The notes below the pieces were generated by a model that worked only from the letters and a program-made list of their open reading frames with translations, did not search any database and was not told the DNA's origin. Position numbers and translations under genes: made by a program. This document shows positions 1 through 64,000 of a stretch of DNA of 64,000 nucleotides, one piece after another; the stretch's first letter is position 1, and every line of letters begins with the position of its first letter. Source of the stretch: Norana najaformis (taxonomy: Eukaryota; Annelida; Clitellata; Crassiclitellata; Hormogastridae). The stretch spans positions 14,137,222-14,201,221 of the forward strand of contig OZ029927.1 of the NCBI GenBank assembly GCA_964023275.1. Reading direction: 5' to 3'.

Positions 1-86
1 GGAGGCGAACTGCCCCCACGCCTATAGCTAAATCCGACACTGATGAGACCTAAGGCATTTTAACCTTTGACCTGTCTGTGTTTCAG

Positions 87-267
87 CCGTCCAGATACAT
101 CGTTCATATGGTTCCTAAATCCGTTGAAATCAATCCGTTACATCTTGTGGCACAACTACAGATGGGTCATTCTCAAGGCAATCGCTGTGCTGCTCCTGTC
201 TCTTCTCATCGCACTTTTCTTCTACAACATGCCCGGATACATGGTTAAAAAGATGCTCGGTGCTTAG
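87..267 (+). CDS. otof: Otoferlin-like ferlin, last coding exon (C-terminal membrane anchor)
   Basis: Partial gene; the rest lies upstream of the window. The acceptor tgtgtttcag ends at 86, and position 87 completes a split codon. The exon encodes about 60 residues: a juxtamembrane stretch [20 protein letters not shown], a hydrophobic helix ([18 protein letters not shown]), then [11 protein letters not shown] and TAG at 265-267. Ferlins are multi-C2-domain tail-anchored proteins of calcium-triggered vesicle fusion and membrane repair. The FLNPLK motif and the PGYxVKKxLGA end are those of the otoferlin (type II) branch rather than dysferlin/myoferlin, as I recall the family. C2 domains cannot be checked here. 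A ferlin C-terminus is near certain; the otoferlin subtype is likely. Confidence 0.88.
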
Positions 268-296
268 TCAACAGAATTACAACAGACATGCTTCAT

Positions 297-302
297 AATA
301 AA
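297..302 (+). terminator. Poly(A) signal of the ferlin gene
   Basis: AATAAA 30 bases after the ferlin stop codon, the first canonical hexamer downstream. It implies a very short 3' UTR ending near 315-330. Confidence 0.7.
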
Positions 303-2867
303 GTCTTTGGTTTAACAATTAATTTTTTCCCAGTGTTTGTTTCGACACATTTGACTGTATGGGCCTGTACTCTGTTTAAAGTGGACACAAAGAATGAAAA
401 GTATCATGACTGATTTTACTTTCCTTAGTACATTCCTGCCATTCACTTGAAGCGGCGCTATATAAGTGTCCAATTACAATTACACAGAAGTACGCATATT
501 TAAAATTTGTTATAACATACATTCCTTATACATTCCAGCAGTGAGCAGTATTTAAGCATCTTTGTACCCCTTCTTGGTAGAAATCAGATAAATGTCAAAA
601 TATGTTACGGGTAATGGTGGAGTAATGGTGGTGGTAGCACATGACAGTCAGCAGTTTTTGAGATTCTCGGAAAGGAGCTATACAAATGTACATGCATAAC
701 GGGTACCATGATGCAAATGAAAAGCTGGTGGTATTTATCCTCTTAATATTGATGATGGAGTATGTGACAAAATTCCAACACAGGTTCTGCCGATAATGTT
801 TCATTATTTACCACAGAGCATTAAAAGTTTAACGTTCGCTTCCAGATAGTAATCATTCAGCTAATATTTCTTAAATTTGCTCGTATTCTGCTTGATTCTG
901 TTTGAAATATATTCTTTAACTCCAGAAATTCAAAACGTCTGGTACTTTGCTTACTTCAAGAATGCTAGTAACTTTGACATACCATGTGACTTGTGGTTAA
1001 AATCTGCATTTTCTTGAACTAATCCACCTTCACCTCACATTTATGTTCATCTCCTTTTTCAGTTTTGTCGCTTACCTGTATGGTATGGGGAAGTTATTGC
1101 TTATCATGCTTCTTTCAACGCTATGTATGGCTTCTGCATTCTTGAACTATCTATTGTATTATTTGTTATTAGTTCTGCAATTATTAGGTGCCACCATCTA
1201 ATGCCTTGAAGGTTAATGCTGCCTTTTACTGCAGGCTCCAGAATTTGAATCTCAATTGGCTTTTCTGACCTTTGATTGAATTATTTGGTTATACAAAGTG
1301 TTCTGAATTGCAAAATTAATTTAAACAAACTAAATTATGGACAAAATGATGTTCTTCTACTCAGACTGAGTAAAACAGTTTCTGAAAAGAATGTTTTAAG
1401 TAATTTTGAGAAGTGTTGCATGCCAACTCGTAAATTTTAAGACTGTATGGTTTCTGACTTGCACGATTTATCAGCTCTTACTCATTTTAAGCTTTTCATC
1501 TGGTGTAAATACAGCAAGAAAGGCCAAAACTGTCAACCTAACGAGAATATTTTGCTAAATGCTAGCCTTAGCTAGTTTTGACATTGAACTGAAGGTATTT
1601 TGTCAATATATTTTAGATCAAGCTGTATAAGTCACAGGATAGTTGGAATTTCTGTTAGTGATTGAAACATCAGCTGCTAAATCCACCATTTTATTTGTTT
1701 TTTTATAGCATTACCATATTTTTGCTTTTTATATATATTGTTCTCTTTCAGTTTTAAAGGGCATTTTATTGCTATTTTTCATTGTCAAATCATTGAGACA
1801 AAATTCATATTTTCATCGTTGTGCCAAATTTTTTTTATAGTTAACAAAATCACATTTACAAACCATTCTGAGTCGTAACTTGAAATCAAACTGTGAACTG
1901 CACAGGTTTCCCAAACCCCTTAATCTCAGTTGTACTTGGTATGTTTTACCATTTACCGCCCAAAGTGACTCAGGCAATAAATGCCAATGTGTACATTTTA
2001 AATGTGTGTAGGATAATGATTTTGTTTGTCTCCATGTAACTTGAAGTAGTTTGAAGTGGAATGCATACATTCCTTTGCTTATTATGTAGGAAAAACTGTA
2101 TGTTTTGTTACCATATGAATGTTTTCACTTCTTTCTTAAAACTGACAAGTGACAACCCTCTTCCTTTGTACATTTTCTGAATATATGTCTGCAAAATCTA
2201 CAACTAGGGTAGATAACAAGATATGCGTATAACTCTAAAATTGACATATTGTGTGGTTATGTCACATGGATGCAATTTATCCAAATCTGTAAATGATTGA
2301 AAGCAAGTTTATAGGTTTGAAAGTCAGTTGATCGTAGTAATGTTTTCTTATCAATATATCACAATAACAAAGTTAATGGCTATTGGCTTTGCTTAAATAC
2401 ACAGCAGTTACGTCGGTCTGTGCACATTTAGCCAAGTCCTTGCTGTTATGTTATTAAATAATTTTGACTTTTTATTCAGAAAATGTGATAATTGATGATT
2501 GTGTTAGGAGTCACTTTGTACAGATGTGTGAATATTGCACCTCTTCTGGTAGCTGATGTGAAATCAAAGCAGGAGTATTTTTGTTATTCTAACTTAAACA
2601 ATAAATCAGAACTTGGGATTTCTAGTGTCTAGTCGTATTGTCTTCACAGACTTTCAAGGTTTGACTTTTTCAATGGTTTCTTAATAAGACAACTTTAATT
2701 CAGTAAAACATCTAGAAAGCCGGTCACCAAACTTTCGAGAATTTTTCAAAGATCTTTAACGTAAACTATTACAGAAGCTATTGAAATAACTGAGTGTCTG
2801 AAAATAAAACAGAATTCTTCCGATTTAATAAAATAATCATTTATAACAAAAACTTGGAGAACTATGA

Positions 2868-2930
2868 GCTATTGTGCAGTGGAGTTAAGCAGTGCTGAGC
2901 ATTGTTAGTACTTGGATGGGTAACCAACCA
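2868..2930 (+). repeat. 5S-rRNA-derived sequence (SINE3-like or 5S pseudogene)
   Basis: The stretch reads gttaagcagtgctgagc, attgttagta, cttggatgggtaacc. These match in order the 5S rRNA internal control region (A-box GTTAAGCA..., intermediate element, C-box TAGTACTTGGATGGGTGACC). The 5' part of a 5S gene and a T-run terminator are absent, so this is not a working 5S gene. A 5S-headed SINE (SINE3 type) or a retropseudogene fits. A second copy on the other strand lies at 33318-33365. Confidence 0.72.
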
Positions 2931-3349
2931 TCAACCCTCCACCTCTACAGGGTCAGTAAATGGGTATCAGTCCAAGTTGGGATGTTACCAAAGGTGTTCT
3001 GTTGCTGGATCAGCAAAAATGCCAAATGATCCTTCGACCTCAGGATTTTCAGATTCTGCAAAGTTTCTGTAGACTTCTGTAAACAAGTATGCCAACTTTA
3101 CATTTACTTTTTCACAGAGATTTTAATATTAATAAACTAATTAATAGTTAGTTACTTGCTCACTTTGTCACTCACATACTATGTATAACCCTGGCAACCC
3201 ATTCACTGAAACGTTTACATTTTCAATTCATTTCTGTAGCGCTAGTTGTACGTAAAACCTAGTTAGTAACAGAATGGTACAACATTTGACTCAGTAATCG
3301 ACAGATCATCTACAGATTCTCATCTTCTGATTCCGTGCTAGGTTTACCT

Positions 3350-3625
3350 GCAACACAGCGGTCTAATAAGTGCCCTGGGTTTGTGACGAAACAGTTGTGG
3401 GTTTGAAGCCTGCTGAGGGGACCCTGTGTAATGACCATGGGCAACTTGAGCATAATTATGTGCCTCTCACCAAGCAGTAGACCCCTTATAATTGCGTCTT
3501 TGCGCAAGCTGGTTAATAAGCGGAATGAGGTTCGTCCATTGTTGGCTCAGGTGCTTAAGAAAAAGAACTGAGCGCCTCTCCTGCTTTTCACTTTGGGACA
3601 CGTGACTTGTACTTTTACGCTTCCT
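3350..3625 (+). repeat. tRNA-derived SINE, family A (old copy)
   Basis: A diverged copy of the element seen at 22249, 23900, 46846 and, inverted, at 9738. Shared blocks in order are the B-box region gtgggtttgaagcc, tgggcaactt, tgcctctcaccaagcagta, ttcgtccattgttggctca and ttgtacttttac at the 3' end. It is the most degraded of the five. Confidence 0.65.
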
Positions 3626-4029
3626 GTAAACACATCTGATGTCGATAAAACTTAGCGTAACCTAAAATAATCATGGTGCGATTTGTAGATTGAAACTTCC
3701 CTATTAATGGGTCTGGCTGAGATCATCCTCTAACTGGCTGCCTTTCCATACTGCTTCCAACTTCGAATCGATTATGAATAGTGTAATGTAACTCAACGAA
3801 CTTTTGATTTGTCGACTTTTAGTCGAATCAATCCACTATAAGCTTTTGCCAACTGCCAAGTAGCCTATGTAGTTTACGAAACTCTGCAAAAGCGTTCTTA
3901 TAAATAAGAAAATACAAGTTTAGTTTTTAGTTTCACTCATCAAGTTTTATTATACCAGTAAAACTGTAGACTTCCTGCAAGGATGTATGTTAGATCGCCC
4001 AAGCGAACATTTATTGTAAATGTGTAGTC

Positions 4030-4110
4030 AATCGACTGCCAGATGGCGGAAAGCGGCAAATGACGTCATTTTGTTGACCCTGTTTTATGATATTCAATGA
4101 ATATATTGAT
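4030..4110 (+). promoter_or_regulatory. Putative betaglycan promoter: YY1-like and CRE motifs
   Basis: A YY1-like motif CAGATGGCGGA at 4040-4050 lies 10 bases before a perfect palindromic CRE, TGACGTCA, at 4061-4068. It is about 300 bases upstream of a clean splice donor (CAAG|GTAAGA, exon end 4403) that would close a first exon. YY1 sites often sit near transcription starts, so transcription probably begins near 4050-4110. This is inferred from motifs and position. Confidence 0.45.
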
Positions 4111-4403
4111 ACTTTCTCAACACTAACAGCGAACGTTTACGCAAGGGATGCGAAAGGCACTTGCAAAGGTTTAATTAAACGTTGATTAAACGACGCAATC
4201 AATTGACGGTGTTATAAAACTTTGTGCTTTTGTTGGATTATCGTGAGTTTACTCAAGAAAGTTTGGCGTTTTTATGTTAATACGATTATGTGAAAGATGC
4301 GTTAGATGTTGACTGTGTACGGGTAACTACTTCGAACGGCACACTCTTCTGCCTTGTTTTATGGATCGCCGATGTACGTTGAATAAATTACGATATAAAC
4401 AAG
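4100..4403 (+). other. TGFBR3: Putative non-coding exon 1 (5' leader) of betaglycan
   Basis: The 5' edge is approximate. The right edge is a strong donor (GT at 4404). The leader contains several upstream ATGs: one at 4148 opens a short frame that soon stops, and one at 4361 stays open into the donor, leaving one base of a codon. Spliced to the acceptor at 7408, that second frame runs on and stops at 7492-7494, overlapping the main ATG at 7488. No rival first exon is visible upstream of the signal-peptide exon. A transcript would be needed to confirm it. Confidence 0.4.
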
Positions 4404-4869
4404 GTAAGAAAATTCATTTAGCATCAGTTTATTTATATAGCACCAATTTGAAGTCTCCAAATCGATTTCAACTTCACTGCCATTGTATTTAATGCGATAA
4501 TTAAAAGAACAAAGTACTGCTTGTTTTGTTGACACTGTGAACACTCATTGAAGCAGTTTATTTGGTGTCATGGTGATCAAGAAATTTTAGAGGTTCACGT
4601 ATAATAAGTTCGATGGTGGGACGACTATGGTTCGTGTTTTCTTATAAAAGATGTGACTTGCTAAACCCCATGAATAGGCTTCTAGCTGAAGAAATAATTA
4701 CATCCAAAATGCTCCTCATGAAGCGGGCTTCAATAGTCCGTGCATACCCACATGCATCAAGGAGCTCTGTGTTTCTGTCATGGGCCAGCCAGAGTGACAA
4801 GTGCTGTGCTTAGCAACCCATGGGGCTTGATAGTCCCACTGTTTCTGATTCTATTTGCCTATCAATTTG

Positions 4870-4970
4870 ATTTTGACTGAGCGTCTGTAAATATGCTGGT
4901 CCCCGTGACGTGGCTTTCATTGGGCACTGTAGAAATCTCGAGATTACGATTACTTACATACAGCGACTGG
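4870..4970 (-). repeat. Dispersed repeat, 'cgagatttctacag' family
   Basis: Read on the minus strand this gives gtaatcgtaatctcgaga, ttctacagtgcccaatgaaa, then accagc and gctcagtcaaaa. The same order occurs on the plus strand at 20685-20762, 51685-51785 and 61610-61670. The ends are not sharply defined and no coding potential is seen. Confidence 0.6.
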
Positions 4971-5537
4971 GGAACACCTTACCTTCTTGTGCATTGGACC
5001 ATCCACCGAGCTGTCGCTATAAATCTAAACTCTGTGACCTGAAGAAACAGCTCATGATGTATTCTTAGTTTATCCATAGTCGCATCTTGTTAGATCTGTT
5101 AGATAGTGATGTTATTGGGAGATTCTCATAAGATGTCGGTATATGCTTAGATACACAGGTATATACAGCAGTAACTTTGTTTGCATAGTGTTTTTTGAAC
5201 TCACAGCCCAACCACAAATCACAATACTGATAATGTACAGTTATAGTGATTCTTGTGGTGCTATATAAATGTTCAGTTGTATTATAAATAATACTAGTGT
5301 ATTGAACCTGAGCTTCTAGCACTTGTTGCTTAGGGGCATTGAAGTGACCAAATGAATTCATCAAGAAGCAGTGGAAAACCAAGAAGCTGCTGGAAGCAGA
5401 TGGATTTACATGTAGCATGGTGTTGACGAATCCCTTAGGTGTTTATGGGGTGCTGTCCATTGGATGTGCTGTCCATTGGGTGCTCTGCCCACTGGGGGCA
5501 GAGATGAAATAAGTTCAGGAATGTTGGATGGGAACGC

Positions 5538-5720
5538 AATAGCCTAGTACTCTAGTAGTTGGCTTGAGTCGGACTATCAACCCAGAAGTTGGGGTTCAAA
5601 TCACCACCAGCACAGGCAGATATTCTAAGGTTTCTGTTCCACTTGCACCTCCCCAGCGAACATGGGGATAAAATGAGTACAAGTTAAAATGGGTATGGGT
5701 TTTGGCCAGCATAAGGGATT
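5538..5720 (+). repeat. tRNA-headed SINE, other family
   Basis: A tRNA-like head with an A-box-like 'tagcctagtactctagtagttgg' region split by divergence, followed by a good B-box, ggggttcaaatcacc, near 5591-5605. The body differs from family A. Confidence 0.5.
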
Positions 5721-6029
5721 TCTTGTTCAGTTGGATGAGCTGACACAATTGCTACATCAACACCTGCGTAGTGTATGACTAAATATAACTACTGATCTAT
5801 TGCGGTCAGGTTATTGCTGTCAGAATAATTTCGGTTAATAACGTGACCTCATTGTAGATCAGCTTCATTAATACGTGCTACTTGATATGCCTCCCAGAAG
5901 GTAACATTACAGTGAGTTTCCATTGTGTTCAGCATACCTAACAATGACTGACTCTGTGGTTGGATGGTCCGTTGATCAAATGGCTAAAAGACCAACCGCC
6001 CGATTGATTGATTTGTTTGATTGACTGTT

Positions 6030-6166
6030 CATTCATTCATTCTTTTGCTCACTCATTCATTCATTCATTCATTTGTAGAATAGATTCAGTGGAAGTTAGA
6101 TGCACTTACAGTGTGTGTGTGCGTGTGTGTTTGTATGTTTGCATGTGTGTGTGTGTGTGTGTGTGG
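6030..6166. repeat. ATTC and TG microsatellites
   Basis: An imperfect (ATTC)n run at about 6030-6075 and a (TG)n run at about 6112-6166, with about 35 bases of ordinary sequence between. They produce a meaningless 78-residue open frame. Confidence 0.8.
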
Positions 6167-7408
6167 ATTGAGCACAGATCCTCAGAAGTGAAAATAATAA
6201 TGACGTTGACAGCGACATTTATAATGAGTACTTTGTGCAAGTGACGATATCTAGCCAGTTAACCCAACTGCAGCTATCAAAACCACCAAAACAAAAAGAG
6301 AATCATAAAAGAATCAAATTGACGAGCTCACGTGAAGAAGAAAAGTCATTGACTAGAGGGACACAAGAAAAATAGCTACAGAAACAAGGAAAAAAATAAC
6401 ACAAATAAAAACCTGACTGATAACAGTAGTAAACCAGCTAACAACCATGTGTACAACTATGTTATTCCTGCAATCACAGCTAGCCAGCTGATAGCGCCTG
6501 AACATAAGATATGAGGTTAATCAAGTTATATAGTGGTTTCTCGTGAACCGCTGACATCTGGAAGCCTTGTTCTGGACCAATTGTTAAGTTATTCTGTCTA
6601 CATAAATTATACTTAGCAAGACCTTGGATTGTATGGAGTTCAACTTCAATACTTACCTGATCAAGTGCTAACTGAGATAAAATATTCCATGCTGTTCATT
6701 GGCCAGCAGACAAGCGTGCATTGCTATGTTATGCATGGCTGTGCACCTGTTTATTCTGGATCCGGGCAAAAGCCAGATTCCCCGAATTGAAATATATCAC
6801 TCTGCTGTTTCTCCCTGGCGGATCAGCTTATCTTTTGTGTATATTTATACATGGTAGTCAGAGCCTGTGTTTATTTATGGCAGTTTTTGAGATAAAGAGA
6901 GGAAAATTATTATATATTCATCATTTAGATGTTTACTAGACCAGAATGGAGATGGCCAACTTTCTGAACTCTTCTCTGCTGCCAGAAGCTTAGAAATCTT
7001 TTCTAAACTCTGCATACACCATAGAATTTCTGGACTAATTCCTGGCTGATTGAGATCAAATAAAGATCCAAATTTAAAACCATGGATAGCATGAAAGCTA
7101 AATTTAATGCAATGAATGTGTACTGCTCTTCTGATGTTGCTGACTGATATGTCATGTATCAATGACTGATTAAAAATAATTTAATCAAATAAATAATAAT
7201 GATTCAAGTCTCAAAAGAATTGGCTGGTAACAGCAGAAACAACTGTAGCTAGAATACTCTTAGGCATAACATTCCATCCACATTATTTTCTACTGTCAGT
7301 AGTCGTTACTTTTAAGAATGTAGATTGCTCTGGCATGCTTTATGTTACTTAAGCCAGACAATGCATGATATTTTTCATGCATTTGAATAAGTTTTTCTTT
7401 GCTTTTAG

Positions 7409-7581
7409 ATAAGCATACCGAAATTGGAAGCGTATTGTATAGCTCCGCAGTTGCCCAGAGTGGCTGGCTGCTGGCTCGCTTCTTGCAATGTTGACACCGT
7501 CTGTCTGGATTACTGTGACGGCTTTACTGCAGCTTGGAGCCCCGTTTGGCTCCTGCACCCAGTCTTCACAAAATGCCAGAG
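7409..7581 (+). CDS. TGFBR3: Betaglycan exon 2: leader end, start codon, signal peptide
   Basis: The acceptor tttgcttttag ends at 7408. ATG at 7488-7490 opens residues 1-31: MLTPSVWITVTALLQLGAPF is a typical signal peptide, followed by GSCTQSSQNAR, with cleavage probably around GSC. The donor AGAG|GTATGT leaves one base (G), which joins AT of the next exon to make Asp. I chose this start because it alone gives a secretory leader, the right phase, and a stop-free join to the first orphan-domain exon. Confidence 0.78.
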
Positions 7582-10500
7582 GTATGTGAGATGTTCTGAT
7601 TGAAACAGATGACATCACACTCATGCGCACACACGCATACACACACACGCACGCGGGCACAGTGATTTTGTAAGATATCTAACTGATGTTATATTACCCA
7701 TAAGTTTCTGATTACCGTACATACATACATGCATATGTACATACATATGCTAGCATATGCATGTGATGGCACACAGGCACACAAACACACACAACATTCT
7801 CTGAGCGGTGTAAGTTCAGCCACACTTCTAAGGACCATTGTTGAAAGAGGGGTGTGGTAAATGAGCAATTACCTTAACTTACCATATTATATCATTCTTT
7901 CATTTAGAGCATTTATATAGCACCCTCAAAGATATCTTTTCAGATGTGCTCCCAACCTTTTCCCCGGCCAAAGAGAATGGTTTTCAAGTGTTTGCAGAAG
8001 ATGTTTGTGACATCTTTGGTTAAGAGAACATGCAGATCTAAAGGGAGGCTTTTCCAGGTGGATGGCCCAACCTCTGACAAGACACAATGTTGCATTGTCC
8101 AAGTGAGTGCAAAAGGAACAACAAGTTCACCTTTAGCCACGGAGTGAAGATTGCTATGCCTAGCCAAATCTGACACCTGAAATTGTACCCTTTATTTCTT
8201 AGCTGCGTGCACGAGCGTGTGTATGCATGCGTGCGTGAGTGCATGCGTGTATGTGTGCGCGTGCATGTGTGTGCTGTCCTATCACACATTTCTCAATGTG
8301 TGAATTTTTAATGACACTGCTGGAGGATAAGGAGTAACCTTTGAAATGCTGTCAGTTAGTTCTAGCCTATCTGAAGTGGTCGGGTGCTGAAGTGTGAGAG
8401 AATGACGAGACTGTGCCTAGAATTCAGACCGCTTTGTAGGCTTGTGGCCGAAAGGCAAATAGCTTTACTCCAGGACGTCCAATCTGTGATAAGTTGTTGT
8501 ATTCGTGCACATCTTCTAAGCCTGATTAATTATGAAGATATACTGATACTGTTTGATGTCGTTTGATTTTTAGTGCTTTGTCAAGTGATCTTGTGTAAAA
8601 TAATTAATATCAGTCTGATTGCAGGATTGATAATGAAGCCAGCTAGCTTGAACTTCCGCCTTGATGTTTCAAATGTATGCCTTAGTTTTGATTACTGCCG
8701 TTCATTATACTACAGGGTTTCTGCCATGGTCCCCAGTATCTGTGATGATCCGGTGTTTCTTTTATGGCCTGAAGTATCTGTGATGACCCTGAGTTTCTTC
8801 CATGGTCACAAGTATTCACCATTGTCCTGAATTTTGGCCATGCTTCTGAGTACCTGCAATGGTTGCCATGGTCCCAAGTATCTACTATGGTCCGGAATTT
8901 TCTGCCTTGGTCTAAAGTACCTGCCATGGTCCTAAATTTCTGCCATGGTCCAAAATATCTGCCATGATCTAGAATTTCTGCCATGGTCTGAATTTCTACC
9001 ATGGTCCGGAATTTCTGCTATGGTCCTAAATTTCTGCTGTGGTCCCACGTATGTGCCTTGGTCCTGAATTTGTGGCATGGTTCTGAGTTTGTGCCATTAT
9101 CCAAAGCATCTGCCGTTTCCAGCTAGGAATGTTAATTGCTTTTGTGTCCCTGTGATTCAGAAATAGATAAATTATTTTTGGATGTAGACTTCAGTGTTTT
9201 GAATGGCAGTCAACATTAGCATATACACATGCATACATATAGACATATGTATACTAAATGGCTTAAAGGCGCAAGCTTTGACAATACGTGCTCTAATTTT
9301 CAGTTCAAGTCTCTGAACCTAAGATATTATTTAATGCTATTTATACCACGTATATTCCTGTGCAGACAATATGTGGCATAATTTTCAGTTCAAGTTTCTG
9401 AACCTAAGCTGTTAATTAACACTATTTATACTATTTTTATTCCTGTGCAGATTTGGAGCACGACTCTGACCTGTGCAAGATTCGTTCATCGTTTCAGTCG
9501 CCTTACGTCAAGGCGTATCGCACGGAACCTGCGTCTGCACTCACCTGCAACTACAGCGGTGTTCTGTCACCCTCCTCCTCTTCATCGTCATCTTCTTCAT
9601 CGAGAAAGGAGGTCCATGTGGTGTATCTGCAAATCCCAAGCAATAACCAGTCAGAGGAAAGACGTCACCGTGTGCCGCAGGTTCTCTTGAACATCGAAAC
9701 GAGCAATGAAAATGGCAAGTGTCCACTGGAAATTAATGTAAAAAGTAAAAGTAAAGTATCCCATGTCTCACAATTGAACGTAGGGGAAGCACTCGTCTCC
9801 TTTTCTTGGCCCTTGAGCCGGCGATGCACGAATCCTAATGTCCTGGACATGGGGCCGGTGCATCACAGGACTTGCCGTGTACTTTCCGTCTTATGCTGGT
9901 ACCAAATTATACTGCTTGGTGACAGAGGCACGGTGTGCACACACAAGTTGCCCACAGTCATTGCTTAGGAAAATAATGTACAACTTTATAAAAAGTTAAT
10001 TTCAGGTGCATTCCATTTCTGTCCCAAGAACGTGTCAGGCATGTGCAGAAATATACTGAGGAAGATGAGGCGAATGTATTTAAGCTATTCGAAGCATGAT
10101 CGGGGTATGCTTGGGTGCATTATCAGAGAGACATGGAATGCACCCTTGATTGAGCAACAGCTTGAAGATGCATGAAATGTTAATGGATATGGAAATGCGT
10201 GTAGATTAGAGGACAGTGTGCATCCTCTTCCTATTTTTGCTGTGTAGGAGTCACAAGTATTTTTGTCATTGTGGATAGATTGTGCTTGGTGATTTATTAT
10301 TATTTTGAATATTTGTAATGTGGAGTCAAGCGCAGAAATCAAAATCTGAGGCACAGTAAATTTATCACATCCTTCTGGCTGGAATTAATCCCTCCTAGGG
10401 GAGGGGTCAGCCACATGAATCCTTCTTTTCCATTTGTTTCTATCTCCAGTATCTTCTTTCTTCAGTCTGAGGAGCTTTAGGTCTTGGTGAATCATGTCTC

Positions 10501-13500
10501 CCCATCTCTTCTTTTGTCTTCCCCGACTGCCGCGTCCGTAAACCTCTGCTGTCATAATTCTTTTAATGCAGTTTTCCTCTTTTCTCCTCATCAAATTTAT
10601 TACACAGTGTAAGTAAATATTTATGTAGCACCATATCTGAGCCTTTGTCATGTTTCCTTTGTTGTGCTTTTTCGTGGCTGGTCAGTTCTTACTTTACAGT
10701 GTGTGTTCAGTCAGAACTGCTTCAAATGCTTTCTGTGACCTTACACAAAGTACTGGCAAAGAAAAGTCTAAACAAATCTCCTTCGTTTGGTTCAAGTGCT
10801 CTGTGGCAAGCTTTCAGTTGCCACTGCATTATACAGATTGTTCACTGCTTTGTGATTAATGTAATGTAATGTTGGGATTTCAGACATTTTTGTATCATTT
10901 ATGGTGCTCTATTCTTGATCATAGACCACCTTAAGATTTCAGGTTGTCTGTCACTGACAGATTGTTGACCAAGAGAGAAAAGGAGGATCGTTAAAAGCTT
11001 GAATATAAGCAACTAAATAGTCTTATCTTAACGATTGTTCTCAAGGAGTTGCAATAAACATATCTCCTCTGATCCTGTCATTCAGGTGTTCCTGAGGGTT
11101 GTGTCCTTGGGCGTCTCCTTTTTTCAAACTTTATTTCACCCATTTGTCAAATTGCAATCATGCAATATGCTGAAAATACTCAGCTTTACAGATCCCTGAG
11201 CTAAAACTGATCTTGAACTCTGTTCTCTTTTCTCATTTGGTTCTGCTTTAACGCTCTTGCAGTCAACCCTGATAAGTCACGAGGCAATTCTTTTTGCAAC
11301 TCATCAGTGTATGCAGTATTTCTTTTCACATTCTTCTAGTGTCGTGACTGATAACTCACTCACTACGAGCTCACACATCTTCAGTATGAAGATCGTGTTT
11401 CCACCACATCAGTGCATTTTGTCATTTTGTCGCATTAAGCATTCTCTGACTGATGACGTGGCTAAACAGTGAGTTGTGCACTTCTTGTTTCTATGTAGAT
11501 GTGTTGTTATATGGTATATCCTCTTTTAATCGAAAAAAGCTCTAGATGGTTCAAAACTCTCTCTCTCTCTAGGCTGCTATGTGTTCTTTTTCTTCTTCAT
11601 CAGATGCTTTAGATTGTCTTTGTGAGCTTTACTGGCTCTCAGCTGAATGGCGTGTGTAGTTTAAGATTGGTTGCTTGACCTTTGAAGCCAAGAATACCAG
11701 CTTTCCATCATATCTTCATACATTGCTAACATCGTACTGGATCTCCTAGACCCTTACTTTCTTCTGCTATTGTCTGTAGCTAGAACTGAGATTCAGGAAA
11801 AATGTAGGCTCACATGATTTCAGCTACTGTGCTCCTCATATCTGGAATCGTCTACCACAAAAGGCTCGACTTGCCAACTTGCATTCATCGTTTAAATCTT
11901 TTGTCAAGACTCACTGTTTGACTCTGGCTTTTTCATAACTCCATCTTGGCCCCCTAGCGAAATGTATCCACACTCACATTAAGGTTTACTGAGTTTGCAT
12001 ACCTTTAATAATTATTAAATAAATAAATGTTAGATTACTTCTAAACCATAAGATCTGTTTTAGGACACGTTGATCTGTTTTTACATAGTGGTAGTTTTCA
12101 TAAACAGAAGCACTGCATTTTGTCATTCTTTTGTTGGTGTGATAAATTGGACCCCATCTTGAGTGCTTGTGTTCAGTAATGCCGATGCATTCCACATCGG
12201 CCTCGAACGGATATGGAGTATGCACCATGAACTTTTGGAGCGTATGGTGAGATTAGTTAAGTGGCTTGGAGGATACTCGGTGCGAACTTCGGGCCGACTT
12301 GAAATGCATCGTAGTAATGAATGCTAATGTAGAAGTCCCATCTGTCATGAAAAGCTTGTTGGTCCACTAAAGGCGCCAATTTAGTGGCTCGTCTGCTGTA
12401 TGGGCGAGCTGACCTCTAGCCGTCAGGATGCCGGCTGCTGAAACAAGGCACACGCACGAGATATTAATAATGCCTGATGCTTCGAATAATGACTGTGTGT
12501 GTGTCTGTGTGTGTGACGTGTGTGTGTGGGTGTATGTGTGTGTTTATATGTGTGTGTAGGTGTGTTTGTGTTTGGTGTGTGTGTGTGTGGCGTCTTGTAA
12601 TGACTGTGTGTGTGTGATGTTTGGGTCTTGTGTTTCTTGATGGGTAAATATGGCAGCAGAATGAAAAGCATATTTAAGCGGGTGATGTGGTTGGTCAGAT
12701 GGGGACCACCTGGTCAGATGAATGCCCTGCCTTTCCTCATCCATTGCTCAGATGAACTTCTGGCTGGTTGTTTCTAACTGTTTCTAAAAACGGACATCTC
12801 TGATCTGTTTCACTTTCTAGCAACATGTCTATATTTTTTCCTGATGTTATTGGTTTGTTACTGCGTAAACTGTTTCGATATCAAGTGATGCATTTAAATA
12901 TTTGGCTGCTATTGTTGGCTTGCTGTTGTTTATGCTTACCCAAATGAGATACATTGCTGCCTCCTCACTGCATGCGGCAGTGTAACACGATTCCCAATCT
13001 AGAGCACTCGGGCAAAGCCTCACTAGAACACTAGGTAGTTGCTAAGTATCCTCCTGATGCAAGTATCCTCCTTATGCAAATATCCTTCTGCAGAGTCTGG
13101 ACTTCCTATCTATCTCCTTATGCAGATTCTTGACTTCCTATCCTCCTTATGCAGAGGCTGGACTTCCTATCCTTATGCAGAATCTGGACTTCCTATCCTC
13201 CTTATGCAGAGGCTGGACTTCCTATCCTCCTTATGCAGAGTCTGGACTTCCTATCCTCCTTATGCAGCATCTGGACTTCCTATCCTCCTTATGCAGAGGC
13301 TGGACTTCCTATCCTTCTTATGCAGAATCTGGACTTCCTGTCCTCCTTGTGCAGAATCTAGACTTCCTGTCCTCCTTATACAGAATCTGGACTTCCTGTC
13401 CTCCTTATGCAGAATCTGGACTTCCTGTCCTCTTTATGTAGAATCTGGACTTCCTGTCCTCCTTATGCAGAATCTGGACTCCCTATCCTTATGCAGAATT

Positions 13501-16500
13501 TGGACTTCCTATTCTCCTTATGCAGAGTCTGGACTTCCTGTCCTCCTTATGCAGAATCTGGACTTCCTATCCTCCTTGTGCAGAATCTGGACTCCCTATC
13601 CTCCTTATGCAGAATTTGGACTTCCTTTTCTCCTTATGCAGAGTCTGGACTTCCTGTCCTCCTTATGCAGAATCTGGACTTCCTGTCCTCCTTGTGCAGA
13701 ATCTGGACTTCCTATCCTCCTTTTACAGAATCTGGACTTCCTGTCCTCCTTATACAGAGTCTGGGCTTCCTATCCTCCTTATGCAGAGTATGGACTTCCT
13801 ATCCTCCTTGTGCAGAATCTGGACTCCCTATCCTCCTTATGCAGAATTTGGACTTCCTATTCTCCTTATGCAGAGTCTGGACTTCCTATCCTCCTTATGC
13901 AGAGTATGGACTTCCTATTCTCCTTATGCAGAGTCTGGACTTCCTGTCCTCCTTATGCAGAGTCTGGACTTCCTGTCCTCCTTATGCACAGTCTGGACTT
14001 CCTGTCCTCCTTATGCACAGTCTGGACTTCCTGTCCTCCTTATGCACAGTCTGGACTTCCTGTCCTCCTTTTCAGAGGCTGGACTTCGCATAGATACATG
14101 CCGGTTAGTTTACTTAAGTATCTTGACCTAATGGAAGGAGATCATGATTAGAGGAAGGACTGGCCACCAATCCTGTTATGTTAAGGTTAAAACAGGGAAG
14201 TTGTTAACACATCATATTCGTGGGCTTGCAGCACTTGTGTGAGGTAAATGTACTTCAAGAGCTACTTAAAAGGTACTTAAAAGACACTATATTGTCTCGA
14301 TATATACATTGATGAGGCGTCCATCAGAAGAACCAACAAAGTCCAAAATCAGCATTTATAAAGAAACCTAAACGTGAAACCACTCTTGTTTGTTCCTTCT
14401 GTGTATAAAGAAATCAGTAATGGGGTTTTATAGGACAAACTGTATTCTTCCACGGAACATCAAACTACTATAATATAGTCTAGCCAGTGCTCTACTTATT
14501 GATGCAGTTAGCAAAATTTTTGCTAAAAATATACTTTATTCTTCTGATGGAGGCCTCACATACATACATACATACCGGTACATACATATATGCACACATA
14601 CATACATACATACATATGTATATACATCCCTCTGTGGTTTGTCTAAGGTATTGACTTTTTATTTTTTCTTTGTTTGGTTGTTGACTTTTAATGGCATATT
14701 TATTTGCATGTATATGATTTTGTAAATATTTAAGTATCAACACAGTCATGTAGTGCTTTCTGGGATCAAACAAAGGCACTAAAAATATCTGTCTGTGAGA
14801 CCAGAGAAGGCACAACTTAAGTTAGACGTTAAATATTTCTTGAGCAGTTTCTGACAGAACAGTTCCGATGGAGGATTGTTGTTGAACTGCTAGTAATTTG
14901 TTTTATTTAACTTAAGTGGAACGTACTCTTAATAGCTCAGGTACATGCTGTGGAAATGAGCTCTTGCACTGTAACTTCCCTAACATAGCAGGTGTGATAA
15001 TATAGGCAGGAGGAGGGAGGGGGAGAGGAGGAGGAGAGCAGTCCCTTGTGTTAACCCTGAGAGGCATGAACTGTTAGCAGCATTGTTTTTCTTGACCTTT
15101 GCATATGAGGATGGGTGACTAGTCCTCTCACTGTCCACCTGATCTTCCCACTGAGTGTGTGTATGGTTGATGTACTCATTTTGCAGCCGAGCACTGGGGG
15201 CACTAGTGGAACCTATATGATTAAATGTCTTTCAGTCTAAGCATGGATTTGAACCCATGACGTCTGGATCTGGGATTCAATATCTTGAGTCAGGGTCCTA
15301 ATTTCAGTTTTAGGATCAGCATTTCATATTTTTAATATACTTGAAGCGGTTTTTCAATCCTTGCAAATTACTCATCTGGAGTGCAACCAGATTGGACAAT
15401 TTTTTCTGGCATATTAGTTTGACTGAGCAAAGACTATTAATTTATGCCTTGTGAATGTTTATAGAGACACTATGGAGATTTACAGCTTTCAGTATGTTTA
15501 TCAGGACTTTTCACCTAAGCCATATGGTCTTATTTTGAGAATGACTGATGGTGATTTTGGTTTTTTTTACAGCAATCAGGAACTTGGACTTGATTTTTGT
15601 GCTGGCTTCAAATCAAACTGTCAACTGGAAAATTGTCTCCGACTGCATCGACAAAGCCCGACATGTCTATTTCTGGGTGAGTCTGATCTTCTATGAGGTC
15701 ATTCGTTATTAACCTTCTTTGAGTTCTTTTTTTTGAATAGCTTGACCTGTCCAGTCTAACTGTTGCTCGGATTCTCTTGCTTTTTGATTTTAAATAACTT
15801 GCTGGCCAATCAGTTGGCTGTCAGTCATTGGTAACTGGCTTGCCAAATTACTGAAGGATTTACGATGAAACTGTCACATTTTTACAGTGGCATTTGTGAG
15901 CTTCTTTCGTTAAAAGCTTTGTGTCATAGCTTTATCTTATGATGGAATGCTGCTGACTAACATGATGTTAGGATGATTGAATTTCTAGATGCATTACTGA
16001 CTTAATAAATGACTAAATAACCAGCAGAATTTAAGTGAGTGAGAGTGAGCGAGCGAGCGAGTGAGTGAGGAAGGGAAGCAAGCCGGCCATATTAAACAAA
16101 TAAAATACTGAAAACTGGCATTTACTGGTAATATATTATTATTTCTTATTAAAGAAATAAACTTTGCATCTGTAATGCTTTACTTTTGAGCAATTGTGTT
16201 TGTTCGACACACAACTTCATATTTCATTGGGGTTGTTGTGTTTACATTTGGTGCCCAGGATGAAACATCATTGAGTTCTGTATGCTTAGCATTTGAGGGG
16301 GCGGCCTAGAAGGGCGCTTGAGCAAGTCATCAGGGCTCTGTGGGATATTGCGATGTTTGATATTGCCCAGCCATATTTCATAGGTCGGCGCCGTTGGCGT
16401 TGTTGTGTATAGTAATATGGCCACTGGACGCATGGCTAGTAGTGATTGATGGCCTGGCTTTCGGGCCATTGCGTCTCTTTTAATTTGTTTCTGTTCCGCT

Positions 16501-19500
16501 GTTGGTGGCCGATCGGCTGGCGTTGTTTGCCTGTTTCAACTGAATACAGATGAAGTTAACTGAGCATTTTGTCCGGCATGATACCAATTCGGCCAGCATG
16601 GTGCCAGACCGGTCACTAGGCAAAGAGGGTTCCGACGCTCCCAACTTTTGTTGACAAGGCGACTTTTGTTAGGCGAATTTTTAAGTATTCAGTTGTCTTA
16701 TTGGCAAAATTTGATTGAAAAATATTTTACTAAGTGGAGAATTAGAAGCCAAAGCAGTTGGTCAAACAGTCTGTACTTCTTCTTCAAGTTCTCTGCCCCT
16801 GGGCAGGTTTGAATGTTCAATGGTGCCATTCCTGACGTTGTTGGGACTCCTCCTTCAGTTTACCGTGTCCATCCGCCATTGTCCAGTCTAGTAGCACTTG
16901 TCTAGGTCTTCCTATTCTTTTCTTTCCTTCCATTCTTCCCGCTATGATATTTCTCAGGAGGGAATCACCTCTCACTATGTGTCCAATCCATTTCCTCGGT
17001 CTCGTTTCCTCTGTCTTTACTTGCGCTGTCGTAATTCGGACGAACATGATTTTGACGAACATAACGGTCACGTGAACCAATCATGGTATTTTGCGGAACT
17101 GCTTTTGCCCCGGTCCTGAATTGTCTTCACATAGGCATGACCGTTTGGTCGGCCGATTTGGTTGATGGCGTTTTTCGTGATTTGGGATCATTTGGTGTAG
17201 GCGCTTGTGTTTGCAGGGCGGACACGCCGTTTCTTTTATGTATACGTTTGCCCGTCGTCCCCTGTTGGTCGTGTGCTTCTAATGAATGTTTGTCGTGGGC
17301 TCGTTTCCATTCTGGTGGCTCGTTTAAAATCCGCTGGCAATTGCGTCTTCCTGGAATCAGAAATGATTCTATCTCGTTATGTGTTGCCATGGCGTTTGGG
17401 CACTGTTGCTAAGTGGCTCGTTTTGTCCCTGGTGCATAGGCGCTTGGAGGTGCATATTGTGATCAGATGAGCGGTGGATGGGTTGGGTGGGTGGATGGAT
17501 GGGTGAGTTGGTGGATGGGTGAGTGGGTGGATGGGTTGGGTTGGGTGGATGGGTTTGGTTGAGTGGATGGGTGAGTGGGTGGATGGGTGAGTTGGTGGGT
17601 GGGTTTGGTTGAGTGGATGGGTGAGTTGGTGGATGGGTGAGTGGGTGGGTGGATGGGTTGGGTTGGGTGGATGGGTGAGTGGGTGGATGAGTTGGGTGGA
17701 TGGGTGAGTGGGTAAATGTCGACTCACCTGTGTGGCAACTAGTGGGTGGACAGTGAATGGCAGAAGACGTCAACTGGTGGATGGACATTGAATGGCCAGT
17801 GTTTTCAGCTGATGGGTGGCCATTGTGGTGCTGTATTTGGTTGACACCTGAATGACGTCTTTCGTCTGAATGCTTTCTATGGGGTCTGGTGTAAATGAGA
17901 AAAAAGGGAGATCTAAATACCTGATGCCTGTCACTAGGGAAATTCCGTGTTTTGGTAGCAACTCTGCTTTTATGAAGAATGTTTGTGAGAAAACTGAGCT
18001 AAGATTTTAAAAAGCTTCAAGCCATTTAAGCATTGACTTCACATTTTTCTTTCTTCTCAGTGCTGCCCCCATGAATCAGTCTGTGGAAAACAAGGAGTGG
18101 TTTTGAATTACTGCTTTTTGTAATGATTCGTTGTAACAATCTGCAAACCAGTTACTTTTTTCCTGTCAGATATGTACGTCTATATTTTAATGATACTGTA
18201 TCAGTGCTGTACTTGTTTTGAACAAAAAGAATATAACAGGTGGGCATTGTGATTTAAAACCTCTTTGTTACATTGTTGTATCTTACTGTTTTGTAGATGT
18301 GCTATGCTTCATTTCTTCATATGTGGGGTAGCTGAGTCTGACGTTGACTGGATAATGACACAGACAATAATAATTACAAAAATACTTATAATAATAATTA
18401 TTATTATTGTAAGAAGGAGAGCACTATAAAATAAAACAATGAAATAATAACAGCAACATCATTCGTAACAATAACAAAGCATTAACGGTGACAAAGTCAT
18501 AAACAATAGTTAATCATATGAACACCAGGTTTTTTCTTGGCTGGGTACGCACGCATACGATTCCTCATGCAGCCGATGGACGTATGGCACATTAACAGAT
18601 GTGTTACTTACTTTTGAAATTATTCAATGTTATTTCATCAAGCTGTTTGTTGCATCATGCGTGACTTACATGTTCTTCGAAATTATACTGTTCTGCCTTC
18701 ATGCTGTGAGAAATTTTAATTTGGTTTTGGATAAAATTTATCTGCATTTCTAATGATTAACTGTGTTGATGCAAATTTGTAATGCGACGTCTGACTCATT
18801 TGACACGGTGACTGAATCATGCGTCATGGTGACTTACTCGAGACGTGGATGACTCGTTTGGCAGAGTGACGAACTCATGACATGGTGGCTGATATGGTTG
18901 AGCAGCCACTGTGTAAATTGTGAGGTTGGAACCTCTCATGAGACGGTCACATAGGTACAGGCTTTGAGCAAGTCCTTAACGTTCCTTACAGGGGTCCTTA
19001 AATGGCGTGGCGCCCATTCAAACGGGCAGCGGTGATGAAGGATCTCACCAGCGTAATTCACTGAAAAATGAGCAGGGTCAAGGTCATACAGTCGCTATAG
19101 AAAATCATGTACATTTATATTTAATAAACAGCTTATCACAATCAGTTGTAATTGGTTACAGGGTCGACATAAACAGTACAGGTCCAAACCTTCCCCAAAG
19201 CAGAGATTCAAGCCTTCCCCAAAGCAGTTACTGGGTAGGGACCTTTAGCAAGTCCTTCACAAACAGCTGCTCAGCGCCATCGTCGCTCTTTAGGTGTATT
19301 TGTTTTTAGTGCAGCTTGTCCTTGCTGTTTTTGCCGGGTTCAGTTCCAGACGATGACAGAGAATTGATCGAAGAAACATTCTCTCTCACTGCTGTCGCAT
19401 GTTTTAGAATGCTTGGAAATAGCCTTGGAAAAATTTTTAAATGTTCTTAAGTATTTAAAAACAGGACACGTGTTGTCTTTTGACATGGCAAGATTGGATT

Positions 19501-22500
19501 TTGCAGAAATTACCTGAGCGGAAAACAAAAATAGGCCTAAATGTATTTTTCTCATATAAAAATGATAATGGAGACAACAGATTTAGACATAAACATGACT
19601 GATAAAGTACACAATTTTTATTGTGAAGCTATGCACCAGTGTTAAGCTATGCACCAGTGTAAGTAACATAATCAGATGGCTTGCCATTTCAATTAAAATT
19701 TGTTGCCGCAATTTGCAGTAAACTATTCCACTGATTATTTATGTTGCCTCAATTAACTGTTTAGCAAAAACCTATCCAGAGCCAGGTGTCGGATAAGAAA
19801 AACACGGTTTTTTGTTACTAAAAGTTGAAAGACAATCCTAAATGCTGTAACTTAGCCGCTGCTTAATCTGGGGGGCTGTAGTATGACAGGACTTCTTACT
19901 TGTTGGTTAACCGCAAATAGGACAAAGTATTTTAAACCAGATGACGATTTTAAACAGCAGGATGTCATAGTCTATGACCGACATCTGCTTTTTTAGTGTG
20001 CTTAGTCGTCTTAAGTACTGTTTCTACAGGTTTTTTGATGGCAGCTGTTCTGACATCTCCATCAAGCGGCTAATTAGCATCAGAAGGTTGTGGAACTGTT
20101 TGTACGTATATTGAGGGGAAAGGGTATGCTTCCCAGTGCAGGGAGATTGAGACAGACAGACACACAGACAGACAGACAGTCATTGGGGAAAAGGAAAGAC
20201 AGAGAGAGAGAGAGAGGGGGCAGAGGAGAGAGAAAAGGAGTGGGGAAGGAGAGTAAGAGGGAGAGAGAGAGACAGAGGAGGCAGCAAAAGGAAAGACAGA
20301 AACTTAAAGGATGAGTATTTTTTGGATCTGTTAAACAGGTTTCAAATAATAGTCGACTCATCCCAGTGTCCCATCCAAGAGTTAAAATAAGAAAATTTGA
20401 AGCAACAAGGAATCTTCAGTCGTTGGGTCAATGGGCCACGGAAAAATTCAACCACATTACTACAGTAGGAGAACACGAGTTGACACGGAAAATTACAACC
20501 TCAGTAGGATTAGGTATGTCTGCTTGCTTCTGGTAATGAAAATTCATTTTGTTTAAAATTAATGTTAACTGTTGACATATATTGATGTGTTTTAGCTTAA
20601 CAAAGAGGCACAATTAGGGTTTATCCTTTCGTGCTTTTGTCTCAATGCTGTACCTTATTGTTTGAAGCCCAGCTGTAACTTAATCGTAAGCCGGAGATTT
20701 CTACAGCGCCTAACAGAAAGCTGAGTTGCAGGAGCCAGCTTATTCACAGGCGCTTAGTCAAAACAAAATCGATAGGCAGGAAGGGTTCAGTTCCAGGTCA
20801 AGAGAAGTCAGACAAGCTATGGTGGATGGTGTTTGGAATTGAACAGGAATGTGAGATAAGGGGAAGAGGAAGAAACTGATTTGAAAACTATGAATACTGC
20901 CCTCAAAGATTCTGACTTTGGTATTTTGAGGGTGCATGTCGTTTTTGTGGTAATGGCTATAGTGTGTTAGGATCATGGGTAAGGTTACATAAAGTACATG
21001 CTGATTTATTATAAACCTAACAACTTAACCTTCAGAGATAAGTTTAAATGATTGAATAATGTTTTGGCTGAACTGGAAGCTTGACAACTGAAGTCCTATA
21101 ACCTATGGGTTAAGTGAACCGTCAGTTTGATGTGGCTTATCAGGAATTGACATGGAAGAGAACAGCTGACATGTTAGCAATCAGGTATCATGCTGGCCTT
21201 GGTGACTGTTTTGAAGAAAGTAATTGCACTTTCTCACTGAATTGTGATTGTAAGTGCACATTTATATAGCACTTGTTCAAGAAAACTTCTCAGAGATGCT
21301 CTTGACCTGACAACAAATATCTAACAGGGGCAGTGGGAGGAGAAGAAGCTCATGTCATAGGTCGCTTGGCAGCCTCTTCAAGAATTATGAACTGCTCTTG
21401 GGCGTTCTAGGTAGCTGGTCCAAAGCTTTAGAATTCACCGTCCAGTTCAGTTCGTTCTGTCAATTCTTTGATATCATTCAGGTTTAAACCAAAGATGCAT
21501 CTCTTTCAACTTGCGTACCCACCATAGCCTGGCTTCTGGTTTCTCTGACCTATCAGAATTTGACTTGGTTTCTCCAGTGGATTATGATTTTGGATTGCAA
21601 TTTTGGCTTGAAGCAGCCATTGACTGATGCCTTGTGTGTTATGATAATAGTGCTATAGAAGTCTTTACATTAGATTAGATTGGAACCGCGTGATTTGACT
21701 TTTGTTTTCTAGGCCGGAATGGTGCTGGGTTCTTGGTCTTTGGCCCTAGTTTTTGGAATTTCCTACCTGTTTCTGTCTGTTTTGCAAGTTCTCTGATGTT
21801 GTTTAAGTCAGGGTTGAAGTCTGTTTGTAGTGTGTAGCCTGTCTTCCAATCTCAGGGAATTAACAGATCCTGGCTGGTAATGTGCAGTGGATTGTGCTTT
21901 AGAATGCGGTTTTGCTTAGAATTGACCATCAATTGGTGCTTTGTGCATTAAGATAATGGCTGTACAGAAGCTTATAGATGAGATAAAAAATTATTTTAAT
22001 AGTGAAACTGTATTTGTTGCACATCAGAAGCATCATTACAGTTTGTTTTGAATTTTTTAGTTAATTGTTAGGGTGCTGTTTGTTTCAGGAACAGGCAAGG
22101 GAAAGGCATGCAGTGAACTGCACAGAGGTGAGGCTGCTGAAGAAACCGTGGGGTGCATTGATCCAGCCAACCAAGGACTCAACAACAAGTGAGTGTAGAG
22201 AGAAACAGTATCAGCATTTTATTTCATGCAAAACAATGCTCGTTTACTGGCAGTTATACTGAGCAGCTACGACGCGTTTGGTCAAAGATCATGTGGGTTC
22301 GACTCCGTGTAACGACACTGGGCAAGTTGTTTGCACACACAGTGCCTCTGTCGCCGAGCAGTATAATTTGGTACCAGTGTTAGCTGGGAAGTAAATGGCA
22401 ATTCCTGCGATGCACTGCCCCTGAGTCCAGGACCTTGGGATTCATCCATTGCCAGCTCAAGGCCCTAAGAAAAGGAAATGAGCACCTCCCCTATATCTCA

Positions 22501-25500
22501 CTTGTTGAATAAGGGATACTTTACTTTTTTGTTGCTACCTGTGGAATTTAGAAATGGAGTATGATTGAAGCCGGCCAGAAATTGAGGTTGGTAAGACTTA
22601 AAAGACTCTGCAGTATGGACAGATTGAGGAAGGTCATTATTTCCAGAAACTCATCCCAGCCCTCTGCCTAATTCCAGGCACGTAGAGTCCTCTGAATGAA
22701 GAAACATTTCCAAAAATCAGCCCTTAATTCTCTGCAGTTCCAAATATCAAACATCCAAGCTAATTTGCCATCAGAAATCGATTTTGTGCCTGTGTTTTCT
22801 CGTCCCTGTGTAAAATATCGTAAGTCTCTATGAGATTATCATGAATATTGTTACTTCTAAGAAACAGAAGCAAACCCTTGTTCTCTGCCTCTCTTATGGC
22901 GTAGTTGTGAAGACTGTTGCAGAGTTCAGGAAAGTGCAAATGATCCTGTGAAAAATGAAGATTGGTCCAACAGATTTGATCTGATTTGCTTAAACCACTG
23001 ACCAAAATGACCTTTTCAAGTTGGCAGTCACAACAATCATGGCAGTTTTCTGCCTGTCAGTCAGTAAGTTGGTCAGAAGCACTGGCTGCCTTTTTCGAGC
23101 GGTTTTTAAGGCCCTAAGAACAATTACTAATTTCCAGACTACTTGAGCTGTGAAGAATTGGTTCGCATTTGTTTTATGCAGACTTGCTGACCTCATTTCT
23201 CAAGATATATGTCATTTGACTGACCTCATTTCTCAAGATATATGTCGTTTGCATAAGCTCGTGATTATGATCATATCATCAGTGGCCTGTCTTCAAGTCT
23301 TTGTGGCTTCTTGGATCGAGACTTGATCTGTCTAAAGGAGTCCAGCTGTAGAATGCAGTTTTGCTTAGCTGCAAGCATTGAATGATGATGCCTTGTGTAG
23401 TTTGATAATATTCAGCACTTAAGAAATTTCTACATTAAATTAGGTAGTGTTAATTTTGTCTGTGGTAGTTGAAAAATGATTTTGAGAAATTTTGAGAGGA
23501 TTTGTAACAGTAGCACTACTAACCTTATAAATCTAGAGATTTCATTATCATAATATATGTCTCAAATGATGGGTGCTTTTAAGTGAATTTGCAGTCTGTG
23601 ACCATATTCTGTTAGACAGAGTCAGTCGAAATGCATGAGTGTAGAGTGAGAGAGAGACAGAGAGTCAGAGGCAGAGAGGAGTGCTGATTTCACTTACCTG
23701 GGTATGCACTTTGTAAACATGGTGGGCTATATAAATAATCGGTAACAGTCTACAGCACAGTGACAGTTGAGTTGCACTTGTTTAGTTCACTTAGGCAGCC
23801 ATTTTGTGAGCATTGCATTTAACGGATTCCCCAGATGTTCCTTATAATGACAGCGCCTTCAAGAGATACTTAGAAGGCACTATGAAATTCTTTGGTGGTC
23901 TATCAGTAATGCATTTGATCATGCAGTTGAGGGTTCGACTCCGGTAACGACCCTGGGCAAGTTGTTTGCGCACACCGTGCCTCTACCATCATCAAGCAGT
24001 ATAATTTGGTACCGGCGTAAGTGGGGAAGTAAACGGCAAGTCCTGTGAAGCATTGACCCCATGTCCAGGACCTTGGGATTCGTCCACTGTCGACTCTAGG
24101 GCCTAAAGAAAAGGAAATGAGTGCTTCCCCTAAGTCTCACTTGTAGGATTTGACGTAATTTACATACTATAAAAATCTCCTGTTACATTGCATTACAAAT
24201 GCTTTGTTGCCTTCACATGTAAGTAAGTACCTGGATATTTATATAGAGCCTTGTAGGAACCTGCACTATTAGTTAGCAGCTTCTATGTTGCCAGTGTCTA
24301 ATGCGCAAGGCATCAAAAGATGATGCTTCAAAATCTAGCCGCAGTCAAGTCAACACCACAAGTCAGTTAACTGAAACAGAGAGGCGGCCAACGGTTGATA
24401 ATTAAGCCAACTGGAAAAGGTAAGTCTCAGGTTGAGACAAGAATGACACTGAGACTGAGAAGTATGAATAGATTTGAAAGAGAGTTCCAAATTTGGGTCA
24501 GGCAACAGGAAAAGCTTGTTCACTAAGCTGTAGTTCTTGGCATGACCAGAGACCTGTTTGAATAGCGACAAGTCTGCGGATTGAGGCCCGATTTTATTAT
24601 TATTATTTCTTCCTTTTTAAGTGCCACTGTCTAATGACTAAGCATCAGTCGATTGCACTGAGCAATTGTGAGCGAACGACTTACTCAAGGTCACTAAACA
24701 GTAACCGTCTTAGGGGAAGCTCGAACCCATAATCTCCAGCTTCCACTCCCCCTCTCTCTTCCGTAAGCGCTTGAAGACCGTATTATTCCCCAGTTCTGGG
24801 ACGATGGGCCGGGAGCGCCTCTGATGAGGTTTCCTTGAAGCGGCACTTTACAAATTTACGGTTACGATGTTACAGGCCGGGAACTCTCTCCATTCAGCTA
24901 CCGTGCCCCTAATCGATATGATTTTATGTTCTGTGCATAGAGTGTGGGTACCTGGTTTGTTTCTTAGGGATGTCCACATATTTGAGCTGGAGATGCATGA
25001 TATGAGCTCGTCAACCATCTTCCTGGATGTTCACCCGCGGTCCAAAGTGTCCGTTCGGCGACACCTTCTGCTCGTGCTGAAGGCACACAGGCCAACGCGC
25101 TGGACGGTGCGAACATCGAGATTGCGTGGCACCTTGGACATCATTGTAAGTGCGAACCAACTTTTGCACTTAGATAATTGGAATGTAGCAGAAATCGCTT
25201 TCTGTATGATTTGTTGTCGTTGACAGGCGGGCAGAATTTACGGACACTGAAATGGATTACGCGTGATGTCTTGAGACAGACAGCCAGACACGGAAACTGG
25301 CTTAAATAGGCTCCAGAGATGAGTGACTGGCGGCAGGATTATCCCAGAGAAGCCATTGACTGAGCCTTTTATGGATGCTTTTGAATTGTTGTGTGTGAGC
25401 ATTTTGATGTATCGCGCTTCTACCTGGCCACATAGAGGACTGTATTGGGCTTACGGTGAAATTTTAATGTGCTTTTGATGAGTTTTTGAGAAGAGTATGG

Positions 25501-28500
25501 TTGGGAATTCATTGGTCAGTCTGTGTGTGTCTGTGTGAGATTGCCACTCAGATTGTTTCAGATTGTTTGAGATTGTCTCAAAATGCACGAGTGTCGTTTT
25601 TACGCAGATCAACTTTGTTATTCTTTAAGATCTCTAAAATCAGTTTGGCTAGTAAGCAGTGTTTTTGAAAGGTTCTGAAAAGTGCTATAGAAATGGCAAG
25701 ATATGTACATGCTTCCCTCATACATACGTACATACACACGCATACACACATGCATACATATGCATGCACACACATACACACGTAAATACACATACACACA
25801 CATACACACATAAATACACATACACACAAACATACATACAAAAACATACACACATACGTACATACATACACACATATGTACATACAAAACACATGCATAC
25901 GTACATTCATACACATACATACATTCATACACATACATGCATACAAAAACACATACATACATACATTCATACACACATACATACATAATTGGATACAACA
26001 AATTCCCATCCACATTCTTCTCAAAAATTCATCATACTATGGTAAGTTGCAATACATAATTGAGCTGTTGTTAAGTTCAGAGTGTTTCTATTCGGGCGTG
26101 ATTACCCGGTAGACTAGATATGATTACAGGTGTTTCGATTAGATTATCTTACATTAAATTAGATGGATCATTAGATGCATTAGATTATATATGATTAGGT
26201 TAGATGGATGAGAGCGAAAGAATTTTGAAAAGTGCAGGTAATGCAGTCTGATACACATAGTAAACTATCCATTTTATGGGATCTGATTTACAATTGCTGA
26301 TAACAGTCTTGACAGGCTATATGTACCTGACTTTTGTTATCAGCAGATCAATCTAGTCTACCTAACCTAATCCATGTAATCACCTGTCTAATCCAATGTA
26401 ATTTAAACCACGATATCTGAAAACAGACCCCCACGAAATGGACTGGCTACTATGTGTATGCGACTGCATTACCCGCACTGTCAAGATTGCATTTGATTAG
26501 ATGGATGAGGTGATGGAATCTTGAGATGTCCAGGTAACTGTCAGCTACACGAAGCCAATCAATTTCAGTCGGGATTACATCTGATTGGATAGGTGAGGTG
26601 AAGGAATCTTGAGATATGCAGATAACAAACAGACTTGTTGCTAACGGAGTTCTGTGTACCTGATCAGTTTCACTCGGCATCCGAGCCGCCGTTTGTGCCC
26701 TCTGCTTGTATTTTCACATACCTACCTGACGTATTTGCTGAAAGCCGTCAAAGGGCACCGTCTGAACAACCGGGCATCCTGATAGATAGCCTTGTGTGTT
26801 TACAGACACTGTGCCGGGAGGATGAGCCCAGTTTGCCAGCCAAATAACCACCCGAGCCGTGTGTTTTCCTTCATGCCGGTCTTAGGGCTGCAGTGGTGTT
26901 TACCTTTTAAATGAAGACCAGCGATTATTTAGTGGGACAGCGGGATTTATGGCTGGCCGATCATAAATAAATTGGTTTACCTTGGCCATCTGTGCTGCTG
27001 TCTGCAGCGTATAATGCGCTGTGCACATCTGTATTTGTGATTGCATTGTAAGGGTGAATGTACACGGTTTTATATAGCGATCATATGGCTTCGGGTGATC
27101 AGTTGGGTGAGATCCTTCTCCACCGCTGCCCGTTTGAAGGGGTGCCACGCCGTTTAAGGTCCCGTGTTAGCAGGATATTCAAATCTCTTGAAATATAGCC
27201 ATGATTGGTCTGCAAACTGGCATCCTCAATCAGTATGCAAACTGGCATCCTCAATCAGTATGCAAACTGGCATCCTTAAGCACTATGCAAACTGACATCC
27301 TCAATCAGTATGCAAACTGGCATCCTCAATCAGTATGCAAACTGGCATCCTTAAGCACTATGCAAACTGATATCCTCAATCAGTATGCAAACTGGCATCC
27401 TCAGGCACAGAGGCGCCTTGATGTACGCTTAAACCAATGCAGCTAACCAGGCAAGATACGGGTGCTTGAGAAGTTATTTATATGCAACCCCCAACTGTGG
27501 ATGGGGTGTGGTTGGTTTGTCTCTACCTGTCTGTGTCTGCATGAGACCACCGGTGGAGTCCTTCTCTGGGTTCTTAAGCATTATTCTTATGCAGGTCGTT
27601 CTTTTTTAACTGCAAAATCAGATAGGGTAGTGAGAAGCGCTTTTATGAGGTACGGAAAAGGTGCTTTTGAGATGCTCAGATGGTATAAATCAGTTGTTGA
27701 GGTGTTTTCTGAATGATTCATTCTGTATTTTGCAATCATAATTGCACATTTATGTAGCAACTTTTCTAGGGAAACCCCTTAGAGGAGCTCTGAAAAAAGT
27801 ACAAATTGTGATTAGAGAGAATGTTTCATTTGCTGACAGAATGACAGGAAAGGGCAACGAGCTCACGTCAGATTCTGTTAAACTACTTCTTCTTGAATGA
27901 TGATTGTTGATTGATGCTTATTGATTGATTTGGGTTAAACTTTATGGCTATGCAGCTGTCCAGTTTCCGGGTTCAAACCGTTGATGGGTTGATTATTAGT
28001 TAGCCCATCTAATATGATGACATGTGTTACAAAGTTATCTGAATGCATAGGATATCAGTGGTCTCTTCAAGTGTAGTCATGAATCGTGATCTGTGAGAGA
28101 AACCTGGGGGAAATTCAGTTAGTCAGAGAGACCAGAGGGGTCTGGCTGTGGTGGGTTAGCAAGTTGAAAAGAGTTTTAAGTTCAGACCTGGTGTTAAAGA
28201 GCTGACAGAACACACAGAAGTGGGCATTGAATTCCACAGATTTGCACCAACCATTTAATCTAATGACTTCTACAGTGCCATTACCACGATGACCAAGGCA
28301 TCAGTCTTCAAGTGAAAGTCGCTGTCAAAATCTTAATCCGTTGGAAAAGCCAGGTCAGATTCCAATAGGTCAGAGAAACCAGAAGTATGGCTACGGTGGG
28401 TAAGCAAGTTGAAAGAGATGCATCTTTGGTTTAGACCTGAATGACATCAAAGAATTGACAGAACGAACTGAACTGGGCACTAAATTGCAGAGCTTTCGAC

Positions 28501-31500
28501 CAGCTACCGAGAAGGCCTGAGAGCCCAACGCTGTTTGGGTGCAGCACACAGCAAGAGTCGCAGTGTCCATTAATCGAGTGTAGTATCAGTAGATAGGTTG
28601 GTTGACTTAAATGTAGTACTTTGTAAACCATACAAGACAGATTTTGAAATAAATTCTTTACTCAGTGGGCAGCCAGTGCAATGAATGTAGTAATGCTGAG
28701 AACATCACTTGCTTCATTTTTTGCTTATTTTTCTTGTTCGTTTTGTTGTTAATACTGCTTTATGACGATAATAAATTTATTCTATGATTCTGTGACCACT
28801 GAGCTCACTAATTCATAAGTTGTTGAATTGAATAAACTAGGACCATATGTAGAAGGGTCTACTGATTTCTGTAATAGTCATGTGTCGGCTTAAGCTATTT
28901 CATCTTGCTCTATAAATAACCAAATTTTTCTAAGGTGGAGATTCTGTTTTCTAAGCAGGAAATTTCTGCTTCTTTGACAAATTTCATGTCAGTTCTCTGG
29001 AGCATGAAATTTCAGCCAAGCGCATATTTCTAAATCTGTTGCTTGTTTTCGAGCTGTCAGCTTTCTGGTTCTTTTTGAGCCCGTTATTTGACCTTCCACT
29101 TTTGTCAGTTTTGACAGTGACAAATGGTTTCAATTTCCACTGTTCAGGTCTGTTCTGTTGGTATGGTTATTTTGTTTGCTGAGTGACAATTCGTCAGTTC
29201 TGATGGGTCTGACGTTCTACTGCTTTGCATTTTTAAGTTGTTTTGAAACCTACACTGCGATGTTGGGGGAGATAGATTCCTAGAGTAGTTCAAGGAGAAT
29301 ACCTCGAGTAGGAAGTTGAAAAAATAACGAGTCATAAAGAGATCACGCATGCCTTATAAATGGAGATTTTGCGGCCTTGCAATTGAGTTGCACAGAAGAC
29401 CGGAGCGAATAGCAGACACAAACACATTGGGAACACGCAAAGAAAAGTGACAAGGATAATAATTGCATCCAGATCAGTGGTTCGCACTGATCACCGCAAA
29501 TCAGCGGGCATTGAAAACTGGTGTGATTTGTCATGCAGGAACATGTCTCAGGAAAAGAATTAGACAGAGAAAAGCTGGACAAACAGACAGTAAATGTCTA
29601 GCTAATAACGGAGTACTAACACTATGTATGCATGTACAGTATTTGTCTACATATTTATATGTGTATGTATGCTTGTATGTGGGGCACGGTACCCGATTGG
29701 GTAGAACACTTGGCTTGTAACGTGGAGATTACAGGTACGAACCTCCATCGAGGCGATTACTGTGTGGGGACCTTGAGCAAAGCCTTCAGGCACAATTACT
29801 CAGCATGGCGTCCAATCTTTGTGGTATGGTTGTACGTGCACTTCTAAACTTTGGAAGGAGGGCAACATCGAATACAGAGTGCCTACACTATCTGTCTGTA
29901 TTTGTATGTATTTGTGCTCGTTATACATGTTTGTGTAATGTATGTCTGCAAGTATATATGTATTTATATACCATATATATGTATGTATGCTTGTATGTAC
30001 CTTGTGTTTATGTTCCCCATTATGAATATTATTATTATTATTATTTCTGCATTTATTAAGCACCGCTATCTAATGACTAAGCATCAAATGATGGCACTGA
30101 TCAGTTGTGAGTGAAGGACTTTTCCCTACACAGTAACAGTCTCAAGGAAAGTTCGAACCTGTACTCTCCGTGCTACAGGCCAAGCTTACTAGCCAATGGC
30201 TACCATGCTTGTATGTACAGTATGTATGTATGTGTGTGTAGACATTGTATGTATATATATATATGTGTGTGATGTATATATGTTTTATGTATGTTTGTGT
30301 GAGTGTGTCAAGACACTTCTTAATTGCCAGGTAGTAAAAATATCTCAAGAAGTGCTGATTGGTTAATAAAATCACAGTAGTTATGTTCTTGGTGTGATTT
30401 TACTATGAAGTTGTTGATGAATGCTTGGGTCAACCAATGTGATGTTTGTTTTCATTAATAAAAGTTTTAAATATCAAGAACAAATACAATTAGAAGAAGC
30501 GTTCCTTTGCATTTCGTTATTTGAAAAAGTATGTGGCTGTTTCCAGGTTTAAAATATGATCACTCTTACTTCTGTAAGATTGAACAGAAAAACTGAATAT
30601 TTTCTGTCTTATTTCTTATATTTGAGGTGCTTCATGGTCTAATGCTGAGCTGACTTGCTGACTTTATCCTACCAGGTCAAATTTACATTGAGCTTCCAAA
30701 GATGTACTGTTCCTTCTAACTACCGCCTGTTTCAGTTCGTTCTGTGAATTCTTTGATGTCATTCGGGTCTAAACCAAAGATGCATCTCTTTCAACTTGCT
30801 TACCCACCGTAACCTTCTGGTGTCTCTGATCTTTCCAAATTCAACCTGGCTTCTCCAGTAGACCGTTATTTTGGGTTGCGATTTTGACTTGAAGCGACCA
30901 TCGACTGATGCCTTGTGCATTGTGATAACGGCGCTATAGAAATCTTTAAATTATATTAGATACATCAGCTCAAGCTGCTTTCTCTTCTTATGTTGACATG
31001 CACACATGTTTGGACCCCTTAATGAGCCATGCTCTCTGCACTTTTGAGATGTTCTTAAGATGTGCTGTACAAAAGCTCAGATATACACATACGTGCCAAG
31101 AGAGACTTGAGGGTTTTGTGTTGATTTGAATACTGATCCATCTCTTTGGAACTTGCTGCCTCCGGCTTTGAATGACCCTTCTTTCTATCATTTCAGGTCA
31201 CAAACTATGAAAAACTAAGTGTCCAGGTGTCCGTGCTTTTGAGGTGAATTAAGTACTTAGCATGATATAAATTTTTTCGGTTTTACATTTGCATCATGTC
31301 GGAACATAGTGTCAGCTGTCAACATCGGTTGGGCTCTATGTGTGTGCGAGAGCCTGCCAGTGATGGCTTTCTAGTTATCTGAACATTATGTGCTTACAGA
31401 TAAACTTCTTGTTGAGCTTCAACACCACTTAGGCTGGCTTAGGTAGCACTTCTGGTTTTGCTTAAAAGATGCTATATTTAGTCTTAGTATCAAGTCTCTC

Positions 31501-34500
31501 TTGCTATGTTTAGTATCTAGATACATACATACATTCATGCCATACATACATAAATACTTACATATTTACTTACATGTTGTACAACGATGGGTGGTGATTG
31601 TGGGTAGCTGAAGTAAATTGGTTGTGTTTTTGTTGTCGTCAGACTGACCAGACGGTGGATACAAACAGCATAGACATGCAGTCCGTGCGAGTGGTCAACG
31701 AACGTCTTGCAAATCTGTCTGGTTCCGATCTGATCACATGGACGGCTGTTAATTACGGTGCTCCAGTCTCCTACACTGGTGCAAAGCTTGCAAGCAGATT
31801 CGATCTTACTGTTGATGGAGGTAGGCAAGAATTTGCAGTCTATAGTTTGTTTAGATGCTTTGCATAAAAAAGTAATCTTAAAGTGAACATTGTTTAGGAT
31901 GCATGCATACAAAGCGAGAACCAGTTTTGCAGGGTGACCCAGTTATGTTCAGATTTCTGATAGACTTTACAATACTTCAGAACTTCCCTACTACAAAAAT
32001 TCTAGCGTGACGTGGTCAAGGGATATATATATTGTGACATGGTAGCTGATTTGACGACGGCTCACCTTGTAAAGCAGGTTTGAGCCTCCCCAAAATCGTT
32101 GCTGTGATGGGACCTTGATCAAATCCTCAACACTTAATGGCTAAGCACCATTGCTTGATACATTGTCGCTAGAGAGTGTCATTAAATAAATACAGAAATA
32201 ATAACAATAATAATCCAAATTGAATTTGGCTTTAGAACTTGATCTCAGTATTTCTAAAACAACCTCATTATGACATAGTATGCCGGAATCTCATTACAGC
32301 GTGCATCATTATGACACGAATCCTGATGTAGAACGGTCAGGGACATGGGTCCCAAATTAGTTCAGCTGTAGGAAGATACCTTATCATAAGGCAGAGTTCC
32401 CAGTATACTTCCTTTGGCTGTCAGAAGTGGTACATGTTACTTTGTTCATCTTTCAAATAATTTTTCTTAGGTTTCTTTGATCTGTTGAGTACTTTTGGTC
32501 TTTTCTTTCCATTTAAGGTGGAAATTTTGTTTCCAGTTAGTCTGATTTGTTTCGCAGTTCTGGAGAAAATTTTTATTGGTAGTTTTAGTCACGTTTAGCT
32601 GGGTTTTAGTTCACGTTTTTGATATATGTTTTTTGGTTTGAATGTTTTCTTTGTGTTTTCTTTATATTCTTTTGTGATGTATTTGCGTTATCTTGAACCC
32701 ACATGCATCCACTTAGATGCTTTTCACTTATGTTGGCTTTTGGTGTTGCTGATAGATTGGTGACTGATTTATTGGCCACTTAGATGGCGCTTCCTTGTAG
32801 AAGTTAAATGCTCAAAAAAGCGTTAGAAGTATTGGAGAATGTTTGGGGCATAGGAATTGCTCAGCTTACATAGCATATGTTCAGATGAAAGGTGATTGAG
32901 GTACATGGACAACAGATGTGTTGTCAAATAGTTTGCAAATAAGCAGTTAAGTTAGTGAATATATAGTGTCTTTTGCTGAAAGACAATGCCAGAGCGACTG
33001 AAGATACAAGATGTGACCCAACGTTTCTTGGGCCCCTCTTACAATTCGAAACAGATGACTGAAAACAAAGACAAGATGCAGTTTCGGCTGGTGATGTGTC
33101 GTTGAAAGAGGAGATTGCCGATGATGTTGATGATGATGATGAGTATGGTGATGGTGATGATTGATGATGATGAGGAGGAGGAGGAGGAGGAGGACGACGA
33201 CGACGACGATAATGAATGGATGGATGTATGTAACCTCCCAACTTACTTTTGTACTTGTTACTGATGAATTGAGGATGGAGGGCTTAGTGGGCGCAGCATA
33301 GTGTGGAATTCCACTGGCGGTCGCCTATCCAAGTACAAACCTGACTCGGTTTTGTTTAACTTTGCTGTGCCTGCCAGCGTTGTATCAACAAAACGAAACA
33401 GCTACAAGGAACAATCAGACAAGCACTGACCCATGCAGCTTTTATTTATCCGTGGGCTACATAAATGATGATCTCCCCCCCCCCCCCGAGAGCAATGTTT
33501 GTGCAGATTTGTCTGTATGATATGGCCAGTCAGTCACGAGATTGGCGTCCAGGTTGAGCAGGCCAGGGTTTTGGTATTTGTGCCAGGTATTTTCGTTTCA
33601 CCTGGATTGGTATGTGCACCTGTGTGTTGTTATGGAAACTATTCATCTCGGAACGTCAGAACTTATTTTCAAAACACGACAGAGTCAGCTGCCCCTCGGG
33701 CTTCGTTTTCATAGCTTGACCTGACTCGTGTTTTCTTGCTGCGGTGTAGGTGTCCGTGTAGGTGCCCCTTACGGCAACAACTCCTCCACCAACGAGCAGG
33801 AGAAAGATGACTACAACTGTTGAATGTTCTCCGTTTTCTTTGCATCTTAGCTATGCAGTGACGGAACCTAAATAGTTTGGCTTCCAATGCTGCATCCTGT
33901 GTTTTTCCGGCCTTGCAGCCCTGGAAAGTGTTTTTTATCTGGGTTTGGCCAAAACTGTGACAGTCATGCTTTAAGGGTTTGTGGTATAGAATTGTTTTAA
34001 AATCTCCTGTCAATTGTCCAAACTCTTACTGTGTTTTAAAATCTCCTGTCAATTATCCAAACTCTTACTGTGTTTTAAAATCTGTCAATTATCCAAACTG
34101 TTACTGTGTTTTAAAATCTCCTGTCAATTATCCAAACTCTGATTGTGTTTTAAAATCTCCTCTCAATTATCCAAACTCTTCTTGTCTATTAGTGTCTAAT
34201 ACTCGGTAGCATGATTGTATCCTTTGCACACAGCTGTTCGTAACTTGCTTGCTTGCTTCCTTCCTTATTTGCTTACTACTTTACATACTTACCTAGTGCT
34301 GAATTTGCTGAATAAGAGCTTTGTGATCTTGCATAACATTTCTGACTTTTTAAATTTAAAATTTCAAGTTGTGGAATGCTTTAAGTGAGGTAAATATTAA
34401 GGGACTATTGTTGGGTGAGAAATTTTTAGACAAGCAATAACTAGCAAGAGAACATGATCTCGGATTTGGATGGATTTGTGTATTTTCTCTGGAGGACGAT

Positions 34501-35114
34501 ATAAAGAATTTTCAGTCGGATCTGTTATATGTCTGTCAACTCTGGATTATAACTGCTAAGTTAAACAGTCTTAATTTTTCTGCATAAATACCAAACACTG
34601 CTGGGCAAATATTGCAGCCTCGCAGTCTCTGCAAGCTACCTTTTGTCCCAGTGTGTACATTTCCTTTTCAAGTAAAGTTCGTAAATCCACTTGTGATTGC
34701 ATCGCCGTGTCCGGCGATTGTGTTCTGCAGGAATTCCGCTTAGCGGGAGTTTCAATTCATCAGCGCTGTGACCCGAGGGCTTTAGAGGTTATGGGAAGCA
34801 GCCTCATGGGAGGTCTTGAACTCTTGGGAACTTGAAAACCGGTTTAGGCATGGCATGATTTTGACCATGTAAAGAATGTCTCGGGGAGTTGGCTGAAACA
34901 TGCAGAAGTGGAATAGCTTCTGGTGGCTACTTAAACAGACTCCTTCGATGGGTGAAGTAGCCAGATATGACAAAGATGATTTTGAGGTGTTCGATTATTT
35001 GTATAGTAGCCAGTAGCTAGTACAGCTTAAAGACAAGCATTATATTGGACATCACTATTTTCAGACTACTGCGCTCTATTAATCATCGTCATCTTATTAT
35101 TATTATTGTTATTA

Positions 35115-35145
<31 letters not shown>

Positions 35146-38100
35146 TTATTATTTATTATTATTATTATTATGTTGAAGACGGATGGTGCTGCAAGATGTG
35201 TATACACCCACCATGGCTATGTTTTTACTTTGTTCAGCATGCATTTGGACTGTCTTGGAACACATTTGTGTAGATCAGTTAGATAATCATGTGTGAGGTA
35301 CTTAAAAGGCGCTATATTAAGTGTTCTGGTTCATATATGCATTCATACACACACGTATGCTTACTTATCAGTTAGACACTTGAAGTGTATTCTGTCATAT
35401 TGGAAATGTATGCTGTTATATTGGAAATGTATACTGTTATATTGGAAATGTATGCTGTTATATTGGAAATGTGTGCTGTTATATTGGAAATGTATGCTGT
35501 TATATTGGAAATGTGTGCTGTTATATTGGAAATGTGTGCTGTTGCATTGGAAATGTATACTGTTCTTGTCACATTTATCCATTTCTTATGTGGTTCTTTC
35601 TCTGTGTAGCTTTGTGTGTAAATTGGTCTGTGGTGGTGCCTGCATATAAACCTGTCATTTGATTTTTGTTAATCTGGCAGCTTAGAGCTTACAATAACAT
35701 TTTTTGACCACTGTTTTTACAATTTTTATAACGGCTTCATTCTAAGCGACCATTGCATTGTGGTAATGGCACTATAGAAGTCATTAGATTAGCAGAGATT
35801 TGTACTTGAATCTGATTTGTGATTAGAGAATTGTGGTGCTTTTGGAATACTCCGAATTTTGATATTCCACTTGTTTTTAGAAAACAGTAGAGCTGTTTTT
35901 CATATTTTTTCTTGTTTTTTGAATATAATGATTTGCTTACATTTGATGGGAATTGATTTTTATTCAGCAATTGCTAATAAAATATTGATTTGAAAACAGG
36001 AGAAATTTCTTTTTCGTATCTTTGACTTTTGAGTCGGCCTGTAAAGGACAGAAGGTTATAAATCTTTCAAAAGCATTCAGCTGATTGCCTAAGTTCAGTT
36101 CAGTTTCTGACTTAATTTCGTTCCTTTCTGGAATTAACAAAGCGTTTCTTAAGTAATATTTTGGTAACCACCTGATCATTATTATGCTATCATTGTTATG
36201 ATTATTATTATTATCATTATAATTATTATCATTATAATTATTATACTTGCTTAGGATCAGAAACAGGAAAATAAAAATGAAAAAATCACTTTCAGTTACT
36301 GGTACATATACACCAAGTACAAGCAAGCATACTATATAAATACACAAATATACACGCATGCATACTTACACACAAATATATGTATACATACGTGCCTTCT
36401 AGGTACAGGTGCATACATACATACTGGTAGATATATACATGCCTACATATATGTAGCAAATCAGTTGATGTTTCTGTATCGTGCTTCTATATACACATCT
36501 GTATCTAAGCATTTGTGTAGTGCCACTTGAAAACCACTCAAACCAAAGGTTTGTCTGATGAATCAAAAATGCATCATCGGTTTTTAAGGTTGTACACTAG
36601 AACCTTCATGTAACACCTGTCGTTATAACACAAATACTGATATCTAACAGGATAATGGACATGGTCCCCACATTTAATTAAGGTCTATAACATTGACCTA
36701 ATTATAAAGTGATTAAGCTCTGTGACATGACCTAATTACAAGGTAATCTGTAATCTGTTAAAACAGTCCCTATATAAGCGGCTTCTAAAGGTATTTTTAT
36801 TCAGATGCCACTGTATGTATGTATATAAACCTTTGTGTATAAATTCTGATGGCTTAGAACCAGGTCTAGGTAGATATATATATATACATACACACACACC
36901 TCATACATTTATTCCTTTCTGTACCTTGTCTATAAATACCATACATCATTGTATACACGTGTTCATTTATGTGTGTATATATACGTATATAACCTCCTAT
37001 ATGTATTAATTTATATGCATGTATATATGTATGACCTTCTACATTATTATTATTATTTATTAGTGTTATTATTATTATTAATAATTAGAAACTTCTAGAG
37101 CACCGATGTCTAATGCACAAGGCGTCAACCGATGGTGCATCAAATTTAAGCTACTTTCAGGTCAATAATAATTGACATGGAATAATTTATGTACTTGTAT
37201 ATGTGTATATATATGCATGCATATATATATATATATATATATATATCCTCATACATGTAATAATTTCTGTCTATGCTTACATATGATGTATACTCAGGAA
37301 TGTTGTTTATTATTTACATGTTTTGCTGCTACAACAGGATACATGGTACTTACTTACTGATTTACTTCATTGGAATCTTTTAATCTGGTTTTCCAAGAGG
37401 TGTTCTGGCTCTTGTTCTGCCGTATTAATTTACGGTTGTTTAGACATGGTGCACCTACCTTGATCGTGTGTTTATAACGATCTATGTTGCCCTTATGTGC
37501 TTCTGATGGCTTAGAACCAGGTCTTGGTAGATTTACCACCTGTGTTCAGGTAAAGGAATGACGTAGCGACTGGCTTGGCCGTGTATCCCTTCGAGGATCT
37601 GTCCTAGATTTATTTCAAGTGGTAGAAACTTCTGTTTGTGATTGAAAATCCATAACTGAACATTACTGTGTGTAAATTCTGAATGAAGAATTTGTTGGAC
37701 TTCAGTAGCGTGCTACAACGCATGAAGGAAATTTGGTAATAAATTGCCTCTTGTGCTAATTTAGAGACAACTTGTTGGACTATGTCGCCACTTAGGATTC
37801 TAGCTATGCGTACTTAGCTAGTGTGTATTCATTCTGTTCTGCTATGAAATAAAATATCATGGCTGTAATTTTAGGGCAATTAAGGTTACCAGGGTAATTA
37901 ATTATTCACTGGTATTCGGAACGTGGGTAATAACTGTGAAAGTAGGTCTTTCAGAAGCTGCTGGACTTGCCAGACCTGGAAGGCAGGAATGGGTATGAAG
38001 TTTTAGGCAAAGGATTCTCGCAAATCCATTACAGTCTTTTGAGGCAGATGATGAGTTCCATCAACTGCTTAGTGCTGTTCTGAGACAGGAGAAGAGTTAC

Positions 38101-41100
38101 TCTGGAAACTGTGGATGCTCTGCTGAAACACAGTTCCGAAATGTCACGTATTTATGGCTTGTTGTTGGTAACTAAGCTAGTGCAAGTATTACAGCCGGAC
38201 TGTCATTGTTTGGCCTTTGGCTAGTCTATGCCTGGTTGATTAGGACTAGACGTTGGCATGGCAAACAAAGGAGCCCATCCCAGGATATGAAAAAGTGAGC
38301 AGGTGTGATTCTCAGAAGGCTACTTGTGATGTTTGAAACAGGCACTTAACATTTGGTTATTAAGTAGACTCACTTAATATCAAATTGGCTTTTCATACTG
38401 AACAAGTAGGCCTACTACTCCTTATCACAGATGACTAAATCTGTTCCTTGAATAAGATCATTCTTCTAAAGTAGGACTAGAAGACACACCCTCACACAAG
38501 TGCACGCAAGGTTTATCCTAACGTCTTGTATCTAATACACTGGGACCATGTTGTGGCCCTTTGCTAAACACATGTGGGCCAGGTGATTGTGAAAGGAAAA
38601 TTCTTAGTTTTATGATGAAATGCCTTTCCTATCTGAACTTATCACAACCTCTCTCTGGTTCATCATCATCATTGTAGTCGTCGTCGTCAGTTCCTGATCC
38701 CAGCAATTTGGCTATGATGGCTGCCAGTTCTTTTATCTCTCTACCCTTCCTGTCTGATCTGACCACGACCTCTTTCTGGTTGGTAAACTTTGATGACCTG
38801 CCGACCTCTACAGACCACATACCTGCAGAGGTTAATGGCTGAACAGGTGTATTCGTGTTTTCGTTTATGTTCTGCCACCCACACCTGCCCTCACACGCTC
38901 TGTAGTGCCCGAGAATGATCATACACATTCCTTGTGCAGCACACTTCATCAAGTTGAAATCTTGGATCTGCTGAGGTGCTCAAAGTAAGGAGGCTCCAGA
39001 TGTTTGGAGTTATTGCATGCTGCTGTGGCAGGCAAGGCTATGCCGGGGCTCCAAGCCATGTTACCCTGCCCTCCATGGAGCCGGAAGTGACCAGTTGGTG
39101 GGCCTAGACACATCTGGACCTATGGGGCAGAGTCCAGTACATACTAGCTGAACTTTTGGATACACAGGTTCTAGAAGAGTCACACGATGATCAGTGTTTA
39201 CCTATGTAGGGTGCCAGACCATAAAATGCCAATAAGGACAGCTTAAATTAGCATTTACGAGCTTCAGAACATTGTCACGATTAGTAATCTTCACCCTAGA
39301 AAAGCTTGTCCAGTCTCGGGTGCAAATATTTGATTACATGTACAGATCCCTTGCTCTTACACATCTACACGACAATATTGTGCACTGTCTTGCAAAAAAC
39401 CCTTCTCCCTGGAATAGTATTTCCATGTATGGCTTTACTTGTGTCCTCTAGCAAATTCACTGTAATGAGTGCACCGACCGTACACTGTCAGTGGTGAGGG
39501 AGAGGGCCAGCCACCCCCCTCATATGCCGAGGCTAAAAAATGATTTCATTAACGCTTTGTACCAATTTTTGCCAATCAGGGTAGCTTAAAGGACTGCTCT
39601 TCCGATACCTGAGCAAGTAAAATCTACAATGTTAAATACATCCTTGGTTATATAGCTCCTTTGAGACTTTGAGATCCACCACTGATACCTTCTTCTGCAG
39701 TAGTCCGTAGTTTGAAACCGTGTCTGTTTTGATTTCAGTGGGCGACAGATGGCAGCATGGACGAGGCAAGGATGACGACAGCTTGAGTTGGTCCGACGGA
39801 CTGATCCGGAAATTTCTGGATCAAATTAGAACAGTTGCCGAACAGTCGCGGTCGGTTTCCTGCCTCCCAGGAGCCATGGAAGTCAGCCTGCTTAAAAATC
39901 CACTCTCGGTAGGCAAAGCATTTCTCTTCTGTTTGGCCCTTTTACACTTTGTAGAACGGGACGGGATGCGGCTGATGAGTGTTTAGATTCGTGCAGAAAT
40001 CTGTATGCATGGAACACGTTGGCTGATCGGTTGGGTGCCTGCCTTATAACACAGTGTGTAGGGTTAAGCTTCCCCTGAGAGGGTCAGTGTGTGTGTGTGT
40101 ATGTGTGTAGCTATGTCTGTTTGTATGTATGGATAAATGTGCATATGTACGTTTGCCTGTGTGTATGCTTGTATTGTAATTGTAACTGTAATCAAAAACT
40201 TATAAAGCACCACTTCAAGATAAAACTCATCAGAGGCGCTCCTGGCCCGATGTCCCAGAACTAGTGGAGAATAATATGGTATATATGAAATGAATACATT
40301 TAACATAGCACCTCTTAAGTACCTCACATGTGATGATTGTTCTTTTTCGCCGAGGTTGGTTTGGCAGCGCTTCTGAGTAGTTTTCTTGAAGGGGCGCTAT
40401 ATAAGTGTTCTGTATAAATAAATAAATAAATTCTAAAACGCATAATTGCTTAGCACCATGAATGAAAGTCAGCTGACCTTTTAGATGAACTAAAACAAAG
40501 CAGAGCATTGGTTGTTTTCTATCTGAAAAGATTTTTTAAAATATCTGCAGTTGAAAAGTTTAATAAGGAAGACAGATGTTATGTGTAAATTTTCTGTAGC
40601 AGCCCTGCAAAAAAGAAGTATTGAGTAAAGAGATGGACTGATGGATCAGATCAAAAGAGGCTTAAAATATTAGTTTGAATGATTTAAAAAGCAAAAGTCG
40701 TGCTATGCTAAAAGTTGGAAAATGATTATGCCATGCTGACAGATCGAAAATAATTATGCTCTGCTGAAATGGAAAATAATTATGAAATGTGATGTGAACA
40801 CGAACACTAAAAATTGACAGATTATATTGCTGAAGACTGAGAAAATAGCTGTCTATTTCTGTAACGATCTTTTCTCATGTTACCTATATTACTAGAAGTT
40901 TTTCTAACCTTCCACAGCCATTTTAGAGGTCATCTTTTTATAATATGAGCAGCTTTTATATCAGCAGTTCCTAGCATGTTCAGTGATTCTATTTAAGTCG
41001 GGAAATTGATGTCATGAAGCGTTTTATGACATGGGTAATGAAAGAGCTAATTACCACCTTGAAAGCGTAGGCATTCCTTCGTTATCAGACTGCGTAATGT

Positions 41101-44100
41101 TGTGTTCCATTTAGCCATTTCCATTTATATGCAGGTTTGGCTTCTACGTTCATCCGAATTTGTGTTTAGCTCACATTACGTCTTGCACATTGATGTGAAC
41201 TTTTGCGCAATTTTTGTGTCGTGTCAAGCTACCTGTTCTATTTCTGGCCATCTAATTATGCTAGGCTTTCTTTTTTATAATAATGCGCTTGTGTATATCA
41301 CAAATTCTGTTATTACACGGTCTGGGAGATGGATCGTAAAATTAGTTGAGCTATATAAAATAAGCCCATCGTAGCATGATCTAGTTATAAAGTGATTCTT
41401 GAAGTGGCTCCCAAAGACAGCTTTATAACAAGTTTTTGATGTATTCAGGCAAATGATGATGGATTGCGAAAGCATCTGATGACACTGGCGTGCTTTGGTT
41501 CCTGTTTTCTCCTAGGGGTTTTTTCTGTCGACTGACCAGCTATCCTTGGATGACCCGGACTGTGTGGCGCAGCAGAACGACACGCACTACTTCTGGAGAA
41601 CAGGCCTGGAAGCTTGTGGAGGCGTGCAGCGCCATCATGCGGATAGAATCGTGGTTGAAAATGCGGTCAGTACAATTAACGCGAACCAAATGCGGTGTTG
41701 GTCGATAAGCAGCGCTTTGCAATTATGCTGCAGCGGGTGCCATGGGATGTTTCACGTGGGAATGACTGGTCTGGTGGTGGCATCAGGTCGAACTGATGTA
41801 TGGAATTAAATGGAGGGATTTGTCGATGTAGGTTTATGTTGTCGATTATTGTGTAGGAGATGGCTGTCGGAGTGTGTTACAGCTGTCCAGAGTTAAGCTA
41901 TGGTGTTTCTTTTCTGTCAGGGCCAGTTTTGACATTTTGGGTGGCTGGCTAACGGGCTTGACCATATTGGCTGGCTGGCTGGTTAACTTGATGATTTGAC
42001 GTGCTTGGTTGCATTTTAACTGGCTGATGATTTGATGTGCTTGGTTGCATTTTAACTGGCTGGCTGGCTGTCATTGCTTGCTTGACTGATTGATTGACAG
42101 ATCCTAATCAGGCCAATAAAGCCACCTGTTGGCCAGTCTTTGGATGATTTCTCTGGATCCGGAATGAAGCAAATGGAAGAAGGAGATGGCGTTGATGACA
42201 CGTTTTCAGATGATGAAGATGTATCACGTTCAGCAATGACCGTCATCCGACTGAACTTTGCCTGTACCTTCCCACTGGATTCAGACTTCCCTACGGTAAA
42301 TGCCATCTCTATAATTGGCCTAACAGTTCATTTGTATAATTTCAATTTTCCAGGTTCACAAATACTTGTTTGGATAGCGATTAAGATCTGGGTTTGTTAA
42401 GGTAAGCAAGCTGTTTTTTGTCTCCTCTGTTTTCACCCACTGCTCAGGAATGACCAGTGATTTTGCTGTCTTTTATGCTGTTATATTTTAGGTGTTCAGA
42501 GTTTTATGGCCAGATGTTTATGAGATATAGGCAAACCTTGTACAGTCACATCTTACAACTTACAAGAGCAATTACAGGTCTTGACCCTTGGACTGCTGAC
42601 TCCAGCCTCAAACCAATATTAGCTTAACAAAAAATCATTGATGCCTGCCCGAAAATTATCTACTTAGTCTCAAACCACTGGAGCCAGCCCAAAACCTCTC
42701 TGGTGCCAGGTGTCGTACCACTTGCGTCAGCCCTCATACCACTTCATACCACTGGCAGCAACCTCAGAACTGCAGGGCTACTATTATTTGGGCATTTTAT
42801 GTATACGTCAGTGCTTACCTATAAGTGCTTTTGTAGTATTTTCATTACTGCTCTACAGGGAGCTTAGCATTGCATTCTAAGAACTGGTTTCAGTCAGAGG
42901 CTGATTTACTGAGGCCATTTTCTTAATCTGTTTCCAGGATGTGGACTATTATCTGCGACTTTACAAAGATGCCCTTTTCCAGCACGAGATCGTTTCATTT
43001 CCAGTTATCGTTGGGGAGAACCAGTCACTGTATATCATGGCGGGAATCCATACGGGTCAGTAGTACTTTTAATTGAAAGGGAGGAAGAAAAGCTTTCTTA
43101 AGCTTACTCTGGGTATGAAGTGTTAGTGGCTTAATTTTTTTTAACCTTGGCATATGAGGAGGACAGGTGGTTAGTCATCTGCCTCGCCATCTGTTCATCC
43201 CATTAACAGTGTGTAGCTGGGTTTGCTGAATTTTGCTTAAAAGATGACTGAATCTGGGGTAGCGCTAATTAAGGACTCGTTTATTAATTAAGAACTCCAC
43301 AACTTAGTTGACTGTTGACATTAGTCTGAGGAAGTGTGGTTCTCGGGTTTGAAGATCTTATACTTTAAGTCATGGATGACGAGATAACATACAGAGATGT
43401 TGAATTTTAGATCTGATAGATAACTGTGTTTCAGTGGCTTTGAGAGAGCCATGAAAGGCTCTATGTAAATGTTCAGATACATACATACTTACATACAGCA
43501 TATCTTTATGGGTTGCATTCGGTTGCTTGGTATGGGTTTTGTGTCTTTACAATGAATTGCCAATTCTATATGATGCACCAAGAGTTGAACCCCAGAAACA
43601 GTTACAGAAGGCTGACAGAACATAGTCAGAACTTAGTTTTTATACAGGGATATAAGCTTGTTGTTTTGCAAAGCTTAGGAATGTCTGCTAGCTAGTTTGT
43701 TGTTTGCAGATGAAGTGAGTAGGTGGGTAGTTAAAACAAAGACATTTGTCAACAGAAAGTGATGTAAGTGAATGATGCTGAGACTAAAGAGAAGCATCTG
43801 AAAGATGAGGATGCTGAGTTTAGTTTTGTGTTGCACTTCCACTTCTTTTTGGATTACATTACATTACATAACATGTTCGTGTATTTTTTTATTTCCTGTG
43901 AGTATTTGCAAAACACGAAAACTAGCTGGGTATGGGTATGAGTGTCATTATGGGGTGACTGTTTACTGGTTAGCATGCTGCACTGTCACCCCAGGTGTTG
44001 GGTGTTCAAGTCCCATCACAATGAAAAGGTATTTGCTATTCCTCTAGTGCCTCTATTGAACTCGGGGTATAAATTTAGTACACCTGATCCTGGCAAGATC

Positions 44101-47100
44101 ATTATTGGCAGGATCAGATGGCTAGGGAGAATTGTGTTTATAGGAATTCGACCTGGTTCTCCAGTAGATTATGATTTTGATTAGAATGTCACTTGAAGCG
44201 ACCATCGATTGATACCTTGGGCATTATGATGATGGCGCTGTAGAAGTCATTAGATTACGTTAGATATGTGTACCTTCTTCTTCTATGAGTATCTTTGGGA
44301 AATCTTTTTAGGAGTGGATTTTGTGCTTTCCAATTTTAACTAGATTATTATAATGCAATTTAATGTTTTACAGTACTTGTTACATTTCATGTTGTTATTA
44401 TTGTTTTGTAAACTTTAAAGTCTGTTAGTTAAGTTTCTCTTAATTAAATCCTTTGAATTACGTTAACCCTTTGACAGCAGCAGTGAAAACTTTTGTAACT
44501 TATATTATTATTATTACATTATTCTTGTATTTGTCAGTGGTTGGTGAATAAGTAAGTGGCTTCAGATCAGATCAGTTCAAAACATTATGACTGTTGGATC
44601 ATTGTCAGTATTGATTGAAATGTTATTTAATTAACATGTTTGGGTTCTAGAACAAGGACTGCAAGCGAACATTGAGAGCTGTAGTGTGTTTCCTACGGCT
44701 GTTCCGGGCCTTCTGCAGCACCCCCTCATCATCAACAGGTGCATTGTGGATGAAATGGTCGTCTGGAAAGATGATGGACCTTTTGAAGATGCAGTCCTAG
44801 CAGAGAGGTTTGAATTTCCCTTCCGAAAGTGGTGGGGAGATCATACGAGTGTTGACCTTCGCTGTGACCTGACTGTTTGCAACAGGCTAGCCAACCACAA
44901 GGCTGGCATACCACAGGTTAAACTCAGTGGTGTTAATGTTAGTTTTAAAATTTAGTTTTAAATAATAAGAATAAAATTTCTACTGTTTAACATAATTTTG
45001 TTATTCCTGCTCAAGGGATATTTTCTGCCTCAAGCAAAACTAATTTTTTCATTCCTGAGGGATGATAAATACCTCTGGTAAAAAAATAATCATCATCATC
45101 TTCATTATCACCATCATCATTACGATGGTCAGTCAGTCTGTTGAAGGTACAGTCATGTAGCCAATTTAGGAATTAAATTCACCTTTGGCCGTTTATTTCA
45201 ATGCCTCGTCATGCAGACTTCCACTGTTTTGCGGAATTACCAGTAGGTGTTCGTGTACCTTTGATTGATGCCTTATGCATTATTATAATGACAGTCCTAT
45301 AGAAGTTATCAGATGAGACAAGATTGCTTGCCTTGATTTTCTCACAGTGCCAGCCAGGTCCAGCCAGGCGTTGTTTGGCTTCTGGCGGCCAGCATTCGTC
45401 TGAGCCAAAACAAAACACAGTGGCCAAAATGCTGGAGATTGGGCCATTGGTGCTGCACTCTGGTGTCAACAATTCTGTTTCCTCAGGTACGCTGTGATCA
45501 TACCCCCCCCCCGACGGGTCGTATAGACAGAGTTATTGTGGACTTTTGTGTAGTGCCAAGGTAATTGTAATCACAGATTTATGTAGCGCCTTTTCAAGAG
45601 AAACTGATCAGAGGTGCTTCTGACCTGACAACACAGGCGACGTTTGAACAGAATGTTTTTCAAGCTCTCACAGAAAAGATTAATCTAAAAGAGATCGGCA
45701 TTTAGTGTTAGTGGCATCATTTTCCTGGCCTGAGCATATGTAGCTGGTGGTTGCTTCTCTGTCATGACAGAAGCTGATGACTCGACATTTGTGTAGAGTA
45801 TTTTAACATAGTCAAGAATTATTTATGTAGCCCCGGTTCTCTCTTACCTCTTGCTAATAACTAACTGCGGGGAATTTATTATTTTTGAGTAGCAAATTCA
45901 GTGGTGCTGGTGTCTGACGCACTTTTGTAGCGGAGTTACATAAAGCAGAAATTGATGCCATACTGGGAGATGAATCTTGGTCCACTGTCCACCATGTTGA
46001 CCAATAGGCTTCAAAGTGATGCAGGTCACGCTTATGGCAGCTTTTAAAAATGATTACTGGTTTTAAACAATTTAAGGATGATAGCAATATCGTTGATTAT
46101 AATAACACTAGATTTTATTATTATAACCTGAAGTTTTGCATTAGTGGTGTTTCATGTAAACGGATTACTGCTAATTTGAAACAAGACGTGGATCTGGATC
46201 TTTTATGAGCTAGTATCTTCTTTTGTGGCTCCTGTTGCATGGTTCTTGTGAACTTGTTTTCTGATGGTGGTGGTGGTGGTCGTGGTCGTGGTGGAGTGGT
46301 CGTGGTGGTGGTCGTCATGGTGGTGGTCGTGGTGGTGGTGGTCGTGGTGGTGGTGTTGGTCATGGTGGTGGTCGTGGTGGTGGTGGTTGTGGTGGTGGTC
46401 ATGGTGGTGGTGGTCGTGGTGGTGGTCGTGGTCATGGTGGTCGTGGTCGTGGTGGTGGTCGTGGTCGTGGTGGTGGTCGTCGTGGTTGTGGTGGACTTTT
46501 CTTTGGTGTTGTCTGTCTTTATATGTACATTTACATTACTTTGTGTTCTGTGTGTAGGCCGAGTGTCTCAGGTTGTAAGTGTATCAGAACCAAGGCTGCA
46601 TCCTGTGGCTCCAGAGGATGAGGAATTGTGCAACCAGGTGGTTAGAATTGAGGGTCTGGATTCCCCAACGGTCGTCGGAATTGCATTTGCAGCATTCTTA
46701 ATCGGAGCCTTGTTGTCAGGAGCGCTCTGGTACATTCACAGTCGCACAGGTATAACTGGAATGGAGGTTTTGGTATTGTGTTTCTGTATGGAATTATTCT
46801 TGTCTGTTTCATTACGTTACCTCCTTTAGACTTCTATTCTGCATGTGTGGCATGGTTGTATAGTGGTAACGCTTTTGATCAATGATCATGCGGTTATGGG
46901 TTCGACTCCATGTAACGACCCTGGGCAAGTTGTTTGTGTACTCCGTGCCTCTGTCACCAAGCAGTATAATTTGGTACCGACACAAGCTGGAAAGTAAATA
47001 GCAATCCTGCGATGCACTGGTCCCGTGTCCAGGACCGTGGGATTTGTCCATTCTTGGCTCAAGGGCCTAAAGAAAGGGGATTGAGCACCTCCCCTATGTC

Positions 47101-47632
47101 TCACTGGTGGGATATGGGATACTTTACTTTTTACTTTTCTGTATGGGTGTGAACGTGAGTATTTAACCTGGCTGTGTCCATGTTACTGTAACTGATGAAC
47201 TTTTTGTTCTTAATGAACTTTTACGTGGCAACTAGTATAACAGGGTAGTGTGAAAAAGTGGGGTTTAAAAGCCACCTATTTCATTTTTTCAGTCTATGCA
47301 GAATGTGAGGCTTCATAGCTGAGAGGATGTTAATTATCGTCTTCAGAATGGGTGTGAAATAGTCCAACATATGTCTCAAACATTTAAAAAATGGAAACTC
47401 AAGTTTCAGATGTAATTTAAAATTGTTTTGGTTAAATATTTCTACACAGTTAGAACTTTTTTCATCAGTTTTTTGTGTGGCTTGAAGCGATTTGCAGTAG
47501 AATTTTTATTCGCTTTACACAGGGCCTGCGAAGAAGCATAAGCTGAGACGGAGGTCGGCAGAGACAAGTGGAGAATCCACTCCGAGCTCCACAGCCCCAA
47601 TCACAATTTGCCAAACTGTCAACCAGGTCTAG
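7488..47632 (+). CDS. TGFBR3: Betaglycan / TGF-beta receptor type III homologue, complete spliced CDS
   Basis: CDS = join(7488..7581, 9451..9718, 15580..15676, 20339..20513, 22089..22188, 24968..25145, 31643..31820, 39739..39908, 41516..41665, 42101..42295, 42938..43055, 44651..44916, 45348..45486, 46558..46749, 47523..47632): 2430 nt, 809 residues, close to human betaglycan (851). Betaglycan is a membrane proteoglycan co-receptor that binds TGF-beta2, inhibins and BMPs and presents ligand to the type II receptor. Order: signal peptide (1-22 or so), first orphan half-domain (about 33-240), second (about 245-350), linker, ZP-N/ZP-C module (about 395-700) with a Ser-Gly glycosaminoglycan site at 488-491, transmembrane helix about 747-769, and a 40-residue basic tail. 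Diagnostic matches are EVHVVYL and DVHIFEL (family EVHIIEL), NQTVNW (family SVNW), and the membrane block VGIAFAAFLIGALLSGALWY, nearly identical to vertebrates. All exon phases agree. Endoglin is the alternative relative, but the tail and membrane segment are betaglycan's. The exon 3/4 junction is uncertain by 11 codons. Confidence 0.9.
7930..8176 (-). mobile_element. LINE 3'-end remnant (weak)
   Basis: A minus-strand frame reads VGPSTWKSLPLDLHVLLTK then LKTILFGRG. This resembles the end of the ORF2 protein of CR1/Jockey-like LINEs, which carry a motif of the type GPxxWNSLPxxLR...LKTxLF. The frame ends in a stop near 7940. It is only a decayed fragment. Confidence 0.45.
8715..9115. repeat. 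Degenerate ~20-bp satellite (ctgccatggtcc unit)
   Basis: About 20 imperfect copies of a unit close to ttctgccatggtcctgaat. Unit length drifts between 18 and 20 bases. Lies in intron 2 and has no sensible coding frame. Confidence 0.85.
9281..9450 (+). repeat. 85-bp tandem duplication including a 3' splice site
   Basis: Two copies (9281-9365, 9366-9450) share attttcagttcaag, ctgaacctaag and attcctgtgcag. The second copy ends exactly at the exon 3 acceptor, and the first carries the same acceptor 85 bases upstream. Using the first would add 85 bases, shift the frame and soon meet a stop (TAA at about 9411-9413). Confidence 0.85.
9451..9718 (+). CDS. TGFBR3: Betaglycan exon 3: orphan domain 1, N-terminal part
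   Basis: The acceptor attcctgtgcag ends at 9450. Encodes residues 32-120 plus two bases: SDLCKIRSSF with the first domain cysteine, LTCNYSG with an N-glycosylation sequon, a run of about ten serines, then KEVHVVYLQI and QVLLNIE, the edge strands of the orphan-domain fold. The donor is uncertain. AA|GTGTCC at 9718 is weak but joins in frame to an acceptor at 15579. GT at 9745 or 9751 lies in the 3' tail of an adjacent SINE and joins in frame to a stronger acceptor at 15572, adding 11 to 13 residues including one cysteine. Confidence 0.78.
9738..9967 (-). repeat. tRNA-derived SINE, family A, inverted, 5'-truncated, with target-site duplication
   Basis: Read on the minus strand: tgggcaacttgtgtg, cagtataatttggtac, ccatgtccaggaca, cctaca (diverged end), tgggatactttacttttac. 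It is flanked by ggaaattaatgta (9728-9740) and ggaaaataatgta (9968-9980), 12 of 13 identical, a good target-site duplication. The tRNA head is missing. The element begins about 20 bases after the native donor of betaglycan exon 3, and its tail supplies alternative GT donors. Confidence 0.82.
10385..10651 (-). mobile_element. LINE reverse-transcriptase C-terminal fragment
   Basis: The minus-strand frame contains GRGSRGRQKKRWGDMIHQDL, then LKLLRLKKEDTGDRNKWKRR and HVADP. This matches the C-terminal end common in invertebrate non-LTR ORF2 proteins (GRPKKRWxDxIxxDL...AxDRxxWRRxVxxADP). Only the end is present and the frame is isolated, so this is a dead 5'-truncated copy. Confidence 0.8.
11040..11950 (+). 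pseudogene. Broken CR1/Jockey-like LINE ORF2 fragment
   Basis: Successive frames, interrupted by indels and stops, give pieces typical of a non-LTR reverse transcriptase: a VPEGCVLG...LLF-like block near 11090-11130, an MQYAENTQLY block (the catalytic YADDTQLY box with the second aspartate replaced) near 11160-11195, HEAILFATHQ, KHSLTDDVAK, a LHWLSAEWRV block near 11630, and HIWNRLPQKARL near 11845 at the end. Inactive. Confidence 0.8.
12495..12625. repeat. GT microsatellite (interrupted)
   Basis: About 130 bases dominated by GTGTGT blocks. Two minus-strand open frames rich in THTHT come from it. Confidence 0.85.
13085..14085. repeat. 29-bp satellite, about 34 copies, open in all three plus frames
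   Basis: The unit is close to cagaatctggacttcctgtc + ctccttatg (29 bases), with variants gag/gaa, cta/ctg and a few 26-base copies. Because 29 is not a multiple of three, each frame cycles through all phases and reads the same 29-residue cycle (LLMQNLDFLSSLCRIWTS and similar). No frame has a stop over hundreds of bases, giving apparent proteins of 203, 228 and 370 residues. It sits in a betaglycan intron with no splice support. Confidence 0.92.
15580..15676 (+). CDS. TGFBR3: Betaglycan exon 4: orphan domain 1, NLDLIFVL / NQTVNW strands
   Basis: Residues 121-153: NLDLIFVLASNQTVNWKIVS then DCIDKARHVYFW. This is the most recognisable orphan-domain segment (human counterpart NLILILKCKKSVNW), with a glycosylation sequon at NQT. 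The donor TGG|GTGAGT is strong and in phase 0. Two acceptors lie 7 bases apart: tttttttacag ending at 15572 and aatcag ending at 15579. Which is used depends on the exon 3 donor; both pairings keep this frame. Confidence 0.85.
16800..17080 (-). mobile_element. LINE reverse-transcriptase C-terminal fragment
   Basis: The minus-strand frame reads KWIGHIVRGDSLLRNIIAGR then MEGKKRIGRPRQVLLDW. This is the classical end of invertebrate non-LTR ORF2 proteins (WxGHVxRxDS...GxxxGxRxRGRPRxxxLD). The catalytic core is absent. A different sequence type from the copy at 10385. Confidence 0.82.
17465..17712. repeat. G-rich GGGT/GGAT tract
   Basis: About 250 bases of ggtgggtggatgggtgagt-like units on the plus strand. 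Minus-strand frames read as HPSTHPPTH repeats. The G runs are short (3-4) but dense. Confidence 0.88.
18870..19310 (+). repeat. tRNA-headed dispersed repeat
   Basis: A B-box-like gaggttggaacctctc near 18921-18936 is followed by aggctttgagcaagtcctta and a block taaatggcgtggcgcccatt / caaacgggcagcggtgatga. That last block recurs inverted at 27100-27165. A second 'gggacctttagcaagtcctt' block begins near 19237. Confidence 0.6.
20150..20300. repeat. GACA/GAGA-rich tract
   Basis: Low-complexity purine-rich stretch of mixed (GACA)n and (GAGA)n about 40 bases upstream of betaglycan exon 5. Open frames over it are artefacts. Confidence 0.85.
20339..20513 (+). CDS. TGFBR3: Betaglycan exon 5: orphan domain 1, C-terminal part
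   Basis: Too fragmented to appear as a long open frame; found by phase and content. The acceptor ctgttaaacag ends at 20338 and the donor TTAG|GTATGT leaves one base. Residues 154-211 read VSNNSRLIPVSHPRVKIRKF, then LQSLGQWATEKFNHITTVGE and HELTRKITTSVGL. They align with the vertebrate segment whose pattern is NEHLLNWARKEYGAVTSF. One N-glycosylation sequon (NNS). Confidence 0.85.
20685..20762 (+). repeat. Dispersed repeat, 'cgagatttctacag' family
   Basis: gtaagccggagatttctaca then gcgcctaacagaaagc, accagcttattcacaggcgc-like end and gtcaaaa. Same family as 4870 (inverted), 51685 and 61610. Confidence 0.6.
21400..21685 (+). mobile_element. LINE 3' end (5'-truncated), copy 1
   Basis: Decayed ORF2 end followed by a 3' tail. 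The block cagttcgttctgtcaattct then aaagatgcatctctttcaac reads as a C-terminal SFKSxLKMHLFQLA-like end, then the common tail gactgatgccttgtgtgtta and gctatagaagtc with attagattag. Same family as 21718, 28345 (minus), 30705 and others. Confidence 0.72.
21718..21985 (+). mobile_element. LINE 3' end (5'-truncated), copy 2
   Basis: A frame gives FWNFLPVSVCFASSLMLFKS followed by GLKS, the characteristic WNxLPxxxR...SxxxFKxxLKS end of LINE ORF2. It is followed by the shared tail gtgctttgtgcattaagata and agaagcttatagatgag. Confidence 0.72.
22089..22188 (+). CDS. TGFBR3: Betaglycan exon 6: linker between the orphan half-domains
   Basis: The acceptor ctgtttgtttcag ends at 22088 and the donor ACAA|GTGAGT is strong. 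In the phase set by exon 5 it reads TGKGKACSELHRGEAAEETV then GCIDPANQGLNN, residues 213-244. It aligns with the vertebrate stretch ending KAAEGCVMSSQ just before the second EVHIIEL strand; both cysteines correspond. A different frame is open too and looks less like the family. Confidence 0.82.
22249..22535 (+). repeat. tRNA-derived SINE, family A
   Basis: B-box gggttcgactcc near 22298-22309, then gggcaagttgtttgcacaca, cgagcagtataatttggtac, gtccaggaccttgggattca, gagcacctcccctatatctc and gggatactttactttttt. It begins about 60 bases downstream of the exon 6 donor. Confidence 0.82.
22580..23190 (-). pseudogene. LINE ORF2 C-terminal remnant
   Basis: The minus strand, in frames broken by indels, gives LRSNNIHDNLIETYDILHRD, matching the DMIEVYKILHG-type box of non-LTR ORF2 ends. 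Further on are a NDLPQSVHTAESFK-like piece and a HSEDST-like piece where the family has WNxLPxxVVxAxSVNxFKxxLD. Dead, and of another lineage from the copies with the LKMHLFQLA end. Confidence 0.7.
23900..24160 (+). repeat. tRNA-derived SINE, family A
   Basis: gagggttcgactccggtaac (B-box), gaccctgggcaagttgtttg, agcagtataatttggtaccg, gtccaggaccttgggattcg, gagtgcttcccctaagtctc. Same order as at 22249 and 46846. Confidence 0.82.
24968..25145 (+). CDS. TGFBR3: Betaglycan exon 7: orphan domain 2, first half
   Basis: The acceptor tttgtttcttag ends at 24967. After one base completing Lys, residues 246-304 read DVHIFELEMHDMSSSTIFLD, then SVRRHLLLVLKAHRPTRWTV and RTSRLRGTLDII. This repeats the EVHxxxL...LxLxLK...xxW plan of exons 3-4 and aligns with human EVHIIEL...NLILILKC...NWVIKS...GSLKII. 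The W is kept but the vertebrate cysteine in LKC is alanine here. The donor ATT|GTAAGT is strong and in phase 0. Confidence 0.88.
25720..25985. repeat. CATA/CACA microsatellite
   Basis: About 265 bases of catacatacacacatac-type repeats. It yields five overlapping open frames on both strands rich in Tyr/Cys/Val or Thr/His, none credible. Confidence 0.9.
27100..27165 (-). repeat. Dispersed repeat block, inverted copy of 18990-19060
   Basis: Read on the minus strand this gives aaacggcgtggcacccctt, caaacgggcagcggtggaga and aggatctcacc, matching the block at about 19000-19050 with a few changes. Surrounding sequence (26940-27100) may belong to the same element. Confidence 0.65.
27205..27415. repeat. 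25-bp satellite with a 75-bp higher-order pattern
   Basis: Eight copies of a 25-base unit starting tgcaaactggcatcct. Two variants alternate: A ends caatcagta and B ends taagcacta. The order is A A B, A' A B, A'' and a diverged last unit, so the array grew as 75-bp blocks of three. Confidence 0.9.
28085..28250 (-). mobile_element. LINE 3' end fragment, minus strand
   Basis: The minus strand carries ctgtcagctctttaacac, caggtctgaactt and caacttgctaacccaccaca, the same region of the LINE end as in copies 21400 and 30705, more decayed. Confidence 0.6.
28345..28640 (-). mobile_element. LINE 3' end fragment, minus strand
   Basis: The minus-strand frame includes SGLLGSWSKALQFSAQFSSF and CQFFDVIQV, and the DNA matches copy 21400 across cagttcgttctgtcaattct, ttgatgtcattcaggtctaa and aaagatgcatctctttcaac. 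5'-truncated and inactive. Confidence 0.7.
29680..29835 (+). repeat. tRNA-headed SINE with a tRNA-Thr-like head
   Basis: ggggcacggtacccgattgg then gtagaacacttggcttgtaa, with an anticodon-like TGT, and a B-box-like caggtacgaacctcc near 29732. It is followed by ggggaccttgagcaaagcct, a body shared with 18960, 32110 and 49285. Confidence 0.65.
30705..30962 (+). mobile_element. LINE 3' end (5'-truncated), copy 3
   Basis: A frame reads VRSVNSLMSFGSKPKMHLFQ then LAYPP and TAA, an ORF2 terminus. It is followed by acctggcttctccagtagac, ttgacttgaagcgaccatcg, actgatgccttgtgcattgt, and gcgctatagaaatctt with a final attatattag. It is the best-preserved copy of this LINE end in the window. Confidence 0.78.
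31643..31820 (+). CDS. TGFBR3: Betaglycan exon 8: orphan domain 2, second half
   Basis: The acceptor tttttgttgtcgtcag ends at 31642. Residues 305-363 include VRVVNERLANLSGSDLITWT then AVNYGAPVSYTGAKLASRF and DLTVDG. They align with human GNLVKWALDNGYSPITSYTMAPVANRFHL. One sequon (NLS). The donor GGAG|GTAGGC leaves one base. Phase 0 in follows directly from exon 7, so no exon is missing between. Confidence 0.9.
32035..32185 (+). repeat. tRNA-headed SINE, same body as 29680
   Basis: acatggtagctgatttgacg at the A-box position, gcaggtttgagcctcc at the B-box position near 32077-32092, then tgggaccttgatcaaatcct. A diverged copy. Confidence 0.55.
33120..33210. repeat. GAT/GAG/GAC trinucleotide tract
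   Basis: About 90 bases of ATG-ATG, GAG and GAC triplets. The minus-strand open frame over it reads Ser/Pro runs and is an artefact. Confidence 0.85.
33318..33365 (-). repeat. 5S-rRNA-derived sequence, minus strand
   Basis: The plus strand reads ggtcgcctatccaagtacaa then acctgactcggttttgttta. Its complement gives the 5S order GTTAAAC (A-box region), CGAGTCAGGT, TTGTACTTGGATAGGCGACC (C-box). It is more diverged than the copy at 2868 and in opposite orientation. Only the internal promoter part is kept. Confidence 0.65.
33985..34180. repeat. 39-bp satellite, five copies
   Basis: The unit is tgttttaaaatctcctgtca then attatccaaactcttactg. The third copy lacks three bases (cct). The unit is a multiple of three, so a plus frame stays open and gives a repeated SPVNYPNSYCVLK peptide. 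Confidence 0.9.
35090..35170. repeat. TTA microsatellite
   Basis: About 80 bases of (TTA)n with a few TTTA interruptions. A second shorter TTA/TTATCA run lies at 36190-36245. Confidence 0.88.
35385..35565. repeat. 21-bp satellite, about 8 copies
   Basis: The unit is tgttatattggaaatgtatgc (21 bases, split here as tgttatattgg + aaatgtatgc). Because 21 is a multiple of three and the unit has few stops, several frames on both strands stay open and read YWKCMLL, VILEMYA, QYNSTHF or SNITAHI repeats. No splice signals mark it as coding. Confidence 0.9.
37205..37245. repeat. AT microsatellite
   Basis: Alternating AT run of about 40 bases inside intron 8. Confidence 0.85.
39739..39908 (+). CDS. TGFBR3: Betaglycan exon 9: linker and start of the ZP-N domain
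   Basis: The acceptor ttttgatttcag ends at 39738. Two bases finish a valine codon shared with exon 8. Residues 365-420 read GDRWQHGRGKDDDSLSWSDG, a polar acidic linker, then SRSVSCLPGAMEVSLLKNPL. They match the vertebrate ZP entry SVKCDNEKMIVAVEKDSF, with the first ZP-N cysteine. The donor TCG|GTAGGC is in phase 0. Confidence 0.85.
41516..41665 (+). CDS. TGFBR3: Betaglycan exon 10: ZP-N domain
   Basis: The acceptor ttttctcctag ends at 41515. Residues 421-470 read GFFLSTDQLSLDDPDCVAQQ, NDTHYFWRTGLEACGGVQRH and ADRIVVENA. They align with vertebrate GMDVTLLDPTCKAKMNGTHFVLESPLNGCGT, with both cysteines, the LxDPxC motif and the THFxxxxPLxxCG pattern. Sequon at NDT. The donor GCG|GTCAGT is in phase 0. 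Confidence 0.9.
42101..42295 (+). CDS. TGFBR3: Betaglycan exon 11: inter-ZP segment with glycosaminoglycan site
   Basis: The acceptor ttgattgacag ends at 42100. Residues 471-535 read ILIRPIKPPVGQSLDDFSGS, GMKQMEEGDGVDDTFSDDED and VIRLNFACTFPL. DDFSGSG inside an acidic stretch is a glycosaminoglycan attachment motif. It sits where vertebrate betaglycan has DLESGDNG, its attachment region. VIRLNFAC matches IVVFNCSL, closing ZP-N. The donor ACG|GTAAAT is in phase 0. Confidence 0.9.
42938..43055 (+). CDS. TGFBR3: Betaglycan exon 12: start of ZP-C
   Basis: The acceptor ctgtttccag ends at 42937. Residues 536-574: DVDYYLRLYKDALFQHEIVS, FPVIVGENQSLYIMAGIHT. Matches the vertebrate pattern FNMELYNTDLF...VPENGHVYVEVSV. 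Sequon NQS. The donor ACGG|GTCAGT leaves one base. Confidence 0.87.
43951..44270 (+). mobile_element. tRNA-headed SINE carrying the LINE 3' tail
   Basis: The head has gtttactggttagcatgctg (A-box) and ggtgttgggtgttcaagtcc (B-box, 44003-44022). The 3' part from about 44147, gaattcgacctggttctcca to gctgtagaagtcattagatt, is homologous over about 115 bases to the tails of the LINE copies at 21400 and 30705. This is the layout of a SINE that borrows a LINE's 3' end for its own reverse transcription. Confidence 0.72.
44651..44916 (+). CDS. TGFBR3: Betaglycan exon 13: ZP-C core
   Basis: The acceptor tttgggttctag ends at 44650. Residues 575-663: EQGLQANIESCSVFPTAVPG, HPLIINRCIVDEMVVWKDDG, ERFEFPFRKWWGDHTSVDLR and CDLTVCNRLANHKAGIPQ. 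They align with vertebrate ELGFAIQTCFISPYSNP...YTIIENICP...VHFPIPQ...LQCELTLC. Cysteines for the ZP-C disulfides are present. The donor CAG|GTTAAA is in phase 0. Confidence 0.92.
45348..45486 (+). CDS. TGFBR3: Betaglycan exon 14: end of ZP-C and juxtamembrane region
   Basis: The acceptor attttctcacag ends at 45347. Residues 664-709: CQPGPARRCLASGGQHSSEP, KQNTVAKMLEIGPLVLHSGV and NNSVSS. CxPxxxxxC matches vertebrate KCVPPDEAC, the last ZP cysteine pair. LEIGPLVLHSG may be the external hydrophobic patch region. One sequon (NNS). The donor TCAG|GTACGC leaves one base. Confidence 0.87.
46264..46497. repeat. GTG/GTC triplet tract
   Basis: About 235 bases of GGTGGTGGTCGTGGT-type triplets with occasional CATGG, ending 60 bases before the exon 15 acceptor. 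Plus frames read poly-Val or Trp/Ser and the minus frame poly-Thr. A plus frame happens to run into exon 15 in the correct reading frame, but reading through the exon 14 donor meets TGA first, so it is intronic. Confidence 0.9.
46558..46749 (+). CDS. TGFBR3: Betaglycan exon 15: juxtamembrane and transmembrane segment
   Basis: The acceptor ttctgtgtgtag ends at 46557. Residues 710-773: an acidic stalk PVAPEDEELCNQVVRIEGLD, then SPTVVGIAFAAFLIGALLSG and ALWYIHSRT. The membrane block is almost residue-for-residue the vertebrate one ([25 protein letters not shown]). This is the strongest single proof of identity. The donor ACAG|GTATAA leaves one base. Confidence 0.95.
46846..47138 (+). repeat. tRNA-derived SINE, family A (best-preserved copy)
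   Basis: A-box-like tggttgtatagtggtaacgc near 46853, B-box gggttcgactcc near 46898, then gaccctgggcaagttgtttg, agcagtataatttggtaccg, gtccaggaccgtgggatttg, gagcacctcccctatgtctc and gggatactttactttttact as the 3' end. It begins about 95 bases after the exon 15 donor. Confidence 0.85.
47523..47632 (+). CDS. TGFBR3: Betaglycan exon 16: cytoplasmic tail and stop
   Basis: The acceptor cgctttacacag ends at 47522. Residues 774-809: GPAKKHKLRRRSAETSGEST, PSSTAPITICQTVNQV, then TAG at 47630-47632. The basic start is a typical stop-transfer. The ESTPSSTA part parallels vertebrate QSTPCSSSSTA, where the chain ends with a class I PDZ ligand. Here eleven more residues follow. Confidence 0.92.
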
Positions 47633-48077
47633 GAAGTATCTCTTGCACCGGTGCGGACTAACTGGAGAGGCTGAGGAACAGTGCAAAACACACCAAGCTT
47701 CATCTTTCGCTCCAGGTTCCCCGGTTTGCCTGTTCGATCAACTTGCAGACCTCGTCGAAGTGTATCTCACTGTTACTGTTATCTTTTGTTTGATGCATCA
47801 GTTGGATTCTCTGTGGATCGTCTGCTGTCTGTCACTGTACAGCAGATAATTGATTCTGAACCAAACTAGATGTATTTGGCTACTGTTTCTGATTCTCTTT
47901 CGGACCCTTTGATGAGTGCGTCGTATCAAGCTCGTCCTGTAACTGAGTTTTGTTCGACAGAGCCATTTGTTTAACTGTGCGAGTATGCGTACGCTTGCGT
48001 GGCAGACTCTGCGAACTTCGGCGGCAGATGGTAACTGTCCACCATTGTTTCTACTGCTGTTGTGTGCTAATTTACGT

Positions 48078-48083
48078 AATAAA
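48078..48083 (+). terminator. Candidate poly(A) signal of betaglycan
   Basis: AATAAA 446 bases after the stop, the first canonical hexamer downstream of the stop. Confidence 0.45.
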
Positions 48084-51000
48084 CAGTATGGTCTTCTTCT
48101 CTGAAGTCACCGAATGCTGCCATCGTCTTGTAAATAACGTTGATTTTGTATGTGTTGTATTCGTTTTTGTTTACATGAAAATGATGGCAGCCTACCTGTA
48201 ATTGTTTAAATTTATCTGGGGCTCGATTCTCAGTTTTCATTTGGTGAAGGTTGTACGTTGTGCAGGTGAGGTACCAGCTTTATTACATCTCCAGTGTCTT
48301 TGCAGAAGACTTGCTGGAGAAATCAAGAATATGACTATGATGCATATTAAAACCTTTATGATGAATGTTATTTACCTTCAACTGGTTCCAATTAAAGCTG
48401 AAAAAACTTTTCATTGTATGCAGACCTTTACATTATAATGCAGACAAATTTCTTTTGGTCTTTTTAATGTAAGAAAATGTGTTAAAACTCTGATTAAGGA
48501 GTTTTTGACAGTCGTTAATTAGTCCTTTTTAAGCTACGGTCACAATAACGGAGTCTCTATGACAGTTTGGTAATAATTATTTTAGTTACAGCACTATTTC
48601 ACTCAAGAATAACATTTAAAAGTGAAAAGCATGTAATTTCAGTCATTATCATTATGTAAAAACTTGAGTGGAGTTCAAATTTGCCAGCCTTCATTGTCAG
48701 GTGTGTGTGTAACAATTCATAGCATTTGCTCTGATAATTGTATACATTGTGAGCAGTTTTATTTTGATTTGATGCAGTTTATACGTGCATATATATGCAT
48801 ATATAATGATCTGTATTTTATATATATATATATATATACATATGGTGCGTATATATATAGACATAATTTATGCCAAAATTTTCTTTTTGCTAAGGATTAA
48901 AGGGTACAATTGTAGTTAGTCGATAGTTGTGGTTTGTTGTTAGTTGTCGTTTTCTTTCTGCTGTTTTTTTTTGTAATCTTTGTTGAATTATTTTACTTTA
49001 AGTTTTGAAAGCTATACAGGTCTAATGTTTACATGTTTGTATGTTACTTGTGCATGTGGGCATTTGCAGTTTTCAGGTGATTTTGCTAACCACTAAGACG
49101 GCGGGGAGCACGTCCGACCAGTGGTGAAGTTTCACAACCTGAAGAAACTCTACCCTCAGACTTGACCTTATTTCGGTCTTTCCACTGGTACAAATTATTA
49201 CTCAGTTTGTGGAACTGATGACCTAATTATGGTAGATGAGTGACTGCAGTGTAATATGGATTTGAATCCCATCCTTCTAGCTGGTCAGTGTTAAAAGCCT
49301 GTCCTTGACACACAGTTACTTAGCACGATCAGCTGATGCCTTTTCATTAGGTAACCAAATTATATGTTATTATTAAAGGTATTTTGTTCTGCAAGAGGCA
49401 CAATATAAATTGACAAATACAATACAGATTACCAGATAGAGATATAAATAATGTTTAGTATATTATGAAGTATTGCTTATTTCTGCTCGATTTCCAATCC
49501 AGTAAATTGTCTCCTTTGAAAAGGGTAAGTTTGAGAAGTAAGTAAGTAAGTAAGTAAGTAATGCATTTGTTAACACGCCATATGTCCATCGACTGAGCGA
49601 GGAATCGAAATTTGAAGTTCGAGGTGTTCTATATGTCTGAGAGATTTTGATCTGTTTAGCATGAGGTTCTGCTGTCCGAGGTCACCCTAGCAGCCCATAT
49701 TAGTGAACGTGTTTCTCTTTTTGTTGTATATCATTTGTTCTTTTTTGTGGGGTAAAGGTTGTTAAGCTGTGCTGTTCTTTTGAGTAGATGTCTGACTTCA
49801 TGAGTCAGTCACCAAGTTTTGAGTTGGAGGAAGGGCATTTGGTGTAGAACGTCAGAAGTTAAGCATCCATATCTTCCTTTGGCAGCAACCAGGAAAGTAT
49901 TGCTACTGCAGATTACTCTGTTTTATGCTGGTAAAAGCGACGCTGTCAGTGAAGGCAGTCTTCTGCTGCAATGCGTGTATAACTTTTTCTGGAACGACCT
50001 CAGTAAATTTGAAATTTTCGTATCGTTCTCGTTTTGCTTCGTTGTTCATCTTTTTCTGTAGAATTGCCTGTAAATGCCATTAGTTGTTGTTTTATGACCT
50101 TGCAAAATGTTGAATGTGCATGTGTACAGAACAACGTTCCATATTTTCTGGCCGTCTTGGAGTGATTTTGTCTGTTAAGTGGTCTGTTCCTAAGGAAGGA
50201 AAATTGAAAATGCTGAGTTTCTATTTATGAATTAATTATGTCTGGTACTGATTATAGAAATTTGAATTTTGTCGTCTCATTATTGAAAAGCAGTGTGTAG
50301 AGAAGTTTGTTTTAAGAGTTATTTGATTCTATAAATCTAAGTGAATTGTTTAGTTAAGGGTTGGATGTGTAGAAGTTTGATAGTTTTTGAAACAGCTTTC
50401 CATCCACTGTTTCATTATTTGGTGTTTATTGAGCTTTTACTACATGTGTTGTTGAAAACACGTCCCAGATTATCTGTTTCCATTTTTTTTTGTGTTTATT
50501 GATGTTTTACTATACCTTTTGTTGAAAACACATGCCCCAGAACAGAAATTAAGCTTTGTTGAACTTTGCTGTAAAGCTGAGGGGTTGAGTCTCTCTTCTG
50601 CAGAGTCTTTACCCACCAATAAGTCTCTTCTGTTTCTTTTTTTAGCATAACTTTTTTATTTATTCTTCACTTGTTGACAGTTTTTTTGTTAAGCGAGAGG
50701 TTCATTTGACCGTGATTATCTGTCAGCAATATTCTTATTCTCCTCATAGTTTGCCTTTGAGTTCTGCTGTTCTGGTGTATGATTCCAGAGCCTTCATTTT
50801 AGTTATGCTGGAACCTACTTACGATGCAAAATTCTGCAGCTAAATATCAAAAACTGTGTTCCGGTGAGGTTGTGTTGTAATGAAATACATCCTAAGGCAG
50901 GATAAAATTAATGATTCATGACCACGTTTTATCACGAATTGCATTACGAAGGTAAAGTAAGTAAGTAAGTAAGTATTTTCTTTATTAACCAATAGGTGCA

Positions 51001-51684
51001 CGTTATGACGAGGTTCTGGTGAATTCTGTTCTGTTCAGTGTATGGATTCTGCATTTAGTAATTCCCTTTCTAGCCTAGCGCTCTTGTTGAAGCTTCACTC
51101 TCTTCTTTTCGTTACTGAACTGAAACTGTTCAGAACTGTAAATCTCAACTGTTGATGCTGCCTTCGTAGAGCTCTCACTTCTCTTCGTCTCTGTGTTGTC
51201 AGTGCAGCCGTATTTAGCCAGCGAGGCCTGATGTTTGCCAAACAAAATCCAATGTTGTTGTGCATAATTAATTAATTAATTAATTGCTATGTATAATTAA
51301 AATTAGAACCATCATCTCTGGGCCGTGTCCTGTCTTGTTGAACATAACATGATATGGCCACTCTGTTAAGTGCCACATTAGGATTACAGTCGATATTGGT
51401 TGTTAAGTGGGCTAGGTTGATTATTGTTAATCGGTGTTAATGATTAATGATATTGTTGACCTTGGCTGAAGCTTTGAAAAAATTTGCATTTTTATGGATG
51501 ACACAATTAGTTATAGTTTCTGTCTAGTCAAGCTTTATTTGCAAAGCTTTCAAAAACAGGAAAAACGTGTTGCCTGGGAGATGTTTACTTTAAAGTTTTG
51601 TAATTTTGGTGATAGTTCTGTTTGATTTCAAACCAGTGTTATTTTTGTATCTTCTGACTGATCAATCTACTGTGGTAATTTAAG

Positions 51685-51785
51685 GTAATCGTAATCTCGA
51701 GATTTCTACAGTGCCCAATGAAAGCCATGTCATGGGTACCAGCTTATTCACAGGTGCTCAGTCAAAACCAGGCAAAAGAGGTTCA
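51685..51785 (+). repeat. Dispersed repeat, 'cgagatttctacag' family
   Basis: gtaatcgtaatctcgagatt, tctacagtgcccaatgaaag, ccatgtcatgggtaccagct, tattcacaggtgctcagtca. The best-preserved of the four copies. Confidence 0.65.
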
Positions 51786-53579
51786 GTTCCAGGTCAAAAT
51801 CCAAAAGTCCCACAGAGAGACAGTATGTTTCTCCTAGAGATTTGTGACTAATTGGATTCGCCCTTTATCGGTTAAGAATTTATTGATTGGTGTGTTTGCT
51901 GGGTTGATTTATTAGTAGCCAAAATCTGACATAGGTGTTCTATGAAGTCTCAAATTATCAGTATGTAAGTCTCTTTCAAGATTACGACGATGCTGAGATG
52001 TTTCACTGATTGCATTTGGCCTTTTTTGGGGGTTTTAAAGGAAGATATTTGTTCATGATTTCCCTCAGGAAACAGTTTATTGAAACGTTTATCAGTTGAA
52101 CAAGGATTTTAGTCTAATGCTGGTCTGGTGTGTCGTTTGATCTGTACAGGGCCCTTTAAACCCCAGCTGCTTTTGCTTGAGGCATCACGGGTTGAATCAT
52201 GTTCTTGAAAGTGCTAAGTATTATTGCTGTGTGAGTCTGTGCTTGTTGTTAACTTAAGTTTTTTCTTCTAGTGGTTCTATGCATTTGATGTTCACTTTGA
52301 AGGCTTTATATGAAATTTTTAAGCTGAAGACTTCTTGAAATCTGACTTATTTTGTATATAGCTAGCTGATTAATGTCGTCTTTGATATGATTGTGTGTAA
52401 GCCTACTTGCCAAAATTACTTAGATGGTAAAGACAGGGTTCTGGATTGCCTTAAATCTCGTTGGCACCTTCACAGAAATTTTTCTGGCCATCAGATTTGT
52501 ACATTTTTTAAGGAATAATAATGAATATTGTTATTATGTCGTAATATTATTATTGAACTGAAACTGAATAGTAAACTCAAAGTGAATATTGAACTGAAAG
52601 TTAGTCGCCAAAGTGGCCAAAATTTGGATGAATATCTAACTGCATTGTCACCTGGCAGCTGACTGACCTCACTTCAGATTCACTATTTCTTTGACTTTGC
52701 ACATATTACAAATATTTATAATAATAATATTAAAAGTAGTAAAATCACAATTCAAAGTAATACATTTATGAAATTCAGGCTTTGTAATGTAGCATATGTT
52801 CTTGCACATGTGCTATTTTTTGTTGTAGGGGGATCTTGTGTAAATTGGTTTTAAAATGACTGTGGCTGTTCCAAATGTCATTTGTAATCTCCAGATATCT
52901 TTTTAAATCCTGTGGGATTATTTCTACCATGGGTCAAATAATAATAATAATTGCCTGATTAGTAACTTCTGTGATGTTTTACTAACCAATATTCTGTAGC
53001 TAGTCAGTTTTTTGTCTCCAAAAATGAATTTGAATAATTATAATTTTTTCATTGCCTGAAACATGCGAAATACCGAAACACGATTGAAATTTTTTCCTAT
53101 ATTATCTGGTTGCATTACTGTTGAGATGTTTCATAAAAGTAGCAGGTACTGTGGCAAAAAGTTTATTTTGTAAGAATGATCTCTCATGTTTTTGAATCTT
53201 AGCAGATTTTGTAAAGAAATTCACGAGGAAAGGCCGTTGTGAACTAGTTACTAATAGCGGACTTGTTCATTGTTGCTTTGTATTCGTTGCCAGTGTTGAA
53301 GGACTAGATTCTGCTGAGATGTTAAATAGATTTTTTATTACATTACTGTTGCGCTTATTAACTTGTATCTGGACAGTTATACAGCACCATTTTGGAGCAT
53401 CACTGTACAATATTAGTCAAGTACTGGAATAGCAAGAGGATAACTACCTCCTAGACATCATCAGCTGCAGAAGCTGGGTTTAATTGGCTATAGCTTATTT
53501 AGGAGTTTGATTCTCTGCATAGAAACGTAATCCTTTTATTTGTAATGATGGCTTGAATGTTGTTTTTCTTCGCTTAACT

Positions 53580-53833
53580 CGGCGGTTCTCAACCATTTGT
53601 TCGTTTTCTACAGACCCATGCCAAATTTTGTTTTTTGGATGACTGGTCAACCTTTGGAAGTGATCAGTAGTGCACGAAAATGTATGCCTTGGAAATTTTT
53701 CTAAACATGAAAACTAATGGTGAGAATTGTTGCGCAAGATGTTGTGGTTTTTCGTAGGAAGTTGGTTGATGTCCTCAAATCATCAGACAACCTTTGTGAA
53801 GGAGGGTCTTTGTCAACAGGTTGAGAACCGTTG
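53580..53833. mobile_element. hAT-type MITE with a perfect 8-bp target-site duplication
   Basis: A 254-bp non-coding element. The left end cggcggttctcaaccatttg and the inverted right end caacggttctcaacctgttg share 13-14 of the first 15 bases. CAGCGGTTCTCAACC-like termini are typical of hAT transposons. GCTTAACT flanks both sides (53572-53579 and 53834-53841), the 8-bp duplication that hAT transposases make. There is no transposase frame, so it would need a helper. Confidence 0.85.
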
Positions 53834-55026
53834 GCTTAACTGCTGTCTGAGTTTTATTTGCATGTGATGATCGTGTTTAACGTAAGCCAACACTGACAAG
53901 TGCAGCTGTAAAGGTGACTGGTATTATCAGTTACTAGGTTGGTTAATTATTGTGTATAATTAGTTTATGACGATTACTAATGGTTCTGGCTCAGGGTTAA
54001 CTAGCTTCTAAATAAAACTGTCGGTAATAAATTAGGTCGACTCATTTTGATAGCCAACAGTTACATACAAGTCTATTGCATCATTATTTTGAGTGTATTA
54101 TTCTAACTATAACCAAATGTAACTGACTCCTAGGTACAACTGAACATTAGCAGTCTTCAAATTATAGCTGTACGGTAATACACTAATAATATATGTTAAA
54201 TCTTGTTATGGTTAAGGTCAACTCAGTGGACAGCTTGTGTTATTGGCAAATGATGCATACGGGTGTTAATAATTTGTATGAACAGTGCATGTAAAAAGCA
54301 ACAAACTATTCTGTACTTAACTGTGGTAATGTAGCCTTGAATCTGTACGTCATTACCTCTGTGTACAACCGTTTCCTGATCCATGCGTAATTTAAGAAAC
54401 TTGAGTTAAATTTGAGTTTTTTGTTCTGCTTCACTTCGTTTGTCTTGTGTCTGTTACCCTACCGCCATCTCGGACCCAGAAGTAGTAGCACGTGGAAGCT
54501 TGGTTGCAGAGGAGTGATAGTCACCAGTTTTACTCCTTCCTCTGTATAAATTTTTATTTGAAAGGCAACATAGGTCTGGTATTTCAGGCTTTCTGAAATA
54601 CCAGATCTTTCTACGGTTCCTGAAAAGTGCTATATAAATGTGGCAGAAGAGAAACTTATACTGTTATTGACGTAAACATGTAGGCTGTAGGGCCTCACAC
54701 TGACAGCATTCATGCCCCGGTTCAATGAGACAGTTTGGTGCTGGCATTGCTCATCGGGGTACAGTCGACACTGACTTGAGAACACAAGATACTTTCAGAA
54801 TTTAGTTATTTATTTAGTTAAAGCATGTATTATGCACGCTGCTTGATGTGCTTTACATCTGGGTACATCTTTACATCTGCTTTACGTCTTATGTCAGTAC
54901 ATCTGAATCCGAGGTGCAGATGTTCAGTGGGGCCAAGATGGCATCATGCAAAAGCCAGGGTAAAGTAACGAGTCCTAACAAGTGATTTAAAAGGTGATAG
55001 TGAGTTTGCAAGCTACGTCCTTATTA

Positions 55027-55032
55027 TTTATT
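55027..55032 (-). terminator. Candidate poly(A) signal of DUSP11
   Basis: TTTATT on the plus strand, AATAAA on the minus, 274 bases after the stop of the phosphatase gene. Confidence 0.5.
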
Positions 55033-55305
55033 ACTGCACATAAAAGCAGACCTAGAAAACATACTTTTGCTTATACACAACCGCGATTTCATCTGTAGTC
55101 CATGTTTCTGTCCATTGGCACACTTAGCACTCAGACGGTGCACAGATTGGATAGCAAATTTTATAGATTTTGGTTGCAGAAATTATCAGTTTCAGTTGAG
55201 TGCTATCTTTGTAGCATAGTCCTATAGGCAGTTAAAGTGAAGTACCCAAGTTACCGGCTGAAGACATACTGTTCCTAAGAATGATAATTTCCTCTCCACT
55301 GTTTG

Positions 55306-55948
55306 CTAATTGCTGCGCTGATAATGGTCATCGTAGGTTCTTGTGCCGGCTGCATGATTGCGTCCATAACGTCCATGCTCGAGCCTAGAATCACGCTGGC
55401 CCCATCTTTCGAACCGCTGACCATGTGGTCGACCACCGTGAGGTGGAAATGAAGGACCACTGAAATTTGAGTGGTTTGAAAAGTCATTTGAAGCAAAATT
55501 ATGTTGATCAGCATAGTCATATCGATCATATCCATGTTCTTGTCTCCAACAGCCATCAGAATGAAAATTGTTTTGATCCACATTGCAGCTTTGCTGATAA
55601 TAGCCACGGGGTTGTCTCGCAAAATCATCGTAGTTGTTGTGTTGATAGTAGCTATGCGTGTGATGCTGAGAGTTCTGTCTGTAGTTGTTCCTCTGGCGAT
55701 TGCCATTTCCATAATAGCTTTGAGAATTCTGCCCAGACCGGCTTCCGTTGTGACCTTGTGACCTGTGATTGCCAGCACCAGACTGTCTCATAGAACTGGG
55801 CCGCGAATGGTCATCCATTGTTTGGTATAAGCATCGCTGTTTGCTGTTAGAGTGAGGCCCTACAGCCGAGTCCTCTAAACAATCGTTAGATGATGCCATG
55901 CGCTTCCTTTCCATTCTTCGGTCTTTGTTTGGCGAGGGAACGTCTGAA
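55306..55948 (-). CDS. DUSP11: DUSP11 exon 9: low-complexity C-terminal tail
   Basis: The minus-strand acceptor ttgtgttttttag ends at 55949. Residues 182-394 start SDVPSPNKDRRMERKRMASS, then become rich in S, N, H, Q, Y, G and R (QNSQSYYGNGNRQRNNYRQN; YYQHNNYDDFARQPRGYYQQ) and stop at 55308-55306. A second minus frame is open for 167 residues but has no family likeness. A 217-codon frame in non-satellite DNA, with the phase reachable from exon 8, supports this frame. RG/RGG-like pairs suggest RNA binding (inference). Confidence 0.78.
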
Positions 55949-58900
55949 CTAAAAAACACAATTTAGTATCACCCACATCAGACTATTAATTTTATCAGGA
56001 CACAGAAATATGATCTATTTCTAGAACCTTCAAAATGCAAAACACAGATAATTCATAACACCAGTCAAATTAAAAAGGCTATTTCTTTGATGCTTTACAA
56101 ACAAAAGAACTTGTAAAGTACCTAATTTCAGCATGTTTACTCTGAAGGCAGTGTAAAGTAACTGAATGTAACGAATGATTTTTCTAATAAAAAATCAAAT
56201 ACAACAGTGGCAACTGGACTATACAGATGAAGCAATGCAACTCTTCGTGCTCAGATTCTGATTTACTGACTTGCAAGTGTATTAAGTAATGCAAATAAAT
56301 ACAGTTTAACACCTACAACTTATATAACAACCTGAATACTATAAACGACATTTTATGGTACAACTGGTGTAACTGAGTTTTTGATTAATTTATCTCATGC
56401 ATCTGTTGCACCACTGCAAGGGATATCAATCGAGCGTCACTCATTCACGAACCACCAGGATTGTTGTATCTGGGATTAGACTGGTTGAAATATCGCAGCA
56501 CAACCTTGTCTACATTATTAATGACCTTGAAGTGCTCAAAACTATGGGACAAAATGTTGTTCAGTCAGCAGCTGAACTATAAATTCTCAACAGCCAACAG
56601 TGACTTGAATGGCATCAGTTTAATTAAATGTAAATAAAATTATAACAAACACTGGTTCGCCTCTCAGATCACTCAGATAATTCTGTCTTTCCATGTCATG
56701 GCCCCTTGCCTCATTGAAAGCTGCAAAGACATTTTAAAACAGTTGGTAATTACTGTTTTTAACTTAGAAATTAAACAAATAGCAAAATTCTGTCAAAGAA
56801 TTAGTATAACATTTAAATTCCCATGAAATCATTTAAATTGCCATGAAATCCCAGCTGTTGTTTAGCATTGCAACCAAGACAGACTTTTGTCAATTTAAAT
56901 TTTTTGCATTCCTTGTAAGCTTTGCTACAGAATATCTACCTAACTCGTTAAAAGAGAAAACTCAGTAACACAAACAATAAGAATATTTGAAGCGACGTTC
57001 TCTACAAAAAACTGTAGACTTTACAGAGGTATCAACATCAAAATAATCGACTTTTTAAAGCCGCTTATTAACTTAAACAATGTAGCTAATAACTTTATAG
57101 AATTATTTGTTAATTACAAGACAGTACACACCTTTGATTGCATCGTCTGCCTTGAAATTCATGCGATCAATCATATACCTGCAAAAAAAACCACAACAAA
57201 AATGTTAAGCACCTGTCTTGTGTTTACTCTCATGCAGTACGGCAGAGCAACAGACGATAAGTAAAGGAATTAAGCGGACCTATCTGTCCAGCAGCACATC
57301 ATAAAAATTACAGACTGCCTAAAAATACCACTCTGGGGCTCTAAAAGTTTTTTAAAGTCCAATGGTTTTACAACATCTGTTTAGTTCATTCAACTTCATA
57401 TATGTGAAGGGGCATCAGAAACTTAACTGCAAATGCCTAACATTAAATTACTGGTCAAGGTAAGCCGAGACTTTCTAATCAGGTTCCAAAGTAGTTTATG
57501 AAAACTAGTTTGACTTCAATGTAGACTATGATATGAATCAGTGAACATGCCTGCATACAAGGTATCCAGTTCTGTTGAGACCATGTGTACAGTGAACACC
57601 GATTACACGTTCTGAACGAAACAAACAGAAACATTTAATAATTTTATCTCCGAAAAACTGTAGATACCTGGCAAGCAGTGCACTTACAGCTGCAAAGCTT
57701 GCATAAACCACATTTCAAACGTATCCAGATCTTGTGACTTTATGGCTTTCAGCAAAAAAATCAGGTCTGATACCAGAAACATCCTTAAACATTTACCTCA
57801 TTTTTAGAAATCGAGAAATATTAGTATTTTAAGATTTAATTCATTTGTAATTCAGCAGTGCTCAAGAAGGTTTAAAAGGCTCACACCAGCAAAGCACCCA
57901 TTTCACAGCAAGTACTGCACATGAGGAAATTTTGACATACAATTGCTCCAAATATGTAGGATATAATCTTAAATGAATACATTTTTACAAATTATGAAAA
58001 CAAAAACATAATTATATTTCACACATTAGATATCAGCAAAGCATGAATATTGAAGAACTTACCATTATCTGTATTAGAACTCAGGAAGTTGTCAACAGTC
58101 GTAAAGAAACTGAAAAACAACAAAAATGATATTTTATTCTACAAATATTATTTTATTTTTATATCATAATTAATGAAACCACATAAAAGACTTTCCAAGA
58201 TTTCTCAGATTCACAACAGAAAGTTCTCTACTTAAGTTGAAATATTACCAAGAGAACGATCAAATTCCTCAGTGGCAGTTAAGGCAGAAAAACTTTTTAT
58301 CAGTCTCAACTAAAAACCACTGAAATATAATGGATAACAGATCAGCACAAATTCAGTCCCTACTAAATAAAGCCAACAGGCAAGACAAACTTTGGTCAGT
58401 TGTAATTGTTACAATTACACTTACAAAAGTATCCATATAAGTATCCAAATTCACCAGCTACTGAAGACCATTCTATCTGGTTGTGGTCTTGTGTTATCCG
58501 ATCGTTAGCACTTCTGAGCGGTTTTCTTGAAGAGGTATACTAAATAATTGTGCAATTATGATACCACTACTCATAACTTTAATATAACAAGCAATACATA
58601 TTAACCTGCTTACCAATTCTGAACATCTTTGCTTGGGATTGAATGGCCTTCAGTGAAAATTTTCTGATATTCAATTCCTTGTTTAAGAATATCCTAAAAA
58701 TTAACAAAACATCTTTGTTAATGTTTTCAATGAAGACTTTCTCAGAAAATCTTTCGCTCAGAAAGCAGACTTCTCAAGTTTTAAGAGTCTTCTAAAACAC
58801 GGAAAGGAGAAAAGACGATGACTTTTCCAGGTTTCCAAATTATTTGAATTTCCTTTACAAAAGACTCGGATAGAAAAGAAAATTCTTGCAAAATAGATTC

Positions 58901-60049
58901 AGAAACAGTTAAAACCATGAGTTGGTAAAAGAGCAAAGCATTTCACTCTTGTAAATTAATTTCTACTCTTATTTGTTAGTACCTCTTCTCTGTAGTATCT
59001 TCTGGTATTAGTTAGATCAATCACTAGCCCCAGCTCTCGATCTTGTTCTCTGATGGCAGCCGGTAGATTCTCAGGCAAGAATCTTTTGATGTCACGTGGC
59101 AAAGAAAGACTTAACTCCTGAAAAAGTAAACCAACATCTAAATAATTCAATAACTACAGTGTGAAAATACAGATTTCAAAAGTAAAGGTTCCTAAGCAAA
59201 ACTTGAATTAAATAACAGTGATTAACCATAATGTTGTTAAGTAAATCCACCAAGTTTACTTCTGTTTCCACATACGAAAATAAATGAGGTGCAGCTATAT
59301 GAAATCCAGCTGATGAAAGCTTTCTCTTTAAATTCATCAATAAAATTAATACCGGATTCAGTGGAACTTTGAATGCAATGAATCGGGTTCCTGGAATAAC
59401 TTTGCCTACAGGCTCATACTCTTCCCACCTAAAAACAAAAAAGCATTTGAACACCAGAACATTCTGATATACTTTTTCTCCTCCAAATCAAGTTAGGAGC
59501 TTGCGTTCTTTCCCTTGTCAATTTCCACTGTCAATTCCAAATCCTGACATCACAGGGAATCCAGAGAGTGACAAAGCAACAGAGATCACTGTATTGACTA
59601 ATAAAAACCCTAGACATGGCTGCCAAATTATATAGAAGTTTTATCTGTAAACCTATACACAGAAAGGAGTTTGCATATAGTTGTACATATATATTGCACT
59701 CTAAAACAAAAAATGTTCCAACTAAAAAGACATGACTTAAGAAAAGCTAGCAATGTAGCTTAAGCTGGTAGAAAAGCTAGGATTTTGGGTGGAACAATGG
59801 TCCAGTACACAAGAAGGCATTCTACCAATGTTTATAATGCATGGACAATTCAGACTAAGATTAAGGAATTTGGTTTTTGTTTTGAAATGACTATCAATTG
59901 ATCCCTCTGTGCAATGATAATGACATTGTAGAAGTCTGGAGATTAGAACAGACGAAACAGAATCTATCACCAGAACATTTTCTGTTATTGTTCAAAATAC
60001 TCTCAAAATGCAAATCTACAGACCTGTCCGGTATCCTTCCTCTTGTCAT
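55306..60049 (-). CDS. DUSP11: DUSP11/PIR1-like RNA 5'-triphosphatase, complete spliced CDS
   Basis: CDS on the minus strand: 60049..60024, 59428..59353, 59117..58983, 58693..58614, 58109..58063, 57611..57551, 57178..57132, 56720..56651, 55948..55306; 1185 nt, 394 residues. DUSP11 is an atypical cysteine phosphatase that acts on RNA, removing gamma and beta phosphates from 5'-triphosphate ends in the nucleus. Order: short N-terminus MTRGRIPDRWEEY, the signature PGTRFIAFKVPL (residues 22-33), GLVIDLTNTRRYY (65-77), P-loop HCTHGLNRTG (128-137; nucleophile Cys129, Arg135), RYMIDRMNFKADDAI, and ARGHDMERQNYLSDLRG. A low-complexity tail rich in Asn, His, Gln, Tyr, Gly and Arg fills 182-394. Human DUSP11 (330 aa or so) has the same core and an equally odd but different tail. 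Capping enzymes (RNGTT) share the fold but carry a guanylyltransferase domain, absent here. Exon 8's donor is the least certain boundary. Confidence 0.88.
56651..56720 (-). CDS. DUSP11: DUSP11 exon 8
   Basis: The minus-strand acceptor aatgtctttgcag ends at 56721. Residues 158-180: AFNEARGHDMERQNYLSDLR then GEP. Aligns with human FNRCRGHCLERQNYIEDLQNG. The donor is uncertain: GT at 56650-56649 gives the phase that exon 9 needs, while GT at 56652-56651 would not. Confidence 0.75.
57132..57178 (-). CDS. DUSP11: DUSP11 exon 7
   Basis: The minus-strand acceptor tttttttttgcag ends at 57179; one G finishes Arg142. Residues 143-157: YMIDRMNFKADDAIK (human YLIDVEGVRPDDAIE). The donor AAAG|GTGTGT leaves one base. 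Confidence 0.85.
57551..57611 (-). CDS. DUSP11: DUSP11 exon 6: catalytic P-loop, GC donor
   Basis: The minus-strand acceptor tgtttcgttcag ends at 57612. After AA completing Glu122, residues 123-141 read RVIGVHCTHGLNRTGYLVC: the HCxxGxxR(T) loop with nucleophile Cys129. The reading frame and the family motif CRYxID require the exon to end TGCAG at 57551, where the intron starts GCATGT: a GC-AG intron. A GT seven bases earlier (CTT|GTATGC) would give a stop within four codons of exon 7. Confidence 0.86.
58063..58109 (-). CDS. DUSP11: DUSP11 exon 5
   Basis: Minus-strand acceptor (tttttcag) ends at 58110. T finishes Cys106; residues 107-121 read FFTTVDNFLSSNTDN, where human has FKFKHAVNGFLKENKDND. 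The donor AATG|GTAAGT is strong. Only 47 bases long. Confidence 0.78.
58614..58693 (-). CDS. DUSP11: DUSP11 exon 4
   Basis: The minus-strand acceptor gttaatttttag ends at 58694. Residues 80-105: DILKQGIEYQKIFTEGHSIP then SKDVQN. Human: PYLKIFTVGHQVPDDE. The donor TTG|GTAAGC leaves two bases. Confidence 0.85.
58983..59117 (-). CDS. DUSP11: DUSP11 exon 3
   Basis: The minus-strand acceptor ctttttcag ends at 59118. Residues 35-79: ELSLSLPRDIKRFLPENLPA, AIREQDRELGLVIDLTNTRR, YYREE. Human: REQNEELGLIIDLTYTQRYYKPED. Phase 0 on both sides. The donor GAG|GTACTA is moderate. Confidence 0.9.
59353..59428 (-). CDS. DUSP11: DUSP11 exon 2: family signature PGTRFIAFKVPL
   Basis: The minus-strand acceptor tttttgtttttag ends at 59429. 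One G finishes Arg9; residues 10-34 read WEEYEPVGKVIPGTRFIAFK then VPLNP. PGTRFIAFKVPL is identical to vertebrate DUSP11. The donor CCG|GTATTA is in phase 0. Confidence 0.92.
60024..60049 (-). CDS. DUSP11: DUSP11 exon 1 coding part: start codon
   Basis: ATG at 60049-60047 opens MTRGRIPD plus AG of Arg9, then the donor ACAG|GTCTGT. RIPDRW parallels human IPERW. A 3' splice site, tgtttctacag, ends at 60052, so two bases of leader (TC) precede the ATG in this exon and an upstream leader exon must exist. The reading frame is also open upstream through the proposed leader exon, but no ATG is in frame there. Confidence 0.82.
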
Positions 60050-60053
60050 GACT

Positions 60054-61793
60054 GTAGAAACACAGAAGCTTCTGTGAAACAAAGACAATCGTTTAGGCAA
60101 TCTCAAAAACCAGATGCTCACCAAACCCCAACAGCTTCTACCTGAAATGATACAGAAACACTGAAACAAGAACTAAAACATACCTGTTATATATTATATT
60201 CTTACATATTCCAAAACACATCTAATATATATGATCTTGATACTCCTATAGGAAACTTGTTTTTGACCTATTATAACACGTAAATGGTAAAAGAACAGTC
60301 ATTATTGTTTCTCATGCAGATATGTATATATTTATATTTCATATATATATATCATATATATATATATATATATAGATACATACATATATATTTTTACCAT
60401 AAGGTTTTAATGACCCAAGGACTATATTAATCATTTCAGCGAGGGGATAATGTATCCGGAACGGCTGTAACTATATATTTTACCAATTTTTTACAAAACT
60501 GCCTTTTGACCATTTAAATTATCAATTATCGAAATAAATTAAGTGAACACGAGAAAATTTCTGATTACTTTGCGGCATGGTTAGCCATGACACTCTCGGA
60601 ATTAGCGTGACCAGAAGTAATGGCAACTAAAATACATTTATCGTTGAAAGCAATGCTACAGATTCTGAACATTGGTCCCGGAAATTTATATTATTAAACA
60701 TAATACTAAACTGATGATAATTAATATATACGCGAATTTCTTCATACGCATAATATGATGATCATCCAATAAAAACGACGACTAGGTGCCCTCAGTCAAT
60801 CTCAGTGCAAAGACTGGCCTTTAATATTATCGTAAACGCGATCGTTATAAGCAAGGTTTACGACTTAATGTAAATACCAAATAGTTAAACGTACACTATG
60901 GCTAAATTCGACCAACATTAGTCACTCGTGTTCTTGAAAGTCTGCATTGGTAAAAAAATCCGTTGCGTAACTCGCCCCACAAAACTGAAACTGAGAATTT
61001 CTGAAAAACCTGAACGTGACCCGTTGGCTCGTCTCAAGAAAATAATTGCATCAGGTAGAGTAAGAAGTAGGCTGGCAAAATGCACAACTTAACAAACGCG
61101 CCAACCATAACCTCACATTTACAACATCTTTGTTTAAAATAAACGAACGTTATATTGTTAAATGCAATTTGTACTCGTTAGATGTCAATTTTAGTTTCGA
61201 ACTTTATTGTAATATTTGATACAGAAAATTCTTCTCAGATGCAAATGCTTGAAATTTTATTTTTAAACTGTTCATAATTAGTCAAGTTGATCATTTTACT
61301 CATTTACTAGACGAAACTATAAAACTGTGAATTTTGTCATTGTAAGTTCGCTACAGTAGAAATACAGTAGAAGTGCTCAGATTTGCATTGGTAATAAGCT
61401 TATAGCAAAATTCTTAACACCATTTTAGTTCTCATGATTAACTAGTCTTCATTTTATTAACCCAATTTCAATCACAAATCGATAGTATTATTGATTTCAT
61501 TCACATGACATAACTTCCAATTTCTTAATTTTAACATTTTTGCCTATGGCAAAATTAGTAAATTAAAATAGCTTTGCCCTATATTCTACCCTATGATCTA
61601 TGATTTAATTGCAGTCTCGAGATTTATACAGCGCCCAATGAAAGCTAAGTCGCGGGAACCAGCTTATTCACATTAAACTGCGATTCCTTCGTCTCTCAAG
61701 GTACCAACTCGCTGTCGATAAACGCGAATTCAAGACAATGATTACCATGTTTAAAAACTCGGAACCAGGAACCATAATATTAATAGTAGCTTA
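60054..61793 (-). other. Intron in the DUSP11 5' leader (proposed)
   Basis: AT-rich, with AT tracts near 60330-60390. No coding exon. A 'cgagatttctacag' repeat lies at 61610-61670. Confidence 0.5.
61610..61670 (+). repeat. Dispersed repeat, 'cgagatttctacag' family
   Basis: tgcagtctcgagatttatac, agcgcccaatgaaagctaag, accagcttattcaca. A truncated fourth copy. Confidence 0.6.
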
Positions 61794-61794
61794 C

Positions 61795-61960
61795 CTTTAA
61801 GTTCAAGTGCAGAAGCTTTGTAATAGTCTCCTGCTGTTGCTACATGCACAACCTCTGTTATTCGCTCAAAATAATATCGAGTTACAAAAAAATTAAAATC
61901 ATGTCACACGTGCAGAGGTTCTTCAGATGTAGCTGATACGCTCGATCGTTCGGTAAATTA
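61795..61960 (-). other. DUSP11: Candidate 5' leader exon and promoter region of DUSP11
   Basis: On the minus strand, aacttaaag|gtaagc at 61795 is a strong donor facing the acceptor at 60052, the only good candidate for the missing leader exon. The 5' end is not defined. The minus frame ERITEVVHVATAGDYYKASA then LELK is open and would join in frame to the DUSP11 start, but it reaches a stop upstream without an ATG. Divergently, a plus-strand ATG at 61971 reads MAAASNRFQKRIE and stops, probably by chance. Confidence 0.45.
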
Positions 61961-63011
<1,051 letters not shown>

Positions 63012-63488
63012 TCATAGCCGCTCGTAAGAGAGCAGCTGCAGTGATAATGGTGGTAAAAATGGTGAACATGGTAGGTGGTCGGAGACGTCAGTATGCCTTT
63101 CGTTGTCCTCGTTCGTTGTCCTCGTTCGTTGTCCTCGATCGTTGTACTCATTCCTTGTCCTCGATCGTTGGTGTTTCCCTGAAGCTTCTTCAGCCACGAC
63201 AGCCGCCTCCTCTTCCTCAGACTCTTCGCTGCAGGGCTCACTGTCAGTCGCTAGGACGAGACCCGCAGAATAATTCAGTTCCTCCACTGATTCCGTTGAC
63301 CTGTTGTTGACCCCCATCCGCGTGACTCTTACTCCTACTGGAGAAGACTTTGGGGGGAAATCCTCCCCCCTGTCCGCCTCCTCCGTCCATTCTGCGTCCG
63401 TCAGTCGATCGGTTCCGGTTGACCGAGCACCGTTGGCTGCCTCCAGTCTCTGCTTACGCCACTTGGCACGACGATTCTTAAACCACAC
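63012..63488 (-). CDS. Paired-class K50 homeobox gene, 3' coding exon (partial gene)
   Basis: The minus-strand acceptor ttcttgctcgtag ends at 63489. The exon opens VWFKNRRAKWRKQR, homeodomain residues 47-60, with Lys50, the base-reading residue of the bicoid/Otx/Goosecoid/Pitx classes. An intron between 46 and 47 is the usual position in paired-class homeobox genes. The rest of the homeodomain lies beyond 64000. The following sequence is acidic (DSEPCSEESEEEEAAVVAEE) and runs through a 13-bp repeat before a stop at 63014-63012. WRKQ after VWFKNRRAK recalls Goosecoid, which also has an acidic C-terminus. Otx (KCRQQ) fits worse and Pitx (WRKRE) is possible. The true C-terminus is uncertain. Confidence 0.8.
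   Translation of the reverse strand: MWFKNRRAKWRKQRLEAANGARSTGTDRLTDAEWTEEADRGEDFPPKSSPVGVRVTRMGVNNRSTESVEELNYSAGLVLATDSEPCSEESEEEEAAVVAEEASGKHQRSRTRNEYNDRGQRTRTTNEDNERHTDVSDHLPCSPFLPPLSLQLLSYERL
63105..63172. repeat. 13-bp tandem repeat inside the homeobox frame
   Basis: Five copies of tcctcgttcgttg with variants gatcg and cattc. On the minus strand, within the homeobox open frame, it reads RTRTTNEDNE-type peptide, cycling phase because 13 is not a multiple of three. Confidence 0.85.
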
Positions 63489-64000
63489 CTACGAGCAAGA
63501 AATTAAGCAAAGCTCAATTGCGCATAATGCAGACATCTGAATAGGAAATAAACTGTATTTTTACGAAATAAACAGTATTTTTACGAAATAAACAGTATTT
63601 TTACGAAATAAACAGTATTTTTACAAAATAAATAGTATTTTTACGAAATAAACAGTATTTTACTAAATAAACAGTATTTTTACAAAATAAATAGTATTTT
63701 TACGAAATAAACAGTATTTTGTGTTGATCTGGAATTTCTAAGGGTAAGACACAATCTGTCACGGGTTCCTTCCTATGTATTCTGCCAATTTTCTATTTGT
63801 TAACAGGCATGGAATGGTGTAATGCATTGAGCGTTAGTACAACCACCGGCCATCAGTCAATCAAATTAGGCCTATATCAGCAATCGTGACTCATGGGAGA
63901 GCCAGTTACAGCCCAGGCTTAATTACCAACCATGAAATTAAAATGCATATAATATATATATGTATATATTCGTTTATTCATCAAAATATTCTGGGTGACA
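63489..64000 (-). other. Intron of the homeobox gene (cut by the window end)
   Basis: Upstream of the homeodomain exon on the minus strand. Holds the 20-bp satellite at 63543-63720. No other exon is visible up to the end. Confidence 0.7.
63543..63720. repeat. 20-bp satellite, about nine copies
   Basis: The unit is tttttacgaaataaacagta, with variants acaaaataaatag and a copy lacking one T. Each copy contains AATAAA on the plus strand. Confidence 0.92.

Follow-up and report, generated by a model that had tools for sequence, protein, structure and literature searches.

We report a betaglycan (TGFBR3)-type gene on the + strand between positions 7488 and 47632 of the window, by which we mean the entire 64,000-nt stretch of DNA that was analyzed (C15:14137222-14201221, from an assembly of 608,420,607 bases in 17 contigs). 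Its 15 exons can be joined in phase to give 2433 nt that encode 810 amino acids followed by a stop codon. Judged from its sequence, the gene is very likely to be a spiralian orthologue of TGFBR3 and to encode a cell-surface co-receptor.

Exon structure of the gene

The internal exons were rebuilt by using tblastn with human TGFBR3, which supplied collinear pieces, followed by spliced alignment over positions 7001-48200 and enumeration of splice sites for the gaps. The model is drawn from genomic sequence, and its junctions are predicted ones. The frame of the joined exons runs from the ATG at 7488 to the TAG at 47632 and contains no internal stops. A preliminary description of this DNA had likewise proposed 15 phase-consistent exons within these bounds, and its count of 809 codons presumably reflects the alternative acceptor at 22095 (in place of 22089), which yields 809 codons when the stop is counted. 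With one parameter set, the spliced score of the TGFBR3 query was 370 on the + strand and 67 on the minus strand, as compared with 93 for the reversed query, 108-130 for four shuffled queries, and 54 for the rest of the window. Spliced alignment with cheap introns returned 46 exons, most of them spurious, and two stricter settings ran into the minisatellite at 13083-14087; neither outcome was used as the model.

When exons were compared individually with 300 shuffles, eight of the 15 proved significant (0-2 shuffles as good), and two of these eight, exons 2 and 3, have their best match in the second orphan repeat instead of the first. The other seven (exons 1, 5, 8, 10, 11, 13, and 15) are not significant singly and were accepted because their phase, splice sites, cysteines, and order fit. 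Exon 1 (7488..7581) carries the start codon and signal peptide in an open frame that leaves in phase 1 at a GTATGT donor. Exon 2 (9451..9714; acceptor 6.0; 2/300 shuffles) encodes the first orphan strand, Cys40, and the EVHV strand, and the intron that follows is of the GC-AG type, with a GC donor at 9714 scoring 0.9. This donor is supported because the rival GT donor at 9779 sits within a SINE copy (9741-9962). Exon 3 (15573..15676; 1/300 shuffles), which takes the frame from phase 1 to 0 through the OD2 strand region of the orphan domain, has the top combined score among the candidates listed for its gap, and exon 4 (20339..20513; 2/300 shuffles) brings OD2 to its end with a match to human residues 158-188 behind a weak acceptor (0.7). 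The hinge back to OD1, with Cys220 and Cys235, is assigned to exon 5 (22089..22188), the top single-exon candidate leading from phase 1 to 2. The OD1 strands (DVHIFEL...LRGTLDII) follow in exon 6 (24968..25145; tblastn E 0.001; 0/300 shuffles), and OD1 ends in exon 7 (31643..31820; human 310-356; 0/300 shuffles).

The linker and the start of ZP-N, including Cys406, are placed in exon 8 (39739..39908) on the basis of phase fit and this cysteine, and ZP-N continues with Cys437 and Cys455 in exon 9 (41516..41665; acceptor 7.8; 0/300 shuffles). Exon 10 (42101..42295; acceptor -0.6; 23/300 shuffles) spans the acidic inter-ZP region with its SGSG motif and the start of ZP-C at Cys526, exon 11 (42938..43055; acceptor 5.8) lies mostly inside a Pfam ZP-C match, and exon 12 (44651..44916; human 630-722; acceptor 0.9, donor -0.7; 0/300 shuffles) provides the ZP-C core with cysteines 586, 606, 647, and 652. 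Exon 13 (45348..45486; splice sites 4.7/4.9) contributes the final ZP-C cysteines (665 and 673), which are aligned, together with a degenerate FG loop. Juxtamembrane Cys735 and the membrane block reside in exon 14 (46558..46749; tblastn E 7.6e-11; 0/300 shuffles), and exon 15 (47523..47632; acceptor 5.1, fitting phase) encodes the cytoplasmic tail through its stop codon, TAG. Splice sites are weak at 42101, 44651, 44916, and 46749.

Two of the gaps may each hold an additional small exon that the model does not adopt. In the gap 20514-24967, the best-scoring candidate for one exon is 22089-22188 (24.3), and the eight two-exon chains listed reach 28.7-36.9 on a loose additive score; all eight use the acceptor at 22089 or 22095, and six retain the whole exon to 22188. 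Within 31821-39738, the candidates were weak (best 20.5) and none was adopted. The least secure exons of the model include exon 5, where the stretch around the leucines L208, L210, and L213 of the orphan domain would lie.

Several repeats occupy the introns of the gene. A SINE-like element is present in four copies that are approximately 80% alike, at 9741-9962 (- strand), 22272-22529, 23916-24163, and 46869-47138 (+ strand), three of which contain a tRNA-like GGTTCGACTCC box. Searches of bacterial and viral contigs with this element gave 0 hits in each set. Rfam and tRNA scans gave no matches. A second dispersed family occurs at 21394-21675, 28111-28524 (- strand), 30731-30961, and 44144-44265, and the minisatellite in intron 2 consists of approximately 35 copies of a 29-bp unit that is largely open in all three + frames. 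Fragments of open reading frames at 10388-10552 and 16823-17077 (both - strand) look like what we take to be the C-terminal ends of RTE-type LINEs. The next gene downstream is a homeobox gene on the - strand, in which RKRRHRTIFTEEQLEQLEKTF... (in L035, approximately 2867-3199) and VWFKNRRAKWRKQ (window 63015-63488) are separated by an intron, and which is presumably of the goosecoid type. Between this gene and the betaglycan gene, a 218-aa open reading frame in which N, Q, G, H, and Y are abundant (55309-55962, - strand) exhibits coding-like codon usage and has no Pfam match in that frame. Six-frame scanning of the genome with PF00100, in which 12 candidates were scored, gave one match outside the betaglycan gene, at C1:20995577-20995795 (- strand; L001).

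Anatomy and identity of the predicted protein

The predicted protein is composed, in order, of a signal peptide, a split orphan domain, ZP-N, an inter-ZP SG site, ZP-C, a membrane block, and a short tail, in agreement with the earlier proposal of an architecture complete from signal peptide to tail. Fourteen of the 17 cysteine columns of human betaglycan are kept, a count to which the signal peptide and the tail contribute one column each; nine of the ten ZP cysteines are in register with those of the human protein, and the tenth, Cys526, is a few residues off. The SGSG motif (aa 489-492; 42152..42163, + strand) occurs in an acidic context between ZP-N and ZP-C and is a candidate site for glycosaminoglycan attachment. 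The transmembrane core (aa 749-767; 46671..46727, + strand) corresponds to the highest 19-residue hydropathy, and the surrounding membrane block, described previously as vertebrate-like, is indeed identical to human betaglycan at 27 of 35 positions (77%) by tblastn. Over 34 columns of this block, 26 are common to human betaglycan and 22 to endoglin. The cytoplasmic tail comprises approximately 36 residues, is not a kinase, and terminates in TVNQV, with the vertebrate STA end absent. In vertebrate betaglycan, the C-terminal STA is a PDZ motif that binds GIPC, and it is not a defining feature of the family. Cys735 precedes the membrane; endoglin has a comparable cysteine, human betaglycan lacks one, and by comparison with endoglin it may have a role in dimer formation or pairing.

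Searches of the PDB argue that the protein is a betaglycan. The joined sequence matched four TGFBR3 sequences with E values of 1e-29 to 4e-12, and the fifth match was noise (E 2). The orphan half alone matched four TGFBR3 sequences and nothing else, and its best match (E 8.4e-16) aligns query residues 39-330, which span the two subdomains, with the zebrafish TGFBR3 orphan domain. The ZP half alone matched three TGFBR3 sequences (1.6e-15, 8.9e-5, and 1.8e-4) plus one noise match (E 0.79), and ZP-C was also recognized by PF00100 (aa 539-659; E 1.1e-6; 29.2 bits, above the 24.6-bit cut-off). No other ZP chain in the PDB was matched at E up to 10 by the whole protein or by the ZP half; such proteins are presumably represented in that library. 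The second orphan half matches each of the two repeats in human betaglycan, although its match to the first is weak (i-Evalue 0.084), and BLASTP of the two orphan halves against each other found no similarity. A generic ZP protein is thus disfavored, as TGFBR3 was the only protein in the PDB that either half matched above noise.

These separate matches also bear on the reading in which a spiralian ZP-domain protein merely resembles betaglycan, orphan exons from one gene having been run together with ZP exons from another. Such a fusion would accommodate the seven exons that are not significant singly, the short linker after the orphan domain (approximately 40 residues, as compared with approximately 95 in human), and exon joins that are predicted from genomic DNA. 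However, each half independently points to TGFBR3 in the PDB, all phases fit within a joined frame free of internal stops, and the membrane block is 77% identical to that of human betaglycan. We therefore regard the joining of two genes as very improbable.

Endoglin is disfavored as well. No endoglin was matched by the worm protein at E up to 10 in the PDB, where the orphan chains 5hzw and 5i04 are present. The orphan part of the worm protein scored at best 61.5 bits against vertebrate betaglycan, as compared with 38.7 bits for human endoglin against betaglycan. Because the human endoglin orphan domain, when used as a query, retrieves betaglycan at only 5.1e-9, the worm protein is closer to vertebrate betaglycan than endoglin is. 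Identity over aligned positions is 207/743 (27.9%) between the worm protein and human betaglycan and 147/612 (24.0%) between the worm protein and endoglin; for reference, betaglycan and endoglin share 181/629 (28.8%), and the human and zebrafish orphan domains share 161/304 (53.0%). Although the worm protein shares with vertebrate endoglin an orphan fold family and much of the membrane block, its lower identity to endoglin and the absence of a PDB match set the two apart. These observations uphold the initial assignment to betaglycan and speak against endoglin or a generic ZP protein, and the gene is probably the pro-orthologue of both vertebrate betaglycan and endoglin.

Ligand-binding surfaces and candidate ligands

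By analogy with vertebrate betaglycan, the worm protein would be a single-pass proteoglycan co-receptor, with surface expression, a glycosaminoglycan, and a ligand all predicted from this likeness. In vertebrates, the orphan domain and ZP-C have been shown to hold a dimeric ligand of the TGF-beta family at the membrane, and the bound ligand is passed to, or withheld from, signalling receptors; the worm protein would operate in the same manner. We compared the surfaces that grip TGF-beta by registering the numbering of the FG loop to that of PMC11865472 through the motif LDA(S/T)xIW. The FG-helix contacts A158, I161, W162, and M165 correspond to G678, S681, S682, and K685 in the worm. The binding loop of the orphan domain is shorter by three residues than in zebrafish and by five than in human; the worm has a gap opposite L208 and L210, a leucine at the place of L213, and possibly the loop phenylalanine (F264). 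The ZP-C residue N82, which is vital for TGF-beta2 binding (PMC11865472), is kept as N604. Inhibin A binding needed neither N82 nor I161 (PMC11865472), and thus an activin/inhibin-like use of ZP-C is possible. In sequence, the scaffold is therefore conserved and the TGF-beta grip is mostly absent, with the FG helix missing, the orphan loop short, and N82 retained. These contact residues define ligand choice in vertebrates and not membership in the family.

The genome contains 23 exon matches to PF00019, representing at most 21 genes. In the last ligand tree, three sequences group with BMP2, one with BMP7, one with BMP3, two with BMP9/10 (100/99), and five with GDF8 (100/98). A single genome thus carries five GDF8/11-type, three BMP2/4-type, and two BMP9/10-type ligands (among L006-L008, L011-L014, L016, L022, and L023). 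The sequence adjoining BMP3 (L009) we take to be ADMP-like. Three further sequences (L017, L019, and L021) form a clade of their own (99/97), and L015 and L018 make up a separate pair. In an earlier tree, a constraint that grouped L017, L019, and L021 with TGFB1-3 withstood the test (p-AU 0.349). Partial domains were used for L010, L022, and L023, and the last tree was built without L020, four long-branched human rows, and L028, a fragment that is in no tree.

Another ligand, of the activin/TGF-beta branch, is located at C10:20882765-20883578 (L026, L027, and L057). To the eye, its C-terminal REDLSNM recalls the EQLSNM of TGF-beta, and the end of its prodomain, SHRPFL, resembles that of INHBA (inhibin-beta). 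Residues E99, L101, S102, and N103 have been named as characteristic of TGF-beta isoforms (PMC11865472). The placement of the C10 ligand (L026 plus L027) differs by tree, falling with INHB/GDF8 (89/75), with TGFB1-3 (84/82), or, in the last tree, to which fly activin had been added, beside activins (34/4). Holding it with TGFB1-3 in this last tree gave a likelihood 0.36 higher than that of the free search (p-AU 0.554), and no placement was rejected. Because the placement shifts between trees, a TGF-beta-type ligand is possible in this genome. Human TGFB2 used as a query gave 25 matches in the genome, of which the best by E value is a BMP2/4-type gene (42%) and the highest in identity is the first exon of the C10 ligand (56% over 37 residues). 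No ligand falls firmly with TGF-beta 1-3, and the reading of a genome devoid of any TGF-beta-type ligand is softened by this identity and by the tree placements.

It could be that the host's own TGF-beta-type ligand binds worm betaglycan much as in vertebrates, the contacts having drifted on both sides, which would be compatible with betaglycan identity. Retention of N82, the REDLSNM terminus of the C10 ligand, its two tree results with TGFB1-3, and its identity to TGFB2 are what such a partnership would predict. The replacement of hydrophobic FG-helix contacts by G, S, S, and K, the shortened binding loop, the INHBA-like prodomain end, and the position of the C10 ligand beside activins in the free tree, even with almost no support there, point the other way. 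Moreover, a genome profile search of uncertain sensitivity for the TGFBR2 ectodomain family gave four matches, none of which exceeded the cut-off; the best (22.1 of 25 bits) belongs to a Ly6-like repeat protein, and two more were noise-like. Taken together, these data make a vertebrate-like pairing with TGF-beta unlikely.

Because the grip on TGF-beta 1-3 is mostly absent, the likely ligands are other family members encoded in this genome, namely those of the activin branch or of the GDF8/11 or BMP9/10 type. The genes for such ligands are present, and it is quite possible that worm betaglycan pairs with one of these types. An alternative reading would assign to the worm betaglycan an endoglin-like function, as a disulfide-linked dimer that partners BMP9/10. 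The two BMP9/10-type ligands in the genome are in keeping with this role, as is Cys735, which is absent from human betaglycan and comparable to the cysteine of endoglin that presumably serves in dimer formation. In contrast, the protein is nearer in sequence to betaglycan, the endoglin orphan chains went unmatched, and in the ZP-C cysteine columns 660-730 the worm has five of five and endoglin none, endoglin being poorly aligned there. We find an endoglin-like function doubtful, and it would in any case be compatible with betaglycan identity.

Host lineage and the origin of betaglycan

The genome bears hallmarks of a spiralian. A Lox5 query gave 107 matches, of which the best, at C4:29684019, is 94% identical over all 67 residues, including the lophotrochozoan KLTGP tail. 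Among 16 loci read of these 107, four carry the motif (Q/A)IKELN and encode what are presumably Lox2/Lox4-type homeodomains; C3 holds three of them and C1 the fourth. Hox-type homeodomains form separate groups at C4:29.68-29.90, C3:3.37-3.76, C3:7.74-8.04, C3:31.6-33.5, and C1:62.83-62.93 Mb. Lox5, Lox2, and Lox4 are lophotrochozoan genes (PMC5831810). PMC4758240 describes Hox genes as multiplied in earthworm and leech and as single copies in Crassostrea, Lottia, and Capitella, and it raises the question of whether the earthworm duplicates occupy several clusters. The Lox5 gene with its KLTGP tail and the multiplied Hox genes bear out the suggestion that the host is not a vertebrate; that it is a spiralian is well supported, and it is likely to be a clitellate annelid. 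The contig that includes the window also carries decayed nuclear copies of mitochondrial cox1 (C15:412069-412726, in which cox1 is followed by cox2, and C15:570464-571281), with cox2 letters that presumably resemble those of earthworms. A search of the assembly for the mitochondrial genome returned only such nuclear copies.

Set beside vertebrate betaglycan, the worm protein has the same order of parts, the inter-ZP SG site, and the register of nearly all ZP cysteines, and it differs in its modest identity, lost FG-helix contacts, shorter loop and linker, TVNQV end, and extra juxtamembrane cysteine. Another of the closest known proteins, TGFBR3L, is not known to have an orphan domain. It is an inhibin B co-receptor related to TGFBR3 (PMC11865472). 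Close as well is the betaglycan of echinoderms (sea urchin TBR3), likewise non-vertebrate and from deuterostomes. Two sources report one TGFBR3 gene per echinoderm (PMC10381214) and a single-copy sea urchin betaglycan that, when tagged and expressed, binds Panda in co-immunoprecipitation (PMC11239237). Betaglycan is known chiefly from vertebrates and sea urchins, and the view of it as essentially a vertebrate protein, which the preliminary description implied, is therefore not supported in that form. Limited literature searches, with most subscription journals and database annotations outside their scope, found no betaglycan in a protostome, and one may already have been annotated or published elsewhere.

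The occurrence of full-length betaglycan in a protostome, in echinoderms, and in vertebrates implies that the gene originated in bilaterians before the protostome-deuterostome split, unless it moved sideways. The preliminary description had taken the gene to date the TGF-beta co-receptor. This holds for a bilaterian scaffold that precedes the split, a result that is less new given the published echinoderm betaglycan, and it does not extend to TGF-beta binding, as the residues that grip TGF-beta (PMC11865472) are mostly not conserved. TGF-beta sensu stricto is reported to have appeared in deuterostomes (PMC11239237), and on this account the co-receptor would predate the ligand for which it is named. 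We tentatively suggest that betaglycan in the bilaterian ancestor served ligands of the activin/GDF or BMP9/10 type, that the FG helix and orphan loop that make up the TGF-beta grip were added later, as TGF-beta sensu stricto arose in deuterostomes, and that the worm retains the older choice. With a full-length protostome betaglycan that includes both orphan subdomains, the first job of this co-receptor can now be approached by using the worm protein together with defined worm ligands.
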